Positions 1 to 64,000 of a DNA stretch of 64,000 nucleotides are shown piece by piece (the stretch's first letter is position 1; the number at the start of each line of letters is the position of its first letter). This DNA is from Peristeroidobacter soli (GTDB taxonomy: Bacteria; Pseudomonadota; Gammaproteobacteria; Steroidobacterales; Steroidobacteraceae), in contig NZ_RYEV01000004.1 of NCBI RefSeq assembly GCF_004138485.1, positions 1,176,803 to 1,240,802 of the forward strand, in the 5' to 3' direction. The position numbers and the translations under genes were made by a program. A model generated the notes under the pieces. It ran no database searches. It worked only from the letters and a program-made list of their open reading frames with translations, and was not told the DNA's origin.

Positions 1-714
1 ACCGCGCCGGCCCACCAGGTCGCCCAGCTCCTTCTGCTCGGCGGCCATCGAGTAGCGTCCCGGCGCATATTCCAATCCGAAGCTCAGGCCGAACGCGCCG
101 GCGTCGAGATCCGAACTCAGAATCTCTTTCATCGTCGCCATCTGCCCGGTGGCAGGCACGGGCGCGTTGCCGACGCCGGCGATGGTGCGCAAACTGGCAT
201 GACCCGACAGCGTCGCAACGTTGACTTCGCTGCCGCGAGCGTCGAGCAACCGCATCCACTGCGCCAATGTCACAGGCTCTTTGGTTGCCGCGGCCGGATT
301 GGCGATCGCCGCCCGCCACGCCGCCAGCGACGGTTCCGGATAACCCTCGGCACGCGCGGTATCGCCATCCTGGCCGAGCACCACCGTCGTGATCCCCTGC
401 GCCAGGAAGTTGATGAACGATTCCTTCGTCGGATCGCCGTGCGAATGCAGATCGATGAATCCCGGCGTGACGACCTTACCGCGTGCGTCGATCGTCTTGC
501 GTGCCTTCACCGCCGGATCGACGGCACCGACATGGACGATGTTGTCGCCAGACACGAGCACGTCCGCCTGGAACCGGTCGCGTCCCGTGCCATCGATCAC
601 GGTGCCGTTGCGAATCCAGAGGTCATAGGTTGTGTCGCCCGCGGCTTCGGCTCGCGCCAATAACGCCGTGACAACCGCAACCGCGGTGAAGCTCATCCTG
701 AAACGTGTTCGCAT
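1..714 (-). CDS. N-acyl-D-amino-acid deacylase family amidohydrolase (3' end outside window)
   Basis: Only the first 238 codons lie in the window; the gene runs off base 1. The protein starts with a hydrophobic export signal (about residues 7-25), then a typical amidohydrolase start (DLWIRNGTVIDGTG) and the metal-binding motif GFIDLHSHGD at residues 86-94, with His90 and His92. The combination and the following TTVVLGQDG segment are characteristic of D-aminoacylases, zinc enzymes that remove the acyl group from N-acyl-D-amino acids. The ATG at 714 has an AGGA 8 bases upstream; a second ATG at 696 is possible. The start overlaps the end of the upstream LysR-like gene by 22 bases, so it is the last visible gene of the cassette A operon. 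In that operon it could finish degradation of D-amino-acid-containing or acylated peptides. The exact substrate is not visible. Confidence 0.85.
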   Translation of the reverse strand, partial: MRTRFRMSFTAVAVVTALLARAEAAGDTTYDLWIRNGTVIDGTGRDRFQADVLVSGDNIVHVGAVDPAVKARKTIDARGKVVTPGFIDLHSHGDPTKESFINFLAQGITTVVLGQDGDTARAEGYPEPSLAAWRAAIANPAAATKEPVTLAQWMRLLDARGSEVNVATLSGHASLRTIAGVGNAPVPATGQMATMKEILSSDLDAGAFGLSFGLEYAPGRYSMAAEQKELGDLVGRRG

Positions 715-1025
715 GATTGGTTCCTGTCGACGGGTTCCGTCTCGATTGAGCTCAGCCGTGCGGCATGCACCTGCGCGCAAGCCAATGCGATCTGGTGGAT
801 TGCCGGAGTGATGGCGCGGGCGTAGATACGGGCGATGCTGGTGAGCTGCACGCTGCGTGCGCCTCGAACGAACAGCGTCACGCCCATGAATCCTTCGAGC
901 TCCTTGACGACGCGACTGACGGCGCCGGGCGTCACGGACAACTCCTTCGCCGCCGCGACGAAGCTCTCATGCCGCGCGGCCGCCTCGAACACGCGCACCC
1001 AAAGCAAGGGGGGCAACCGTTTCAA
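693..1025 (-). CDS. Stand-alone LysR-type DNA-binding domain (110 aa)
   Basis: The reading frame encodes a GcvA/AmpR-like LysR helix-turn-helix (about residues 5-65, with LPPLLWVRVFEAAARHESF, then VTPGAVSRVVKELE) followed by only about 45 residues. There is no effector-binding domain, whereas LysR regulators are normally near 300 aa. The likely start is a TTG at 1025 overlapping the TGA of the upstream beta-lactamase-fold gene. The 3' end overlaps the start of the downstream deacylase. It could be a truncated relic kept in frame, or a small ligand-independent regulator or dominant-negative partner of a full-length LysR. AmpR-like regulators classically sit beside class C beta-lactamases, so the position is suggestive. 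Function is inferred. Confidence 0.7.
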   Translation of the reverse strand: MKRLPPLLWVRVFEAAARHESFVAAAKELSVTPGAVSRVVKELEGFMGVTLFVRGARSVQLTSIARIYARAITPAIHQIALACAQVHAARLSSIETEPVDRNQSCEHVSG

Positions 1026-2200
1026 TCGAACACCCTCATGGCCTCGCGGCGCACGATGCTGATCGCGCTCGGCGCACCCTCGGGCCGCGCCTCGTTGTTG
1101 GTGTTGAGAGCACCGACGATGCCCCGCCCCGTGACCGGATCGCAGTAGATGAAGGACAGGAATCCGCCCTGGTTGCCGGTGTGACCGATCACGCGATGGC
1201 CGCCCTGGTCGGCAAGAAAAAAAGCCAGCCCGATGTTCTCGCCCGTCTCGCGCACGCCGGCCGGATACTGTGGCTGCCACATTTCTTCCAGCGTCGAGCG
1301 CTTCAGCACCGCATCGTAACGGCGCTTGCGCTCGGCATCGCCGCCGGTGGCGCCCGTCAGAAAGGCGACATACGCGACGGCATCGGCGAACGGCGCGTTC
1401 CAGCCGCCATTGGGAATGGTGATGCCCGGATCGAACTCGCCGCCGAGATCGTCGGTGATGAACTTGCCTTCGGGCTCTTTGCGAACCACGAATCGGCTCG
1501 AACGCTGCGAGGTCAGATGCACCGGCGTCTGGCCGAAGTAACTGCGCGTCATTCCCAGCGGCGTGAAGATGTTCTTCTGCACGTAGTATCGCCAGGGATC
1601 GCCGCTGAGCTGCTCCAGCATTCGCGACAGATAGATCCAGGTCGGATTCGAATATAGAAACCTGCTGCCGGGCGCGAACTCCAGCTGCTGATACGGCATC
1701 ATCGCCACCAGTTGCTGCCAGTCGGTGGGCTCGAACGGCTGCCAGCGCGAGCCATCGCCGTACGGCCAAGTCGAATGCTGAAAGCCCGAGGAATGATTCA
1801 GCAACATCCGCAGCGTGATCGCATCCATCGAGCCGAACGGATTGTGGACCCGGCGCAGCTCAGGGACGTAGCGTGTGATCGGCTCGTCCAGAGACAGCAT
1901 GCCGCGATCTCGGAGCTGCATCACCGTGATGGCATTCAACGTCTTGGTGATCGAGGCCCAGTGGTAAATGGTGTCCGCGTCGACACGCCGGCCCCGGGCT
2001 GGGTCGGCGAAGCCATAGTAATGACTGGCGACGATCTTGCCCTGCTCCACCAGCGCCACACTGCCGCCCACGACTCGATCGTTTGCCAACGTCGTGTCGA
2101 AGGATTTGACCAGGCGGGTCCATGGCTCAGGCAGCGGTGCCGCCACAGCCGCGGCGTTGACGACGAGCAATGCGAACCCGATGACGTACTTTCGCATCAT
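1022..2200 (-). CDS. Exported serine hydrolase, class C beta-lactamase / DD-peptidase fold
   Basis: 392 aa with a signal peptide ending near AVAAPLP (residue 21). Penicillin-binding-fold motifs are all present: SITK (Ser83-Lys86) as SxxK nucleophile motif, YSN in RFLYSNPTW as the Y-x-N motif, and HTGNQGG near residue 340 as the KTG-equivalent. The family includes beta-lactamases, D-aminopeptidases, DD-carboxypeptidases and esterases, and the sequence alone does not decide. Its start overlaps the stop of the CocE-DUF885 gene by four bases (ATGA), which implies translational coupling. In the company of a D-aminoacylase, a D-stereospecific peptidase or esterase acting in the periplasm is more likely than antibiotic resistance. 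Confidence 0.88.
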   Translation of the reverse strand: MMRKYVIGFALLVVNAAAVAAPLPEPWTRLVKSFDTTLANDRVVGGSVALVEQGKIVASHYYGFADPARGRRVDADTIYHWASITKTLNAITVMQLRDRGMLSLDEPITRYVPELRRVHNPFGSMDAITLRMLLNHSSGFQHSTWPYGDGSRWQPFEPTDWQQLVAMMPYQQLEFAPGSRFLYSNPTWIYLSRMLEQLSGDPWRYYVQKNIFTPLGMTRSYFGQTPVHLTSQRSSRFVVRKEPEGKFITDDLGGEFDPGITIPNGGWNAPFADAVAYVAFLTGATGGDAERKRRYDAVLKRSTLEEMWQPQYPAGVRETGENIGLAFFLADQGGHRVIGHTGNQGGFLSFIYCDPVTGRGIVGALNTNNEARPEGAPSAISIVRREAMRVFD

Positions 2201-5200
2201 GACACTCCGCCCTGCGCCGCACGAGCCAGGTACTCATCGACCTGCTCCTCCAATACATCCAACGGCAGCGATCCGCCTTCCAGCACCGCTTCGTGAAAGG
2301 CGCTCAGATCGAACTTCGCGCCCAGCGCGGCTTCCGCCTTGCACCGTAACTCATGAATCTTCAGCTGGCCGATCTTGTAACTGGTCGCCTGCCCCGGATG
2401 CGCGAGGTAGCGATTGACCTCGCGCGTCACATCCAGATCCGACAACAGCGTATTTTCTTTGAAATAAGCGATGGCCTGCGCGCGCGACCAACGCCTGGCG
2501 TGCAAGCCTGTGTCCACCACCAGACGCGCCGCCCGCCACGCGTCCTGTGACAGACGGCCCAGCTCCGAGTATGGATCGCGATACAGACCGAGCTCCTTGC
2601 ACAAGCCCTCCGCATAGAGCGCCCAGCCCTCCGAATACACGCCGAACCCGCCGAAGCGACGCAGCTTGGGCAGGCCCTGCGCCTGCATCGCGTAGTTGAA
2701 CTGGAAATGATGTCCGGGCGCGCCCTCGTGGCAGGCGATGCCTTCGAGCTGAGGCTTCAACGTCTGCGACAGATCCGACAGGTTGACGTACACGACTCCC
2801 GGTCGCGCTCCATCGGGCGATCCCGGGTTGTAGAACGCCACACCCGCGGTCGCTTGCCGCCAGGCTTCGATGGCTCGAACTTCCAGCCCTGACTTCGGCA
2901 TGCGAGCAAACATCGAAGGCGCCTTGGACATGACTTCCGCGACCACGGCGCGCGCATCCGTCAGATATTGTTCCCGCCCTGCATCCGTATTCGGATAGTG
3001 AAACTCGGCGCCGGCATTGATGTGCGCGAAGAACTCGGTCAGCGTGCCCTGGAAGCCCACTTTGACCTGGATCGCTTGCATCTCCCGCTGAATGCGCGCC
3101 ATCTCCTCCAGACCGATCTGGTGAATCTCGTCGGCGGTGAGATCGGTCGTCGTGTATCGACGTAACAGGCTCGAGTAATACGCGCCACCGTCGGGCAAGC
3201 GCCAGACGCCGTCGTCGCTGGTCGCCAGTTTCGAAGTGGCCTCGAGCGTCGCGATCACTTTGTCGTAGCCGCGCCGTAACGGTCCCGTCAGCGCGGCCTG
3301 CGCTTCCGCCAACAGGCGTCGTTTGGTCGCATCGTCGGCATCGAGCTTGCCGACCTTGGCTTTGAAATCGGCCCACAGCGCCGTGTCTTCCCCCACACCG
3401 AACGGCGCACCCGATGTCACTTTGCGTGCATCGGCAATGATGGGAGCGAACACGAAGCTCGGCTCGACGACACCCTTGGCCACGCGCTGGTTCAATTCGT
3501 GCGCCAACTCGCCCATGACGCGTTCCGTGTCACGCAGCCGAGAGATATAAGCCTCCGCGTCGGCCACGCTGTCCACCGTATGCGTGTTGATGAAGAACGC
3601 CGGCACCATGCCGGTGGGTGCCCCCATCGTCGTGAACGAAAACGCATGATCGCGCCAGCGCGCCCGCTCCTCCTCTTCGGCGATGGAGCGCTCGAACAAT
3701 CGATACGACAGACGCCCCTGGCCCGTGAGCTTGCGCGGATCGAAGGAACGACGCATCTCCGCCAGTTGCGCTCGCGACAACGCCAGCTCGCGATCCCGAC
3801 CGGCCGAGGTGTAATCGTCGAGTTTGCCGTAGTCACGCTTGATACCCATGCGGGTCATTTGTTCGGGCGACAGCGCCAGCTGCGCATCGAACGCGGCGTC
3901 GAGGAATGCCACCAGACGAGCGTCCTCAGTCGCGGCATCCACGGTCGGATCGGCTCGAGTTACTGAGCGATTCGGCGATTCCGCGCCCGGCTCAGCACGA
4001 GTTACTGGCTGCGCCGGCAATTCCTCAATCGGGAGCATCAGCTGGCTGGGATATCGCGCATCGTGATGCAGATGAATATGCGCCGTGCGCGCATCTCGCG
4101 CCGTCTCGTACGCGACGCTGCCGCCCGAGTTGTAATTCTTCTGGGTATGGATCGAATTCGGCGACCGCACCACCAGCCGCAAACGACTGCCGACCGCGAC
4201 CTCACGCGCGAAGTATGAGAACTGATCGAAGTCGTACTGCTGGACCTTGCCCGGCGGCACCGGCGTCGCCTGCCGCAATGACTGCCGATATCGGGCGCGC
4301 AGCGTCGCCCCCGTGAGCTGAATGCTCTTGCCGTCGCCTTGAATCTCGTAAAGATTCGCTTCCAGATCCGTATCCGGTACATCCATCGACAGATACAACC
4401 GCAAGCGTGGTTGCCCGGCGATCTTCGTAGCTTCAGTGAACGGCGCGGTGTGATACACCACGCCCGCGCCGCCGAGGTTCATCGCATCGGCCTGACTGAG
4501 ATAGCCAGACAGCGATTGCTCGACCGGCGCAACCAGTCCAGGGCGCGTATCCAAGGGATCGTAGACCCAACGGTCCGGCTTGCTCGCCCGGCGAGGCATT
4601 TGCTCGCTCAAGCTGCCCGCGCCGAATACATCGTTTGCTCGCCCGTCGACCGAGCTCAGATGCAAGGTTCGCGTGGCGTTGGACACCGCATCCAGAGAGT
4701 CCGCGTAGCGCCACTCATCGTTGCCGTTGCCCGGCAAGTAATACGCCACGCGTGCTTTGAGGAATTCGGGCTTCGGCCCGCCCTTGAGCGTCCAGTCGTA
4801 CCATTGCTGATGCACTCGATCCAGGTCGAGCATCGAGCCCGGTCCGAAACTCAGCCCGCCCAGCTCGCGTCTCGGGGCACGGGTACCGGCGTGATCCCAA
4901 GGGCCAATGATCAAATAGTGGCGCTCGCGAGCCCCCGCTTGAGCCGCCGCGAGATGGTTACGGTAATAGGCCAATGCCCCGAGTTGATCGCCGTCGTAAT
5001 ACCCGGTGATGGTGAGTACCGGCAGATCGATGCTCGCGTATTCCTGTCGACTCGGCGTGAGCGAGTCCCAGAACTCATCGACCTCCGGATGCTGCAGCCA
5101 TCGCTGGAATGTTTTCGAGGGCGTGCCGAGCAGCTGTTGCAACGATGCAAACGGCAGATGCTGCCGATAGATCTGGCGGGCGACGCCTTCGAACACCGTA

Positions 5201-5814
5201 TCGCTCGCGAACAGATTACCATTGAGCGTGCGGCCCGCCGTGAAGATCAGCCAGCGAGCGGGATACGTGCTCATCCGATTCTGCAGATAAGGAAAGTCGA
5301 CGCCCGGATGCGCCGCGGCTGCAGGCACGATGGTCGCGAGATGAGGTGGACGCGTTTTCGCTGTGGCCCACTGCGAGAAGCCGCTGTATGAGCCACCCCA
5401 CATCGCCACCTTGCCATTGCTCCACGGCTGCGCGGCCAGCCATTCCACCGTGTCGTATCCATCGTTGGCGTCGTGCAAGAACGGCTCGAACTCACCGTCC
5501 GAATTGCCGCGGCCACGCACGTCGACGAGCGCGAATACATAGTCACGCCGTGCGAAGTACATCGCGCGGTCATGAAACATATCGGCGATGTAAGGCGTCG
5601 CTATAAAAATCACGGGCAGCGGACCGGCGCCGCGAGGACGATAGATCGTCGCGGCCAACGCACGACCATCGCGCATCGGTACCCTGCGATCCCACAGTAC
5701 TTCGACGTCACTTGCGTCGATCACTCGCGCGACTTGCGCAGGTGCGCTGGCGCCGCACACGTTTCCAAACAGACACAGCAGCATCGCAAGCGGCAGCAAC
5801 GCGCGAAGATTCAT
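2197..5814 (-). CDS. Fusion of CocE/NonD-type serine hydrolase and DUF885 metallopeptidase-like domain
   Basis: 1205 aa with a signal peptide (MNLRALLPLAMLLCLFGNVCGA). Residues about 30-590 form a CocE/NonD X-Pro dipeptidyl-peptidase-type alpha/beta hydrolase with nucleophile Ser142 in GGSYSG, followed by the jelly-roll C-terminal segment. After a short linker rich in R-A-E-P/S-V-T repeats (about 600-630) comes a full-length DUF885 domain carrying the zinc-ligand-like HEGAPGHHFQ motif. The two families are usually separate proteins of about 600 aa each. The start used is the ATG at 5814, which overlaps the stop of the S41 gene (ATGA); the longer open frame upstream is antisense-like sequence of that gene. 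The fusion would join X-Pro-type cleavage and metallopeptidase activity in one envelope protein. Confidence 0.88.
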   Translation of the reverse strand: MNLRALLPLAMLLCLFGNVCGASAPAQVARVIDASDVEVLWDRRVPMRDGRALAATIYRPRGAGPLPVIFIATPYIADMFHDRAMYFARRDYVFALVDVRGRGNSDGEFEPFLHDANDGYDTVEWLAAQPWSNGKVAMWGGSYSGFSQWATAKTRPPHLATIVPAAAAHPGVDFPYLQNRMSTYPARWLIFTAGRTLNGNLFASDTVFEGVARQIYRQHLPFASLQQLLGTPSKTFQRWLQHPEVDEFWDSLTPSRQEYASIDLPVLTITGYYDGDQLGALAYYRNHLAAAQAGARERHYLIIGPWDHAGTRAPRRELGGLSFGPGSMLDLDRVHQQWYDWTLKGGPKPEFLKARVAYYLPGNGNDEWRYADSLDAVSNATRTLHLSSVDGRANDVFGAGSLSEQMPRRASKPDRWVYDPLDTRPGLVAPVEQSLSGYLSQADAMNLGGAGVVYHTAPFTEATKIAGQPRLRLYLSMDVPDTDLEANLYEIQGDGKSIQLTGATLRARYRQSLRQATPVPPGKVQQYDFDQFSYFAREVAVGSRLRLVVRSPNSIHTQKNYNSGGSVAYETARDARTAHIHLHHDARYPSQLMLPIEELPAQPVTRAEPGAESPNRSVTRADPTVDAATEDARLVAFLDAAFDAQLALSPEQMTRMGIKRDYGKLDDYTSAGRDRELALSRAQLAEMRRSFDPRKLTGQGRLSYRLFERSIAEEEERARWRDHAFSFTTMGAPTGMVPAFFINTHTVDSVADAEAYISRLRDTERVMGELAHELNQRVAKGVVEPSFVFAPIIADARKVTSGAPFGVGEDTALWADFKAKVGKLDADDATKRRLLAEAQAALTGPLRRGYDKVIATLEATSKLATSDDGVWRLPDGGAYYSSLLRRYTTTDLTADEIHQIGLEEMARIQREMQAIQVKVGFQGTLTEFFAHINAGAEFHYPNTDAGREQYLTDARAVVAEVMSKAPSMFARMPKSGLEVRAIEAWRQATAGVAFYNPGSPDGARPGVVYVNLSDLSQTLKPQLEGIACHEGAPGHHFQFNYAMQAQGLPKLRRFGGFGVYSEGWALYAEGLCKELGLYRDPYSELGRLSQDAWRAARLVVDTGLHARRWSRAQAIAYFKENTLLSDLDVTREVNRYLAHPGQATSYKIGQLKIHELRCKAEAALGAKFDLSAFHEAVLEGGSLPLDVLEEQVDEYLARAAQGGVS

Positions 5815-8800
5815 GGCGACACCTCCGCGCTCGGCACCGTGCCCCGCAAAGTCTTGCCTCGCACGGGATAGGCAGGACGCGTCGCCTTCGGCACCGGATG
5901 CTTCGCGAGTTCCTCCATGACGACGGCGATGGCCCGCTCCAACTGGGGATCTCGTCCCGCGATCACGTCCGCCGGGGTCTGCTCCACATCGATGTCCGGC
6001 GCGACTCCCTCGTTCTCGATGATCCAGCCCTCCTCGGGCGTCCAGATAGCGACGTTCGGCGCGGTGACCGTGCCGCCATCCAGCAACGGTGGATAACCGA
6101 AGGTTCCGACCAGACCGCCCCAGGTGCGCCGGCCGATGATGGGCCCCACTTCGAACTTGCGGAACATCCACGGCAGCAGGTCGCCGCCCGAACCCGCGCT
6201 CTCGTCGATGAGCAGCGCCTTCGGTCCGGCGATCGAGGCGAACGGCGTGCGCATATCCTCGCCGTAACGCATGGCCCAGTTGGCGATGAACGGTCGCCGC
6301 AGCAACTCGATGAAATAGTCGGCGACCAGGCCGCCGGCATTGAAGCGCTCATCGACGATGATGGCGTCGCGATTCAGCTGCGGATAGAAGTAACGCTTGA
6401 AGTATTGATAGCCGGGCGCGGCCGTGTTGGGAACGTAGACATAGGCGACGCGACCGCCGGTGGCGTGTTCGACCTTCTGCAAATTCCCTTCCACCCAATC
6501 GCGATTGCGCAGCGCCGCCTCGCTGGCAATGGGTGTCACCTGCACATTGCGCACCCCCGTGCCGTCGGCGTTCGGCCCCAACTCGATGTCGACGATCTTC
6601 TCAGCCGTGTTCTCGAACCAGCGATAGATGTTGTCGGTCGCACGCAGCGGCCGGCCATTGACGGCGAGCAGATAGTCGCCCGCCCTGGCATTCACGCCAG
6701 GCGCGGTGAGCGGCGAACGCAGCTGGGGATTCCAGTTCCGCCCGCCGAACACTTTCTTCAAACGATACCGGCCCTGGGCGATCTCATAGTCGGCCCCGAG
6801 CAGCCCGCCGGGAATCGTGGCGATCTGTGCGCGCGTGTCGCCACCGTTCACGCCGTGATGACCGACCGTGAGCTCGCTGCACATCCACTGAATGATCCGG
6901 CTCAGGTCATCGCGTGTCGTCACATGCGGCAGGAACGCCGCGTACTTCTCACGCTGCTTCGCCCAGTCCACGCCATGCATGTTGGGGGCGTAGAAGAAGT
7001 CCCGGTTGATCCGCCAGGCTTCATCGAACATCTGTCGCCACTCGAGCATCGGCTCGACACGCACTTCCACCGCGTCCGCCGCAATACGACCTTCGGCCGG
7101 CTCCACCTTGCGCGTGGTGGGGACGATGAACCAGTTGCCGCCGTTCTGATACAGCAGCTTCTGGCCATCGTGAGAAACGATATAGCGCTGTACCTCCGGC
7201 AGCACCACTTCGTTCTTACGAGTGTTGATGTCGTAGCGATTGAGCGCGTTCTTGCCGTCTGTCGCTTTCAGATAGAACAGCTGCCCCGCCAGACCCGTTT
7301 GCAGACTGGAGAGCTCCGCCACGGCCAACGGCAGATCGAGGATGCGGCGCTCGATGCCGTCGAAGTCGATGCGGAACGGTCGTTCCTCGGCGGCACTGGC
7401 CGGTCGCGGCGGCTCCTCATCGCTTTGCTTCGCGAGCGGCGAGAGCTCGTCGTTGCGCAGGACGGCGACATACACGCCGAACGTCGCGCGCATGTCGGTG
7501 CTGGACAGCGCGAACCAGTCCTTGACCGGGCCGGCGTCCGTCGAGGCGAGAAAGTACAGATATTTGCCGCTGCGATCGAAGACCGGATCGCGCACTTCGC
7601 TCAACCCATCGCTCACTGCAAACGCTTTGTCCTGGGCGACCGAGTAGACGGATACCTTCGTGAGCAACGCGCTGTCATGCATCGCGTAGGCGAGCCATTG
7701 CGAATCCGGCGACCATTGGTATCCCAGGTCCAGCGTCGGGCCGAAGAGAGATTGTGCGGCAATCTTTTTAGACACGCCGCTGGCTACGTCCACCCAATAC
7801 AGACTTTGCGAGTTGTCCTGGTAGGCAATCCGCCGCGAATCGGGTGACCACACCGGCTGGTTGTAGAAGCCTGCGCCCGCGACTGCGATGATCCGCGCCG
7901 GACCTTTGCCGTCCTGACTGCCGATGTGCAGCCGATACTCCCCGGAGCTGTCGGAGAACCAGGCGATGGAACGACCGTCCGGCGACCACGCGGGCGAACG
8001 ATCGTGTGCGCCGGGGCTGGCGGTGAGATTGCGTGCATCGCCTTTCTCAGCCGGCACGGTGACGATCTCGCCCCGCAGATTGAATGCAGCGCGCGCACCG
8101 CTCGGCGACAGCGCCGCTTCACGAATCCATTTCGTTCCTTTGACGTAACGAGGCCGCGTGTCGCGCAAGTCGGAGGCCACGTCGACTCGCAACTGCTGGC
8201 TCGTCCCCGACGTCAGATCCAACAGATGCAGCGCGCCCGCCTGCTCATAGACGATGCGGCCCGCGGCACCCGCGGCGTTGAGCACCGGAAAGTCCGTGTG
8301 TCGTGTGAGTTGGCGAATCTGCCCATCGCGCGCGCCAAAGGCAAACAGATTGAACTCGCCGTTGCGATCGGAACGAAAGTAGATCGTGTCGCCGAGCCAG
8401 ATCGGATCGGCATCGTTGGCGCGCGAACCCGGTTGAGGAACGCGCTGGATCGCGTGATCGCGTGTGTCGTAGAGCCACAGCGTGGACACCGCGCCGCCCC
8501 GGTACTGTTTCCACTGCAGATGACGCGGACTGATGGGACTGTAAGCGAGACGCAGGCCATCGGGAGAGTAAGTGGCGCGTGCCGCGTTTGGGATCGGCAA
8601 CGCTTGCTCCGCTCCGCCTTGCACCGGCACCGTGAAGAGCTGCGTGTTACGAGACGTGAAGACAGCTCGCGGCGACGTGAAGAGCACCGCCTTGCCATCC
8701 GTTGTAAAAGACTGGACCAGATCCGCGTCCGGATGCCAGGTCAGTCGGGTCGGCGCGCCGCCGCTGACGGGCACCGTATAAACATCGATGTTGCCGTCGT

Positions 8801-9080
8801 ACTGTGCGCTGAACGCGAGGGTCTGACCGTCCGGCGAGAACACCGGATTGCTTTCCACGCCATCGTCCGCAGTCAGCCGGCGCACATTGCTCAGCGCAGG
8901 CGCGCCTTGCAGATCGGCAATATACAAATCGCCCGCGTAGATGAATGCGATCTGCGTGGCGCTGATGGCGGGCTGCGTCAGCAAGCGCGCATCCGTCGCC
9001 CCGTTTGCATGGGCAGGCGCGCACACGCCTGCCCATGCGGTGAGGATCAGCCTCACCGCGAGCCCATGGTCGCGAGACAT
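5811..9080 (-). CDS. Tricorn-like protease: TolB/PD40 beta-propeller plus S41 peptidase
   Basis: 1089 aa, signal peptide ending near APAHANG. Residues about 35-640 hold many PD40/TolB propeller repeats (recurrent SPDG, SPDS and WSPD motifs). A core and PDZ-like region (about 680-860) is followed by an S41 C-terminal-processing-peptidase domain with ALLIDESAGSGGD, whose Ser matches the tricorn nucleophile. Tricorn proteases trim oligopeptides to short products; the propeller gates substrate entry. The export signal places this one outside the cytoplasm. The ATG at 9080 lies one base after the receptor stop (TGATATG), so receptor and protease are translationally linked. A role in digesting peptides brought in by that receptor is an inference from context. 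Confidence 0.9.
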   Translation of the reverse strand: MSRDHGLAVRLILTAWAGVCAPAHANGATDARLLTQPAISATQIAFIYAGDLYIADLQGAPALSNVRRLTADDGVESNPVFSPDGQTLAFSAQYDGNIDVYTVPVSGGAPTRLTWHPDADLVQSFTTDGKAVLFTSPRAVFTSRNTQLFTVPVQGGAEQALPIPNAARATYSPDGLRLAYSPISPRHLQWKQYRGGAVSTLWLYDTRDHAIQRVPQPGSRANDADPIWLGDTIYFRSDRNGEFNLFAFGARDGQIRQLTRHTDFPVLNAAGAAGRIVYEQAGALHLLDLTSGTSQQLRVDVASDLRDTRPRYVKGTKWIREAALSPSGARAAFNLRGEIVTVPAEKGDARNLTASPGAHDRSPAWSPDGRSIAWFSDSSGEYRLHIGSQDGKGPARIIAVAGAGFYNQPVWSPDSRRIAYQDNSQSLYWVDVASGVSKKIAAQSLFGPTLDLGYQWSPDSQWLAYAMHDSALLTKVSVYSVAQDKAFAVSDGLSEVRDPVFDRSGKYLYFLASTDAGPVKDWFALSSTDMRATFGVYVAVLRNDELSPLAKQSDEEPPRPASAAEERPFRIDFDGIERRILDLPLAVAELSSLQTGLAGQLFYLKATDGKNALNRYDINTRKNEVVLPEVQRYIVSHDGQKLLYQNGGNWFIVPTTRKVEPAEGRIAADAVEVRVEPMLEWRQMFDEAWRINRDFFYAPNMHGVDWAKQREKYAAFLPHVTTRDDLSRIIQWMCSELTVGHHGVNGGDTRAQIATIPGGLLGADYEIAQGRYRLKKVFGGRNWNPQLRSPLTAPGVNARAGDYLLAVNGRPLRATDNIYRWFENTAEKIVDIELGPNADGTGVRNVQVTPIASEAALRNRDWVEGNLQKVEHATGGRVAYVYVPNTAAPGYQYFKRYFYPQLNRDAIIVDERFNAGGLVADYFIELLRRPFIANWAMRYGEDMRTPFASIAGPKALLIDESAGSGGDLLPWMFRKFEVGPIIGRRTWGGLVGTFGYPPLLDGGTVTAPNVAIWTPEEGWIIENEGVAPDIDVEQTPADVIAGRDPQLERAIAVVMEELAKHPVPKATRPAYPVRGKTLRGTVPSAEVSP

Positions 9081-9081
9081 A

Positions 9082-11484
9082 TCAGAAGTGCGTGCGGAGA
9101 TTGAGCCCGACGGTACGTGGCCGCGGCCGCGTGGCCGCCGGCAACTGCCCCGTCATCGCCTGATTGCTATCGGTGATGTTGTCCACGAACAGGAACAATC
9201 CCCAGGCGTCCTTCTCGACCCCGATGCGACCGTTCACAAGAGTCACGTCTTCGCCGCGACCGATCGCGTTGGCACCGACGCTGTCGCGTGGCGAGTTGTA
9301 TTGCACGCCGAGATAGGTGAAGCCCCGCAAGCCCGCGAGCAAGCCATCGGAGCTCAATGCACGACCGTAGCTGACTGAGCCGTTGAGCGTGTATTTGGGC
9401 ACGCCGGAAATGCGCTGGCCCTTGCGGATGACGATGCCGGTCAGATCGGCGACATCTTCATCGTAGGTCGCATCGTTGTAGTTGCCGTTCAAGCGCAGGT
9501 TCAGACCGCTGAGCGGCTGGAAATCCAGACTCAGATCCAGACCCTGGGAGCTGGCGCTGCCGACGTTCAGGATGCCGACGAACGGCGGGCTCACCGACAC
9601 ACTCACGGGGGTCTGCAGATCTTGCCACTCGTTGCGATACACAGCGGCTTCGGCCACCAGTCGTCCGCCCGCCAACGAGGCTTTGACACCGACCTCATAC
9701 GACCAGAGCGTTTCGGCATCGATGCCCAGCGGCAGATCGGGATCGAACAGGCGCGGCGTGGCCAGTTGCGTCTGGCCGCTGCGGAACCCCTTGGCCACGT
9801 TCGCGTACCACAGCCAGCCCGGCGCCGGCTTGAATGCCAGGTTGAAGCGCGGGCTCACCGAATCGAAGTTGGCGATCGTTCGCCCCGTCACCGTCGTCCC
9901 CAGGGTCTCCACGGTCTCGCGCTCGTCTTCGAAATATCGCAAGCCGGCGGTGGCCTCGAGCATGCCGTCGAGGAACGCATACGTGCCTTCGCCAAACACG
10001 GCCCACGACTTCGAAGTCTGCGCCGTGAGGCTCGGACCGAAGAACGGGAAGCCCGACGGCAGCCCGATGAACGCATCGGTGGACAGGTCCTGATAAATGC
10101 CGCCTACGGTCCAGCGCATCGCGCCGTCGCCACGCGACGCGAGGCGAACCTCCTGCGTGAAATTGTCGGCCGGCGAGTTGAACGCCACCGGCGCGGGCAG
10201 CCCGAGATTGGCGAAGAAGTTCTGGTGATAATCGATGTACGAGGTGGCGCTCAGGATATCGACGCCGGGTGCCTGATAATCGATCACCGCGCTGAACAGG
10301 TCATATTCGACTTCGATGCGGGGATCGTTGGTCGAGGTGGTCTTGCGGTTCCTGAGCGAATTCGAGCTTTGCCCGATCTCCTGCCGGCTGAACCAGCCCG
10401 ACAGGGTGATGTCGAGCGCATCGGTGGGCGCGAAGCGCAGCTTGCCGCGATAGCTCTGCATGTTGCGATCGTTGATGTCCTTCTGACGCGGCGAATCGAC
10501 CCAGCCGCCCCAGTCCTCATAGCTCGCGACGCCACGGAACGCGAGCTTGCCCTCCACCAACGGCACATTGACCGCGCCGTGCAGCTGATAGTTGTCGCCA
10601 CCGTCTGCCGTGGTCGAGCCGACCACGTTGGTGCGCACTTCGAAATCGTTCAGATCGGCATTGCGCGTCAGGATGCGGATGGTGCCGCCCATCGAGCCTG
10701 CGCCATACAACGTTCCCTGCGGTCCGCGCAGCGCTTCCACTCGTTCCAGATCGAACGCCCGCACGTTCGGCAGATCGGCCAGATTGACCAGACCGAAAGG
10801 CAGCTCATCCAGGTAGTAACCCACCGTCGCGTCGCCATTGACCGAGCCGATGCCCCGGATGGCGATCGACTGATTGCCGTCGCCGGCGTCGACGACGGTC
10901 ACGCCGGGAGCTTCCTGCAGGAAATCGGCCAGTTCGTTTGCACCGGTCTGCTCGATCCGTTCGCCAGTGAACGCGGTCACCGCCAACGGCACATCGAGCA
11001 ACTTCTGTGTGCGACGCTGCGCAGTGACGACAACCTCGTCCAGATAATTTACGACGGGCTCCGTACCCGCCGACTCAACCGGCGCCGAGTACGATTGCAT
11101 CGGTGCAGCGGCCAATTGGGTCGTTGCCGACATCTGTGTGATGCGCGCGGCGGTCTCGGTGCTGGTCGTGCGAGCTTCGCGTTTGCGTACGATGGAGAAC
11201 GTGTCGCCGTTTCTGACGAACGTGTATCCGGTGCCCGTCAACAGTCTGTTGAGCGCCTCTTCCGGCGAATACGTTCCTTCGAGCGGCGCCGCGAGCAGCA
11301 CCGACTCGGCAGTCTCGGGCGAAAAGATCTGAATCCTGGATTGCCGCGCGAATTCCAACAGTGCACCCGCCAGCGGCTGCTTGGCGATGACGTAGCGCTG
11401 CCTCGGCGGCTCCTGCGCGAACGCCGCTCCCATCAGCAGCGTGCATAACATTCCGGTTCCGACAATCCGCACTCGCATGGACAT
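9082..11484 (-). CDS. STN-domain TonB-dependent receptor (cassette A)
   Basis: 800 aa outer-membrane receptor. Signal peptide (cleavage near AFAQE), STN signalling domain about residues 28-100 (FARQSRIQIF, EEALNRLLTGTGYTF), a linker, a TonB-box-like DEVVVTAQRR at about 150, plug domain (about 155-270), and a beta-barrel ending in a terminal Phe. The DEVVVTAQRR type is common in large receptor families of scavenging proteobacteria. The STN domain implies signalling to the FecR encoded at 14744-15718. Unusually for the array, an amidohydrolase gene separates FecR from the receptor. A predicted ECF promoter lies in the 66-base gap upstream (11520-11551), whose upstream block touches the stop codon of the preceding gene, so the receptor can be transcribed independently. 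Confidence 0.93.
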   Translation of the reverse strand: MSMRVRIVGTGMLCTLLMGAAFAQEPPRQRYVIAKQPLAGALLEFARQSRIQIFSPETAESVLLAAPLEGTYSPEEALNRLLTGTGYTFVRNGDTFSIVRKREARTTSTETAARITQMSATTQLAAAPMQSYSAPVESAGTEPVVNYLDEVVVTAQRRTQKLLDVPLAVTAFTGERIEQTGANELADFLQEAPGVTVVDAGDGNQSIAIRGIGSVNGDATVGYYLDELPFGLVNLADLPNVRAFDLERVEALRGPQGTLYGAGSMGGTIRILTRNADLNDFEVRTNVVGSTTADGGDNYQLHGAVNVPLVEGKLAFRGVASYEDWGGWVDSPRQKDINDRNMQSYRGKLRFAPTDALDITLSGWFSRQEIGQSSNSLRNRKTTSTNDPRIEVEYDLFSAVIDYQAPGVDILSATSYIDYHQNFFANLGLPAPVAFNSPADNFTQEVRLASRGDGAMRWTVGGIYQDLSTDAFIGLPSGFPFFGPSLTAQTSKSWAVFGEGTYAFLDGMLEATAGLRYFEDERETVETLGTTVTGRTIANFDSVSPRFNLAFKPAPGWLWYANVAKGFRSGQTQLATPRLFDPDLPLGIDAETLWSYEVGVKASLAGGRLVAEAAVYRNEWQDLQTPVSVSVSPPFVGILNVGSASSQGLDLSLDFQPLSGLNLRLNGNYNDATYDEDVADLTGIVIRKGQRISGVPKYTLNGSVSYGRALSSDGLLAGLRGFTYLGVQYNSPRDSVGANAIGRGEDVTLVNGRIGVEKDAWGLFLFVDNITDSNQAMTGQLPAATRPRPRTVGLNLRTHF

Positions 11485-11519
11485 GACGTTCTCCCCGTAG
11501 CTTTTTTTCTAGCGCATCG

Positions 11520-11551
11520 GAAGACGCCTGAGCGCGAAGCATCCCGACATT
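11520..11551 (-). promoter_or_regulatory. Predicted ECF promoter of cassette A receptor
   Basis: On the minus strand AATGTCG (11551-11545) is followed after exactly 18 bases by CGTCTTC (11526-11520). The same two blocks at the same spacing stand before the cassette A sigma gene. An A/T-rich AAATAA stretch lies directly upstream. The ATG of the receptor is 36 bases past the downstream block. Confidence 0.65.
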
Positions 11552-14500
11552 TATTTATCGCGCCCCATCATGCTCTGGTCCCACGCGATGTCCGGGCTCG
11601 CGGTTCGTTCCCACAGGAACGGCATGCGTGCCCGTTTGCGGTTGCCGGTCTCATTCATTTCGACCGCGTCGTAGAGACGTCCATTGGCCATCGTGAAGCG
11701 GACCCCGGCGGTGGCGCGAATATCCTGCAAGGGATTGGCTTCGAGCACCACCAGATCGGCAAGCTTGCCAGGTTCCAGGCTGCCCAGCTGCGCTTCGAGC
11801 CCCAACGTTCTGGCGCCATTCAACGTGGCGGCACGCAACGCCTGATGGGCGCTCATGCCGCCTTTTTGCAGCGACCACAACTCCCAATGCGTGCCGATGC
11901 CAAAGATCTGACCATGCGCGCCGACATTGACGGTAACACCGCGGTCAGCAAGCTTTCGATGCGCACGCGCGACCGCCAGGAACTCCGATTCGTAAACTTC
12001 ATCAGTGGCCCGCGGCGTCCACATCGCACGCAAGTAAGTGGGCTTGTAACCGCCGTGGAACATGTCGAGCGCATCCGGCACATAACGTTTGATGCGCGCA
12101 TCGTCCCAGATGCGTTCCTTGTCGTACCAATAGTCTTCACCCCACATCTTGCCGGCGGCGACCAGCAACGTCGGCGTTTGCGACGCGCCTGAATGCAAGG
12201 CCAGCTGGATCACGTCTTCATAGACCTCATCGACCGGCAGGCCATGTTCGATGGTGGTATGCCCATCCAGCATCATGGACAGCACGTTGTAGAAATTCAG
12301 CCCCGCCTCAGGTGCAACCATCATGCCCTGCTCGCGTGCCGCCGCGATCAGCCACTGTCGCTGGTTGCGGCGTGGCTGCATATAACTTTTGACGATGACC
12401 GCGCCCATCGATGCCCGTTGCGCCACGTGACGACGCGCGTCGTCGAGGCTTTCGATAGCTGCGTAAGGCGCACCTCCGCTGAGACCGAGAATCGGCGAAC
12501 CTGTGGAATACACTCGCGGCCCGACCGCCACGCCAGCCCTCACCTGCTCGGCACGTGCCAGCGTCGCTGCAGTTTCCGCCGAGGGATCCATGATCGTCGT
12601 CACGCCGAAAGCGAGCATGGCGTAGTACGGCGGATACTGCTGTGGCGCCAGCTCACCGAATGTATGGTGGATGTGAGCATGCATGTCGAACATGCCAGGA
12701 ATGATGGTCGTGCCGGCGGCATCGACCACGTACGCATCGGAGGGCACAGCGACAGCGCCGCGCACACCGACGGCCTCGATGCGATTGCCAGACACAACCA
12801 CCACGCCGTCCTCGATCACCTCGTCGCCTTTCATGGTCACGAGGCGTGCGCCGACGAAGGCCACTTTGCCCGTCGGTTTGTCCGCGGCCGTTTCCAGACC
12901 GAGCATTCGGCCGTGATCGCGAGGCTGCCACGAACCGGCGGTCGTCTCTCGAACGGGAAACACTTCGGTCACGAGAGCGCTGAAATACTCGGCGCCGGAG
13001 ACCCAATGCACGGCGCTGCTGTCCGGGCTCCAGTGCAATTCGCGCCCCAGCCCCGTGGCCAGTCGACGCGTGGGTACTTCACCTCGCCCCAGTGCAACGA
13101 ATGACGCTGCACCGCTGGCGCTGTAAGGTGCCAGGTACACCACGCCCAGCTCTTCGACGGCGATCCAGCGCCCGTCCGGGCTCAGCGCGAGGCGGTCGGC
13201 GGCCTCCGTCCTGACATGCATGCGCTCGTCCAGACCATCGAGACGCACACTGAACAGCGCCACACCGCTCTGCTCCGGACGGCTGAAGTAAATCCGCGTG
13301 CCATCCGGCGAAAAACTCGGGCGACTGCCCCGGGCCACGACGAATGTTTCTTTCCCCTCGTCGAGCCCTAGCCGGTAGATTCCGACGCGCGTCCCTTGCC
13401 CGCCGACATAGGTCTCGGCCGATGCAAGCTGAAACACCACCTGTCGCCCATCGGCGGAGAACGCGGGCGCACGCACCAACGCACGCGAATGGAACAGCTC
13501 GCGAGTGTGCCCCGACTTCAAATTCATCACGCGCAGCGAGCTGCCGGTGACGTCGTTCCAGGCGACGAACAGTAACGATTTGCCATCGGCCGAGAATGCC
13601 GGCTCCACTTCCAGATCCGTGCTCTGCGTGAGACGACGAGGAGCCGCCGTGCCCTCGCTGCGCCACAATCGCCCCAAGGCGCCGAACACCAGCGTGCCTG
13701 AGCTCGAGCGGGCCGGATGGCGGATCACGCGCACCGTGAATCGATCGTCCGTCACCGCAGGAGAAAACTGCAGACGACGCTCGATGCGATGAACCGCTTC
13801 GGCACGAAACGGAATCGGTTGCGCGGTGCCCGCGACTGTATCGACCCGCAGGATCTTGCCGTGCGACCACAGCGCGACGTGACGATTGTCGGGAAACCAG
13901 GCGAACGCCGGATACCAGCCGTGGCCGGTGGGATTGAGCTGGTTGTCCTGGCTGAGATCGCCATAGACCGGTCGCTGCGTGCCGGTGTCCAGATCCGCCA
14001 CGAACAACACCGATCGCTCGCGCACCCGACGCACGAATGCCAATTGCCGGCCGTCGCGGGCGATCTGCGGAGCGAGCGCGCCACCATACCCTCTCACGAC
14101 GTCTGTTTTCTCGCCGCCATCGAGCGTCAACCGTCGCACCACGATGCCGTTCTCACCGGGATTGCGAAACACCACCGTCGGCCCGGTGACATCCTGCGAG
14201 TAATAGAGGAAGCGACCATCGGGCGAGAACCGCGGCTCGGTCGCATCCTTGGTCTCTTTCACCAGCCGCACGCCGCTGCCGCCTCGCGGATCGAACATCC
14301 ACAATTCGCCCAGCATATAGGCGGTCTGTGTGGAAACATTCTTGCGCGCGACGATGCGCCGTCCGTCCGGATGCCAGGTGGGCTCGGTCATCAGATCGCG
14401 CGTCTCGCGGGTGAGCTGAGTCGCCTCGCTGCCGTCGCGTCGCATGGTCCAGACGTTGTCGCAGCCATCGGCGTCGCTGATGAAAACCAGCTTTTGACCG

Positions 14501-14751
14501 TCGGGCGAGAAGCGCGGTTGTTTCTCGATGGCCGGACCACCGCGCAGCAAGCGCGCGGTACCGCCCGTCGCTGGCATGACGTAGATGTCGCCCAGCAGAT
14601 CGAATGCCAGCTCCGAGCCGTCGGGACTCACGTCGACGCTCATCCAGGTACCTTCGTCGACCGAGATGGTCACGTCGTCATGCGGCTCGGCCTGCACACT
14701 CCCGAACACACTCAACGCCGCCAGCGCCAGCCATCGACAGCAATTACTCAT
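11551..14751 (-). CDS. PD40 beta-propeller amidohydrolase
   Basis: 1066 aa from the ATG at 14751, with a signal peptide ending near GSVQAEP. Residues about 25-620 are TolB/PD40 propeller repeats (many SPDG motifs), and residues about 640-1040 an imidazolonepropionase/prolidase-type amidohydrolase. The latter shows MFDMHAHIHH metal ligands, VIVKSYMQP with the lysine expected to bridge the metals, HTTIEHG, and a GAHGQ motif where many relatives have Asp. The C-terminal LGSLEPGKLADLVVLE is typical. Members hydrolyse C-N bonds, often of dipeptides or cyclic amides; the substrate here is unknown. The ATG overlaps the FecR stop (ATGAGTAA, 8 bases), which supports this start over a frame extension to 14778. 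It is transcribed with sigma and FecR, ahead of the receptor. Confidence 0.9.
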   Translation of the reverse strand: MSNCCRWLALAALSVFGSVQAEPHDDVTISVDEGTWMSVDVSPDGSELAFDLLGDIYVMPATGGTARLLRGGPAIEKQPRFSPDGQKLVFISDADGCDNVWTMRRDGSEATQLTRETRDLMTEPTWHPDGRRIVARKNVSTQTAYMLGELWMFDPRGGSGVRLVKETKDATEPRFSPDGRFLYYSQDVTGPTVVFRNPGENGIVVRRLTLDGGEKTDVVRGYGGALAPQIARDGRQLAFVRRVRERSVLFVADLDTGTQRPVYGDLSQDNQLNPTGHGWYPAFAWFPDNRHVALWSHGKILRVDTVAGTAQPIPFRAEAVHRIERRLQFSPAVTDDRFTVRVIRHPARSSSGTLVFGALGRLWRSEGTAAPRRLTQSTDLEVEPAFSADGKSLLFVAWNDVTGSSLRVMNLKSGHTRELFHSRALVRAPAFSADGRQVVFQLASAETYVGGQGTRVGIYRLGLDEGKETFVVARGSRPSFSPDGTRIYFSRPEQSGVALFSVRLDGLDERMHVRTEAADRLALSPDGRWIAVEELGVVYLAPYSASGAASFVALGRGEVPTRRLATGLGRELHWSPDSSAVHWVSGAEYFSALVTEVFPVRETTAGSWQPRDHGRMLGLETAADKPTGKVAFVGARLVTMKGDEVIEDGVVVVSGNRIEAVGVRGAVAVPSDAYVVDAAGTTIIPGMFDMHAHIHHTFGELAPQQYPPYYAMLAFGVTTIMDPSAETAATLARAEQVRAGVAVGPRVYSTGSPILGLSGGAPYAAIESLDDARRHVAQRASMGAVIVKSYMQPRRNQRQWLIAAAREQGMMVAPEAGLNFYNVLSMMLDGHTTIEHGLPVDEVYEDVIQLALHSGASQTPTLLVAAGKMWGEDYWYDKERIWDDARIKRYVPDALDMFHGGYKPTYLRAMWTPRATDEVYESEFLAVARAHRKLADRGVTVNVGAHGQIFGIGTHWELWSLQKGGMSAHQALRAATLNGARTLGLEAQLGSLEPGKLADLVVLEANPLQDIRATAGVRFTMANGRLYDAVEMNETGNRKRARMPFLWERTASPDIAWDQSMMGRDK

Positions 14752-15718
14752 CGCGCGCCACCAGCTCGATACGTCCACCCCGACCGACCTTGGCTTCCAC
14801 CGGCAGAATGAGCTCCAGGCTGCGGGCCAGCTTCGGCAGGTCGCCGGCTTCGAACACGGCCGTCAGTTTCAGGCCGTTCAATTGCTCGTCCACGATCACC
14901 AGTCGACCCTCGGAATAGCGATTGGCGTCGGCCACCACTCTTTCCAAGGTCTCGTTCCGGTACTCGAGCAATCCGACCCGCCACGCCCCGACGTGGCTCA
15001 TGGAGCCGACGGCCCGACGTTTGATCTCGCCGTGGTCCTCGTAAACGGCCTCCTGCCCCGGGATCAGTCGCAGGGGAATCTCCGGCTGTTGTTCGCGCAT
15101 CACTTCGACGCTGCCTTCGAGCACCGACACCGTGACGCCGCCGGGCCCTTCGTGCACGTTGAACGAAGTGCCGAGCACGCGAATCAAGCCGCTGCGTGCC
15201 TGCACGGTGAACGGACGCGCCGGGTTGCGAGTCACCGTAAAGAGAGCCTCGCCGTCCCGTAGCACCACGTCACGACTGGCGGCGACGAAACGCACTTCCA
15301 GGCGCGTTCGCGGACTAAGATCGACCTGCGTGCCATCTTCCAGCCGCACGCGGCGCACTTCTCCGGTATTGGTCGCATAGACGGTCGCGCCCCAGCGCCC
15401 GGACTGTTGCAAGCCGATCCACGCAACGCCCAGCACCGCCACGAGCAACACCGCCGCCAGACTCCAGGCGATCGGCATGCGAGTCACGGGTGCGGCCGTT
15501 ACCACCGCCGCCGTCGAATACTGCTCCGCCAGCGAATCCAGCGAGGTCCACAGATCCTGCTGATAACGCAACGCCTGCCGGTTGAGCTCGGAGCGTTGCA
15601 GCCATGCGTCGAGTCGCCGCTGGTCCCGGCTCGACAGCGGGCCGGCGGCCCGGCGTACCACCCAGCGACGCGCCTGCCGGTAGGCCCACGCCGCTCTCAG
15701 GTTCCTCACCACACTCAT
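14744..15718 (-). CDS. FecR-family anti-sigma factor / sensor (cassette A)
   Basis: 324 aa. Cytoplasmic N-terminal FecR segment (about 1-80, with AWLQRSELNRQALRYQ), one membrane helix at about 83-103 (AWSLAAVLLVAVLGVAW), then a periplasmic FecR domain (EVRRVRLEDGTQVDL, GEALFTVTRNPARPFTVQ, GTSFNVHE) and a C-terminal STN-like domain (LERVVADANRYSEGRLVIVD). This matches the family that holds an ECF sigma factor and receives the receptor signal in the periplasm. Its ATG overlaps the sigma gene stop by four bases, giving stoichiometric coupled translation. The partner receptor is the next-but-one gene. Confidence 0.93.
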   Translation of the reverse strand: MSVVRNLRAAWAYRQARRWVVRRAAGPLSSRDQRRLDAWLQRSELNRQALRYQQDLWTSLDSLAEQYSTAAVVTAAPVTRMPIAWSLAAVLLVAVLGVAWIGLQQSGRWGATVYATNTGEVRRVRLEDGTQVDLSPRTRLEVRFVAASRDVVLRDGEALFTVTRNPARPFTVQARSGLIRVLGTSFNVHEGPGGVTVSVLEGSVEVMREQQPEIPLRLIPGQEAVYEDHGEIKRRAVGSMSHVGAWRVGLLEYRNETLERVVADANRYSEGRLVIVDEQLNGLKLTAVFEAGDLPKLARSLELILPVEAKVGRGGRIELVARDE

Positions 15719-16269
15719 AAAGACTCCATGAAGCCGCGTCCTTCGGCCGAATTGCGAAACGAGCGCTGCAAATGCCGCTCGATCCGCGCCATGCCGCGCA
15801 TGATGTGTTTTTCGATGGCGCGGTCGGTCAGCCCAGTCTCTTGGGAGATCTCGGCGTAACTCATATGCTGGAACTTGTGCATGATCACGATGCGCCGGCA
15901 CTTCGGCGGCAGCGCCCGCACGGCGTCGTCGAGAATGCGCACGGTCTCGCGCGCCAGGGCAATCCGCTCGGGGTCCATCTGATCCACGCTGGTGGCGCGG
16001 ATATCGGCCGTATTGGCGGCCGTATAGAAGTGACGCACGCGGTCGCTGCGCCACTTGTCGTTGATCAGATTGAGGGCGATCGAGTGCAGGAAGGCGCGCG
16101 GATGCTCGATACCCGCCACGTCCTCCCGGCGCGACAGCCGGACGAACACTTCCTGCGCCAGGTCGTCGGCCTCTTCCCGGTCGCGCACCAGCCGGGCAAT
16201 GTACTTGCGCAGCGCCTGCGAGTACTTGCTGTACAGGCTGGCCAGGACAGCGGCCTTGTCATCGCCCAT
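15715..16269 (-). CDS. ECF RNA polymerase sigma factor (cassette A)
   Basis: 184 aa. Region 2 (LVRDREEADDLAQEVFVRLSR) and region 4 (LPPKCRRIVIMHKFQHMSYAEISQETGLTDRAIEKHI) are complete, and there is no region 1 or 3, as expected for an ECF/FecI-type sigma. A start at 34 codons upstream is open, but the ATG at 16269 has an excellent GAGGGGGGG ribosome site, and the predicted promoter at 16378-16409 would put the transcript start near 16371, too close for the longer form. The recognition helix (LTDRAIEKHI) differs from those of the other five sigma factors in the window, in line with its own promoter motif. Confidence 0.93.
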   Translation of the reverse strand: MGDDKAAVLASLYSKYSQALRKYIARLVRDREEADDLAQEVFVRLSRREDVAGIEHPRAFLHSIALNLINDKWRSDRVRHFYTAANTADIRATSVDQMDPERIALARETVRILDDAVRALPPKCRRIVIMHKFQHMSYAEISQETGLTDRAIEKHIMRGMARIERHLQRSFRNSAEGRGFMESL

Positions 16270-16377
16270 TCGCCCCCCCTCGAGATCAGCGGGGACGGGA
16301 TCTCGCTCCGCCGTGACAGCGGCAGGATACCGGTTGAACGCAAGCGAAGTGGGCAGTCGAAGCTTCTTCACGCCCCT

Positions 16378-16409
16378 GTAGACGGCCCAGCCCGCGCCGC
16401 TACGACATT
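16378..16409 (-). promoter_or_regulatory. Predicted ECF (autoregulatory) promoter of cassette A sigma gene
   Basis: AATGTCG (16409-16403, minus strand) and CGTCTAC (16384-16378) are separated by exactly 18 bases, repeating the arrangement at 11520-11551. An AAAATTAA tract lies upstream. The rest of the 16270-16497 gap shows no gene. Confidence 0.65.
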
Positions 16410-16497
16410 AATTTTGACGGGGGGCGGCAGCAGCTTGCCAGTCTGCCAGGCCAGCATGGTCCGACTCGCGAAGAGCGGCGGCGGGCGCTACTCGCCG

Positions 16498-17922
16498 TCA
16501 GTGCGGTGAGCGCTGGGAATACGGCGAAGTCTGGCCTGCGAGCCACGGGTCGGCGGTATCGCGACGGAACTCGAACAGTTGCTTGCGAAGCTCCGTAAGT
16601 ACGGCCGCCGCGCGAGGCTCGCCGGCGAGATTGACCAGCTCGTCGGCATCGTTCTTCAAATCGTAGAGCTCCTCGGCCGGCCGCTTGAGATAGGCGGCCT
16701 GAGTGCGGCGACCCAGCCGAATGTCCGGGCGCGCACTGATTGCCTTCCAGCTGGGCGAACCTTCGACGTCGCCGGCGATGGGATAGTCGAGCGGATGCGC
16801 GAGATTGACGATGTAATTGTGCGTTCTCGTGCGCACGCTCCGCATCGGGTAGTACTGGTTGATCTCGTGAAAGTCGTGCGATGCGAAGATGCGATCCCAG
16901 CCACTCGCCCCGCTCTTGCCCAGCAGCGGTAACAACGACCGTCCAGGCAACGCACGTTCCGGCGCCGGCGCGCGCGACCAATCGAGAATGGTGGGCACGA
17001 TGTCGATGAAGCTGACCATCGCATCGTTGACGGCCTGACCGGCCGCCCCGGGCGCGTGCACGATCAACGGCAGATGCAATCCTGGATCGTAGAGATTGGT
17101 CTTGGCACCCGGAAACGGACGGCCGTTATCGCTCAGATAAATGATCAGCGTGTCATCGGCGTGGCCAGCGTCTCGCAGGCCATCCAACAGCAGCCCCACG
17201 CCGGTATCCAACCGGCTCACCGATTGATAGTACTCGGCGAGGTCTCGGCGGACTTCAGGCACGTCCGGCAGATGCGAAGGCAGCGGCACGCGCGCGGGAT
17301 CGTAATGCACCGGCTCGACCCGCGGCCACGCGCGATCGTTTCCATAGTTCACCGGAGCACGATGCGGATCGCTGTACGCCACCGTAACGAAGAAAGGCCG
17401 GTCCACGCCACGAATGAAGCGCAACGCCTCGTCGGCCATGAACGCGACATCGCGAATGCCGGAACGCTCCGGCGCCAGCTCCGCGTCATAGACGAACGCA
17501 CTGTCCGGTCGAACGTGCTTCTTGCCGACCAGTGCGGTCGCGTAGCCCGCGCGTTTCATCATCAATGGCAATGTATCGACGCCGTCGAGCAACGACTGGT
17601 TGTGCACGTCGTGCGCCAATCCATACATTCCATTGCTGTGCGAATACAAGCCGGTGTAGATCACCGACCGGCTCGGACTGCACGAGCTGACCGCTGCGAA
17701 TGCCTGCGTGAAGCGCGTGCCACGACGCGCCAACGCATCGATGCGCGGAGTCGCGATGCCCGTGCCGTAACAACCCGCGTCGAGCCCCTGATCGTCAGCG
17801 ATCAGCAACAAGACGTTGCGTTTTTCAGCGGACGCGGCCCGAACACGCCGCGTCGACAGCAATGTCGAGCCCAGAACTGCGCCCGCAGCCGAGGCAAGCA
17901 AAGTACGTCGTTTCATCCGCAC
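16498..17922 (-). CDS. Tat-exported sulfatase, heparan N-sulfatase-like (cassette B)
   Basis: 474 aa. It begins with a twin-arginine-type signal (MKRRTLLASAAGAVLG). The sulfatase signature C-x-P-S-R is present as CSPSR at residues 81-85, where Cys81 would be converted to formylglycine, and the N-terminal metal site ADDQG (42-46) is present. Segments VSSCSPSRSVIYTGLYSHSNGMYGL and the overall length resemble N-sulfoglucosamine sulfohydrolases (sulfatase subfamily S1_8), suggesting a sulfated or sulfamated glycan substrate. An HSL-like or peptide substrate is not excluded. It follows the cassette B receptor by 45 bases in the same direction. No sulfatase-maturating enzyme is encoded in the window, so maturation must come from elsewhere. 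ATG at 17922 or 17916 are both possible. Confidence 0.9.
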   Translation of the reverse strand: MRMKRRTLLASAAGAVLGSTLLSTRRVRAASAEKRNVLLLIADDQGLDAGCYGTGIATPRIDALARRGTRFTQAFAAVSSCSPSRSVIYTGLYSHSNGMYGLAHDVHNQSLLDGVDTLPLMMKRAGYATALVGKKHVRPDSAFVYDAELAPERSGIRDVAFMADEALRFIRGVDRPFFVTVAYSDPHRAPVNYGNDRAWPRVEPVHYDPARVPLPSHLPDVPEVRRDLAEYYQSVSRLDTGVGLLLDGLRDAGHADDTLIIYLSDNGRPFPGAKTNLYDPGLHLPLIVHAPGAAGQAVNDAMVSFIDIVPTILDWSRAPAPERALPGRSLLPLLGKSGASGWDRIFASHDFHEINQYYPMRSVRTRTHNYIVNLAHPLDYPIAGDVEGSPSWKAISARPDIRLGRRTQAAYLKRPAEELYDLKNDADELVNLAGEPRAAAVLTELRKQLFEFRRDTADPWLAGQTSPYSQRSPH

Positions 17923-17967
17923 GTCCCCCGATAGGGCAATGGCACTCAGTTAAGGGACTTTGCCGCC

Positions 17968-20787
17968 CTAGAATCGATAAGCCGCCGTCGCCTGATAGGA
18001 ACGACCGAAGATCGAGCGGCCGATCACCGCCGCGTCGGTCGTGCCGACGATGCGCGCGTTGCCTTCGGTGAGGCCCAGCTCATTCGTGACGTTCATGCCG
18101 GTCACCTGCAGATCCACGGCGCCCATCTTCAGGCCGACCCCGAGATCCAGTGTCTCGTATTCGGGCAGCTTCTGCAGATTCTGGATATCCGAGTACCGGG
18201 CATCGACATGCGTGTAGGCCGCGAACAGCGTCAGATCGCCGATGGCCAGCGGGATGCTGTAGCTCGGCGACAGGCGCGCCTGGAAGCTCGGCTGACGAGC
18301 CACCTCGTTGCCATTCTGCACGCCACTGGGCGCGCCGTTGTGGATGCCGGTGTATTCGGCGTTGAAGTAGGTGAAATTGAAGCCGATGGACAGGCCGTCG
18401 AGCGGTTGCCACGCGCCGTCCAGCTCGGCGCCATAGGCCTCGGAGCCGGCGACTGCCACCAGATTGCTGATCGCGCCGGTGACCGAGTCGACGATCTGTT
18501 GGGTGTAGGTCTGACCCAGGAATTCGTTGTAGAACAGCGTGAGATTCACATCCAGGGTATCGAACGCGGTCTTCAAGCCGAGCTCGTACTGGTCGACCTC
18601 CTGCACCACGCGCGAGCCTACGCGCACTTCATCGAACGTCGGAAAACGATAGCCCGAGTTGACGCGCACGAACGTGCTCAGCTCCGGCGCGAGCCGGTAG
18701 TTGGCGCCGAACGTGAACGACGTCTTGGCGTCGTCGTACGTGAAGTACTGGCTGGTGCCGTTCTGCACCGACACCGAGTTGTTATAGAACGTGAGCAGAT
18801 TGCCATCGAGGTTGCGATTGGTCGCGAGCCCGACCGTGCCGTCGGTCTTGTAGTCCTCGTGGCGCACGCCGCCATCGACGCGCAGCCGATCGGTGATCTG
18901 CCATTCGTCGGCCAGGAAGAACGCCAGGTTGCGGCCGTCGAAGTCGTCCACGAAATGATTGGTCGCATAACCGGTGAAGCCGTCCTTGGTGATGAGCACG
19001 CCGTTGTTCAAGGCAACGTCGATGCGACGCGCGTGCTTCTCGAAGGCCAGCAACGCGTTGTTGCCCTGGTACCAGAGGTCCTGGATGGAGTGATAGGCGA
19101 AGTAGTTGCCCGCCGTCAGGGTGTGTGCGCCGAACGTGCGGCTGACGCGAAAATCGTTGCTGACCGTTTCGATGTCTTTGTCGACATACCAGAAACCGGC
19201 GACGATCACCGGCGTGTTCATGTCGGTGATGGCGGCGCCGCTGGTGGTATAGCGCGCCGATCCTGCGGTGGCGGCACCACCCGCGGCGGCGACAACCGGA
19301 GCAGTGCCATTCACGGCGGCGATGCGACCGTTGATATAAGAACCCAGCGTCAACGGCACCGCGCTGGTGAAGATCGCGCGAGTATCGGCGGTGCCATCGA
19401 GATAGCCCAGACGATCGGTGATCTCCCACTCGCCCACATTGAAATCGAAACTCACCCCGAACTGCTTCAGGTCGACGGTGCGTCCATCGCTGAAGTCGGT
19501 CGACAGCGTGCTGGGCGTGGCACCGGGACCGATCTCGAATTGCAGCCGGGTGGTATCCGGTCCGGCCAGCGTGTCCTTGCGCTGATCGAAGAACGGATAC
19601 ACGTCCAGATCGCGGCCATTGTTGGTCGACAGCAGCGGCGCGCCCGAGAAAAAGATATTGGAATCCTTCACGGCCCGGCCGGAGAACGTGATCTCGCCGC
19701 TGTCCCAGCGACGCGTCAGTGTGGCGCTGAGCTGCCCGCCCTTGTCGGCCGTGAAATCCGGATCGCGAACGCCATCGCTTTCCCGATAGAAGCCGCCGAC
19801 CGTGCCATACCAGCCTTCGGCGAGCTTGCCGCCGAGGAAGCCGTCGAAACGATACAGCCCTTCGGCCCCCAGTGTGATGCGGCCGCTGCCCTCGGGCACA
19901 TCGCCGCCCTTCTTCTGGATGAAGTTGAGCGTGATGCCGGGCTGGCCGCTGGAGAACAGCGGGCTCGGCCCACCACGCAACACCTCGACGCGCTCCACCG
20001 TATCGTCGACACGAAACAGGCTGTAGCCCTCGATGAAGCTCAACGTCATCGGCGGCAGCAACGTCGTGCCATCCAGCTCGACGGATGAGAACTGGCCACC
20101 GCCATTCATTGGAAAGCCGCGAACGTTGACTCGCAAGCCCGCCACGCCGCCGCTGGATTCCACGTAAGTGCCCGGAACATTCTTCAGCACGTCCGCGGTG
20201 CTGAGCGGAGCGATCTGGTGCAGGCTGTCCGCGGTGATGGAGTTGATCGAAAAGCCCGCATCGAGTCGATGCAAACCGCTGGCTCGCGCCGTACCGGTGA
20301 CCACGACTTCCTCGAGTGCCCCTGGAGTCGCATTGGTCGGCGTCTGCGATCCAGTCGCTGTGGATTCCACCTGTGCGAGTCGCAAACGTTCGCGCACCGG
20401 CTGCTGAGGAAGGGCGACGGAAGCGCCAGTCTGAGTGACCGCTGGTGCGACTGGCGCCGCGTGGGGAGCGGCCGGTGTGCTCACCGGAAAGATCGTGACC
20501 GTGCTGTTATCGAGCAGGCGGTAGGTGAGCCCGGTTCCTCGCAGCATCTGGCTCAACGCTTCCTCGATGGTCACTTTGCCGGACACGCCGGCGGTCCGCA
20601 CGTCGAGCACGTCGTCGGACGCGAAGATCACTTGCACATCGCACTCGTGCGCGAAGCTCTGCAAAGCGGGGCCCAGGCCCTGCGCCGGAATACTGACATC
20701 CCTGCGCACCGAACCGGCGGCTTCCTGAGCCACCGACAAACCGGCGATCGACAGGCACAAGGCCGTCGTGGCGAGCACATTACGCAT
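17968..20787 (-). CDS. STN-domain TonB-dependent receptor (cassette B)
   Basis: 939 aa from the ATG at 20787, chosen for its GGGGGA ribosome site and a clean signal peptide (MRNVLATTALCLSIAGLSVAQ). Upstream in-frame ATGs would add a non-signal-like leader. STN domain about residues 28-100 (ALQSFAHECDVQVIFASDD, IEEALSQMLRGTGLTYRLL), linker with RLRLAQV at 134-140, TonB-box-like EEVVVTG at 159-165, plug domain, then a beta-barrel with a terminal Phe (ATAAYRF). It is preceded by a predicted ECF promoter identical in architecture to those of cassette E. The downstream sulfatase points to a sulfated ligand, which is an inference. Confidence 0.93.
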   Translation of the reverse strand: MRNVLATTALCLSIAGLSVAQEAAGSVRRDVSIPAQGLGPALQSFAHECDVQVIFASDDVLDVRTAGVSGKVTIEEALSQMLRGTGLTYRLLDNSTVTIFPVSTPAAPHAAPVAPAVTQTGASVALPQQPVRERLRLAQVESTATGSQTPTNATPGALEEVVVTGTARASGLHRLDAGFSINSITADSLHQIAPLSTADVLKNVPGTYVESSGGVAGLRVNVRGFPMNGGGQFSSVELDGTTLLPPMTLSFIEGYSLFRVDDTVERVEVLRGGPSPLFSSGQPGITLNFIQKKGGDVPEGSGRITLGAEGLYRFDGFLGGKLAEGWYGTVGGFYRESDGVRDPDFTADKGGQLSATLTRRWDSGEITFSGRAVKDSNIFFSGAPLLSTNNGRDLDVYPFFDQRKDTLAGPDTTRLQFEIGPGATPSTLSTDFSDGRTVDLKQFGVSFDFNVGEWEITDRLGYLDGTADTRAIFTSAVPLTLGSYINGRIAAVNGTAPVVAAAGGAATAGSARYTTSGAAITDMNTPVIVAGFWYVDKDIETVSNDFRVSRTFGAHTLTAGNYFAYHSIQDLWYQGNNALLAFEKHARRIDVALNNGVLITKDGFTGYATNHFVDDFDGRNLAFFLADEWQITDRLRVDGGVRHEDYKTDGTVGLATNRNLDGNLLTFYNNSVSVQNGTSQYFTYDDAKTSFTFGANYRLAPELSTFVRVNSGYRFPTFDEVRVGSRVVQEVDQYELGLKTAFDTLDVNLTLFYNEFLGQTYTQQIVDSVTGAISNLVAVAGSEAYGAELDGAWQPLDGLSIGFNFTYFNAEYTGIHNGAPSGVQNGNEVARQPSFQARLSPSYSIPLAIGDLTLFAAYTHVDARYSDIQNLQKLPEYETLDLGVGLKMGAVDLQVTGMNVTNELGLTEGNARIVGTTDAAVIGRSIFGRSYQATAAYRF

Positions 20788-20852
20788 CCAGAATCCCCCG
20801 TTCGCACTGAACCAAGTGAGCACCGTCGTCATGGGCGGCGCATTCTTGATGA

Positions 20853-20884
20853 GTAAGAGTGAACGCGGAATCGAAAAGGAAACC
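20853..20884 (-). promoter_or_regulatory. Predicted ECF promoter of cassette B receptor
   Basis: GGTTTCC (20884-20878, minus strand), 16 bases, then CACTCTTAC (20861-20853). The same blocks and spacing occur before the cassette B sigma gene and before both the sigma and receptor genes of cassette E. An AAATATTT tract lies about 14 bases upstream. Confidence 0.7.
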
Positions 20885-20942
20885 ATCGTAGAGAAATATT
20901 TGCAGCCGGCACGCGCGCGTCGACGCGGAAGTAACATTCCGG

Positions 20943-22025
20943 TCACGGAGTGTCGGAGCGTGGCCGCCGCGAGAGATGGATCTGGCCGTCGGCGGTCGTT
21001 GCCGTCACATCGAAGCGCTGCTGCAGGAACTGCACCAGATAGTCGACACCGCTCGATGCGAACACGCCGCTGATACGAATCTCATCGAGAGCGGCGTCAT
21101 CAAGGATCAGCCGTTGACGGCTGTAACGGTTGAACTCCGCCGCCACTTCGGACAGCGGCGCGGCATCGAACATGAGTTTCTTCTGGGTCCAGGCAACGGT
21201 TGCCTCGACGTTGGTCGGCTGCGGTGGGAGGATCGCGGTTGGCGTGACGACGATCTGTTCGCCGGCGGATAACAACGCCGGCGTGGACACTCGCGCGGTG
21301 TCTCCGGATACGGCGACCCGGCCTTCCAGCACAGTGACCACCGTTCCGGCGCTCTTGCGATAGACGTCGAATTGCGTACCCACCGCGCGCACGCGGGTCT
21401 TGCCGCTGACGACGACGAACGGCCGCGCCGGATTCTTCGCCACTTCGAACAATGCCTGGCCGTCGATCAGTTCGACGGTGCGCACCTGCTCGCTGAACGA
21501 CACGCGCAGCCGCGATTGCGAATTGAGCTGCACCACCGAGCCGTCGGCCAGCGTGATGCTCCGCTGTTCACCCGTCTCCGTTACATAGGTCAAACCCCGG
21601 TCGACACGCGTCCACACCGCGAAGCCGATGATCGCGCTCAATAACGACACGCACGCGGCAACGGCAAACCGGCGCCCCACGCGACGCGCCGGAATCTGCG
21701 GCGGTGGAACAGATACATTGGGTACAGCATTCGGCACGACAACGGGCGTGCGTGCTTCCGCTTGGCGCAACGGAATGACATTGCCTTCGCTGGCGATCTG
21801 CCGGGCCAGCGCTTCCAGCTCCGCCGCGTCGAGCTTCAGCAGCTCGGCATCTTCCCAAAGCGCTGCCACCTGCAAGTAAGCGCGCACGTGAATCGGTGAA
21901 GTACGCAGCCATTCATTGAAGCTCGCCAGCTGGTCCGGCTCGACGTCGCCCACGCTGAAATCGACGAACCAGGCGGCGGCCTCTTCGGCGACTTGTTTGT
22001 TGAATCCGGAATCGCGCGCGCCCAT
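20943..22025 (-). CDS. FecR-family anti-sigma factor / sensor (cassette B)
   Basis: 360 aa. N-terminal DUF4880-type segment (EEAAAWFVDFSVGDVEPDQLASFNEWL), a single membrane helix (about 132-152, FAVAACVSLLSAIIGFAVWT), a FecR domain (EQRSITLADGSVVQLNSQSRL, GQALFEVAKNPARPFVV, GTQFDVYRKSAGTVVTVLEG) and a C-terminal STN-like domain (VAAEFNRYSRQRLILDDAAL). Start taken as the ATG at 22025, which overlaps the sigma TGA by one base (TGATG); a GTG three bases upstream is also in frame. It is close in sequence style to the cassette E FecR (shared DVYRK-GGT/AGTVVTV-EGRVAV), consistent with a common origin. Confidence 0.92.
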   Translation of the reverse strand: MGARDSGFNKQVAEEAAAWFVDFSVGDVEPDQLASFNEWLRTSPIHVRAYLQVAALWEDAELLKLDAAELEALARQIASEGNVIPLRQAEARTPVVVPNAVPNVSVPPPQIPARRVGRRFAVAACVSLLSAIIGFAVWTRVDRGLTYVTETGEQRSITLADGSVVQLNSQSRLRVSFSEQVRTVELIDGQALFEVAKNPARPFVVVSGKTRVRAVGTQFDVYRKSAGTVVTVLEGRVAVSGDTARVSTPALLSAGEQIVVTPTAILPPQPTNVEATVAWTQKKLMFDAAPLSEVAAEFNRYSRQRLILDDAALDEIRISGVFASSGVDYLVQFLQQRFDVTATTADGQIHLSRRPRSDTP

Positions 22026-22540
22026 CACTCTCCCTCCGCCAGCCGTTGCTGGCAGAACGCGAGTGCCTTCACCAGATATTTCTTGGCCATCACGCGTGAC
22101 ACGCCGAGCCGTGCGCCGATCTGTTCCAGCGTCGCGCCTTCGCAGCGATACATCAGCAGTGTCATATAGGCGCGAGGCGACTCCTCGTGCAGGGCCGCGC
22201 CCAGCTTCTCGAAGCGGTCTTCCAGCTCCGCCTCCTCGGCGGGATCGCCGGCCAGGAACGAATCCAGATCCGCGACCATGTCGGCCGGCAAAGTGCTGGT
22301 CGGCCGGTTCGAAGAACGCAACGTATGTTGATGCAGGACATGCAACGCCACGGTGTAGAGATACGCCTGCGGATTGCGGATGGACTCATGGTCCTTAATC
22401 CGCAGCAGCCGCAGAAACACCTCCTGCACCAGGTCCGGCACATCGGCCGCGGCATTGCGCAGTCGGTTGGACAGGAACCGGCGCAGCTGGCGGCCATGCG
22501 ACTGCTCCATTCCCGAAACGAAGGCTGGTGTACTGGTCAC
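22025..22540 (-). CDS. ECF RNA polymerase sigma factor (cassette B)
   Basis: About 171 aa. Region 2 (ADVPDLVQEVFLRLLRIKDHESIRNPQAYLYTVA) and region 4 (MTLLMYRCEGATLEQIGARLGVSRVMAKKYLVKAL) are intact. The start is uncertain: GTG at 22540 gives an N-terminus that aligns with the cassette E sigma factor (FVxxxxxxHGxxLRRFLS), TTG at 22570 is longer, and ATG at 22510 would remove conserved residues. The recognition helix GVSRxMxKKYL is shared with the cassette E sigma factor, and the two cassettes share a promoter motif. The gene is transcribed divergently from the hydrolase gene at 22686. Confidence 0.9.
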   Translation of the reverse strand: MTSTPAFVSGMEQSHGRQLRRFLSNRLRNAAADVPDLVQEVFLRLLRIKDHESIRNPQAYLYTVALHVLHQHTLRSSNRPTSTLPADMVADLDSFLAGDPAEEAELEDRFEKLGAALHEESPRAYMTLLMYRCEGATLEQIGARLGVSRVMAKKYLVKALAFCQQRLAEGE

Positions 22541-22596
22541 TCGATGAATCCACTCAGGGCCCACCCGCAACCGTTGCGCATGGACACCCTATTGGC

Positions 22597-22628
22597 ATTA
22601 GAGCGTGCGACCGGGTCAAAAGGAAACC
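22597..22628 (-). promoter_or_regulatory. Predicted ECF (autoregulatory) promoter of cassette B sigma gene
   Basis: GGTTTCC (22628-22622, minus strand), 16 bases, CGCTCTAAT (22605-22597). Followed by a GGGTG stretch also seen after the cassette E copy. A T7 tract lies about 9 bases upstream of the first block. Confidence 0.7.
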
Positions 22629-22685
22629 GCCGGCAAAAAAAGATTGCCGTTGACGACGCGCCGGCGGCCGATGCAACGTAATCGC

Positions 22686-23735
22686 ATGTCGAAACCCGCC
22701 TGCCTCGCCGCCGGTCTCAGCGTTTTTCTGCTCTCCAGTCCGTGGCTTGCAGCGCTCGCCGCGCCCCCGCCCGGGACCGTCCCGATGCCGGCTTTCGAGC
22801 TGCCGCCGTCCAACTACATGAGCGCCGAGGCGCGGGCCGTGCTCCAGCAATCGCTGGACCATCCCGATCCGGCATTCGGCTCGGACGTTGCCGCCGCCCG
22901 CGCCTTCTATGGACGTTTCAACGACGACCGTCTCGCCGAGATGCGGCGTCGATATGCCGTCGAGGTCCGACGCGAACCGCTTGGCGGCGTGACCGTGGAC
23001 CGGGTGATTCCCGCTTCCGGAATCGCGCCGTCGAACCGGCGCCGCGTCCTGATCAACGTACACGGCGGAGCGTTCATGTGGGGCTCGGGCAGTGGCGCGC
23101 TGGTCGAGGCCATTCCCATCGCCGCCGTCGGCGGTATCGAAGTGGTCACAGTGGATTATCGACTGGCGCCGGAGCATCGCTTTCCGGCGGCGTCGGAAGA
23201 TGTCGCGGCGGTCTATCGCGCCCTGCTGAAAACTCACCCTGCCGCGAACATTGGCGTCTATGGCTGTTCGGCCGGCGGCATCATCACTGCGCAAGCCATG
23301 GCGTGGTTCGATGCCAACCGGTTGCCGATGCCCGGCGCGATCGGCACCTTTTGTGGGACGGGCTCACCGTATGGCGGCGATAGCGCGGTTCTTTCAGCGG
23401 CCTTCAGCGGACGGGCTCCAACCGCGCCCACAGATACGCTGCCGACCCTATACATGAGCGGCGTCGAAGCCACCAACGTGCTCGGTTATCCGCTCACCTC
23501 GCCAGCGTTGCTCGCGAAGTTTCCACCCACCTTGCATCTAGCCGGCAGCCGCGACTTCGCCGCCAGTGCGCTGACGCTGTCTCATCGCAAGTTGCTGGCC
23601 CGAGGCGTCGACAGTCAGCTGGTGCTGTTCGACGGCCTCGGCCACGCGTTCTTCATGCGCCCCGACCTGCCGGAATCGCAAGAAGCCTACGCCATCATCT
23701 GGCGCTTCTTCGATGCGCGGCTCGCCCGACGCTAG
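22686..23735 (+). CDS. Exported alpha/beta hydrolase, hormone-sensitive-lipase family
   Basis: 349 aa from the ATG at 22686 (an in-frame ATG at 22671 is an alternative). Signal peptide MSKPACLAAGLSVFLLSSPWLAALA. The family motif HGGAF (126-130) forms the oxyanion hole, and GCSAGG (193-198) carries nucleophile Ser195. An Asp in LHLAGSRD and a His in DGLGHAFF complete the triad. VDYRLAPEHRFPAASED is typical of alpha/beta-hydrolase fold-3 (HSL) esterases. It acts on short acyl esters, probably in the envelope. It stands alone on the plus strand, divergent from cassette B and convergent with the next gene; their stop codons share the tetranucleotide CTAG. Confidence 0.9.
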   Translation: MSKPACLAAGLSVFLLSSPWLAALAAPPPGTVPMPAFELPPSNYMSAEARAVLQQSLDHPDPAFGSDVAAARAFYGRFNDDRLAEMRRRYAVEVRREPLGGVTVDRVIPASGIAPSNRRRVLINVHGGAFMWGSGSGALVEAIPIAAVGGIEVVTVDYRLAPEHRFPAASEDVAAVYRALLKTHPAANIGVYGCSAGGIITAQAMAWFDANRLPMPGAIGTFCGTGSPYGGDSAVLSAAFSGRAPTAPTDTLPTLYMSGVEATNVLGYPLTSPALLAKFPPTLHLAGSRDFAASALTLSHRKLLARGVDSQLVLFDGLGHAFFMRPDLPESQEAYAIIWRFFDARLARR

Positions 23736-25204
23736 CGACCCATGACGTCCTTCAGCGATATTCCCATCACGTTGTCGCGAAAATCGTCGCGCAGCCAGAA
23801 CGCTTTGAAGCCGTTGCGGGCCCCATTGAATTCACCATAGTTGTCGCCGTTGGCATCGCCCGGCTTCTCATCCTCGCCGTAGGTGTACACCGGCCGATCG
23901 CGATAAGCCCACACCGAAATCGCACCGCTCTCACCTTGCCGGGCGCGGGTGCCCGTGGCCGGATCGATATCGATCACCGACCACAGTGCGCTGTCCGCGG
24001 TCGCGCCAGGCCGCGCTTTCACATACGGGAACGTTTCCTGACACACCTTCGCATCGAAGTTCCCGCAGATGGCGAGACGATACTGTTGCGGCGACTCCGG
24101 GTGATCGCACGATTGCTGATCGAGCGCGTCGTCATTGCAGTGATACAGATAAATGGTCTTGCCGTTGGCATCCGCCAGCACCTGACCGATGCGCGAATCC
24201 TGAATCGTGAATTCGGACGGCGGCAGATGGGCACGCTGAGTAAATACATTGTGCCAACCGGGATTGTCGCTGCCGGTCATGCTGCGCGTTCGTTTCTCCA
24301 GGCGATAGGTGTAGAGCGGCTTGCCACGGAACGCCCATTGCCGGATACCGGGGGCGCGATCGACGATGCTCCATTCGCCGTGACGCTTCGCGAGCTGAGG
24401 CGCGGTCACCGGCGCCCAATCTCTCAGGCACTCCGCCGTGCAATTGGATTGGTTCGGACCGTCGGCATCGGAGCTGTAAACCGAATATCCCTTGCTCGTG
24501 ATCAACAGATGACCGGTGCGAATCGGCGCGACTTCCAGTTCCGGTGGCACATCGGAGGGCGGCCCGATGGGAAAGCGCGCAGCACCTTGCTCACCCACGA
24601 TCATGGATTTGGTGCCGCCGAGCACATCGCCCGGCTTGCGATCGCGATCCGATGTGTACAGCGGCAGGCCTTCGTAGGCCCACTGCGACTCGCCGTTCTT
24701 GCGCTTGATGACGGTCCACTTGCCGACCGGCCTGGCATCGGCGGGCGCCAGTTTCGGCTTCCACAACTGGTCGCAGCCACGCCGCTTGTCCAGATCCGGC
24801 AACAGAAAGCCCGGTGGATACGGGCTCATCAGGCCCGATGTTTCGTTGTAAATCGTATCGCCGCAGGTGGAGACGCCGCTGTTGCGCCGATCGCCGAGAT
24901 TGCCATTTCGCAATTGCTGCTGCGGCCAGATGTAAAGAGTCATGCCCTTCTCGTCCGCGAACACCGGCCCTTCCAGTTCCGTCGGCATGATCTGGATGCC
25001 CGGCGGGAGTTGCAGCGAGACCGACGCTTCACGCTGCTGGTCGGTTCGCGAATTCCAGAACGGCTCCGCCGGCAGCGCCGCCCGGCTCAGCTCGGCGCTG
25101 GCCAGCAAGACCATTCCAAAAGTCAGCGCGCCGGCGCGCAATCCTGGCAGTGAACAGCGCTCTGGCGCATGAACGCCGCGCTCCGATTTATATGAATTGA
25201 GCAC
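23732..25204 (-). CDS. Secreted-repeat (Lipoprotein_15-type) protein with several repeats
   Basis: About 490 aa. The start is taken as the GTG at 25204 with GAAGG six bases upstream; GTG at 25237 is also open. A hydrophobic export segment (GALTFGMVLLASAELSRA) is followed by at least three copies of the COG4315-type repeat: GMTLYIWP, then GYSVYSSDADGPNQSNCTAECLRDWAPV with QWAFRGKPLYTY, then GKTIYLYHCNDD with VWAYRDRPVYTY. Aromatic pairs and paired cysteines recur. These domains are usually found as one or two copies in small predicted lipoproteins of unknown function, so a 490-residue multi-repeat form is large. No lipobox Cys is obvious after the signal. Function unknown; it may bind a cofactor or metal through the Cys/Tyr-rich repeats. 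Confidence 0.85.
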   Translation of the reverse strand: MLNSYKSERGVHAPERCSLPGLRAGALTFGMVLLASAELSRAALPAEPFWNSRTDQQREASVSLQLPPGIQIMPTELEGPVFADEKGMTLYIWPQQQLRNGNLGDRRNSGVSTCGDTIYNETSGLMSPYPPGFLLPDLDKRRGCDQLWKPKLAPADARPVGKWTVIKRKNGESQWAYEGLPLYTSDRDRKPGDVLGGTKSMIVGEQGAARFPIGPPSDVPPELEVAPIRTGHLLITSKGYSVYSSDADGPNQSNCTAECLRDWAPVTAPQLAKRHGEWSIVDRAPGIRQWAFRGKPLYTYRLEKRTRSMTGSDNPGWHNVFTQRAHLPPSEFTIQDSRIGQVLADANGKTIYLYHCNDDALDQQSCDHPESPQQYRLAICGNFDAKVCQETFPYVKARPGATADSALWSVIDIDPATGTRARQGESGAISVWAYRDRPVYTYGEDEKPGDANGDNYGEFNGARNGFKAFWLRDDFRDNVMGISLKDVMGR

Positions 25205-25302
25205 GTGAACCTTCGTTGGATCCCCCGACCCGGTCACGATAGCTCAAGGCGTTGAAACTGCAACTCACTCCAGCCGCGCTGCCGCCGGCATCCAAAAGAG
25301 CC

Positions 25303-25640
25303 TCATCTGGCGAATGATTCATGCATCCGACGCCAGCGCCGATACTGCTCGGCCCTGGCGGCATCCGCATCTTCCCTGCCCAGCAGCCAGAAATCGAGCC
25401 AGTCCAGATTCTCATGGCTGCGAGCCGATTGCTCGGAATGTGGAAGATGTGAGTCTCCTGTGAGGTCGAGGTCTCGCCTCGATAGAACGTGATCTGCGTC
25501 GGCTTGCCGGCGGTGCGAAGAGCATCGAACAATTCGATCTGCGACTGATGCAGACCAGCGAGCTGCTGCAGGATGGGCCCGGCGGCCTGCGCGGCCCGGA
25601 ACGTTGGCGGCGCGGCGAAGGAAACATTCAATAGCGCCAA
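25303..25640 (-). pseudogene. C-terminal remnant of a lasso-isopeptidase-like S9 peptidase, frameshifted
   Basis: Two overlapping minus-strand frames together reconstruct the last ~110 residues of the enzyme type encoded intact at 49330-51426. Frame 1 (from 25640) reads QSQIELFDALRTAGKPTQITFYRGE and IPSNRLAA. Near position 25415 the match moves to the other frame, which continues ENLDWLDFWLLGRED, then EQYRRWRRM, to a stop at 25303. The intact paralogue reads VAALQDAGKPVEMHVFPDEHH, then NLQWFEFWLEGRK and EQYARWEKM at the same places. The nucleophile-bearing part and the whole propeller are gone. It lies downstream, in the same direction, of the orphan receptor at 26140-29118, exactly where the peptidase sits in the intact cassettes. 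A decayed receptor-peptidase pair is the best explanation. Confidence 0.7.
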
Positions 25641-25699
25641 CCTTATTAAAGGTTATAGCCAGAACTGTTAACAATGAGTTCCCTATTCAAGGTTTCTCG

Positions 25700-26080
25700 A
25701 TGCGCAAGTCCGACCTGCATCAGTCCTTGCAGTCGATGATTCGACGCGGAACAAACGCTGAACTGCGTCCGTGCATATACGCTCGGCGTCGCTCGCATAA
25801 GACACGCGGCACGCGCAAGCACGCTACCGTGTGGCGTGTCGCTCATCTCCTGCTCGGTCAGCCCGTGGTTACCGTAACGGCCCTGGTCGAACGCATGAAC
25901 GTCACATTTCCAGCCGTCAACGCAGCCATTGCGACACTCGTCGACCTGGACATCGTGCGCCCCCAGGGACAGCAGCGACGCAACCGCGCGTTTCACGCGC
26001 ACGAGGTCATGAATCTCCTCTACACCGGAATCGATGCCGTGTTGGAGGACGTCGCAACGCTGCGCAACTATCGGAGCTGA
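25700..26080 (+). CDS. Small protein with Fic-type C-terminal winged helix
   Basis: 126 aa from the ATG at 25700 (AAGG eight bases upstream). The second half, VWRVAHLLLGQPVVTVTALVERMNVTFPAVNAAIATLVDLDIVRPQG-QRRNRAFHAHEVMNLLY, matches the DNA-binding-like winged helix that ends many Fic/DOC AMP-transferases. The Fic catalytic domain (HPFxxGNGR) is absent, and no trace of it is found upstream, which is remnant DNA of a peptidase gene. It may be a decayed Fic protein retained as a small regulator, or simply a leftover. It lies between the frameshifted peptidase remnant and the orphan receptor, in a stretch that has been rearranged. Confidence 0.6.
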   Translation: MRKSDLHQSLQSMIRRGTNAELRPCIYARRRSHKTRGTRKHATVWRVAHLLLGQPVVTVTALVERMNVTFPAVNAAIATLVDLDIVRPQGQQRRNRAFHAHEVMNLLYTGIDAVLEDVATLRNYRS

Positions 26081-26098
26081 CGTGATAGCCGGACTGAC

Positions 26099-26127
26099 TG
26101 AGCTCTCGGCATTCAGCCGAGAGCTCA
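26099..26127. terminator. Perfect 12-bp hairpin between convergent genes
   Basis: TGAGCTCTCGGC (26099-26110) and GCCGAGAGCTCA (26116-26127) form a perfect 12-bp stem with a 5-base loop. It sits between the stops of the plus-strand winged-helix gene (26080) and the minus-strand receptor gene (26140). There is no T-run on either side, so a bidirectional rho-assisted or transcript-protecting role is more likely than a classical intrinsic terminator. Confidence 0.65.
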
Positions 26128-26139
26128 GCGCTGCACAGA

Positions 26140-29118
26140 TCAGCGGCCGCCGAACGACACCTTCACGCCGCCATAGTAGAAGCGCCCGACCGGGCTGACC
26201 GGGTAGATGGTGGTGTAGTCGGGGCGTTCGTCCGTCAGGTTGTTCACACCTGCGTAGATGCGATAGCCGCCGGCGAAATCGTACGAGGCCGAGAGGTCGT
26301 GCGTTGCACGCGCGTCGTAGTAGATGTTCGAGCGCGAGGCCTGATCGGGATTGCCGGCCAGGGTCTGCAGCGAATAACGCGTGGTCTTGCTGAAGTAGTT
26401 GTAACCGTAGTTCACGGTCAGGCCGTGATACTCCCAGGTCGTGTCGAACACGGTCGTCCACTTCGGCGCGTAGGTGCCGCTGCTCAGATCGGCGGTGGTG
26501 CGCTGGTCGATCTGTTCGGCCCCCAGGGTCGGGATGGTGGTCAGGCGGTCGAGCCGGCTGCCGACCAGCGAGAACGCGAACGTGCCGATATCCGCATCCA
26601 TGCCGAGCCGCACCGGATCGAGCCGATAGTCGATGTTGAAATCGATGCCGCGAGTCCGGAACGACGCGACGTTCTCCGGCTGCACCACGAACGTGCTGAT
26701 GGCGCCGGAGCCGGCGGTACGGGTCAGCGAGTCGCAGAAGACATTGTCGATGCTGGGCTGGTCGACGCAATTGTCGGCGACATCCTGAGCGTCGGCGGTG
26801 TTGATGGCTTGTTTGATGTTGATGTCGTAGTAGTCGATCGACACCGCCAGGCCGTCAACGAACCGCGGCCGGAACACCGCGCCGAAGGTGTAGGTGCGCG
26901 CGGTCTCCTCGCTCAAGCTCGCATTGCCGGTGGACATGCCGGGGATGGTCGCGGAGTTCGGATCTGTGAACGCCCCCGGATTTGCCACGCCCAGCGCGGA
27001 CAGGATGGCCTGGCAGTTCGCGACACGATAGCTGCTGCCGTTGGCCAGATTGGCCGTATCGCAAGGATCCAGGATGGACTCGAACGTCTGACTCTGGGGA
27101 CTGAACAGCTCGGCGATATTGGGAGCACGCACCGATTCGGCGATGGTGCCGCGGAAGCTCACATCCCGCACCGGCACCCACAACAGGCCGGTATTCCAGG
27201 TGGTCGTGCTGCCCACCGTCGAGTAGTCGGACACCCGCACCGCACCGGAAACCTGCAGCCGCTCGACGAACGGTTTGTCGGCGAGCACCGGAATACGAAC
27301 TTCGGCGAACGCCTCCTTCACGTCGAAGTCGCCATCGGTCGGCAGGATGACGTTGCCGAACGTCTGCCCCAACTGATCCGCCAGCGGCGGATTGGAACGG
27401 CTGCCCTCGCGGCGCCATTCCACGCCCATCACGGCGTCGATGTCACCCGCGGGCAAGGAGATGCCCGGTACCGGGCCGGACACGAAGGCGTTGAAAACAT
27501 TCTGGGTCAATCGCGACGTGGTCTTGTTGTTGAGCATGACCCAGGCCAGCGCGGCCGGATCGGCCACGCCTTCGCCGAAGATGTTCAACGGCCGGCAACC
27601 GCTGTTGGCGCCGGGAGTGAAAGACAACGGCCCGGAGAAGTCGAAACCCTGCGCCGGCTGATACGGCAAGGCGCTCGGATCCAGATTGGAACGACACGTC
27701 GCCTGCCCGGTGAGCGGATCGGTCACCACGTCGATCGCCGCGAAGAACCGGTCGTTGTAGCGGTTGTTCAAGGCAAGCGAATCGATGTCGGACTGGCCGT
27801 AGGTATACGACACTTCGTAGTGATAGCGACTCCAGACATCGCCGTTCACGCCGGTCACGAAGCGCATCGTGTCGCGCGTGACTTCTTCGCCGCGCACCCC
27901 GAGGTCGAAATTGTCGCGACTCACCAGCACGCCGTCGGGTGCCGTCGGGTCCTCGAAGCTATCTGCCATCGCGCCCGGAACGACTCGCGCCGCCACGGCA
28001 GCCGGCAGATACGGGTTATCCGCATGCTCGAACAGGTAGAAGTCGAAGGTCGGCTGGCCATACGCGGTGGCTTTACCGTGCACGAACTTCGCTTCGCCGA
28101 AGAAATTCACCGCATCGCTGACCTGGAAGTGACCGAAGACGCTCGCCACCGTCGTCTTGGCCTCCGGCAGCAGATCGCCGATGTAGTCCGAGAGCGGCGT
28201 GCCGCTGCCGCCCTGCGAATAGTACGGTGAGACGAATCGGGGAATCTCATAGTCGCTGCCATCCGGCAGGGTATCGGGCGTGAAGTCGATATCGGTGTCG
28301 ATGGCACCGGCGCGGGCGCTGTCGAAAAAGCGGATGTCGTTGAGCGGCACTTCGTCCGGGATGCTCGGATCGTCGCCCGGATCGTCCGGATTGCGCCTCA
28401 TGGTCGTATAGTTGGCGCCGCGCAGGTAACTGCGATCGCTGGCCCGCAAGCGACCACGATCCGTGTGCTGGATGGAGCCGGAGATGTTGCCCCGGCCATC
28501 GGCGAAGTTCAGGCCGCCCGTCAAGGTCGCGAGCACGTCGTTCGCGCCGCCGGCCTCGCTGCCACCGTACTGCACGCGCCCGACCAGGCCTTCGAAGTTC
28601 TTCTTCATCACGAAGTTCACCACGCCGGACACGGCGTCGGCACCGTACACCGCCGATACGCCGCCAGTGACGATGTCCACCCGCTCGATCAAGTCCATCG
28701 GGATGGTGTTGATGTCGACCGCGGCGGTTTCCGGCAACTGCGCCACGTGGCGCCGTCCGTCCACCAGCACCAGGGTGCGCGCCTCGCCGAGATTGCGCAG
28801 GTTCAGCAGGTTCAGGCCGGTGCTGCCGATGTAGCCCTGCGAACCGGTGTTGGTCAGATCGTCCTCGGAAGACAGCAACGCCGGCAGGTTCCGCAGGTAG
28901 TCGGTGAGATTGGTGGTGCCCGCGCGCTCGATGCTTGCGGCCGAAATGGCCACGGTTGGGGTCGGCGCGTCGAACTCGTTCTGCTTGATGCGCGAACCCG
29001 TGACGATGACCTCGGTTACCTCGCCCTCATCCTGGGCATGCACGGGGGCCAGCCCGAACAGGCCTGCACACACCGATACAACTGCAACTCCGCGCTCCAG
29101 CCCGGTTCGATTTTTCAT
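26140..29118 (-). CDS. Orphan TonB-dependent receptor without STN domain
   Basis: 992 aa from the ATG at 29118, with a signal peptide (MKNRTGLERGVAVVSVCAGLFGLAPVHAQ). Directly after it comes the TonB-box-like TEVIVTGSRIKQ, plug domain (LLNLRNLGEARTLVLVDGRR, GGVSAVYGADAVSGVVNFVMKK) and a beta-barrel (final segment YGGVKVSFGGR). There is no STN domain and no sigma/FecR pair next to it, so it cannot signal in the manner of the six cassette receptors. The downstream peptidase copy is a frameshifted remnant. A TACAAT hexamer at 29151-29156 could be a sigma-70 -10 element. It is divergent from the diguanylate cyclase gene. Ligand unknown; family habits suggest peptides or other large molecules. Confidence 0.92.
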   Translation of the reverse strand: MKNRTGLERGVAVVSVCAGLFGLAPVHAQDEGEVTEVIVTGSRIKQNEFDAPTPTVAISAASIERAGTTNLTDYLRNLPALLSSEDDLTNTGSQGYIGSTGLNLLNLRNLGEARTLVLVDGRRHVAQLPETAAVDINTIPMDLIERVDIVTGGVSAVYGADAVSGVVNFVMKKNFEGLVGRVQYGGSEAGGANDVLATLTGGLNFADGRGNISGSIQHTDRGRLRASDRSYLRGANYTTMRRNPDDPGDDPSIPDEVPLNDIRFFDSARAGAIDTDIDFTPDTLPDGSDYEIPRFVSPYYSQGGSGTPLSDYIGDLLPEAKTTVASVFGHFQVSDAVNFFGEAKFVHGKATAYGQPTFDFYLFEHADNPYLPAAVAARVVPGAMADSFEDPTAPDGVLVSRDNFDLGVRGEEVTRDTMRFVTGVNGDVWSRYHYEVSYTYGQSDIDSLALNNRYNDRFFAAIDVVTDPLTGQATCRSNLDPSALPYQPAQGFDFSGPLSFTPGANSGCRPLNIFGEGVADPAALAWVMLNNKTTSRLTQNVFNAFVSGPVPGISLPAGDIDAVMGVEWRREGSRSNPPLADQLGQTFGNVILPTDGDFDVKEAFAEVRIPVLADKPFVERLQVSGAVRVSDYSTVGSTTTWNTGLLWVPVRDVSFRGTIAESVRAPNIAELFSPQSQTFESILDPCDTANLANGSSYRVANCQAILSALGVANPGAFTDPNSATIPGMSTGNASLSEETARTYTFGAVFRPRFVDGLAVSIDYYDINIKQAINTADAQDVADNCVDQPSIDNVFCDSLTRTAGSGAISTFVVQPENVASFRTRGIDFNIDYRLDPVRLGMDADIGTFAFSLVGSRLDRLTTIPTLGAEQIDQRTTADLSSGTYAPKWTTVFDTTWEYHGLTVNYGYNYFSKTTRYSLQTLAGNPDQASRSNIYYDARATHDLSASYDFAGGYRIYAGVNNLTDERPDYTTIYPVSPVGRFYYGGVKVSFGGR

Positions 29119-29269
29119 GTAGTGCTCCGATACGACGCGACAACCTCGGCATTGTAGCCGCTGATGTGCCCTCACTGCCGCATGGCCATTGGTTGCAGCT
29201 GCCATTTCCGTGACGCAGATTCCGAACAGGTCACATCCGCCATGGCAGGAACGGCTTAGTCTTGGCGGC

Positions 29270-30496
29270 ATGGTCAAGGGGGCACCACTGAATCTCGCGG
29301 CAATGCCGGGTTCGCCGCAGGCGGCGGAGCTGGTGCGTGCTCAACAGGAGCTGCGGTTCAGCCCCGCAATGGAGGCGGAGTATGTCCGCACCCATCTGCT
29401 CGGCAGCCGGCTTCTCATTCGTGTGACGTGCGTCCTCGCCGCTGTGCTGTCGATTGCCCGGGCCGTCGAGCAAACGGCGGCCGGCTTCCCGGTAGGCGGC
29501 CCCGCCGCCGCACTTGCCGTCGTTACCATTGCTTCGGTGCTACTGGCGTCCCTGGCGTGGAGCTCGGCTTTCGAGCGCCACTTTCTACCCGTGGCCCGTG
29601 TAATCGTTCCAATCAGGAACGTGGTCGTGGCCGGTTGCATCACCGCCGCCGCCGCCGAGGGTCAGCGTGAAATGCTGATGATCCTGCCGGTGCTGTTGTT
29701 CGGCCCCTTCTTCTTTTTGGGGTTGAGCTACCGGACGGCGCTGTTCACGGGCGTACTGACAGCGGTTTCCTTTGTCGTTCACGCCACGCTCGCCGGGCTC
29801 GCGCTGCCCGTAGCCCTGCGCGCCATCACCTTCCTGCTCATCGCCCTGGCGGGCTGTGCCCTCGCCGCCCGGCATCTGGAACGACTGTCACGCACCACCT
29901 TTCTGGAAACCCGCCTGATTTCGCAGCTGGCTCAACACGACACGCTGACCGGTACCAAGAACCGCCGCGTTTTCGACGAGCACCTGGCGCGCCTCTGGCC
30001 GCAGGCTGTCACGGAAGGGCGCACGATCGCCATCGTGTTGATCGACGTCGACCATTTCAAAGCCTACAACGATTGTTACGGACACCAGGCAGGCGACGTG
30101 ACCCTGCGGCGGATCGCCGAATGTCTGCAGTCGCTCGTGCGGGGTCCGCTCGATGTGTTGTCCCGTTATGGCGGTGAAGAGTTCGTCGCCATGCTCTACG
30201 ACGTCGACACCGATCAGGCCGTGGCCCTCGCCGATCGCGTGCGCCGCGGCGTCCACGAACTGGGGATGGAGCATCGCGGCTCTCGCACGTCCGCGACCAT
30301 CACCATCAGCGTCGGCGTCGCCGTCATCGAACCGTCCGCCGCAAGAACCCCTCGCGGCGCCCTGCAACTCGCCGACCAAGCGCTCTACGCAGCGAAGGTC
30401 GGCGGCAGGAATCGCGTTCGAGTGATGAACGAGACCGACTACGGAATGCTCGTGACCGGCGTGTTCGACAAGCAACCCGGCGCGGCCAGGGCTTAG
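29270..30496 (+). CDS. Membrane-bound GGDEF diguanylate cyclase
   Basis: 408 aa from the ATG at 29270. The N-terminal half holds about six membrane helices (between about residues 45 and 205, for example LLIRVTCVLAAVLSIARAV and AITFLLIALAGCALAA), followed by a complete GGDEF domain with DTLTGTKNRRVF, DVDHFKAYND and GGEEF at residues 301-305. It should make cyclic di-GMP. The inhibitory I-site RxxD expected just before the active site reads GPLD, so product feedback inhibition is probably missing. It is divergent from the orphan receptor across a 151-base gap. Its TAG stop overlaps the TAA stop of the convergent S9 peptidase gene by four bases. Confidence 0.92.
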   Translation: MVKGAPLNLAAMPGSPQAAELVRAQQELRFSPAMEAEYVRTHLLGSRLLIRVTCVLAAVLSIARAVEQTAAGFPVGGPAAALAVVTIASVLLASLAWSSAFERHFLPVARVIVPIRNVVVAGCITAAAAEGQREMLMILPVLLFGPFFFLGLSYRTALFTGVLTAVSFVVHATLAGLALPVALRAITFLLIALAGCALAARHLERLSRTTFLETRLISQLAQHDTLTGTKNRRVFDEHLARLWPQAVTEGRTIAIVLIDVDHFKAYNDCYGHQAGDVTLRRIAECLQSLVRGPLDVLSRYGGEEFVAMLYDVDTDQAVALADRVRRGVHELGMEHRGSRTSATITISVGVAVIEPSAARTPRGALQLADQALYAAKVGGRNRVRVMNETDYGMLVTGVFDKQPGAARA

Positions 30497-33003
30497 TCCT
30501 TCGCGAAGCCGTCGAACCAGTCGAAGACCCGCTGCCACATGTCGCGGATGTTGGCCGGGCTCTCGAGCACATGCCCCTCGCCCCAGTAGCGAACGAAGCG
30601 GGCGCGCTTTCCTTGCCGATAGAGCGACATGAAAAACTCCTCGCCCTGTTGCAGCGCGACGTAGTCCATGTCGCCCTGGACGATCATCAGCGGCGTCTCG
30701 ACCCGATCCACGAAAAACACCGGGCTGTTGCGAATGTATCGGCCGAGGTCCTGCCAGGGCGGGCTGCCCATGCGGATCTGCGCCGACTCGGTCAATGCCG
30801 CCTGAAACAAATGCTCGTGGGGATACTCGGTGTAGCGCATGCGAGCGTCGAACTGCCCGTACAGACTGATGAGGTTGGACAATCCCGCGAACGAGACCGC
30901 GGCGGTGAACCGTTTGGTCTGCGTCACCAGTCCGTAGGTGGAGAAGCCGCCGAAGCTCTGGCCAGCAAGAAACAAACGCTTCGGATCGGCGATGCCCAGC
31001 TCGACGACCTTGTCGACGGCCGGCAACACGCCGTTCGGCAGCGCCAGCATCGGATCGTCCGTCATCCCTTCCGGCTTCAGCGGCATGCTCGGCAGCAGGA
31101 CGACGTAGCCATGCGCCGCCGGAATCTGCATGTTCAGCGAGCTCGCATAGGCGATGCTCTGATGGAACGGTGGTTCGGGCCGCGCCACCGAGCCCGCGTA
31201 GACCCAGGTCAACAGGGGATATTTCTTTCCCGGCTGGTAACCGGGCGGCAGAATCATCCACGCTTTGAGCGGCTGACCGTCGAGGGCCGTGTACTCGATG
31301 GATTTGAATTCGCCTTCGTCGATACCGCGCAGGAAGGTATTGGTTGCGATGAGCGCATCGGCAGCTCGTTCCCCGGCGGGTTTGCGCCACGCAAACGTGC
31401 CCTGCCTGTCGTTCGAGGAATAGATGGCGCTGCCGGTCCTCGGCTCGAAAGACACCAGCGCCGCCGAGGGTGCGGGCTTTTGCAGCGACGACACCGCTCG
31501 CGATTTCAGATCGAGCAGATGGAACTCATGGGTCGCATCGGCGCGAACGTCCAGCACGACCTTGCCATACGTCCGCCCCGGCCGCGGTACCTCGTCGTTG
31601 CCAAAGATGCTGGATGACGGCCAGGCCAATTGCACGATCGCGGGCTCGAAGGTGTCCGTGAGATTCTCCACTGCGCTTCGATCCAGCCGGATGCGCCACA
31701 ACTCACCGTCCGCCAGACCGACGAACGTTTTTCTGCCGTCCTCGGGCCACACTTCCGCCGGCGGTGTCTTCATCGTCGCCGTCAGCATCCGACCGCGACC
31801 GTCCCTGCCAATCAGCCACCAGTCGCGCCGGTCGGTCACCGCAGGCTTCTTCTGATCCTGGCGCATCACGCCTTTCGCGATGAGCTCGCCCTGCGCCGTC
31901 CATTCCAGCTGCGGCAGCAAACGAATGACCGGATTCAGATCCAGCTTGCCCAACTCAACCCGGGTCACGGCGCCGGTCCGCGCGTTCACACGGAATAATG
32001 CTGGAGCATCTTCACGCGACGCTTCGAAGCTGAGGAATGCGAGCTCGACGCCGTCCGGCGACCAACGCAACGACTCGACGATCACATCCGTCGGCAAGGC
32101 TCTACTCAGTGCAACCGGACTGCCACTCAACGTCCGCAGCTCCACCGTGTGACTTCCACTCGCACCGAACGGCAGCGGTTCATCGGCCTTTGGCGTGAAC
32201 ATGCTCACCTGGCGACCATAAGCAACGTACTGGCGTGACGGTGCGAGCCGCCAGCCGCGCGTCGGCCCCGACGTGACCACCCGACTCGAGCCATCCGTCA
32301 CATCGATCAACAACAGCTCGCCGTTCGGCCGCTTGCTCAGGTCGGGCGTCACGCCGCTGTCCAGCACGCTGCTGGTAGCTTCCACCCCCTTCTCGGTCTT
32401 GGGCCACGCAGCTCGCGCGATCTGAGTCGACTGTAGTTCCGCTCGCATTCCCAGCGGCTGCTCACCCTCCGCCAGCACCGGGCACAACACATGACGCTCG
32501 TCGACCCAGATCAGCGGCCGCTCACGAATGTCCTGCAGATCGACGCCGCGCGACGTCAGTTGCTTGAACTCGCCGGTGTCACGCTGCCACACCCACAACG
32601 TGACGTTGTCACCGGTCTTGGTCGACATCATCGTCAGCCGCTTGCCATCCGGCGACCATTGAGGCGCCCACCAGCCCGCGCCATCCTGATCGCCGCGCGT
32701 CACCGGGACGGGCGCGGCACCCGGCGCGGGCTGCAACCAGACATCGGCGCCGTTGCTGCCCCACAGATATTCCCATTTGTGATTGGTCCACGACTTCTTG
32801 GCACGCACCCGGGTGAATGCCAACGCGCCGCCGTCAGGCGCGAAGTCATAAGGTCCGCCGTAGTACCGGCCGATATCCTCCAACTCGAACAGATCGTCGA
32901 CTTGCATCGGGCGAAGCGTGCCGTCGGCCGCCGCGATCGACGCGGAACAAACCCCAATGCAAGCAGCTACGAGCGCCAGCGCCCGTGGGAACGAAGCAGC
33001 CAT
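30493..33003 (-). CDS. Exported S9 prolyl-oligopeptidase-family peptidase (cassette C)
   Basis: 836 aa, signal peptide MAASFPRALALVAACIGVCSASIAA. A beta-propeller (about 40-560) precedes the alpha/beta-hydrolase catalytic domain with nucleophile Ser683 in GQSFGG, Asp780 in QGDMDYVA and His811 in EGHVLES. This is a dipeptidyl-aminopeptidase/acylaminoacyl-peptidase-type S9 enzyme acting on oligopeptides. Its ATG is 24 bases after the receptor stop. The last ~55 residues are nearly identical to those of the peptidase entering at 63803-64000, indicating paralogues in the same region. Digestion of the peptide ligand imported by the adjacent receptor is inferred. Confidence 0.93.
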   Translation of the reverse strand: MAASFPRALALVAACIGVCSASIAAADGTLRPMQVDDLFELEDIGRYYGGPYDFAPDGGALAFTRVRAKKSWTNHKWEYLWGSNGADVWLQPAPGAAPVPVTRGDQDGAGWWAPQWSPDGKRLTMMSTKTGDNVTLWVWQRDTGEFKQLTSRGVDLQDIRERPLIWVDERHVLCPVLAEGEQPLGMRAELQSTQIARAAWPKTEKGVEATSSVLDSGVTPDLSKRPNGELLLIDVTDGSSRVVTSGPTRGWRLAPSRQYVAYGRQVSMFTPKADEPLPFGASGSHTVELRTLSGSPVALSRALPTDVIVESLRWSPDGVELAFLSFEASREDAPALFRVNARTGAVTRVELGKLDLNPVIRLLPQLEWTAQGELIAKGVMRQDQKKPAVTDRRDWWLIGRDGRGRMLTATMKTPPAEVWPEDGRKTFVGLADGELWRIRLDRSAVENLTDTFEPAIVQLAWPSSSIFGNDEVPRPGRTYGKVVLDVRADATHEFHLLDLKSRAVSSLQKPAPSAALVSFEPRTGSAIYSSNDRQGTFAWRKPAGERAADALIATNTFLRGIDEGEFKSIEYTALDGQPLKAWMILPPGYQPGKKYPLLTWVYAGSVARPEPPFHQSIAYASSLNMQIPAAHGYVVLLPSMPLKPEGMTDDPMLALPNGVLPAVDKVVELGIADPKRLFLAGQSFGGFSTYGLVTQTKRFTAAVSFAGLSNLISLYGQFDARMRYTEYPHEHLFQAALTESAQIRMGSPPWQDLGRYIRNSPVFFVDRVETPLMIVQGDMDYVALQQGEEFFMSLYRQGKRARFVRYWGEGHVLESPANIRDMWQRVFDWFDGFAKD

Positions 33004-33027
33004 GGAAAACTCTCTCCAGCGGTTGAA

Positions 33028-35949
33028 TCAGAACGACTTGCGGACGCTCAGGTGATAGGTGGCCTGGCGTGGCGAGCTCAGCGTGGCGTCGAAGCCGAAG
33101 TTGCCCGAATAGGTGACCGGGGCGTAGAAGTACGGCGGTTCGCGATCGAACACGTTGATCACGCCGGCCGAGATGCGCACCTGCTCCGGCAATCGATACG
33201 ACAGGTGCACGTCGAACTCCTTGATCGCATCGATCTTGCGTGCCGGATTGAACACGCCATAGCCCGTGATCGAATACGAGTGCACGTAACGGAATGTCAC
33301 CCCGGCATCCAGAGCGCCGCGCGTCAGGAACAAGGAAGACAGTCCCTGCCACTTCTTGGGATACGTGTACTCACCGAGGCGGTGCACGACACCCTGGCCG
33401 GGCGCGAATGTTTCATCGAACTTCAGCGTATGAGTGCCCAGCACCGAGAAGTTGAACTTGCCCAGCCAGGTGTCCCAGCCATAGTTCACATCGAAGTCCA
33501 GGCCCGACACCTTGGCCCCGGCGAGGTTCACATAGCCCAGGCTGATCGCGGAGATCGGTCCCGCCCAGCCTTGGGCGATATCCTGCGCACTGGGCGCTGC
33601 GCGCGTCACGTATCGACCGAAGGCATCGCCATACTGCAACGCCTGCTCAGGAAACAGATAAGCAAACTTGTCCTGGTAGTCGATGCGATAGTAGTCGACC
33701 GAGGCGGACAGGCCGTGCAGCATGCCAGCAGGCTCGAACAGCAGGCCGGCGCTGAAGTTCTCCGATGTTTCCGGACGCAACTCCAATGCGGCGTACTCAT
33801 AGGTCGTGAAGCTCGACATCTGATTGCCGCGCAAAGGATCGATCGCGGAACGGACGAATGTCAGAGGTGCACTGCCGGCTTCATTCGCGGTCGGCGCCCG
33901 GAACGACGTACCGATCGATGCTCGCACCATGAACGACGGCACGATCTGCCAACGCAGCCCCACACGCGGATCGGTGGTTTCGCCGTAACGCCCGAGATCT
34001 TCGTAACGAGCCGCCAGCGACAGCTCGAGGCTCGAGACCAGTGGCACATCCTGACGCGGCGTGATGAGCGGCACATCGACTTCGGCGAACAGCGATTTGG
34101 TCGTTCGAGTCTGCGCCTGAAGCACGCCCCTGAACGCGTCCGACGCGTTGCTCACATAGGCCTGCTCGTACTCGTCGCGCCGATACTCGCTGCCGATCGC
34201 CGCTTGCACCGGATTGCCGAACAGACTGAAGAGCTCGCCACGCAACGTGGCGTCGACCATGCTCAGCTTGCCCAGCCCACGGCCCAGCTCGTAGCCCTGC
34301 AGGACCGCAATCTTCGTCGCATCGTTCACCGCGCCGACCGCTGCGTCGCCAAACCAATTGAAAGCCACTGCGGGATCGGTCGACGCCGCATTCGTCGTGC
34401 CCCGGCTGGGGTGATAGGGATTGAATCCATTCTGGGTGTTCGACTCACCATAGTTGAACGCCGTCTCCCATTCCCAGCCGCCGAACCAGCGGCCACGCAA
34501 TCCGCCGATGACGCCGTAGTCATCGTAGTCGTTGCTTCGTTTGCCGTCGCCATACTCCGTGACGATGTTTTTCTCGACACGAACATCCACGCCGAACGGG
34601 TTGTAGGGATTGCTCGCTGGAATCACCAGTTGACCCAGACTCACCTGCCCGGCATTTGGAATCAGCGCGTAGCTGTTGGTGTGTGAGTACGCGGTCTGAC
34701 CGAACAGGGTCACCTCGTCGGTGATGCGGTAGTCGAACGAGCCGATCACGTTGATCGTGTTTCGCTCCGGAACGGTCGTCATATATGCGTTCTGATTCAG
34801 CAGATCGCGAACTCCCGCGGTTGCGTTGAAATCCGCCGCGGTCAACGCCGTGCCGTCCTGCCCTGCAGGAATCGCTGCGAACGTCGCGGGCTGACCGTTC
34901 GCAAGAAACACGCCGGGCAAGGTTTGATTCGGCATGGCGTACACCGTGCCTCGCGTTCCCGGAAACACCCGCATGTCCAGGCCACCGCGCGAACGCTGAT
35001 CCGCGCTGGCGGAGAAATCGCGATCGCTGCCCATCATGGAATTCTGACGATACATTTCGACCGTCAGCAGTCCGGAGCCACGCTCTCCGGAAACGCCGCT
35101 GGTCACGGAGCCGTTGACGATGCCGCTGTCGGTATCGAACGTGTTGTTGTACGAAAGATTGATTTCCGTGCCGTCGTAGTCCTTGCGCAGGATGATGTTC
35201 ACGACGCCGGCGATGGCATCGGAGCCGTAGATCGCCGACGCGCCGTCCTTCAGCACTTCGATGCGCTCGATCGCCCCCATGGGAATGGCGTTGATGTTGT
35301 AAACGTTGCCGCCATTGATACGCGAATTGCCCGACAGCGCGAAACGCCGGCCGTTGACCAGCGTCAGCGTCGCACCGTTGCCCAGGCCGCGCAGGTTGAC
35401 GTTGCTCTGCCCGGTGCCGACGTTGCCGGAGTTGGAATGATCGCTGATCGAATTCGATTGTATCGGCAGCGCGTTACGAAGCGCATCGGTCAACGTGGCG
35501 GCGCCGGTGCGTTCGATCTTTTCACGCGTGATCACGACGACCGGGCTGGCGCCCTCCACTTCCGCTCGCTTCAATCGAGAGCCGGTCACGATGACTTCGC
35601 TGACCTCGGCGGTGCGCGCGGCATCCGCATCGGACGGCTTCTTTCGCAGTGTGATGATCGAGCCGTCGTCCGCGGCGATCTCGAGACCGGTACCGATCAA
35701 TAAACGTCGCAATGCTTCGCGGGCATCGATCTGACCCTGCACCGGACGCGTCTTGATCCCATCGAGATCATCCGCGGGCGCAACGATCTGCACGCCCGCC
35801 TGCCGCGCGAACTCGGGAATGGATTTAACCGCCTCGCTGGCGGGAATATCGAACGCTTTTTGCTGAGCCCATGCTGCCGATGCCGAGCACAGCACCCACA
35901 GCGCCGCGACGGTACCGCCCGCCGCTCGACGACGAACCTGATGTTTCAT
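33028..35949 (-). CDS. STN-domain TonB-dependent receptor (cassette C)
   Basis: 973 aa. Signal peptide ending at AWAQQ, STN domain about residues 31-104 (SIPEFARQAGVQIVAPADD, EALRRLLIGTGLEIAADDGSIITLRKK), a short linker, EVSEVIVTGSRLKR as TonB-box region (about 115-125), plug (GTGQSNVNLRGLGNGATLTLVNGRR, ASAIYGSDAIAGVVNIILRKDYDG) and a barrel ending in SVRKSF. Unlike the receptors of B, D, E and F its linker lacks the RLAQA-like motif. The leader shows an inverted repeat (35954-36004), but I could not find a convincing shared ECF promoter with its own sigma gene. Confidence 0.93.
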   Translation of the reverse strand: MKHQVRRRAAGGTVAALWVLCSASAAWAQQKAFDIPASEAVKSIPEFARQAGVQIVAPADDLDGIKTRPVQGQIDAREALRRLLIGTGLEIAADDGSIITLRKKPSDADAARTAEVSEVIVTGSRLKRAEVEGASPVVVITREKIERTGAATLTDALRNALPIQSNSISDHSNSGNVGTGQSNVNLRGLGNGATLTLVNGRRFALSGNSRINGGNVYNINAIPMGAIERIEVLKDGASAIYGSDAIAGVVNIILRKDYDGTEINLSYNNTFDTDSGIVNGSVTSGVSGERGSGLLTVEMYRQNSMMGSDRDFSASADQRSRGGLDMRVFPGTRGTVYAMPNQTLPGVFLANGQPATFAAIPAGQDGTALTAADFNATAGVRDLLNQNAYMTTVPERNTINVIGSFDYRITDEVTLFGQTAYSHTNSYALIPNAGQVSLGQLVIPASNPYNPFGVDVRVEKNIVTEYGDGKRSNDYDDYGVIGGLRGRWFGGWEWETAFNYGESNTQNGFNPYHPSRGTTNAASTDPAVAFNWFGDAAVGAVNDATKIAVLQGYELGRGLGKLSMVDATLRGELFSLFGNPVQAAIGSEYRRDEYEQAYVSNASDAFRGVLQAQTRTTKSLFAEVDVPLITPRQDVPLVSSLELSLAARYEDLGRYGETTDPRVGLRWQIVPSFMVRASIGTSFRAPTANEAGSAPLTFVRSAIDPLRGNQMSSFTTYEYAALELRPETSENFSAGLLFEPAGMLHGLSASVDYYRIDYQDKFAYLFPEQALQYGDAFGRYVTRAAPSAQDIAQGWAGPISAISLGYVNLAGAKVSGLDFDVNYGWDTWLGKFNFSVLGTHTLKFDETFAPGQGVVHRLGEYTYPKKWQGLSSLFLTRGALDAGVTFRYVHSYSITGYGVFNPARKIDAIKEFDVHLSYRLPEQVRISAGVINVFDREPPYFYAPVTYSGNFGFDATLSSPRQATYHLSVRKSF

Positions 35950-35953
35950 TTCT

Positions 35954-36004
35954 CCCTCGCTTTTTTGTTGCCGTGAGCAGCGCCGCTCCGGCGTTGTTCG
36001 AGGG
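35954..36004 (-). other. Leader inverted repeat upstream of cassette C receptor
   Basis: CCCTCG (35954-35959) pairs with CGAGGG (35999-36004), enclosing a perfect CGCCG-CTC-CGGCG hairpin at 35981-35993. The outer arm includes the ribosome-binding region of the receptor gene (AGCGAGGGAGAAATG on the minus strand), so folding could hide the start site. Confidence 0.4.
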
Positions 36005-36042
36005 ATAGATCACTGAACCGCGATCTTCCGCCATGCCACCAA

Positions 36043-37005
36043 TCAATCTCGCAGGACGACTCGATCGGCTTGCACGTCGGCGGACAGATTCATGCTCAAC
36101 GCTACCGCGCGCGCGAAACCAGCAGGATCGTTGGCGGCGAACAATCCGGTCACTTTGCGATTGGCGATCGCGGGGCTGGCAAACGTGATGTGCAGATCGC
36201 TATAGCGCGCGAATTCATCCGCCGCCTGCTGCAGACTCACTCCATCCAACGAGATGACACCCTCGCGCCAGACCAGATCGCGAGCGACTTCGGCGCTGGG
36301 CAGCTCGGTGACTTGTTGAGGCGCTTGGGGAGGAACGATCACTTTGACGTTGGCCACCGCGCGCACGGGGGCTTGCGATGACGATGCCTGATCGCGGGTG
36401 ATCTCGACGACCCCTTCCCTCACCAGCACTTTCACTGTGCCACCCGGCATTCGTCGCACCGAGAAGCTGGTCCCCAGGGCACGCACTTGAGTGTCCGCCG
36501 CCGTAACGATGAAGGGCCGGGTCGCATCTTTGGCGACGTTGAACAGCGCCTCGCCCTCCAGCAACTCGATGCGACGGTGAGCGTCGGTGAATGACGTGGA
36601 TATTCTGGTCGCGGTGTTCAACACGACCGCCGAGCCGTCGGGCATGGGCACCAGCCGCACTTCGCCCCGGCTCGTGGACGTTTGATCGGCTTGCCACACC
36701 AGCATCGTGCCGATCGCGACGGCGACGAACATCGCCGCCATCGCACTCCATCGTTGCACACGGCTTCTCGTGCCCGACGGTGCCGGCGCGGACTCCATCG
36801 GCAAAGAAACTTCGCGCAATGGCATTTGCCCGGCGCGCACCAGCACCGCTTGAGCGCGCGCGAGCGCACCCAATCTGCGCTGATCTCCCGCAAGCCACGC
36901 CTGCAGATCCCGCTCTTCGTCCGGCTGCAACGGGCCGCGATCCATGCGCGCCGTCCAGCCGGCGGCGACCGCGTCGATCTCAGCGGCTGTCTCGCACTTT
37001 GCCAT
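36043..37005 (-). CDS. FecR-family anti-sigma factor / sensor (cassette C)
   Basis: 320 aa from the ATG at 37005 (AAGGA ten bases upstream). N-terminal segment (AAGWTARMDRGPLQPDEERDLQAWLAGDQRRLGALARAQ), membrane helix about 88-107 (WSAMAAMFVAVAIGTMLVW), FecR domain (GEVRLVPMPDGSAVVLNTATRI, GEALFNVAKDATRPFIV, GTSFSVRRMPGGTVKVLVREG) and C-terminal STN-like domain (LQQAADEFARYSDLHITFASPAIANRKVTGLF). It overlaps the end of the sigma gene by 26 bases. It is expected to control the sigma factor at 36980-37573 and sense the receptor at 33028-35949. Confidence 0.92.
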   Translation of the reverse strand: MAKCETAAEIDAVAAGWTARMDRGPLQPDEERDLQAWLAGDQRRLGALARAQAVLVRAGQMPLREVSLPMESAPAPSGTRSRVQRWSAMAAMFVAVAIGTMLVWQADQTSTSRGEVRLVPMPDGSAVVLNTATRISTSFTDAHRRIELLEGEALFNVAKDATRPFIVTAADTQVRALGTSFSVRRMPGGTVKVLVREGVVEITRDQASSSQAPVRAVANVKVIVPPQAPQQVTELPSAEVARDLVWREGVISLDGVSLQQAADEFARYSDLHITFASPAIANRKVTGLFAANDPAGFARAVALSMNLSADVQADRVVLRD

Positions 37006-37573
37006 GTGCTGGTCCTTCCTTTTCTTCGACAGCCGCCTCGGGTCGCGCGGCGGGCGCCCCACCCGCGAACGCACTCATCAATATTCGTAATGCCTTGCCG
37101 ATGTGTTTCTCGATGGTGTTTTCCGACACTCCCATCTGCTCAGCCACTTGTCGCTGCGACAGCCCGTCCAGCTTGCGCAACAGAAAGGCCTCCCGGCATT
37201 TCTGCGGAAGACCGGCAATCGCCTGCGTGATGCGGCCGAGCTCTTCGCGATCGGCCACCTGCCGCTCGGCGGACGCACTCTCCCCTAAGATACTCAAGCG
37301 GTCGATTTCCGCCATCGAGTCGATGGAAACGATTCGGGCCCGGCGTACGTGGCGAAGAATCAGCGACTGCGCCACTGAAAAGGCATAGGTGCGCGGGTTG
37401 TGGATATGTTCGACCGAGGGCAGGCTCGCCAGGACTGCGTAGGTCTCCTGGACGATGTCATCTATTTCCAGATTGATGACCCGCCGGCGCGACAACCACG
37501 CACGCAGCGCCGGCTCGTGCGGCAAGACCTCCCTTGCCAGCCATGTCGCCCGGTCGTTGGAAATACCCGCCAT
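36980..37573 (-). CDS. ECF RNA polymerase sigma factor (cassette C)
   Basis: 197 aa from the ATG at 37573; the open frame extends further but the extension is low-complexity Arg-rich sequence without sigma features. Region 2 (INLEIDDIVQETYAVLASLPSVEHIHNPRTYAFSVA) and region 4 (LPQKCREAFLLRKLDGLSQRQVAEQMGVSENTIEKHIGKAL) are complete. No strong ribosome site is seen before the ATG. The C-terminal tail (EEKEGPAHGKVRDSR) overlaps the FecR start by 26 bases. It lies 58 bases after the end of the LysR gene, in the same direction. Confidence 0.92.
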   Translation of the reverse strand: MAGISNDRATWLAREVLPHEPALRAWLSRRRVINLEIDDIVQETYAVLASLPSVEHIHNPRTYAFSVAQSLILRHVRRARIVSIDSMAEIDRLSILGESASAERQVADREELGRITQAIAGLPQKCREAFLLRKLDGLSQRQVAEQMGVSENTIEKHIGKALRILMSAFAGGAPAARPEAAVEEKEGPAHGKVRDSR

Positions 37574-37631
37574 GCGCGCGAGTATATGAGCGCAACGCCG
37601 GTCGGCTGCAAGCCCTTTGTGAGATGTGGAA

Positions 37632-38576
37632 TCAACGCCGCGTGCTTCTCGATTGCCGGCGTGCTCCTCGCGGGGTTGTCTCGAGCTCGGCGGCTCGTGC
37701 TTGCGCCAGAGCCACGAACAGCTGGGCCGCGGGAGATAGCGAGGCCGCGCGATAAGCAATCGACAGCTCGGCCATCACCTCGTAGCCGCGAATCGGTCGG
37801 CACACGATGTTGCTCGACTGGATGGAAGCGATCGATTGGGGCGCGAGCACGACACCATATCCGGCGGAAGCCATCGTTGCAGCGGTGATGAAATCTCGGA
37901 CCCGGTAGGCCAGACGGGGCTCGAACTCGCCTCTCGCGCCAAGCGCCGCCAGGTGCTCGACGAATCCCGAAGCCTCGTCGAACTGAGGCGCGATGAAATC
38001 TTCCTTGGCCAGCGCACGTATGCTGACCTCGCGAGTCGCCAAGGGATGTTCCCGTCCTACCGCAAGTACCAGTGGCTCACGATGCACGGCGAATGCCGTC
38101 ACGCCCTCCGGATAGTTCGCGCGCGGTCTGATGATGCCCACATCGAGCAAACCGGTGCGCACTCCCTCGATCTGGCGTGGCGTCTCCATCGACACCAGGT
38201 GCACATCGACGGCCGGGTGCGCCGACCGGAAGTTACGAAGCATTTCAGGCAACAGGCCGCTCAGCGCCGCCGACAGCACATAACCGACTTCGATGCGGCC
38301 GATCTCGCCGCGCGCGGTTCGCTTGGCGACGACCTCCGCGCGATCGAGCTGCTTCATCGCGACCTCCGCCTCGATCAGGAGCGCGGCGCCCGCATGAGTG
38401 AGCGAAATCGAGCTGCGTCGGCCGCGATTGAGCAGCCGGACCCCCAGCTTGCGCTCCAGCTCCAGCAATTGCCGGCTGAGCGCCGACTGCGCGATCTGCA
38501 ACCGGTCGGCCGCACGGCCAAAGTGCAGCTCGCGGGCCACGGCGACGAAGCATCGAAGCGCACGGCTGTCGAGCAT
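37632..38576 (-). CDS. LysR-family transcriptional regulator beside gcdH
   Basis: 314 aa, full length for the family. N-terminal winged helix-turn-helix (ALRCFVAVARELHFGRAADRLQIAQSALSRQLLELERKLGVRLL, residues about 6-49) and a complete LysR substrate-binding domain (about 92-295). It is divergent from the glutaryl-CoA dehydrogenase gene with 123 bases between the starts, which is the usual arrangement for a LysR activator controlling its neighbour. A TGTTCA...TGAACA inverted repeat lies in that gap. Likely effector: glutarate, glutaryl-CoA or a related acid (inference). Unrelated to the receptor cassettes. Confidence 0.92.
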   Translation of the reverse strand: MLDSRALRCFVAVARELHFGRAADRLQIAQSALSRQLLELERKLGVRLLNRGRRSSISLTHAGAALLIEAEVAMKQLDRAEVVAKRTARGEIGRIEVGYVLSAALSGLLPEMLRNFRSAHPAVDVHLVSMETPRQIEGVRTGLLDVGIIRPRANYPEGVTAFAVHREPLVLAVGREHPLATREVSIRALAKEDFIAPQFDEASGFVEHLAALGARGEFEPRLAYRVRDFITAATMASAGYGVVLAPQSIASIQSSNIVCRPIRGYEVMAELSIAYRAASLSPAAQLFVALAQARAAELETTPRGARRQSRSTRR

Positions 38577-38602
38577 GAGCCTTTACCTATGATCGAATAA
38601 TG

Positions 38603-38633
38603 TGTTCATAACCCCATATTAAATTATTGAACA
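38603..38633. promoter_or_regulatory. Candidate LysR operator between LysR gene and gcdH
   Basis: TGTTCA (38603-38608) and TGAACA (38628-38633) form an inverted repeat with similar flanks (TGTTCATAA against TTATTGAACA), spanning 31 bases in an A/T-rich stretch of the divergent intergenic region. Size and position suit a LysR regulator. Confidence 0.45.
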
Positions 38634-38699
38634 GATCAAAGCATTCCGGCGTAATCGGCGTCCGCGGCCAGCCGGCCGTCATTCCAGCCCCGAGGCACT

Positions 38700-39896
38700 A
38701 TGTCCGCGAGCCACCCCCCGGCAGCATTCGACTGGCAAGACCCGTTCCTGCTCGATGGCCAGCTGAGCGAAGAAGAACGGCTGATTCGCGACTCGGCACG
38801 GACCTTTGCCCAGGAAACGCTGCAGACGCGGGTGACCCGGGACTACCTCGAGGAAGTCACCGATCCCGGCATCTTCCGGCAGTACGGCGAGATGGGCCTG
38901 CTCGGCGTCACGCTGCCGACACAGTACGGCGGCGCCGGCGCGTCCTACGTGGCTTATGGCCTGGTCGCGCGCGAGATCGAGCGCGTCGACTCCGGCTATC
39001 GCTCCATGATGAGCGTCCAGTCCTCGCTGGTGATGCATCCCATCTATGCGTTCGGCAGCGAACAGCAGCGCATGAAATACCTGCCCCGCCTCGCGACCGG
39101 CGAATTCATCGGCTGCTTCGGCCTGACCGAACCCGGCGCCGGTTCCGACCCCGGCAGCATGCGAACCCGAGCGGACAAAACCGCGACCGGCTATCGCCTG
39201 ACGGGCTCGAAAATGTGGATCACCAACAGCCCGATCGCCGACGTGTTCGTGGTGTGGGCGAAGTCCGCCGCCCACAACAATGCCATTCGAGGCTTCGTAC
39301 TGGAAAAAGGCATGAAGGGCCTCAGCGCCCCGAAGATCGAAGGCAAGCTGTCGCTGCGGGCGTCCGTCACCGGCGAGATCGTGATGGACGGCGTCGAGGT
39401 CGGCGAGGAACATCTGCTGCCCGGCGTGTCCGGACTGCGCGGCCCGTTCGAATGCCTGAACCGCGCCCGTTATGGCATCGCCTGGGGTGCAATGGGTGCC
39501 GCCGAGGATTGCTGGCACCGGGCCCGCAACTACGGCATGGAACGCATCCAGTTCAACCGTCCGTTGGCCCAGACACAGCTGTTCCAGAAGAAGCTCGCCG
39601 ATATGCAGACTGAAATCGCGCTGGGCCTGCAGGGCGCGCTGCGCGTCGGCCAGTTGTTCGATGCCGGGAAGATGGCGCCGGAGATGATCTCCATCATGAA
39701 ACGAAACAATTGCGGCAAGGCTCTGGAGATCGCCCGCGCGGCGCGCGACATGCACGGCGGCAACGGTATCAGCAGCGAATATCACGTGATTCGCCATGCG
39801 CAGAACCTGGAAACGGTCAACACTTACGAAGGCACGCACGACGTCCACGCACTGATTCTCGGTCGTGCGCAAACGGGCTTGCAGGCGTTCTACTGA
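38700..39896 (+). CDS. gcdH: Glutaryl-CoA dehydrogenase
   Basis: 398 aa. FAD acyl-CoA dehydrogenase with all hallmarks: [51 protein letters not shown] and the catalytic base Glu377 in [16 protein letters not shown], the arrangement specific to glutaryl-CoA dehydrogenases, which oxidise and decarboxylate glutaryl-CoA to crotonyl-CoA in the cytoplasm. Start ATG preceded by GAGG. The next gene, a CoA-transferase, starts nine bases after the stop and could form glutaryl-CoA from glutarate. Together they are a glutarate/lysine-tryptophan degradation unit. Confidence 0.93.
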
Positions 39897-39905
39897 GACC
39901 CGCGC

Positions 39906-41102
39906 GTGACCGCTCCCCTCGCCGGACTGAAAGTCGTCGAACTGGCGCGCATCCTGGCCGGTCCGTGGATCGGTCAGACGCTCGCCGACCTGGGCGCCGA
40001 AGTCGTCAAGGTGGAATCTCCCGAGGGCGATGACACCCGGACCTGGGGACCGCCGTTCGTGCATCGGGACGATGGCACGCGCGACGCCGCCTATTTCCTT
40101 TCCTGTAACCGAGGGAAGAAATCCGTGGTCGCGGATTTCAGCAGCGCGGCGGATCGTGAGCTGGTGCTGCGGCTGATCGATCAGGCCGACGTCGTCATCG
40201 AGAACTTCAAGACCGGGGGGCTGGAGAAATTCGGTCTCGACTACGCCACGCTGGCGCGGCGGCGTCCCGGGCTGATCTATTGCTCGGTCACCGGCTTCGG
40301 CCAGAGCGGCCCCTACTCGCAGCGCGCCGGCTACGACGCGATGATTCAGGGATTGAGCGGCATCATGGATCTCACCGGCGATCCGCAGGGCGAGCCCCAG
40401 AAGATCGGCGTCGCCTTCATGGACATCATGACCGGACTCTATGGCGTGATTGGAATCCAGGCCGCGCTCGCTCAACGCGAACGTACCGGGCGCGGTCAGC
40501 ACGTCGACATGGCGCTGCTCGACGTGGGCGTGAGCGTGCTCGCCAATCAAGCGCTCAACTATCTCGTTTCGGGTAACGCGCCCCGGCGCATGGGCAACGC
40601 ACATCCCAACATCGTCCCTTATCAAACGTTCGCGGTTGCCGACGGCTACGTGATGATCGCCGTAGGAAACAACTCGCAGTACCGCAAGCTGTGCGAAGTG
40701 CTCGAACATCCGGAGCTCGGCACCGATGCTCGCTTCGCCACCAACGAGGACCGTGTCCGCGAGCGCGCGCTGCTCGTGACAACACTCAGCGAGCTGCTAT
40801 CGAAATGGCAAAGCGCAGCGTTGCTGTCACGTCTGGAGCAAACCGGCGTACCGGCAGGCCCGGTCAACACGCTGCGCGATGTGTTTGCCGATCCGCAGGT
40901 GCTGCATCGTCAGATGTCAGTTCGGATTCCCGCGCCGGGCGTTACCGGAGGCACGGTTCCATCCGTGCCCTCACCCATCAAGTTCTCAGATGCGCAGCTG
41001 TCCTTGCACCGGCCGCCGCCGCGCCTCGGCGAACACACCGAAGAGATGCGTCGCGAGCTCGGGCTGCCGGCGAACGTCGGAGTGTCGCCGAAACTCAGCT
41101 GA
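39906..41102 (+). CDS. CaiB/BaiF family III CoA-transferase (glutarate-type)
   Basis: 398 aa from a GTG at 39906. Family III signature: GLKVVELARILAGPWIGQTLADLGAEVVKVE, NRGKKSV, GFGQSGPYSQRAGYDAMIQG with the catalytic Asp144, and a C-terminal PIKFS..P.P.LGEHTEE segment. Human SUGCT-like members next to gcdH transfer CoA from succinyl- or hydroxymethylglutaryl-CoA to glutarate. The immediate linkage to gcdH supports the same substrate here, but this is context, not proof. Its stop overlaps the stop of the convergent S8 peptidase gene by eight bases. Confidence 0.88.
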   Translation: MTAPLAGLKVVELARILAGPWIGQTLADLGAEVVKVESPEGDDTRTWGPPFVHRDDGTRDAAYFLSCNRGKKSVVADFSSAADRELVLRLIDQADVVIENFKTGGLEKFGLDYATLARRRPGLIYCSVTGFGQSGPYSQRAGYDAMIQGLSGIMDLTGDPQGEPQKIGVAFMDIMTGLYGVIGIQAALAQRERTGRGQHVDMALLDVGVSVLANQALNYLVSGNAPRRMGNAHPNIVPYQTFAVADGYVMIAVGNNSQYRKLCEVLEHPELGTDARFATNEDRVRERALLVTTLSELLSKWQSAALLSRLEQTGVPAGPVNTLRDVFADPQVLHRQMSVRIPAPGVTGGTVPSVPSPIKFSDAQLSLHRPPPRLGEHTEEMRRELGLPANVGVSPKLS

Positions 41103-44100
41103 CCGGAATGACGGCACTGGCGAGCGCGACCGGTTTCGCCGGACGTTTCTTGTCCTCAGGCGCATCGGCGGGCGCGAGCGCGAGAATTCGCTGAGTTTCC
41201 GCATTCTCCAGCGCCTCATCGACCAGCTCCAGATAGAGCACGCGTTCGCTTCCGCCCTTCGCTGCCGGCTCAGGACGCGCAATGCTCGCGCGCCACGTCG
41301 CCCCATCCCCCTGCAGCTGACTACGGGCGGCTTTGCCGCCGACGATCTGCTCCAGCGTGAATCCGCCGCTGCCGTTAGCGGCCGGTGCTGCATTCACCGC
41401 TACCTTCCACCGTCCCGCCTTGGGCATGCGCACAGTGATGATTTGCTCGGCGGCTGCAAGGCCCGCGTATGAGTGCCAGAAGCACTGGCCCGTAATGCAA
41501 TCGTAAAGGAACATCTCGATCTCGCTGCCGCCCGGCGCTGCCGTGGCGCGAAGCTTCAATACGCCGGCGTCGTCCGGCACATCCACGGTGAGAATGCTCG
41601 GCTCGCCATTCGATCGCAGGCTCTCGGTGCGTCGATCGCGGGTAGCCGCATAAACATCGACTGCAGGAGATTCCATGCCGCTCGCGTCGCGTGGCGCTCG
41701 AATCGACACATCCTCACCGCTGAGGACACCTTCGATGCTGCTCGTCAGCGCGGTGAACGCCAGCGAATATTGCGCCTCGTCGGTTGAGACCCGCGTCGAG
41801 TCCTTTTCACGCCAACCCGAATCGTTGGTGAGACCGAGATCCCAAGTGCCCGCGACCGGAGCCGGCACCACCCAGGTGTACTTGCCAGGCTGCAGCTGGA
41901 CATACTGCAGAGGCCGGAGGTCCTCGGTGTTGGAGGACGGATCCATCGAGCGAATGCGCGCGCTCAGCACGCCCTTGCGAACCTCGATCTGGACTTTCAA
42001 TGCCGCCACGCCGGCAGGCACCGAAATGTAATGATCGTCCGATTGCATCAACGGCACCCGCCCGTCGAGCTGGAGCTGCAAACCCGGTGTGACCGGACGC
42101 GGCGCGACCACTGTCAGCATCACTCGATGAACGATCACATCGTCGCGCGAGTCATGCAGGTTCAGAATGGCGCTGTGTGGACCGAAGGAACTCACCTTGA
42201 TGCCGACGGGCAACGACTTCGTTTCGTTCAACGGCAGGCTCAGCGACTGGGCGGCGGTGAACGTGCCGTCGTTACCAGTCCAGCTCAACCGGTAGGTGCG
42301 TGCGCCCTTCGCTCCGGTGGCACGAGTGAACTGCATCACTCGATCTCCGGATTGCCCCGGCACCCAGCCGCCGAACTCGAAGAGCCCGGGCCCCTGCGCG
42401 CCGCCCTGGGCGTAGCGAGTCAGCGGCTGCGCGACCGGTGCGCTCACGCGAATGTTGGGAACATCGACGTCCCGCTGTAACTCTGTCCACGCGGCGTTGA
42501 TGTCCAACAAGCCCGCGCCCTGCGTATAAGCGGGCGCGCCGGCGAGGTACTTTGCCCCTGCGCTCATCGCACGCCCCAACGATTCACGCGACACTTTCAG
42601 ATTGTTTTGCCGGGCTGCGCTGATCAGCAGCGCGGCCATGCCTGTCGCGTAAGGACCGCTCGCCGAGGTGCAGCAGCTGATGGAGTAACACGGCGGCAAC
42701 TGAGTGGTCGGCTTGTTCTTGGGCAGGAAGATTTTCTCGTCGCTCGCGCACTTGTCGGCGGAGATCCGATGCATCGGCGCGATGAAATCGGGCTTCAACG
42801 CACCGTCGCCGCCCGGGCCTTCCGACATCAGCGGATGTTTCAATTCACGCGGCAGCTCGGCACCACCGTACAGCGCGGCATAAGTCTGCGGACTGATCGA
42901 GCCGCCCACGGCAAACATGCCGTCCATCGCCGACACCAGGCCCATGCCCGGAAGATTGTTGCCCCCGCTATGAAACACCGGTTTGCCCCACGCCTTGGCG
43001 ATGCGCTGGAACGCCATGCCGTAGAACTCCTGGGTCATGTTCGGCATCGGCTCGACGCCCCGCGAGTCCGAAAGAATATCCACGTCAGGTCGCGCGGCGA
43101 TTTGCGCATAGCCTTCGATGAAATCGTAGGCCTGTACCCCGAACTCTTGATTGCGCACGAACAGCACGCGCGCATTGGGCGCAACTCCCGACGCAAGTCC
43201 ATCGGCGGTCAGCGAACCCACTGCCACACTCGCAGTCATCGCCTGGTGTCCGCCGCGCGACATGTAGATATGCAGCGCGTCGGGCTGCTCGGCGGCGCCG
43301 ACGATGAAGTCCATCGTATAGCTCATGGGCTGAGTGAACGTCAGCTGACGAACGTCGAATCGCTCGTCGACCTGGCGCATCGGCGGTTGATTCGCAAAGC
43401 TGGCATCGCCATCGCCGTCCACCCAGATCTCGCCACTCCCGGTGTTCCAGAGCACGCCGAATCGCTGCACCAGATTGCCGCCCACCGGCACGGAGAAGAT
43501 GCCGAAGCGATAGCTGCCCGGCGCGGGAAGAATATAGGTACGACCCTCGATACGCTGCCAGGTGCCCGCGGCTTCGAGTTTCGTGGTCATTGCCACGCGC
43601 GTGTTGTCACCGGAGCGTGGATCGTTGGTGTTCAGAATGCCCGCGATTTTCGGCACCGGCCGACCTTGGAGGTCGAGCGCTGACCGCAACGTCGGGTGCT
43701 GGAACTCGGGCTGTGCGCTTTCGAGCACCGCCACCGTCACACCGCGTCCATCCCACTTCGGATGTTTGGCGCGCCAGGCCGTGACACCCGTATCATCCTC
43801 GGCGGTGAAACCAGCGGCACGCGATTGCGCGGGCGTAAGCGTTGGCAGTCCAGCCAGCGCCTGCCATTGCTGCTTCGCTGCTTTGGAAACATTCGATTCG
43901 TTTCGTGGCGGGTTGGGTTCATAGCCGCGATACATCGCGGCCGTGGCTTCGTTGCGACCCTCCTGCTCCCAGAGCATGTTGGCGCCGGTCGCGATCTGGT
44001 AGCGCTCGACATCGGCACGCGCGGCGATATCGAGCAGCTTCGCTATCTCGAGCTCGACGCGCAGATATCCGATCGCCGGGATCTCCTTGCGTAGCAAACC

Positions 44101-44304
44101 TCCCGCCTCGCTCACTGCGCGCCTGACGGTCTCGATACTGCCATCGCGAACCAGCAACATCACCTCGATGCGTTGCTGGCCGGTCACGACCGCGCGGTTC
44201 AACAGCTGGCGATTGGAATAGGACATCGGCGCGGCGGCCTGTGCGCAGGCCGTCGAACAGATGAGCCAGACAATGGCCAGGAGCCAGGGGCTTTTCGATG
44301 TCAT
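41095..44304 (-). CDS. Exported S8 subtilisin-family peptidase with Glu in the catalytic Asp position (cassette D)
   Basis: 1069 aa from the ATG at 44304 with signal peptide (SPWLLAIVWLICSTACAQAAA); ATG at 44322 is an alternative and neither has a good ribosome site. After a prodomain comes the S8 catalytic domain: GRGVTVAVLESAQPEFQHP (residue 195), a roughly 150-residue insert, GGHQAMTASVAVGS (His353), FHSGGNN, and CCTSASGPYATGMAALL (Ser547). The Ser, His and oxyanion Asn align with active subtilases, but the Asp box reads VLES, with Glu195 in place of Asp. The insert between the Asp-box and His resembles tripeptidyl-peptidase-II-type enzymes. A long C-terminal beta-rich region (about 620-1069) follows. 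It is downstream of the cassette D receptor across a strong hairpin. Whether it is catalytically active is open. Confidence 0.85.
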   Translation of the reverse strand: MTSKSPWLLAIVWLICSTACAQAAAPMSYSNRQLLNRAVVTGQQRIEVMLLVRDGSIETVRRAVSEAGGLLRKEIPAIGYLRVELEIAKLLDIAARADVERYQIATGANMLWEQEGRNEATAAMYRGYEPNPPRNESNVSKAAKQQWQALAGLPTLTPAQSRAAGFTAEDDTGVTAWRAKHPKWDGRGVTVAVLESAQPEFQHPTLRSALDLQGRPVPKIAGILNTNDPRSGDNTRVAMTTKLEAAGTWQRIEGRTYILPAPGSYRFGIFSVPVGGNLVQRFGVLWNTGSGEIWVDGDGDASFANQPPMRQVDERFDVRQLTFTQPMSYTMDFIVGAAEQPDALHIYMSRGGHQAMTASVAVGSLTADGLASGVAPNARVLFVRNQEFGVQAYDFIEGYAQIAARPDVDILSDSRGVEPMPNMTQEFYGMAFQRIAKAWGKPVFHSGGNNLPGMGLVSAMDGMFAVGGSISPQTYAALYGGAELPRELKHPLMSEGPGGDGALKPDFIAPMHRISADKCASDEKIFLPKNKPTTQLPPCYSISCCTSASGPYATGMAALLISAARQNNLKVSRESLGRAMSAGAKYLAGAPAYTQGAGLLDINAAWTELQRDVDVPNIRVSAPVAQPLTRYAQGGAQGPGLFEFGGWVPGQSGDRVMQFTRATGAKGARTYRLSWTGNDGTFTAAQSLSLPLNETKSLPVGIKVSSFGPHSAILNLHDSRDDVIVHRVMLTVVAPRPVTPGLQLQLDGRVPLMQSDDHYISVPAGVAALKVQIEVRKGVLSARIRSMDPSSNTEDLRPLQYVQLQPGKYTWVVPAPVAGTWDLGLTNDSGWREKDSTRVSTDEAQYSLAFTALTSSIEGVLSGEDVSIRAPRDASGMESPAVDVYAATRDRRTESLRSNGEPSILTVDVPDDAGVLKLRATAAPGGSEIEMFLYDCITGQCFWHSYAGLAAAEQIITVRMPKAGRWKVAVNAAPAANGSGGFTLEQIVGGKAARSQLQGDGATWRASIARPEPAAKGGSERVLYLELVDEALENAETQRILALAPADAPEDKKRPAKPVALASAVIPVS

Positions 44305-44346
44305 CGGAATAGTCACGCTCATAGTTGTTGGGGGCCATAGAACCCG

Positions 44347-44402
44347 GTGTCTTACCGGCCCGGGAGCAACACGCTCACGGGCCACCGAGTAAGACACTTT
44401 TT
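44347..44402. terminator. Long hairpin immediately after the cassette D receptor gene
   Basis: GTGTCTTAC (44347-44355) pairs with GTAAGACAC (44389-44397). Inside, GGCCCG (44357-44362) pairs with CGGGCC (44378-44383) and GAGC (44364-44367) with GCTC (44373-44376) around an AACAC loop. Five T follow on the plus strand (44398-44402), the form of an intrinsic terminator for plus-strand transcription. On the minus strand it begins four bases after the receptor stop and has no U-run, so it could protect the receptor message or reduce read-through into the peptidase gene. Confidence 0.55.
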
Positions 44403-47400
44403 AGAACGACATCCTCAGCGACAGCTGGAAGCAGCGGCCGCGGGCGTCGCCAAAGAGACTGCCCCAGGTGTTCACGGCGTCGAACGACGGATTTTCATTG
44501 AAGATGTTGGTGAGGCCGAGGTTGATCTCGGCACCCGCGAGCGCGCGCGACACCCAGCCATCGCCATTGGCGGGCACCCGATACGTGCCGTACAGGTCGT
44601 TGTAGATCTGGTCCTCGACCATCGCGTCCCCGCCCTGGTCGAGGATGTACAACGGATAGTTGTAAACAAAGTACGAATCGAAATAGCGCGCCACCCAGCC
44701 GACGGTCCAGGCGTCGCGCGTCCACGTAAGCCCGGCATTGGCTTTCAATTTCAGCGGGTTGATGTAGGCCACGCCGACGTTCTCCACCAGCGGCGCTGTC
44801 GGGGTAACGCGCGTCTGATAGTGCGTCTGCCAGGTAGCCTGCGTGAAGAATTCAAAGCTGCCGAAACTGCCGGTGTTCCACTGATAGTTGAGCGCGACGT
44901 CATACGCCTCGATCTTCGCGGTCGCGAGATTGACGGAAGTCGCATCCACCTGCGCGATCTGGCCGACACCAAACGGATCGCCCGGTACCGGCGTCGCGCG
45001 TGTCACCCGCCCCGGCAAGTAAGCCTCGTTGTCGATGACTTGCTGAGTGGTCAACGTGACGATGCCGTCGGTCTTGGTGATGCGCGTGTAGTCCACCGAG
45101 AGACGCAGGTTGTCGATGAAGCGCGGCTTCAGGATCAAGCCCGCCGACCAGCTCCTGGAGTCTTCGGGCTGCAGCGTCGGGCTGCCGCCAGCGATGGTGG
45201 AAACTTCGGCGGTATGCTCATTGGCGCGCCTCGGGTCGATGTAACCACTGTATGAGAACGGCGCTCCGGGCGTGAGTTGCGTCACCGCGGGCGGCATGAA
45301 ACCAGTCCCGAAACTCGCGCGCAAGGTGATGTCCTGGATCGGCGAGTAACGCAATCCCAGCGTCGGATTGGTCGACTCGACCGCGGAGCTCACGCGCGAT
45401 ACCGGCGCATCCGGGCTCGATACCGTATTGGTGGAACCGTTCAGCTCATATCGATCCCAGCGACCGGACAGTTGCAGGTCCAGCGACTCGATGCCCGGAA
45501 GCGCATTCTTCGCCGAGATCACCGGCACCCACGCTTCGAGATACGCGCTGTCGATGGTCTGCGATCGGCTCGGGTAGATGTACCGCAGCCCGTTCTCGGA
45601 AAAACTTGCGGTGGCGAAATCCTCGTCGCGACGTTCGATGAGCCCGGTGATCGTCACGCTGCCCGCGGGCAGCTCGAGCACCGGACCGCCGACACGCAGC
45701 GACAGCGAGTTCTGGGTCGTCTCGAACGGCTTTATCGTGGATGTAACGAGGCTGGCGCCGGGAAGGACCGACGCAAAGTCCGCCGAGGTGAGGTTGTCGC
45801 GGAAGATATCGAACGTGCCATTGGTGAGCGCAGTGGCCAGCGCCGGACCAAAGCCCGCCGGGCGCGCGAACTGCAGCTTCGAACTGCTCCAGGCATAGTC
45901 GGCATTCGCCATCCACCGATGCGGCAGCCGGACGATGAGACCGCCCGCCATGCGTTGCGTGTCCAGCTGCGTATGCATCTCACCATCGGCCGCCCCATTG
46001 TTGAAGCGCACCTGCACGTCCTGGTTGAAGGGATTGATGGATGAGGACGCGGGCACGACGTACGTCGTCGTCGACTGATTGGAGTTCGTCACGCCGCGGT
46101 TCTCGGCGACGTTGGCCTCGACGAACGCTTCGATGCTGTCGGTAAACGAGCGCCGGACCGTGGCGCGAAGCGACTTGACGGTGGGACTGGAGGAGATCGA
46201 CTCCCGGGCATTGCCGCTGCCGGCGAAGTTGCCCATCGCAAGGTTATAGGTGCCGGCGTTCGCCACCAGTCCGGCACCGCCGTCGGACGCCACGCCCGCG
46301 TAGTTCGCCGGAACGTTGGTGAAAGAAGAGCCGAGCGACGTGCCGTTGCGCAACGTGAGAACGGAGCCGTCGACGCTGCGAATGTTTGGTGTCGCACCCA
46401 GCGGTGGACGATAGTCGGCGTAGTAATGCGCGGGATTGTTCGCCAGGATCTCACGCACGCCGCGCTCCCGCAGATGCTGCCGATCGCGAACTTCCAAGCC
46501 ATTCACCTCGGAGTAGCTGCCCGTCAGCACCACGCTGGTACGCCCGTCCTCGAGCGAAAAGCCGCCGGTCATGTCGATACGTCGGGTCGACGCATCGCCA
46601 TCGAAGGCATCGCCATAGGCGATGGTCGTTTCCAGACCCTCGTAGTCACGACGCGTGATGATGTTGATCACACCGCCCGTCGCGCTGCCGCCGTAGATGC
46701 CCGATGCGGTGGTCGGCAACACTTCGATGCGCTCGATGGACGACAACGGAATTCCATTCAGATCCGGTTGATTCGGCGGCAGGCCGACGTAGCTGGTGGC
46801 GGTCGAGGCCATCCGACGGCCGTCGATCAGGATCAGCGTCTGGCCGTTGCCGAGCCCGCGCAGGTTGACCTCCGATGCATTGCCGGTCACCCCCAATCCC
46901 TGCGTGTGGGCCTGAGTGTTCTGGGGCAGACGTTGCTTGAGGAAGTCCGTGAGGTCCTTGGCGCCGGAACGCTCGATGGCTTCGCGGTCGAATACCACAT
47001 AGGGCTGAGGATCGTCGGCCGAGCGGCGGATGTCCGCATTCAACAGCCGCGAGCCGGTGACCATCACCTCGGGGATGTGCAGATCGATCTCTTTGAGCTC
47101 CGTCGCGGACGCATCGCCGGCAGGCTCTTGAGCGTCCGCACGCGCCAGTCGTACGCGATTCGAGCGCTGGCGGTCGTTGGAGGTATCGAGCGAAATGGCT
47201 TCCGGGCGAGCCTCGGACACGGCCGGAGCAATGAGCATCGCGCCGCTCTTGTCGGTGTGCAGTTCCAGAGGCGTCCCTTGCAACAGCAGCTTGATTGCCT
47301 GCTGTGTCGTCAACTCGCCACGCGCACCGCTGGTGGCGATTCCCTGCACCTGCTCCGGGCGATACACCAGCTCCGCGCCGTACACCTCCGAAAGCTTCAG

Positions 47401-47523
47401 CAGTGCCTGCCGCAAATCGCCGGCGGGGATGTCGACCGCTTTGGTCGAATCCGCCACTGCGGGCAGCGCCATTGCACAGGCAACGGCCAGCAGCGTGGCA
47501 CGAACCTTCTTGATACTCGGCAT
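44401..47523 (-). CDS. STN-domain TonB-dependent receptor (cassette D)
   Basis: 1040 aa. Signal peptide MPSIKKVRATLLAVACAMALPAVA, STN domain about residues 28-100 (DLRQALLKLSEVYGAELVYRPEQVQ, QAIKLLLQGTPLELH), linker with VRLARAD at 124-130, TonB-box-like PEVMVTGSRL at about 151, plug (GNASEVNLRGLGNGQTLILIDGRR, ASGIYGGSATGGVINIITRRDYEG) and a barrel ending in LSLRMSF. GGGAG ribosome site before the ATG. A predicted ECF promoter (47563-47596) matching that of its sigma gene lies upstream. The next gene in the same direction is the S8 peptidase. Confidence 0.93.
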   Translation of the reverse strand: MPSIKKVRATLLAVACAMALPAVADSTKAVDIPAGDLRQALLKLSEVYGAELVYRPEQVQGIATSGARGELTTQQAIKLLLQGTPLELHTDKSGAMLIAPAVSEARPEAISLDTSNDRQRSNRVRLARADAQEPAGDASATELKEIDLHIPEVMVTGSRLLNADIRRSADDPQPYVVFDREAIERSGAKDLTDFLKQRLPQNTQAHTQGLGVTGNASEVNLRGLGNGQTLILIDGRRMASTATSYVGLPPNQPDLNGIPLSSIERIEVLPTTASGIYGGSATGGVINIITRRDYEGLETTIAYGDAFDGDASTRRIDMTGGFSLEDGRTSVVLTGSYSEVNGLEVRDRQHLRERGVREILANNPAHYYADYRPPLGATPNIRSVDGSVLTLRNGTSLGSSFTNVPANYAGVASDGGAGLVANAGTYNLAMGNFAGSGNARESISSSPTVKSLRATVRRSFTDSIEAFVEANVAENRGVTNSNQSTTTYVVPASSSINPFNQDVQVRFNNGAADGEMHTQLDTQRMAGGLIVRLPHRWMANADYAWSSSKLQFARPAGFGPALATALTNGTFDIFRDNLTSADFASVLPGASLVTSTIKPFETTQNSLSLRVGGPVLELPAGSVTITGLIERRDEDFATASFSENGLRYIYPSRSQTIDSAYLEAWVPVISAKNALPGIESLDLQLSGRWDRYELNGSTNTVSSPDAPVSRVSSAVESTNPTLGLRYSPIQDITLRASFGTGFMPPAVTQLTPGAPFSYSGYIDPRRANEHTAEVSTIAGGSPTLQPEDSRSWSAGLILKPRFIDNLRLSVDYTRITKTDGIVTLTTQQVIDNEAYLPGRVTRATPVPGDPFGVGQIAQVDATSVNLATAKIEAYDVALNYQWNTGSFGSFEFFTQATWQTHYQTRVTPTAPLVENVGVAYINPLKLKANAGLTWTRDAWTVGWVARYFDSYFVYNYPLYILDQGGDAMVEDQIYNDLYGTYRVPANGDGWVSRALAGAEINLGLTNIFNENPSFDAVNTWGSLFGDARGRCFQLSLRMSF

Positions 47524-47536
47524 CGATGACTCCCTG

Positions 47537-47563
47537 GTGAGTTCGTTGTTGTTCGAGACTCAC
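47537..47563 (-). promoter_or_regulatory. Inverted repeat at the predicted start of cassette D receptor transcript
   Basis: GTGAGTTCG (47537-47545) and CGA-G-ACTCAC (47554-47563) pair over nine positions with one bulge and an 8-base loop. It abuts the predicted -10 block and covers the expected transcription start, directly ahead of the ribosome site. It could be an operator or a leader hairpin. Confidence 0.35.
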
Positions 47564-47596
47564 TAGGTGACGATCAACTTCGGCAAATCCCTCCCA
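47563..47596 (-). promoter_or_regulatory. Predicted ECF promoter of cassette D receptor
   Basis: TGGGAG (47596-47591, minus strand), 21 bases, CACCTAG (47569-47563). The cassette D sigma gene has TGGGAG-N21-CACTTAG at 49320-49353. Confidence 0.5.
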
Positions 47597-47620
47597 CGCG
47601 TTCCATCGCCTTCCCTCGGC

Positions 47621-48673
47621 TCAGCGCGCAGTCAGCACGATTCGATCCGCGTATTCGTGAGCGCGCACCGGAAAGCCGCTCTCGATCAACCTGACGAACG
47701 CATCGACGTTGGTCGCGCGGAAGTTGCCTTCGATCTTGAGTTTCGCAAGCTCGGGATCATCGATCACGATGCGGCGCTCGTTGTAGCGATTGAACTCGGC
47801 AATCGCCTCGCCGAGGTTGCGGTCGCGGAACACGAGCACACCCGCGCGCCAGCTCAACTGCACCTCCGCCTCGGGCACACTCTTCCGTTGCATCAGCACC
47901 CCCGCCTCGCCCGCTCGCGCAACGCTGCCTGCAACGAGCAAGACATCGGCCGGGTCAGACGGGGATGGGACGTCACCTCGCACTTGGGTCGACGAATTCT
48001 CGACTTTGACTTTGCCTTCCGTCACCACCACTTCGATCTCATCGCCGAAGCGACGCACCGAGAATCGTGTGCCGACGGCGACCACCCGCTTGTTGCCGAC
48101 TCGGACCACGAACGGCCGGCGCGGGTCCTTCGACACATCGAAGAACGCCTCGCCCCGTTGCAGCTCGATACGACGCTCGGCATCGGACAACGCCACCTGA
48201 ATGCGACTGTCGGTATTGAGCGTGACCTTGGAGCCGTCCGCGATCGCCACCGACGCGATCATGCCCACCGCGGTGCTGTAGCGACCCGCATCGATGACGA
48301 ATCGCCAGTAGCCCGCGGCCACCAGAGCGATCACCAGCGACGCCGCGAAGGCAATACGACCGACGCGCAACCTGGGACGCGACGCGCCCGATACCGACGG
48401 CGGCGCGCTGAAGAACGGCGACAGGTTCCAGTGTCCAGGCGGTGGCGGACCATCGCTACGCACGCCTGCCCCAAGCGCTTTGAGCCGCGCCGCGTCTTCC
48501 CACGCCAGCTCCAGACGCAGAAACGCGACCCGATGCAGGGTCGATTCGTTCAACCACTGATCCAGGCGCGCCTGCTGCGCTTCGGACCAGTCGCCCGACT
48601 CCCGCCGCACCAGCCAGTCGCTGGCGATTGCTTCAATCTCCGATGCCGTGCTCACGGGCAGCCTCGTGCTCAT
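47621..48673 (-). CDS. FecR-family anti-sigma factor / sensor (cassette D)
   Basis: 350 aa. N-terminal segment (ASEIEAIASDWLVRRESGDWSEAQQARLDQWLNES, then HRVAFLRLELAWEDAARL), a Pro-rich stretch, membrane helix about 110-128 (IAFAASLVIALVAAGYWRF), FecR domain (MIASVAIADGSKVTLNTDSRI, GEAFFDVSKDPRRPFVVRV, GTRFSVRRFGDEIEVVVTEG) and C-terminal STN-like domain (LGEAIAEFNRYNERRIVIDDPELAKLKIEGNF). It overlaps the sigma gene by 41 bases, the longest sigma/FecR overlap in the window. Partner receptor is encoded 97 bases downstream. Confidence 0.92.
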   Translation of the reverse strand: MSTRLPVSTASEIEAIASDWLVRRESGDWSEAQQARLDQWLNESTLHRVAFLRLELAWEDAARLKALGAGVRSDGPPPPGHWNLSPFFSAPPSVSGASRPRLRVGRIAFAASLVIALVAAGYWRFVIDAGRYSTAVGMIASVAIADGSKVTLNTDSRIQVALSDAERRIELQRGEAFFDVSKDPRRPFVVRVGNKRVVAVGTRFSVRRFGDEIEVVVTEGKVKVENSSTQVRGDVPSPSDPADVLLVAGSVARAGEAGVLMQRKSVPEAEVQLSWRAGVLVFRDRNLGEAIAEFNRYNERRIVIDDPELAKLKIEGNFRATNVDAFVRLIESGFPVRAHEYADRIVLTAR

Positions 48674-49244
48674 CCTCGATCCCCTGTTCCTGTCCCGCGC
48701 GCGACGCGTCCTGCCGTTGCGACGACGGCATTCGCACCGTCGATCTCAAGTAGTGCGCCAGCAGTCGCGCGCCATCCCTCGTATGTTTTTCCACTGTTTT
48801 CTCCGCCAGCCCCAGCCGGCGGGCGACTTCCTTCTGCGGCAAGTCCCGCACCCGGCGCATCCACAGCACTTCGCGACACCGTTGCGACAGGCGGTCGAAT
48901 GCCTGCGCCAGCCGCACCAGTTCCTGCTGAGCCACGGCGTGCTGCTCCGGAGAGACTTCATCCACCAGCACGTTCAGAAAATCGCCGTCGCTGCCGGCGT
49001 GGATCGACACGATGCGCTCGCGGCGGATCCGATCGGTCATCAAATGACGAGCGGTGGCGAACAAAAAAGCCTTGGGCGTCTGTGGCCGTACGCGCTGCGC
49101 GGCTTCATACACTCGTGCGTAGGTTTCCTGGCGAATGTCCGCGACTTCCTGCCGGCGGGGCCAGACGCGCAACAGAAAGCGCATGAGCATCTGCTCGTGG
49201 CTGAGGATCTCGCGCTTGAACCAGGCGTCCAACGACTCTGTCAT
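48633..49244 (-). CDS. ECF RNA polymerase sigma factor (cassette D)
   Basis: 203 aa. Region 2 (RRQEVADIRQETYARVYEAAQRVRPQTPKAFLFATARHLMTDRIRRERIVSI) and region 4 (LSQRCREVLWMRRVRDLPQKEVARRLGLAEKTVEKHTRDGARLL) are intact. A hydrophilic tail of about 35 residues (SSQRQDASRAGQEQ...) extends past region 4 and lies over the FecR start. The predicted promoter overlaps the 3' end of the cassette E peptidase gene. Confidence 0.92.
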   Translation of the reverse strand: MTESLDAWFKREILSHEQMLMRFLLRVWPRRQEVADIRQETYARVYEAAQRVRPQTPKAFLFATARHLMTDRIRRERIVSIHAGSDGDFLNVLVDEVSPEQHAVAQQELVRLAQAFDRLSQRCREVLWMRRVRDLPQKEVARRLGLAEKTVEKHTRDGARLLAHYLRSTVRMPSSQRQDASRAGQEQGIEDEHEAAREHGIGD

Positions 49245-49319
49245 GCGCGCAGCCTACCTTGTTTTCAGTGGCAATCGCTGGCGTGAAAATATTCATAGGG
49301 ATCGGCCGGGCTGGTTCGT

Positions 49320-49353
49320 CTAAGTGTTTTCAGGGCCCCCTCATCTTCTCCCA
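49320..49353 (-). promoter_or_regulatory. Predicted ECF (autoregulatory) promoter of cassette D sigma gene
   Basis: TGGGAG (49353-49348, minus strand), 21 bases, CACTTAG (49326-49320). The first block lies inside the last codons of the upstream peptidase gene. The 85-base gap to the sigma gene shows no other feature. Confidence 0.5.
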
Positions 49354-51426
49354 GCGTGCGTACTGCTCAGGATCCACCGGATCCGAGGCTTTGCGGCCCT
49401 CCAGCCAGAACTCGAACCACTGCAAGTTGCGGCGATAGATATTGATCCGGTGCCGCGGCTGCCATTTGACATGGTGCTCGTCGGGGAACACGTGCATCTC
49501 CACGGGCTTGCCAGCATCCTGCAGGGCCGCGACCTCTTGAATGGAGATGTCCAGTTCCTCGTCGCTGACGTTCACCAGCAGCGGCGCACGAATGCGCTGC
49601 ACGTTCCAGGCGTAGGACAACGCTCTATAGCTCTCCAGCTGTGGCGACGGGATGCCGCCCCAGTACTGGCGCAATTCCTTGCGGACCCGCAAAGTATCGG
49701 TGTAGTACCACCACGCCGGCGTTGCCACGCTGCTGACCGCCGCAGCCGCGATCCGATCCGAATTGACCAGCGCGAAGTGCACCTGCTGAGCGCCGTCGCT
49801 CAGGCCGGTCATGCCGACCCGGCTCGGGTCGATCAATCCCCGGCGATCCAGCATATCGAGCATTCGTTCGATCGACGTCCAGGTCGAGCGACGGTGAGCC
49901 AGATTGCGTTCGCTCGCCTCGGCGAGCTTCGCCAGCGGCACGCGCGAACGGTTTTCGATCTCGAACGGCTGCGAAGCGCACAGGACCATCAAGCCCGCCG
50001 CCGCGAACGCATGAGCCGGATATTCGTCTCCAGTATCTCCACGTAAAAAACCCGTTGCGTCGTACGGCAGCACCACCAGCGGGTAACGTCGGCCTGCGAC
50101 GTAGTCATTGGGATAGATCAGCCGCCCGAAAGCAGGGTTACCAAAACCGTCCTGCCAATGCAGCGTCTCGATGCGGGTGAGCCGCAGACTGCGAAACTCC
50201 GGATTCGGATCGTAAAGCACGCGCATACGTCCGGACTGCAGATCGATGGCGACGAGCTGACGCGGCGTGGCCGGACCTTCGTGCAGACAAATGACCTGCC
50301 GCTCCTGCGGCTGACAGTCCATGATCTTGTCGTCGGTCTCGTAGATCGTGCGCACGGTGCCGGTCCGTGGCGCCCATGCGTAAAGCCCATAGACATTGCC
50401 GCCGACGAAATCGAGGCGAGAGAAATAGAGCTGCTTGCCGTCGGCGCGCCAGCGCACGATATCAAACGATGAATATCCGGAACACTGCTCGGCAGCGCAG
50501 GCCGTGACCTTGTCGCCTGTCTTCGCATGCAGCCGAACGACAGGTCGCGCCGCCGTAGCGGTCGCGGGGTCCATCACCTGAAGCCAGGCTGTGTCGCCGT
50601 TGCCGGCGGACGTCTTCATGCGTTCGAGAGGATCCGCGGGCTCGCCGGACGATGAGTCGCCTGACATTGCCTGCCGCTCCTCATCCGACGCCGCACGAGC
50701 ACGCCCGGTGTCCAGCTCCAGCACGCGCACCTCAGGATCGCACTTCCGCTCCAGCAGCACCGCATTCATTCGTCCTTCGCCGCACCAACGTCGCGCGGGA
50801 ACCCGGCCCGAATAGGGAATGAAACGGTCGTCGAACAGATAACCGCGCTGCGCCTCCTGCGCCAGCTCGCCCTCACTTTGCCCGCGAGGAAGCGCGACCG
50901 TATAAAGCACGCGCTTGCCGTCTTCGCTCAAATTGAAGTCGATCACATCGGCGTCGTCGCGCGTGACCTGCTCAGTCACACCGCCATCGACAGCGCTGCG
51001 CCAGACGTTCACCGTCCCCGCCACGAGCTTGAGATAGAAGATGGACTTCGCGTCCGTCGACCACCGTGCGCGCTCCGGCGGCCGATACCCCGCCGCCAGG
51101 TAGAACTTGGCGCGATTCCTCATCAGCTCGCCGCCGTCGGCCACGGCGCGCGTCTGCGCCTTCGCGCCAGTTGACGACACCAGCCACGTCAGCTGATAGG
51201 TGTTGCGCTCCACGTCCGGCACTTGCAATTGGAACGCCACCATCGAGCCGTCCGGCGACACGCTGAGCGCGCTATTACTCGCACTGACGGCGAGGCCACC
51301 GATATCACGCAGGCCGCTGAGGTCCTCCACGTTGAGCGACCGTGCCATCGCAGGCGCCGCGGCCAACAACGCGCTCGCGAGCATCGCAGCGCTCAGCGAG
51401 CGCTGCTTTCCAAAGTACGTACGCAT
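49330..51426 (-). CDS. Exported S9 peptidase of the Atxe2-like lasso-peptide isopeptidase type (cassette E)
   Basis: 698 aa from the ATG at 51426, with signal peptide ending at APAMARS. A beta-propeller N-terminal half (about 30-420) precedes the alpha/beta-hydrolase domain with nucleophile Ser543 in GLSDG, an acidic residue in NVSDEELD (622-626) and His at 651-652 in FPDEHHVKWQPRHR. The GLSDG nucleophile motif, the DEHHVKW segment and the ending NLQWFEFWLEGRK with PEQYARWEKM resemble the Atxe2 family of isopeptidases, which open the macrolactam ring of lasso peptides. In producers these genes sit with a TonB receptor and FecI/FecR, as here, but no lasso precursor, B or C biosynthetic gene is present in the window. 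It starts four bases after the receptor stop. Activity on lasso or other cyclic/branched peptides is inferred. Confidence 0.85.
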   Translation of the reverse strand: MRTYFGKQRSLSAAMLASALLAAAPAMARSLNVEDLSGLRDIGGLAVSASNSALSVSPDGSMVAFQLQVPDVERNTYQLTWLVSSTGAKAQTRAVADGGELMRNRAKFYLAAGYRPPERARWSTDAKSIFYLKLVAGTVNVWRSAVDGGVTEQVTRDDADVIDFNLSEDGKRVLYTVALPRGQSEGELAQEAQRGYLFDDRFIPYSGRVPARRWCGEGRMNAVLLERKCDPEVRVLELDTGRARAASDEERQAMSGDSSSGEPADPLERMKTSAGNGDTAWLQVMDPATATAARPVVRLHAKTGDKVTACAAEQCSGYSSFDIVRWRADGKQLYFSRLDFVGGNVYGLYAWAPRTGTVRTIYETDDKIMDCQPQERQVICLHEGPATPRQLVAIDLQSGRMRVLYDPNPEFRSLRLTRIETLHWQDGFGNPAFGRLIYPNDYVAGRRYPLVVLPYDATGFLRGDTGDEYPAHAFAAAGLMVLCASQPFEIENRSRVPLAKLAEASERNLAHRRSTWTSIERMLDMLDRRGLIDPSRVGMTGLSDGAQQVHFALVNSDRIAAAAVSSVATPAWWYYTDTLRVRKELRQYWGGIPSPQLESYRALSYAWNVQRIRAPLLVNVSDEELDISIQEVAALQDAGKPVEMHVFPDEHHVKWQPRHRINIYRRNLQWFEFWLEGRKASDPVDPEQYARWEKMRGP

Positions 51427-51430
51427 GACG

Positions 51431-54430
51431 TCAGAACCGCTTGGTGAGATTGAGATAGCCGAAGCGCTGACGCATGTCGCTGGTGGTCGCGTCGAACCCT
51501 TGCTGGGTGCTGTTCGAGAACGATGGCGCACGGTCGAACAGATTGTTCACGCCGAGCCTGATGCTCGTGCCGCGACCCAGCCAGGAATCGCCGAACGCGT
51601 CGAAGTCGATACGCGCCTGCAGATCCACGAATGTCTGCTCCGGTACGTGCAGCCCGTTGGGCACGCCGAACGTGCCATCGGCGTAGCCGGACATGTAACG
51701 CGCCGTCGCCGTCAGTCCCACGCCGTTACGCAGCCAGTCGAGCGCCGCGACGGCACGCCATCGAGGAATGGCCCCCATCGAAGAACCACCGGCGGTTGCG
51801 ACGCGCTGAACGGCGAGCTGTCCGGGAAAGTCGGCCACTTCATAGCTGCCGATCCAGGTCGTCGCCACGGTCGGCGAGAACCGGCCGAACGCGCTGTCGA
51901 AGGGCCGCGACATCTCCAGGTCGATGCCATGAACTTTCAAGCTGCCGAAATTGACGGAGGTGGAGTCGACACTGATCAACCGCCCCGGCACGCCGGCCGC
52001 GATATCCGCCGGCGTTTGCGGCTCACGCAGCACTCGATCGTGAAACAGCGCCTCGCTACGCACGATCAGCAAAGGATCGAGCAAGTTGATGCGCAGGTCC
52101 TGCGAGATGCGCCAGAAAGAGGCGGCAATCTTCAACCCGCCCTCACCCTCGGGCATGAACACCAATCCCGCGGTCATCGAATCGGATTCTTCCGGCTGCA
52201 GCGACGGATTGCCGCCGAAGCTGCGGACATAAACCGCCGTCTCATCGTTGCGCGCCGGATCCTGCATGACCGCATTGGGCGTGATGTACTGAGGCGCGTA
52301 AAGATCCCACAAGCTGGGCGCGCGATAGTTGGTGCCGTAGGTCGCTCGCAGCAGCAGCGACTCGATCGGATACCACTCCACTCCATATTTGGGATTGAAC
52401 ACGCCGCCGAAATCGTCGTAATTGTCGTAGCGCCCCGCCAGCGTCAGAGCGATCCGGCGAGCACCGGGCACCTGCATCGATTCGCCCACCAATGGCACGC
52501 GAGTTTCAGCATAGGTCGCCCAGGTCTTGCGGTCGCCGTTCACGACATAGTTCATGCCCGTGACGCGAATGCGCGCATCTTCCTTCCGACTTTCCGCGCC
52601 GATGACGAGTTGCACATCACCGGCCGGAAGCGTGAACAACGCTCCTCGCGCGAAAGCACCCAACTGAGTTGCCCGTGACGTGGTGAAGAATCGCGACGGC
52701 AGCGGATCCGCCACCAAAGAGCGCAACAACGCATCGCTGCCACCAGGACCGTCTTGAAACGGATTGAATGCGGTTGCGGGGTCGCTCGATGCCAACGCTG
52801 CTGTCAGTCGAGCGGTATCGATGGCATTACGCGAATTGTCCTGCCACGCCACATCTTCGAAGCCAACAGCGGAGATTTCCCAGTCCCAACCACCCAATTC
52901 ACCTTTCAAGCCACCGACCGCACGCCACGACTCCGACTCCGCGTACTGCGCACGACCGAGGTCATTGGTAAAAGCGTAGTTGACGCTCACAGTCTGGCCG
53001 AACGGATTGAAGGCGTTGCTGGCGGGCACCAGCATGTTGGTGCGAGGCTCGGGGCCAAGCCGGTTGCGACTCTCCAGGCGATTGAACAGCAGCTCCGCGA
53101 AAGCCGTCACCTGGTCGGTCAGCGAGACATCGCCAAAGATCAAACCGCCCTTGCGCTCGCTCGACGCAATCAAGTCACGATAGCGCCCGAGCGTGTCGCG
53201 ATTCTGCTGGCCCGCCGTGGCCGCGAAGTCCGCAGGCGTCAGCCCAACGCCGGTGCTACCGACAGGAACCACCGCACACGGAGCGGACAGACCAGGAAGA
53301 TTCGCACCGTTCGTGGAACAGACATTCGCGGGGTTGGTAGCTGTGGTGCGCTGGTCGGTGCTGCCGAAGCGACGGTAATCCGCATTCGAGGTGATATCAC
53401 GCTCACCGCCGAGCATCCCGCCGCGATCGTAGTAATCCATTACGACGCCGACGCGCGCGCGCTCCCAGGAATGGCCGATCGATCCCGAAGCACGGCGCTC
53501 GCGCCCGCCACCGTCGGCCGTTCCGTAGTACACATCGGCGGTAGGCGCCTCGATCTCGCTCTTCAGTACGATGTTGACGACACCGCCGACCGCGTCGGCG
53601 CCGTAGACGGCCGATGCCGAATCGGCAAGCACCTCGACGCGCTCCACCGCCGCGAGCGGAATCGTGTTCAAGTCGAAGAAGTTCTGTGACGTGCCCAGAC
53701 CGGACACGACGGCGCGTCGACCGTTGATGAGCACGAGCGTCGTGCCACCCGCCAGACCTCTCAGGCGCACCTCGCGCGCGCCGCCCGGGCGATTCGCATC
53801 GCCGGCCCAGGACGCCTGCTGCGTCAAATACTTCAAAGCGTCTGCAACGTTGGTCACGCCGAGCTGATTCAACTTCTCGCGTGCAAACACCGTCAGCGGC
53901 GACACGCCTTCGGCAGACTCCTGCTTCAGACGTGAGCCCGTGACCAGCACCTCTTCCGCGCTGATCTTCTGCGGTGTTCGAGCGGAATCGCCGCGCGGCC
54001 CCGCGTCGCTTTCCACTGCCTGCCCGCTCTGTGCAGAAGAAACATCGGCCTGCGCGAGCCGAAAGCGCGACCAGAACGGCCCCTTGTCGTGACTGTTCGA
54101 AACATCGCCCGTGCGTCCGCCGGGCGCCGGCGGCACGATCGTGATAGTTCGCTCATCCAGATATCGGTAGCCCAGGCCTGAGCCGCCGAGCAGTTGCTGA
54201 AGCACTTCATCCACCGTGAGATCGCCGGCGACACCGGTGGTGCGCAGATCTTTCACCAACGTCGAGCGAAAGATGATCTGCAGATCGCGCTGCCTGGCGA
54301 AGCCCTGCAGGGCCGTCTCCAATTCCTGGGCGGCGATGTGAGTTTGTTTGCGAATGGCAGCCTGCGCAGCGGACGTTGCTGAGATGGCGACCGCCGACAG
54401 CGCAATGGCAACGGCAATGGATACACGCAT
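51431..54430 (-). CDS. STN-domain TonB-dependent receptor (cassette E)
   Basis: 999 aa from the ATG at 54430, which has a near-perfect GGGGAGGAATC ribosome site. A longer in-frame start at 54496 would fall at the predicted transcription start and is rejected. Signal peptide (MRVSIAVAIALSAVAISATSAAQA), STN domain about 30-100 (ETALQGFARQRDLQIIFRSTLVKDLRTTG, VLQQLLGGSGLGYRYL), linker with FRLAQAD at 123-129, TonB-box-like EEVLVTG at 159-165, plug and barrel (terminal GYLNLTKRF). The peptidase behind it suggests that the ligand is a compact or cyclised peptide. Confidence 0.93.
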   Translation of the reverse strand: MRVSIAVAIALSAVAISATSAAQAAIRKQTHIAAQELETALQGFARQRDLQIIFRSTLVKDLRTTGVAGDLTVDEVLQQLLGGSGLGYRYLDERTITIVPPAPGGRTGDVSNSHDKGPFWSRFRLAQADVSSAQSGQAVESDAGPRGDSARTPQKISAEEVLVTGSRLKQESAEGVSPLTVFAREKLNQLGVTNVADALKYLTQQASWAGDANRPGGAREVRLRGLAGGTTLVLINGRRAVVSGLGTSQNFFDLNTIPLAAVERVEVLADSASAVYGADAVGGVVNIVLKSEIEAPTADVYYGTADGGGRERRASGSIGHSWERARVGVVMDYYDRGGMLGGERDITSNADYRRFGSTDQRTTATNPANVCSTNGANLPGLSAPCAVVPVGSTGVGLTPADFAATAGQQNRDTLGRYRDLIASSERKGGLIFGDVSLTDQVTAFAELLFNRLESRNRLGPEPRTNMLVPASNAFNPFGQTVSVNYAFTNDLGRAQYAESESWRAVGGLKGELGGWDWEISAVGFEDVAWQDNSRNAIDTARLTAALASSDPATAFNPFQDGPGGSDALLRSLVADPLPSRFFTTSRATQLGAFARGALFTLPAGDVQLVIGAESRKEDARIRVTGMNYVVNGDRKTWATYAETRVPLVGESMQVPGARRIALTLAGRYDNYDDFGGVFNPKYGVEWYPIESLLLRATYGTNYRAPSLWDLYAPQYITPNAVMQDPARNDETAVYVRSFGGNPSLQPEESDSMTAGLVFMPEGEGGLKIAASFWRISQDLRINLLDPLLIVRSEALFHDRVLREPQTPADIAAGVPGRLISVDSTSVNFGSLKVHGIDLEMSRPFDSAFGRFSPTVATTWIGSYEVADFPGQLAVQRVATAGGSSMGAIPRWRAVAALDWLRNGVGLTATARYMSGYADGTFGVPNGLHVPEQTFVDLQARIDFDAFGDSWLGRGTSIRLGVNNLFDRAPSFSNSTQQGFDATTSDMRQRFGYLNLTKRF

Positions 54431-54502
54431 GATTCCTCCCCAATGGCCTCTAAGGCTCGTTGTTACCGCCATCCCGTGTGTGAATGGTCGGTTCATGGGG
54501 TG

Positions 54503-54534
54503 ATTAGAGTGAGGAACATGCGAAACAGGACACC
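54503..54534 (-). promoter_or_regulatory. Predicted ECF promoter of cassette E receptor
   Basis: GGTGTCC (54534-54528, minus strand), 16 bases, CACTCTAAT (54511-54503). An A6 tract (54545-54540) lies just upstream, overlapping the FecR stop. Same architecture as cassette E sigma and both cassette B promoters. Confidence 0.7.
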
Positions 54535-54544
54535 GCGAATTTTT

Positions 54545-55582
54545 TCACTGCGGTGTCGGGAGAGACGACACGCGAATGCTGTCACCATCGGCACGCACGG
54601 TGAGATCCGGTTGCGTCCTCAAGAACTCGACCAGCGCGTCGTAATCGGTCGTGGCGAACACCGCGGTGATCGGAAAGTCATCGACACCCTCGTCGATGAC
54701 CAGACGCTTGCGATTGTGACGATTGAACTCTTCCACCACGGCGGAGAGCGGCGTCGAATTGAACATCAATTGTCCACGCGTCCACGCGGTGGCGGCAGCA
54801 ACGTTGGCAGCCTTCGGCAGCGGCACGGATAACGGTTCAATCGTCACCTGCTCACCTGCTGCCAGCAGAATTTCACCCTCGGGCAAAGCATCCAGCGGTG
54901 CGGATCCCGACGTCACCGCGACCCGTCCTTCGACGACGGTCACCACCGTTCCGCCTTGCTTGCGATAGACGTCGAAGCGCGTGCCGACCGCTCGCACCTG
55001 TGCCTGCCCACTGCGCACCAAAAAGACGCGCTGCGGATCCTTCACCACTTGAAACATGGCCTGCCCGGACAGCAGATCGAGCGCGCGTTCGTGTTCGGAA
55101 AACCGCACGCGGATGCGCGACTGAGCGTTCATCTCGACCTTCGAGCCGTCCGGCAAGGTCAGCGTACGCAACTCACCGATGCCAGTGACGTAGGCTGGAG
55201 CACGCAGCAACGGCAGCGCGATGAGAGCGGCGACCACAACCAGCACAGCACATGCGGCGGCCATGACACGCGGCCAGGCACGACGGCGGATCCCTGCCTG
55301 ACCCGACTGGCGGCCAACGGCGGGAACCACGGGCTGATCCAACGCCACCACATTGATATCCGCTCGCGCCATTGCCGTCAGCGCGTCCGCATCGAGCTTG
55401 CGCTCTGCATCCACCAAAGGCAGATCCGACCACAACGCAATGATGCCGAGATAGGCACGCACGTGCTCCGGCGAGATGCGCAACCATGCGACGAAGCGGT
55501 CCTGTACCGCCGGATCGCCCGGTTGCTCACGCAACGCCGTGAACCACTCCGCCGCCTCATCGAATATCTGTCCGTGGATCAT
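54545..55582 (-). CDS. FecR-family anti-sigma factor / sensor (cassette E)
   Basis: 345 aa. N-terminal segment (IFDEAAEWFTALREQPGDPAVQDRFVAWLRISPEHVRAYL), membrane helix about 107-125 (VMAAACAVLVVVAALIALPLL), FecR domain (GELRTLTLPDGSKVEMNAQSRIRV, GQAMFQVVKDPQRVFLVRS, GTRFDVYRKQGGTVVTVVEGRVAV) and C-terminal STN-like domain (LSAVVEEFNRHNRKRLVIDEGVDDFPITAVF). It starts seven bases after the sigma stop. It is most similar, by eye, to the cassette B FecR. Confidence 0.92.
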   Translation of the reverse strand: MIHGQIFDEAAEWFTALREQPGDPAVQDRFVAWLRISPEHVRAYLGIIALWSDLPLVDAERKLDADALTAMARADINVVALDQPVVPAVGRQSGQAGIRRRAWPRVMAAACAVLVVVAALIALPLLRAPAYVTGIGELRTLTLPDGSKVEMNAQSRIRVRFSEHERALDLLSGQAMFQVVKDPQRVFLVRSGQAQVRAVGTRFDVYRKQGGTVVTVVEGRVAVTSGSAPLDALPEGEILLAAGEQVTIEPLSVPLPKAANVAAATAWTRGQLMFNSTPLSAVVEEFNRHNRKRLVIDEGVDDFPITAVFATTDYDALVEFLRTQPDLTVRADGDSIRVSSLPTPQ

Positions 55583-55589
55583 GGCGGTC

Positions 55590-56114
55590 CTACTCGCGAT
55601 TCAGCTGCTCGAAGCGTTGCCGGCATACCGACAGCGCCCGGGACAGGTATTTCTTGACCATGCTGCGCGAAACGCCCAGGCGCCCGGCGATCTCGTCCAG
55701 AGAGAAGCCGTCACGACGATGCATCAACAGCACGGCGTGCGCCTTGGGCGGCATCTTCTCCAGCACGCGCTCGATCTTTTTCAGGCGCTGCTGAGCATCC
55801 GCCAGCATGGCTGGATCGTCTTCGGGCAGGGTGTGCAGGTCGGCGACCAGCTCGTCGATATCGACCGTGGCCGGCGCCCCATTCTGGCGCAGCGAGTGTT
55901 CGCGCAGCAGGTGACTCGCCACCGTGATGAGATAAGCCTCGGGGCTGCGAATCTCCTCGTGCCGTTCCACCCGCAACAGGCGCAAGTACACCTCCTGCAC
56001 GAGGTCCGGCGTGTCCGCCCGGTTGCGCAGCCGCTGCGACAGGAATCGACGCAGCCGCCCGCCATGGCGCTCGGCGATGGTCGCGACAAAAGATTTCCGG
56101 TCTTGATTGCTCAA
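55590..56114 (-). CDS. ECF RNA polymerase sigma factor (cassette E)
   Basis: 174 aa from a TTG at 56114 with AGGG seven bases upstream. A GTG at 56138 is open, but it would lie within about three bases of the predicted transcription start. Region 2 (RADTPDLVQEVYLRLLRVERHEEIRSPEAYLITVASHLL) and region 4 (MPPKAHAVLLMHRRDGFSLDEIAGRLGVSRSMVKKYLSRALSVCRQRF) are complete. Recognition helix GVSRSMVKKYL parallels GVSRVMAKKYL in the cassette B sigma factor. The two sigma factors are therefore candidates for overlapping promoter recognition. Confidence 0.9.
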   Translation of the reverse strand: MSNQDRKSFVATIAERHGGRLRRFLSQRLRNRADTPDLVQEVYLRLLRVERHEEIRSPEAYLITVASHLLREHSLRQNGAPATVDIDELVADLHTLPEDDPAMLADAQQRLKKIERVLEKMPPKAHAVLLMHRRDGFSLDEIAGRLGVSRSMVKKYLSRALSVCRQRFEQLNRE

Positions 56115-56147
56115 CTGCGGCCCTGGACGGACACCCACCCTGTCTGT

Positions 56148-56179
56148 ATCAGAGTGGGGCCGGGCCGAAAAGGGACACC
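56148..56179 (-). promoter_or_regulatory. Predicted ECF (autoregulatory) promoter of cassette E sigma gene
   Basis: GGTGTCC (56179-56173, minus strand), 16 bases, CACTCTGAT (56156-56148), with an AAAAATAAA tract directly upstream. Nothing else is visible in the 56115-56259 gap. Confidence 0.7.
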
Positions 56180-56259
56180 TTTATTTTTCGATCGAGGCAG
56201 ATAGGCCAAGCCAGGCTGGAAACCTGACCGGCGGCATCGGGCGCAGGGGCGCGCGGATC

Positions 56260-58740
56260 CTATTCCTTCCTGGCATGCTTCACATATTTATCGAACCAGT
56301 CGAAGCTCTCCGCGAGCACGTGCAAACGCGATTCCCTGGCCGCGTAGATGTGGTCTTCGTGGGGATACATCACGAGCCGCGCCGTCGCCCCCAGCCCCTT
56401 CAGCGCGTGATACATGCGCAACGTCTGGATCGGATAGGTGCCGGTGTTGCTGTCGGCCTCGCCATGGAACATCAGCACCGGCTCCTTGAGCTGGGTCGCA
56501 TGAATGAAGGGCGACATGGCCAGATACACCTCGGGCGCTTCCCAGAAGGTGCGACGCTCGCGCTGAAATCCGAACGGCGTCAGCGTCCGATTGTAGGCGC
56601 CGTTCATGGCGATGCCCGAAGCGAAGATATCGCTGTGGACCAGCAGATTCATGGTCATGAAGGCGCCGTAGCTGAGACCGGCGACGCCCATGCGATCGCG
56701 ATCGGACACGCCCATCTCCACCAGTTTGTCGACGGCGGCCTGCGCGTTGGCCACCAGCTGAGTCACATAGGTATCGTTCGCCTGCAGCCCGCCGACGATC
56801 GGCATGGCGGCATTCGCCAACACGGCATAACCCTGTGTTAGAAACAGCATGTAGTCCGTGGCAGTCGACATCGACAGCCCGGAGTATTGATAGGACGAGC
56901 CGCGCACCTGGCCGGCGCCTTTCACGTCGGCAAACTCGCGGGGATAGGCCCAGATCAAGGTCGGCAGGCGCTGACCTTTTTGATAGCCAGGCGGCAGATA
57001 CAGGGTGCCGCTGAGAGGAACGCCATCGTTACGGACATAGTTGATCTGCTGCTTGACCGCTCTGGTCAGCGTCGACGGCACTTGCGTGAAGTCGGTGAGC
57101 GCCGTGCGTTTATCGCCGGCGAGCTCGTGCAGATAGTAGTTCGGATAGTCGGTGCTGGTTTCATAACGCGTGACGACGCGTGCGGCGCCATCGTCCAGCA
57201 CGTCGACCACCGCTTCATAGTTCTGCCCTTGGGTCGCCAGCAGACGCTCGGTCTTGCGCGTCGAGAGGTTGTAGCGAGCGAGGAACGGATGGTCGCCATC
57301 GGCAGACCCGCCCTCTCCCGATAGATACATCCAGTCGCCATGCTGGCGCAGCACCGCCGCGCCTTGCGCATTCATCTTGAGCACGGGCACGCCGGGATCG
57401 CCGTACCAGTCATCGTCATTGTGCTCCCAAAGCAAAGCGGGGCGCGTCCCTTTGCCCGACTTCGCGAGCCACATCTTCGAGCCGCGTGTCGCCCACGCAA
57501 ATTCCTTCACCAGCGTGGCTCTGCCGTCTGCCGTGAACACGAAGGGATGCCCGCCGGCGTAATCCCCATTGCTGTTGACGACACGGTTCGCGGTGCGCAT
57601 GAGCTCTCTCGGCTCGGCCTTGAATGGCGCCTCCAGGATTTTCACGCTGTCGCGAAACTCCGCCTCTTTCTTGGGATCGCCGCCGTCCAACGGTGCCACG
57701 AACAGAAGCGATGATGAACCCGGCACCCAGGCGAAGCCGCGGGCGCCTGCCGGCGCCCAACCCATGGACTCGGGACCTGCGTTATTGACCGGCAGCGTAG
57801 CCACGTTCTTGATGATCTCACCGCTCTTGCCGAGGATCGTCACGTCCTTTGGGAAGCGGCTCGCCGGAACCAGATACGAATACGGCGGCACGATGCGGAC
57901 CGACAGCAGATATTTGCCATCGCCCGAAGGCGTCAGTTGCTGATAGATGGCCGGCGTGCCGAATGCTTTCGTCGCACCGCTGCTCGCATCGATCAGCGTC
58001 GGCTGCGAAGTCATGTAGTAATCGTAGAGCTGCTCGTCATGTTTATCGGCGAGCAGGTTCGTGAACGTCCATACCGGCGCGGCCTCACCGTGAGTTTCCT
58101 GGATCGCCGGCCCGGCCGGAACTCCCAGGACCGGCGCCTCGCCGCGGTTCGCCGGCACCAGATGACAAAGCAGCTGCGCCGAGCTCATCCATGAGCAAGG
58201 CGCATCCGATTCTCGATCGATACTGCGCGCCGCGTTGATGACGGGCCCCGTCAGCGCACGCGCTGTGCCCGACGACACGTCGACGACCCACAACTCGATA
58301 CCGCTGGCGGTGGTATGCAGGAACGCAAAGCGGCTGCTGTCCGGCGACCAGAACGGCGGACCGAGCTTCTCGGTGGGCACGGCAAGTTCTTTCTTGCCGC
58401 CGCGACCCAGGTCGATGAGCCGATAGCTCGTGCCCGTGCCCGTATATGAAGAGTGATCGTCGTAGCGCGGCGTGTCGTAAGGACCGTTCGTCTTCACATT
58501 GACGCGCACACCGCCGAGAGCAGCCATCGGCGCGGAGCGATCCGCAATCGTCGGCATGGCCTTCAACGACGTAACGACCATCCAGTGGCCGTCGGGACTG
58601 ACGCTCGCTGCCGGCGGCGGCGCGATGTCGAGAATATCGACGGCCTCTTTCGGCGGCACACGATAGCCGTCATCCGCGACGGCGACGTTCCCCAGGCTCA
58701 CGGCCAGCACGATCGACAGGAGTCCAGATCGAACCTGCAT
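56260..58740 (-). CDS. Exported S9 peptidase, glutamyl-endopeptidase-like (cassette F)
   Basis: 826 aa from the ATG at 58740 (GAGGGAAA ribosome site; ATG at 58770 also possible). Signal peptide MQVRSGLLSIVLAVSLGNVAVA. The N-terminus VPPKEAVDILDIAPPPAASVSPDG and the domain order (propeller, then alpha/beta hydrolase) match the glutamyl-endopeptidase-like branch of S9 peptidases. Catalytic residues: Ser690 in GLSYGAF, Asp763 in FHGEADSNTG, His797 in HEDHIYA. It follows the cassette F receptor by 42 bases. Hydrolysis of the imported peptide in the periplasm is the expected role. Confidence 0.92.
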   Translation of the reverse strand: MQVRSGLLSIVLAVSLGNVAVADDGYRVPPKEAVDILDIAPPPAASVSPDGHWMVVTSLKAMPTIADRSAPMAALGGVRVNVKTNGPYDTPRYDDHSSYTGTGTSYRLIDLGRGGKKELAVPTEKLGPPFWSPDSSRFAFLHTTASGIELWVVDVSSGTARALTGPVINAARSIDRESDAPCSWMSSAQLLCHLVPANRGEAPVLGVPAGPAIQETHGEAAPVWTFTNLLADKHDEQLYDYYMTSQPTLIDASSGATKAFGTPAIYQQLTPSGDGKYLLSVRIVPPYSYLVPASRFPKDVTILGKSGEIIKNVATLPVNNAGPESMGWAPAGARGFAWVPGSSSLLFVAPLDGGDPKKEAEFRDSVKILEAPFKAEPRELMRTANRVVNSNGDYAGGHPFVFTADGRATLVKEFAWATRGSKMWLAKSGKGTRPALLWEHNDDDWYGDPGVPVLKMNAQGAAVLRQHGDWMYLSGEGGSADGDHPFLARYNLSTRKTERLLATQGQNYEAVVDVLDDGAARVVTRYETSTDYPNYYLHELAGDKRTALTDFTQVPSTLTRAVKQQINYVRNDGVPLSGTLYLPPGYQKGQRLPTLIWAYPREFADVKGAGQVRGSSYQYSGLSMSTATDYMLFLTQGYAVLANAAMPIVGGLQANDTYVTQLVANAQAAVDKLVEMGVSDRDRMGVAGLSYGAFMTMNLLVHSDIFASGIAMNGAYNRTLTPFGFQRERRTFWEAPEVYLAMSPFIHATQLKEPVLMFHGEADSNTGTYPIQTLRMYHALKGLGATARLVMYPHEDHIYAARESRLHVLAESFDWFDKYVKHARKE

Positions 58741-58782
58741 TGCGTTTCCCTCGAAGCTGCGATTTTTCATGAGGCGCGACCT

Positions 58783-61700
58783 TCAGAATGCCTTCTTCAA
58801 GCCGAGCACGAAGTAGCGCCCGATGTTGTCGTAGAGAGAAGCATCGCCCGCGCCCGCATTCAGCAACGGCAGCTGCGGCGGCTTCTGGTTCATCAGATTG
58901 TTCACGCTGAACGACACATCGGTCTTCTCGAACAACTCATAGCCGACGAACAGGTCGTGATAGAACTTGGCCGGCACGCCGTACACATTGAACTCTCGGG
59001 ACCGCTGCGCGTCGAGCGAGGACGAACCGACATAGCGAATATTCCAGCTGGAGGTGAGCTTGTCGAGCCGGTAGCCCACCGAGAGCAGGCCGCGCCAGGT
59101 CGGGTCTTTGTATTCGCCGTCCTTGATGAGCAGCGAGGTGGGATCGTTGGCATCGACCAGCTCCTCGAGCTCGGCGAGATACACGAGCGACAGCCTGAGG
59201 TCCAGATTGCCGGCCAGCGCGCTCCACAGACTATCGGCGTCGAATCCATAGGCCACGCTCACATCGACACCCTTCGCGGACAGCCGGCCCACGTTGACCT
59301 GACGCAGATCGATTCGCGAGATGGCGTACGCATCGTTGACGCCGATCAGATTGCCGCGAGTCACGAGCGGGCAGAACACGTTGTCCAGCGAGGGCGAGTC
59401 GACGCACTTGTCCACGATCGAGTTGCCGTCCAAGGTCTGGATCGCATCGTCGATCTCGATCGTCCACCAGTCCGCGGACAGGCGCAGACGCGGCAGGAAG
59501 CTCGGCGTCAACACCACGCCGAAGGTCCAGGACTTGGAGGTCTCCTCCATCAGACTCTGGTTGCCGCCGAGCACGGTCAGCAGCGCCAGCGACGCGGCCG
59601 GATCGATCCAGCCCGCGGGAACGCCGAGCGCGCGACAGTTCGCCTCGCGATTGGGCGCGAGATTGATCGACGAAACATCGCAGGGATCCTGCGTGATGTT
59701 GAGCGTCCCCCGGCTCTCCGGGCCGAACAGCTCGATGATGTTGGGCGCTCGCACGCTCTCCGAACGCGTCACGCGGAAGCGCACATCCCGCACCGGCGCC
59801 CATTCCGCGCCGAGCTTCCAGGCAGTCGTCGAACCGATACTGCTGTAATCGGAGAAACGCAGCGCGCCCTCCACCTCGAATCGTTCCACGAAGGGCACGT
59901 CCTTGAGCACTGGCACCACGGTTTCGACGAATGCCTCCATGACGTCGGTGCTCGCGTTGACGGGCTGCGCGCCGTTATCCGTTCGATAGAGCTCGCCACG
60001 CGCGGCGAGCCCGTCGTCCGACGCGCTGAGCGTGTCCTTGCGATACTCACCGCCGAATGCGAACCCAAGCGGACCGGCCGGCAACTCGAACAGCTCGCCG
60101 GTGAGCTGAAAGCCCGCCAGCGTCTGCTCGTTCTCCACCTTCCGGTTCAACGCATAGCTCCAATAAGCCTTCTCCTGCGCGGTGGCCGCGCGACCGGAAA
60201 AGACATCGACCGGGACACAGCCGGCGGCGCGTGCCGTCGCGCTGGCGCAAACGGTCGCACCCGTGACCGGATCGGCGATCGCATTCAGCGCCTCGAAGAA
60301 GCGCGCCTCGATGCGGGTGTTGGAAATCTGGTAGTTCTGGGTCCGGCGACCGTACTGCGCGAACGTCTCCCAATCGAAGCGCTCCGCGAACTTGCCTTCG
60401 AAGCCGAGGCTGAGCGTGAAGGTGTAGCGGTTGTTCTCATATTGTTTGTTGCCCAGTCGATCCTCCTGCACCGAGCCGACCGTCAGCCGCGTCAAGCCGT
60501 TGGCATCCATCAGCGCCGCGACTTCATCGGGAATCGTTGGATTGGCGCGCGTCAGGCTCATGCCGGTGTCGAAGAAGCTCTGACCGTTGGTCGCCGTCTT
60601 CGCATAGGAGAAATCAAAGCCGGCGAGAAAATTCACCGCGGAGGTCAATTCGTAGCGCAGGTTCGAGATCGCCGACACGCCCGTGCGGGGGTTGCGCAGC
60701 GTGCGTTCGCGATTGTTATAACCATAGGGTCCACCCGCGCAGCTCGATGCATTGTTGTAACAGTTGCTGGGGTTGAAGGTCACGAGACCTTCGTCCCACA
60801 CATAGCGCTGACCGGCGATCACGAAGGTCGGCTGATAGGCACTGCCGATGGTGTGCGGGTCGTAGATCATCATGCGGTCGGGGATGCCGTCGTTCGGGCC
60901 GGTGTTGGCCGGGTTGTTCACGAACGCGACCGCGTCCGGGCCGAATGCGAAGTCGCGATCGGTATAGCGCAGCACTTTCGATTCCTGCGCGGACAGACCG
61001 AAACTCGCATGGCCCCGGCCCTCGGCGAAAAAGCCGCCGCCGAGCAGATTGGCCGAATAGCTCTCGGCGCCGCCTTCTTGCGACAGGCCGCTGGTGATGC
61101 TGGTTTCGAAGCCTTCGAAATTCCGTTTCAGCTTGACGTTGACCACGCCGGACACGGCATCGGCACCGTACACCGCCGATGCGCCGCCGGTAATGATTTC
61201 GATGCTGTCGATGATGCCTGGAGGAATCGATGCCAGATCGACCTGCGAACCCTCTCGCGAACCCGAAACTCTGCGACGGCCGTCGATCAGCACCAGGGTC
61301 CGGTTCTCGCCCAGGCCGCGCAGGTTGATGAAGCTCGAGCCCAGATCGCGATTGAATGTATCGTTGGTCGCGCCCAGGCCGACACTGATCTGCGGATTCT
61401 GCATCATGATCTGGCCGGTATCGACCAGACCCGTCTGCTGGATCTGCTCGGTGGAGATCATGGTCGTGGGCGTCGGCGTGTCGAAGCCGCTGCGCGCGAT
61501 GCGCGAGCCGGTGACGATGACCTCCTGGACGTGATCGGCCAGCTTCTCGGAGCCGGCAGATGAGCTCGAAGCCGGCGGTGCGACGGTTTCGGCCTGAGCG
61601 AGCCGTAGCGGTGGGCTGTCGTGGGAGATGTAGTTGGTCGGGACGAAGGCCGCGGCAGGCAGATGAGTTTCGGCGACCTTGCCGATTGCAATTGAATCAT

Positions 61701-62019
61701 CGCTCGCCACCCGGTAGCTCAAGCCCGCGGGGTCGAGCAACTCGCTCAGCGCCGCTCGGATCGAGCGCTCGCCGGTGACGCCGCGCGTGGCCTCGCGACG
61801 GATGTCGCCATTCACGACGACCTGAATGCGTGTCTGCTGTGAGAACCGGAATAGCGCCGTGCCGAGATCCTGGGCGGCGATGTTGAAATCAACGGTGCGG
61901 TCCAGATCCATACCGAGCGCCGACAAGGGCGACGCGAGCAGGCCCGTGGCGAGGACCACCGCGGTGACCCGGTTCCATGCACGTCGGAGGCGCGATCCAA
62001 CACATCGTTCAGCCGTCAT
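58783..62019 (-). CDS. STN-domain TonB-dependent receptor (cassette F)
   Basis: 1078 aa from the ATG at 62019 (a GTG one codon upstream is also in frame; GGGAG lies in front). Basic N-terminus and hydrophobic export segment (VTAVVLATGLLASPLSA), STN domain about 40-112 (ALFRFSQQTRIQVVVNGDIRREATRG, ALSELLDPAGLSYRVASDDSIAIGK), linker with LRLAQAE at 138-144, TonB-box-like QEVIVTGSRI at about 166, plug (SSFINLRGLGENRTLVLIDGRR, ASAVYGADAVSGVVNVKLKRNFEG) and a barrel ending in FVLGLKKAF. Its promoter block matches that of its sigma gene. Confidence 0.93.
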   Translation of the reverse strand: MTAERCVGSRLRRAWNRVTAVVLATGLLASPLSALGMDLDRTVDFNIAAQDLGTALFRFSQQTRIQVVVNGDIRREATRGVTGERSIRAALSELLDPAGLSYRVASDDSIAIGKVAETHLPAAAFVPTNYISHDSPPLRLAQAETVAPPASSSSAGSEKLADHVQEVIVTGSRIARSGFDTPTPTTMISTEQIQQTGLVDTGQIMMQNPQISVGLGATNDTFNRDLGSSFINLRGLGENRTLVLIDGRRRVSGSREGSQVDLASIPPGIIDSIEIITGGASAVYGADAVSGVVNVKLKRNFEGFETSITSGLSQEGGAESYSANLLGGGFFAEGRGHASFGLSAQESKVLRYTDRDFAFGPDAVAFVNNPANTGPNDGIPDRMMIYDPHTIGSAYQPTFVIAGQRYVWDEGLVTFNPSNCYNNASSCAGGPYGYNNRERTLRNPRTGVSAISNLRYELTSAVNFLAGFDFSYAKTATNGQSFFDTGMSLTRANPTIPDEVAALMDANGLTRLTVGSVQEDRLGNKQYENNRYTFTLSLGFEGKFAERFDWETFAQYGRRTQNYQISNTRIEARFFEALNAIADPVTGATVCASATARAAGCVPVDVFSGRAATAQEKAYWSYALNRKVENEQTLAGFQLTGELFELPAGPLGFAFGGEYRKDTLSASDDGLAARGELYRTDNGAQPVNASTDVMEAFVETVVPVLKDVPFVERFEVEGALRFSDYSSIGSTTAWKLGAEWAPVRDVRFRVTRSESVRAPNIIELFGPESRGTLNITQDPCDVSSINLAPNREANCRALGVPAGWIDPAASLALLTVLGGNQSLMEETSKSWTFGVVLTPSFLPRLRLSADWWTIEIDDAIQTLDGNSIVDKCVDSPSLDNVFCPLVTRGNLIGVNDAYAISRIDLRQVNVGRLSAKGVDVSVAYGFDADSLWSALAGNLDLRLSLVYLAELEELVDANDPTSLLIKDGEYKDPTWRGLLSVGYRLDKLTSSWNIRYVGSSSLDAQRSREFNVYGVPAKFYHDLFVGYELFEKTDVSFSVNNLMNQKPPQLPLLNAGAGDASLYDNIGRYFVLGLKKAF

Positions 62020-62102
62020 CACACTCTCCCTAAAGTGTTGCCGCCCCCAGATTGTGTCGTCCCCGCCCCACCGTCGACGGCGGGTGATTGTTCTTGTCTG
62101 GG

Positions 62103-62134
62103 AGCTATGACGAATGGCGCGCGCGTTGTTGTAC
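62103..62134 (-). promoter_or_regulatory. Predicted ECF promoter of cassette F receptor
   Basis: GTAC (62134-62131, minus strand), 18 bases ending in CATT, then CGTCATAGCT (62112-62103). The cassette F sigma gene shows the identical 10-base block preceded by CATA and GTAC at the same distance. An A6 tract lies 13 bases upstream. Confidence 0.7.
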
Positions 62135-62168
62135 GCCGGCCGTGAATTTTTTGTGACGCTGCGAGCGT

Positions 62169-63134
62169 CTACTTGCGACTCAACAGCACGTCGCCGTTGG
62201 CGAGCGGTTCGATGTCGATGTCATAAGCTTGATTCACGCCCGCCAGCCAACCATCGAGCGAAGCGGCGAAAGCCGTGCCGGTGAATGGAATTCTGGCCAC
62301 TTCGGGATCGGTGATGATGATCTTGCGCGTCGAATAGCGATTCAGATCCTCGACCACCGAGCCGAGCGGCTCGTAGATGTAGGCGAGCTCACCGTTGCGC
62401 CAGGCCAGCACGGTTGCAGGATCGACGCTGGCGAGCGATGCGGTTCGTTGCTTCGCGAAGTACGTGAGCTGATAGCCCGCCTCGGTTCGCCACACAGCCT
62501 CTTTGCGATCCTGGGTCATGCCGCGCACCTCGACAGTGCCTTCCTCGACCGTCACGGTGATCTTGTCGCGATACCTCCTGACATCGAAGGCCGTGCCCAC
62601 GGCTGTGACACTGACTTCCCCCGCACGCACCACGAAGGAGCGCGCCTCGTCATGCTTGACCTTGAAGTAGGCTTCGCCGGAAGACAGATCGAGCTGCCGA
62701 TTGGGACCGTTGAAATCCATGTTCACTCGGCTGCGCGCGCCCAGAATCATTTTCGAACCGTCCGGGAGCGTGGTAGCGCGATGGGGCAGCGAGGCCGTGG
62801 ATTGTGTCGGCGCCGTTGCGCTCGTGACGTCATATCGCGACATCAATAGGGTCGCAGTGATGACGGCGATACCGGCGGCGATCGCCCACGCGGCGATGAG
62901 CCGCGGGCGCTGCATCCGGAATCCCGGCGCTTCCTTGAGCGCGTCCAGATTGCGCCATTGACGCTGGACCTGCTCGAACGCGGCAAAGTTTTCCGGGTCC
63001 TCGTCGCACCAACGCAGCCAGTCGAGATATTCGGCCTCGGTCCGGCCGGCTCCCTCCAGGCGCACCAGCCAGTCGCTGGCCTCGCTCAGTCGACGCGCCC
63101 GTCGCTGATCGACCGCTCGCTCCGTCGATGTCAT
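62169..63134 (-). CDS. FecR-family anti-sigma factor / sensor (cassette F)
   Basis: 321 aa from the ATG at 63134, which overlaps the sigma stop as ATGA; an ATG five codons upstream is in frame but lies further inside the sigma gene. N-terminal segment (ARRLSEASDWLVRLEGAGRTEAEYLDWLRWCDEDPENFAAFEQVQRQW), membrane helix about 79-97 (RLIAAWAIAAGIAVITATLLM), FecR domain (PHRATTLPDGSKMILGARSRV, GEAYFKVKHDEARSFVVRAG, GTAFDVRRYRDKITVTVEEG) and a C-terminal STN-like domain (LGSVVEDLNRYSTRKIIITDPEVARIPFTGTAF). Confidence 0.92.
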   Translation of the reverse strand: MTSTERAVDQRRARRLSEASDWLVRLEGAGRTEAEYLDWLRWCDEDPENFAAFEQVQRQWRNLDALKEAPGFRMQRPRLIAAWAIAAGIAVITATLLMSRYDVTSATAPTQSTASLPHRATTLPDGSKMILGARSRVNMDFNGPNRQLDLSSGEAYFKVKHDEARSFVVRAGEVSVTAVGTAFDVRRYRDKITVTVEEGTVEVRGMTQDRKEAVWRTEAGYQLTYFAKQRTASLASVDPATVLAWRNGELAYIYEPLGSVVEDLNRYSTRKIIITDPEVARIPFTGTAFAASLDGWLAGVNQAYDIDIEPLANGDVLLSRK

Positions 63135-63721
63135 GGGATGACCTTCCATGATTCCGCGGAGGAATGACCTTCACACCGCAGACAGATATAAACCAGTGCA
63201 CGACGGATATATCGGCGCACCATGCGCTCCTTCAAACCGGTGAGCGCCGCCACTTCTTCGATCGAACGATCCGCCAGCTTGTGCAGTGTGAATATTTTAC
63301 GGCAGGTGTCGGGCAGCTCGGCGACGGCCTGCTTCAGGAGGATGAGCTCCTGAGCGGCGATCGCCGCGCGCTCACCGTGCGGCTCGGCGAACAAATCGTC
63401 GGCCGGCTCCAGCCGGTCGATCTGGCCCCGGATGCGTCGCTGGCGGATCCGATCGATAGCCAGGTTCTCGGCGATCCGATACAGGTAAGAGCGCAGGTAG
63501 CTGATCGCGCCCGATTTGTCTTCGAGCTGCAGCAGCTTGACGTAGGCCTCCTGCGCGATCTCCATGGCCTCCTGCTCATCCTTGAGCCGGGTCATGAGCA
63601 GGCCCACCAGCTTGCGATTGTGCTCGCGAAACAGGTGGACGACGGCGTCCGCATGACGATGCCCGGCCGTTGCATCCTGGTCGGGTGGCTGCGCCTGTGC
63701 GGTGAGCTCGGTGGAATTCAC
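63131..63721 (-). CDS. ECF RNA polymerase sigma factor (cassette F)
   Basis: 196 aa from a GTG at 63721. Region 2 (EQEAMEIAQEAYVKLLQLEDKSGAISYLRSYLYRIAENLAIDRIRQRRI) and region 4 (LPDTCRKIFTLHKLADRSIEEVAALTGLKERMVRRYIRRALVYICLRC) are complete. The recognition helix LKERMVRRYI differs from the other five sigma factors. A GGAGGGAAGG sequence lies about 14 bases before the GTG, a long but usable spacing. Confidence 0.92.
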   Translation of the reverse strand: MNSTELTAQAQPPDQDATAGHRHADAVVHLFREHNRKLVGLLMTRLKDEQEAMEIAQEAYVKLLQLEDKSGAISYLRSYLYRIAENLAIDRIRQRRIRGQIDRLEPADDLFAEPHGERAAIAAQELILLKQAVAELPDTCRKIFTLHKLADRSIEEVAALTGLKERMVRRYIRRALVYICLRCEGHSSAESWKVIP

Positions 63722-63751
63722 AACGACTCTGCGACCTTCCCTCCACTGTAT

Positions 63752-63783
63752 AGCTATGACGTATGAACCGGGAAAACCGGTAC
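63752..63783 (-). promoter_or_regulatory. Predicted ECF (autoregulatory) promoter of cassette F sigma gene
   Basis: GTAC (63783-63780, minus strand), 18 bases ending in CATA, then CGTCATAGCT (63761-63752). Located in the 81-base gap between the partial peptidase gene and the sigma gene. Confidence 0.7.
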
Positions 63784-63802
63784 TCGCCGCAACGACCGGC
63801 CC

Positions 63803-64000
63803 TCAGCCCGCTTCCTCGAGCGGTGGCGCAACTTCTTCGAACCACGCCTGGATCCGCTCCAGCAGGTCGCGACTGTTGGCCGGGCTCTGGATGCCGTGCC
63901 CCTCGCCCCAATAACGAACGAAGCGCGCCCGCTTGCCCTGGCGATAGAGCGCGTTGAAGAACTCCTCGCCCTGCTGAATCGCCACGTAATCCATGTCCCC
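63803..64000 (-). CDS. S9 peptidase, C-terminal end only (gene enters from the right edge)
   Basis: The last 65 codons of a gene whose start lies beyond base 64000. The frame opens with GDMDYVAIQQGEEFFNALYRQGKRARFVRYWGEGHGIQSPAN, containing the catalytic Asp (GDMD) and His (EGHGIQS) of an S9 peptidase. It differs from the end of the cassette C peptidase at only a few positions up to that point, then diverges in the last ~20 residues (QAWFEEVAPPLEEAG). It probably closes a further receptor cassette to the right, which this window cannot show. Confidence 0.88.
   Translation of the reverse strand, partial: GDMDYVAIQQGEEFFNALYRQGKRARFVRYWGEGHGIQSPANSRDLLERIQAWFEEVAPPLEEAG

Follow-up and report, generated by a model that had tools for sequence, protein, structure and literature searches.

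As far as the available text of PMC9249621 extends, the receptor gene of the Escherichia coli FecI-FecR-FecA system has a sigma-dependent promoter, fecIR lacks autoregulation, and a single promoter is under FecI control. More generally, the portions of three papers available to us state that FecI-like sigma factors do not autoregulate (PMC9249621, PMC3817407, PMC8103513), two of them describing these factors as an exception to ECF autoregulation (PMC3817407, PMC8103513), and the FecI-like groups ECF05-10 were omitted from the promoter map of Rhodius 2013 because 'they do not autoregulate' (PMC3817407, available part). For ECF sigma factors that are autoregulated, a residue-to-base code for the -35 and -10 elements has been reported (PMC8103513, likewise in part).

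Here we analyze a window of 64,000 nucleotides from Peristeroidobacter soli, by which we mean the whole stretch of DNA analyzed. Two of its cassettes, B and E, resemble the E. coli system in composition: each encodes an ECF sigma factor of regions 2 and 4 only, then a FecR-domain regulator and a TonB-dependent receptor bearing an STN domain (Table 1). Both sigma factors are FecI-like but not FecI, scoring 59.7 (B) and 70.5 (E) bits against the NCBIfam model for true FecI (NF041727, cut-off 260). The enzyme encoded 3' of receptor E belongs to NF033523, at 642 bits against a curated cut-off of 400. The start of sigma B is more likely the GTG near 22540, because an alignment with a relative has an indel upstream of there.

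Table 1. Genes and predicted promoters of cassettes B and E, in window coordinates.
Feature	Position (strand)	Details
Sigma B predicted promoter	22597..22628 (-)	-35 GGTTTCC (+TTTT), 16-base spacer, -10 CGCTCTAAT; boxes identical in relative G008
FecI-type ECF sigma factor B	22025..22570 (-)	ORF from TTG 22570
FecR-type anti-sigma factor B	20943..22028 (-)	DUF4880 + FecR domains
Receptor B predicted promoter	20853..20884 (-)	-35 GGTTTCC (+TTTT), 16-base spacer, -10 CACTCTTAC; boxes identical in G008
TonB-dependent receptor B	17968..20946 (-)	STN signalling domain; likely start ATG ~20787
Sulfatase	16498..17922 (-)	3' of receptor B (cassette B cargo)
Sigma E predicted promoter	56148..56179 (-)	-35 GGTGTCC, 16-base spacer, -10 CACTCTGAT; pair test p=0.0004
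FecI-type ECF sigma factor E	55590..56138 (-)	start possibly TTG 56114
FecR-type anti-sigma factor E	54545..55582 (-)	
Receptor E predicted promoter	54503..54534 (-)	-35 GGTGTCC, 16-base spacer, -10 CACTCTAAT; pair test p=0.0004
TonB-dependent receptor E	51431..54496 (-)	STN domain; likely start ATG ~54430
Lasso peptide isopeptidase	49330..51531 (-)	Atxe2 family (NF033523); 3' of receptor E

Four sites under one consensus

A sequence-only reading of this DNA had proposed that cassettes B and E share an ECF promoter motif, GGTKTCC-N16-CRCTCTNAY, and that its sites precede both sigma and both receptor genes. All four sites are present at precisely the positions given (Table 1), on the minus strand, with 16 bases between the blocks, and each lies just 5' of its gene. 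By eye, the likely ATG lies ~65 bases beyond the -10 block for receptor B and ~72 bases beyond it for receptor E; purine-rich Shine-Dalgarno-like stretches, also seen by eye, accompany these codons.

Searching the 9.37 Mb draft genome (17 contigs) bore out the expectation that hits would fall before cassette genes: all four matches precede sigma or receptor genes of B or E, with none elsewhere. Read backwards, the pattern had no match in the draft, and dinucleotide shuffles of the window gave a mean of 0.01. This perfect specificity is partly built in, because the pattern was composed to fit the four sites. Relaxing K to N added a fifth genomic match (C1:951976), with no cassette gene within 1.5 kb. 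A widened pattern, GGTKTCY-N15-17-YRNTCWNA, matched 14 times against 5 in the reversed control; six matches are promoter sites of B, E and a further cassette, H (C3:1346084), one falls within or next to the sigma gene of another cassette, L271, and seven have no cassette gene within 1.5 kb. The widened pattern thus catches both sites of cassette H, and we rejected the exact pattern as a signature of B and E only. A scan allowing two mismatches was too loose for use alone, because it returned 161 matches against 137 in the reversed control; paralog promoter sites at C1:152186 and C3:891856 are among the matches listed.

Cassette B is syntenic in the relative G008 (receptor 88% identical; sulfatase 92% over the 341 residues present there). 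The 7- and 9-base boxes of both cassette B promoters are unchanged in that genome, while the spacer letters differ. With K relaxed to N, the pattern matched in 7 of 98 genomes, our own included; the two matches in G008 are the cassette B sites, and six more occur in five other relatives. A search of 39 other genomes turned up no close ortholog of E (the best sigma match is 60%), and the E sites are therefore without a footprint. A search for related loci with sigma E across genome contigs returned two distant acidobacterial loci at 27-29% identity.

Matched promoter pairs across the genome and the sigma clade

The genome holds 104 FecR matches and about 100 copies of the FecI/FecR/TonB-receptor cassette. 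An earlier pair test (two boxes, spacer 15-17), in which 10 of 73 cassettes scored at least 14/15 compared with 1.4% of 858 mismatched pairs, was superseded by a better-weighted one. By the latter, 20 of the 73 testable cassettes carry a matched promoter pair at p<=0.005 (0.4 expected), and 53 have none at that threshold; for four of the 20, the cassette's own partner ranks second. Within the window, cassettes C, D and F were not significant, and cassette A fell outside the test, with no receptor within 1 kb.

Sigma factors B and E belong to one clade (support 0.902) with a promoter architecture of approximately GGTnnCC-nnTTT-N10-CRCTCTWA. The clade PWM scores above 10 in 86 of 108 upstream regions, against 1.05 expected from shuffles, an in-sample count since the PWM was trained on the same regions. 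A strict form of this architecture was searched for in 369 class and 150 family genomes (our own included in both) and matched in one and two of them, respectively, at only the E receptor site and a receptor site in genome G023. It misses B because B's T-run begins two bases earlier; being too strict, it says nothing about absence elsewhere and serves only as a low-background control.

For agreement statistics, sites were located by PWM alone, as was done for the K position below; pair-refined sites draw on partner information and were therefore kept for covariation. Both sites had to score above 10, which set aside 12 of 41 clade cassettes, 18 of 55 in the larger set and 5 of 15 in this genome. 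Among the 29 clade cassettes retained, sites within a cassette resemble each other more than sites from different cassettes in the -35 box (0.931 versus 0.711; 0/10000 permutations), the -10 box (0.828 versus 0.660; 0/10000) and spacer length (0.897 versus 0.698; 2/10000); the spacer letters show no such excess (1809/10000). For the 10 of 15 cassettes retained in this genome, agreement in spacer length was not significant (1011/10000). The 41-member clade is a biased sample, because relatives' cassettes were picked for how well they matched sigma B or E.

These permutations ignore relatedness, for which a comparison with the nearest-relative cassette accounts in part. Across 37 cassettes, a site agreed better with its own partner in 25 cases for the -35 box (9 ties, 3 losses) and in 21 for the -10 box (9 ties, 7 losses). 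This result bears on whether the motif is a relic of the clade, reflecting sigma kinship alone, with no functional link between B and E and only partial promoter use today. Such a relic would fit a clade-wide architecture that includes B and E, but agreement within cassettes exceeding that with nearest relatives is difficult to account for unless selection is still acting, and in G008 the boxes are kept while the spacer drifts. We consider a relic very improbable.

Promoter bases covary with sigma residues

In 90 sites from 51 of 55 cassettes (sites scoring 8 or below dropped), -35 bases lean toward sigma region 4 and -10 bases toward region 2, a contrast that carries no significance value and leaves out the nearly invariant promoter positions 2 and 17. 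The first -10 base covaries toward region 4 rather than region 2. Of 17 promoter positions, only the first -35 base clearly passes an all-column test: none of 600 simulated all-column maxima reached its covariation with recognition-helix column 143. The K position fails (184/600); its top column is 123, and column 142 comes second (p=0.0017 taken alone). No -10 position passes, the lowest standing at 50/600.

Could the sites, instead of being sigma-specific promoters, be operators of some other regulator? The boxes do differ from the AAC (-35) and CGT (-10) hallmark of autoregulated ECF sigma factors, as given in the available part of PMC8103513. Set against an operator function, however, are the lean of the two boxes to different sigma domains, the -35 base tied to the recognition helix, and spacing held within cassettes of the 41-member clade. 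We consider operators, too, very improbable.

We favor the view that the four sites are -35/-10 promoters of cassette-specific FecI-type sigma factors, each probably serving its own sigma-fecR genes as well as its receptor and enzyme, with the cassettes mainly insulated. The autoregulation and receptor control that the sequence-only reading predicted are well supported at the sequence level by pairing within cassettes, box conservation in G008 and sigma-promoter covariation with one link significant after correction. In this scheme each sigma factor would transcribe its own sigma-fecR operon, in positive autoregulation, and from a second promoter of the same spelling the receptor and the 3' enzyme (the sulfatase in B, the isopeptidase in E). 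Ligand would be sensed through the receptor's STN domain and FecR, both encoded in B and E, freeing the sigma factor, which would then raise receptor, enzyme, sigma and FecR together.

Cross-recognition or insulation of cassettes B and E

The sequence-only reading also expected cross-talk between the sulfatase and isopeptidase cassettes. In its fullest form, either sigma factor would drive all four promoters in one shared regulon, deliberately coupling sulfatase and lasso-peptide uptake. The four sites do fall under one consensus that has no further match in the genome, and they cross-match well. The B sigma region scores 21.7 with the E receptor region against 24.2 with its own partner, and the B receptor site 21.2 with the E sigma region against 24.2; for both B sites, E is the second-best match after the own partner among 73 cassettes. 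The E receptor site ties at 21.7 between the B sigma region and its own, and the E sigma site scores 21.2 with B, which ranks third, against 21.7 with its own partner.

Against this, B and E are not sister sigma factors, and as a pair they rank only 40 of 2628 in sigma-promoter similarity. The K of the pattern also merges the very base that separates them: the fourth -35 position is T at both sites in B, its G008 ortholog and H, and G at both sites in E. Across 37 cassettes this position is concordant between the two sites in 35 (0.44 expected), and T pairs only with T, never with G or A. The helix pattern GVSRxMxKKYL is, as had been claimed, present in sigma factors B and E and absent from A, C, D and F, but it is not special to the two: the looser G[VI]SR.M.K[KR]YL occurs in 15 of 144 sigma factors examined, seven of them among this genome's 99, and B and E differ in the residue preceding M (V and S, respectively). 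Finally, the B pair persists in G008, whose best sigma E match groups with another cassette. A shared regulon therefore appears unlikely.

Cassette H has B's GGTTTC(C/T) -35 box at both sites, with a 15-base spacer. That H might lie closer to B than E does was only half borne out: the -35 box is B's, and H lies outside B's six best matches by whole-site score, which demands equal spacing.

What survives of the cross-talk proposal is the good cross-matching of the sites; the sigma tree, the K base and the box of H favor insulation, and residual cross-recognition between B and E, and with H, is possible. Each cassette is predicted to be mainly insulated because promoters of the clade differ cassette-specifically at -35 and -10 bases. 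Seven lasso-isopeptidase genes exceed the cut-off; by their coordinates, four sit 3' of receptors of the B/E sigma clade, and these related uptake systems appear separately wired, since their promoter spellings differ in the -35 or -10 box. The same promoter before sigma and receptor genes, its spelling varying by cassette, suggests self-amplifying switches kept largely apart.

We give an even chance to a broader proposal: that the cassette expanded to about 100 copies while its sigma-promoter code diversified alongside, leaving many (at least 20 detectable) as separate self-amplifying switches with private promoter pairs, told apart by -35 bases (read by helix residues 142-143), -10 bases (read by region 2.3/2.4) and spacer length. 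Orthogonal sigma switches would then exist as a natural library, in a family that is said not to autoregulate. If the cassettes do autoregulate, the many paralogs with paired promoters would offer unusually dense data on the sigma-to-promoter code and a means of understanding how one cell keeps dozens of related signalling systems apart.

Comparison with known systems

The FecI/FecR/TonB receptor gene order seen here is also that of the S. maltophilia HemI and S. meliloti FecI systems. According to the available portions of the respective papers, HemI was tested and is not autoregulated, its receptor being truncated (PMC12772443), and no promoter motif was found ahead of fecR and the receptor gene in S. 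meliloti (PMC6180224). Unlike E. coli fecIR, the sigma genes of cassettes B and E have the same predicted promoter as their receptor genes. In this they resemble autoregulated ECF sigma factors of the RpoE type, whose genes are preceded by the promoter type that the sigma factor recognizes, here a predicted one; a motif shared by the sigma gene and its presumed target is the mark of an autoregulated ECF. In spelling they depart from that group, with GGTnnCC (GGTKTCC in B and E) and CRCTCT (CRCTCTNAY) in place of AAC and CGT. The sequence predicts sigma-fecR autoregulation, contrary to the norm for FecI cassettes, and such autoregulation would run counter to what the available literature text says of FecI-like sigma factors in general. 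If these cassettes do autoregulate, the rule of no autoregulation fails for a large FecI-like clade.

Matched putative promoter sites at cassettes B and E

The motif GGTKTCC-N16-CRCTCTNAY had been described ahead of the sigma and receptor genes of cassettes B and E, two of the FecI-type sigma/FecR/TonB receptor units (A to F) of the window. All four sites were present where the sequence-only reading had placed them, on the minus strand and with blocks 16 bases apart. A search of the 9,374,132-base draft genome (17 contigs) returned 4 matches, the same four sites; the reversed control gave 0, and shuffles of the window a mean of 0.01. Since these four sites were used to write the pattern, its specificity alone is no proof, and independent tests were added. 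We conclude that the sites are best read as two examples of matched promoter pairs that serve FecI-type cassettes genome-wide, and that the sequence case for the B and E sites as promoters of such cassettes is strong.

Receptors B and E have, by eye, likely ATG starts with Shine-Dalgarno-like stretches near 20787 and 54430, ~65 and ~72 bases past the respective -10 blocks. When the sigma B start region is aligned with that of G008, a relative of the same genus with a cassette B ortholog, a one-base indel appears upstream of ~22540, so the GTG there is probably the true start.

Elsewhere in the window, an ORF of 1324 residues appears to be a fusion of an X-Pro dipeptidyl peptidase (S15/PepX_C) part and, after it, a DUF885 part. 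A TonB receptor without an STN match adjoins a GGDEF gene, and the neighbouring ORFs scanned around this receptor lacked sigma and FecR matches.

Features of the window and lasso isopeptidases of the genome
Feature	Position	Strand	Remark
Predicted promoter site, sigma B	22597-22628	-	
Sigma B	22025-22570		
FecR B	20943-22028		
Predicted promoter site, receptor B	20853-20884	-	
TonB receptor B	17968-20946		STN domain
Sulfatase, cassette B	16498-17922		
Predicted promoter site, sigma E	56148-56179	-	
Sigma E	55590-56138		
FecR E	54545-55582		
Predicted promoter site, receptor E	54503-54534	-	
Receptor E	51431-54496		STN
Atxe2-family lasso peptide isopeptidase, cassette E	49330-51531		642 bits, cut-off 400
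Sigma F	63131-63721		
Peptidase/DUF885 ORF	2197-6171	-	
TonB receptor beside GGDEF gene	26140-29277	-	
GGDEF gene	29189-30496	+	
Lasso isopeptidases downstream of B/E-clade receptors	C5:648002, C1:144868, C3:1226204 (window E), C1:212274		By coordinates
Other lasso isopeptidases	C5:426252, C8:340804, C2:1052449		Over cut-off

Paired putative promoters are common across the genome

The 9.37 Mb genome holds 104 FecR matches, six of them within the window, and 97 stretches spanning the 98 outside it were taken. An upstream sigma ORF was found for 100 FecR matches and a receptor for 77; with each gene required to lie within ~1 kb, the usable set came to 99 sigma regions, and to 73 cassettes with sigma and receptor. 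For these 73, the sigma-upstream region was compared with the receptor-upstream region by a two-box match, against a background of 5256 mismatched pairs. Twenty of the 73 cassettes reached p<=0.005 (0.4 expected), and 21 fell within a 10% false-discovery limit. The paired spellings vary by cassette, as in GGGCCCAAA..CGCTCTAC, CATTTCCAnAA..CGTCTAAA and GTGACAnAC..TGCGTC. The best match of the sigma region among all 73 was its own receptor region in 16 cassettes (1 expected), and the receptor region likewise best matched its own sigma region in 16/73; in the 20 paired cassettes, the own partner ranked first in 16 and second in 4. Within the window only B and E passed; C, D and F gave no pair at p<=0.005, and cassette A lacks a receptor within 1 kb. 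The remaining 53 of 73 cassettes had no pair at this threshold, so the architecture, common though it is, may not be universal.

The earlier proposal that the motif signals autoregulation and receptor control stands, as a prediction from paired sites, with B and E both passing the pair test. FecI-type cassettes with matched promoter pairs are predicted to be autoregulated and, with moderate confidence, to be largely insulated from each other.

Other features of the census concern promoter likeness and FecR crowding. Of 2628 cassette pairs, cassette F and the cassette at C2:108807 have the closest match between their sigma-upstream regions (score 26.7), and both regions bear AGTACCG..CGTCATAG. 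Three FecR matches (C2:1389103, 1390327 and 1392233) lie on one strand within ~3.4 kb, two of them with no receptor within 1 kb.

Agreement of putative promoters within the B/E sigma clade

A tree was built from 144 sigmas, 99 of this genome and 45 from relatives' stretches picked because they matched sigma B or E well. Sigma B and sigma E fall in one 41-member clade (support 0.902; next node 0.988), 12 members of which come from this genome. The two are not sisters: with midpoint rooting, E is the first to branch off, and B is nested deeper, near cassette H (C3:1346084, outside the window). A promoter matrix, built up iteratively from sites in the window and in paralogs, scored >10 in 86 of the 108 upstream regions examined for a 55-member set, where shuffles would give 1.05; this is an in-sample figure, given that the matrix was trained on the regions it scored. 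The clade's common promoter form is approximately GGTnnCC-nnTTT-N10-CRCTCTWA.

Sites for the agreement statistics were located without partner information, and 29 of the 41 cassettes had both. Agreement within as against between cassettes was 0.931 versus 0.711 for the -35 box and 0.828 versus 0.660 for the -10 box (each 0/10000 permutations); spacer length also agreed within cassettes (2/10000), and spacer letters did not (1809/10000). In this genome alone (10/15 cassettes), agreement held for the -35 box (0/10000) and the -10 box (1/10000) and failed for spacer length (1011/10000). Set against the nearest relative, the own pair won 25 times, tied 9 and lost 3 at the -35 box, and won 21, tied 9 and lost 7 at the -10 box (37 two-site cassettes of the 55-member set).

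Across relatives, a search with N in place of K finds the pattern twice in G008, both times ahead of its cassette B ortholog. Gene order is kept there, and identity is 88% for the receptor and 92% for the sulfatase, the latter over the 341 residues that G008 has. The boxes are identical at both sites, and several spacer positions have changed. Besides G008, the 97 relatives searched gave six scattered matches in five. Since none of the 39 other genomes searched has a close ortholog of E (the best sigma is 60% identical and groups with another cassette), E's own pairing is the one argument for its putative promoters.

The genome encodes seven Atxe2-family lasso isopeptidases over cut-off. The promoter spellings of the four B/E-clade isopeptidase cassettes differ in the -35 or -10 box.

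Proposed separate switches and the K position

The B sigma and receptor regions score 24.2 with each other, and E's partners come second for both (21.7 and 21.2). The E receptor region scores 21.7 equally with the sigma regions of E and of B; for the E sigma region the scores are 21.7 with its own partner, 21.3 with that of C1:152604 and, in third place, 21.2 with that of B. By sigma-promoter similarity, B and E rank 40 of 2628. The cross-talk proposed from the shared motif is retained only in part: limited cross-recognition is possible, but the sequence favours separate switches. The helix pattern GVSRxMxKKYL, offered as a further link, recurs in slightly looser form in 7/99 sigmas of this genome and is unfit to pair B with E.

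A widened pattern revealed one further cassette of the type, H, ~113 kb from E, whose two sites each have a 15-base spacer. Its receptor is followed by a LysR-type regulator and a PQQ dehydrogenase-like gene. By whole-site score, H fell outside B's six best matches. H (L147) bears GGTTTC(C/T) promoters at both sites, and its sigma is 64% identical to sigma B.

Covariation between sigma residues and promoter bases was examined in 90 sites from 51 cassettes, where -35 bases lean to sigma region 4 and -10 bases to region 2, a contrast given without a significance value. Against a null simulated on the tree (17 promoter positions, 600 simulations), the first -35 base was tied to recognition-helix column 143, the M of GVSRxM (0/600, maximum over all columns). 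The K position, fourth base of the -35 box, had column 123 on top and column 142 second (p=0.0017 alone), and failed the all-column test (184/600). All -10 positions failed it too (lowest 50/600); one was tied to region 2 columns 54 and 56 (73/600), and for the first -10 base the column indicated is in region 4. Sigma residues thus appear to track promoter bases in part. From our alignment and the sigma-H sequence, we take the sigma-H -35 contacts to fall at columns 145-150, so columns 142-143 would sit a little before them in that helix. In a solved ECF complex, the matching helix contacts the -35 box via sigma-H R186, S182 and M181, and the -10 is read by the specificity loop of region 2 (PMC6411747).

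The K base is T at both sites of B, of its G008 ortholog and of H, and G at both E sites. It is concordant between a cassette's two sites in 35/37 cassettes (0.44 expected), both discordant cassettes being A/G, and T pairs only with T (6/6 cassettes, one with an irregular box). A G008 cassette (C163) has GGTGTCC before its sigma and GGTAGCC in its receptor region, so an A/G difference can be tolerable. At residue 142, sigma B has V and sigma E has S; in the 51-cassette table this residue accompanies the K base as V-T in 5/5, S-G in 5/7, A-A in 9/10 and P-A in 9/11. These data point to discrimination between B and E at the K position rather than to a common code, the link to residue 142 being non-significant after correction.

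Comparison with known FecI-like systems

Among the matches listed, we found no report of paired cassette-specific promoters for FecI-like sigmas; the ECF reclassification and residue-code papers may mention them. In S. meliloti, a promoter motif was reported as not identified ahead of fecR and the receptor gene (PMC6180224). S. maltophilia HemI, whose system has a truncated receptor, was tested and described as showing no autoregulation (PMC12772443). One ECF promoter map omitted the FecI-like groups ECF05-10 'as they do not autoregulate' (PMC3817407). A 2021 review counts FecI-like sigmas as exceptions to autoregulation and, for ECFs that are autoregulated, describes a residue-to-base code (PMC8103513). 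E. coli fecIR is described as lacking autoregulation, with a single promoter as the target of FecI (PMC9249621).
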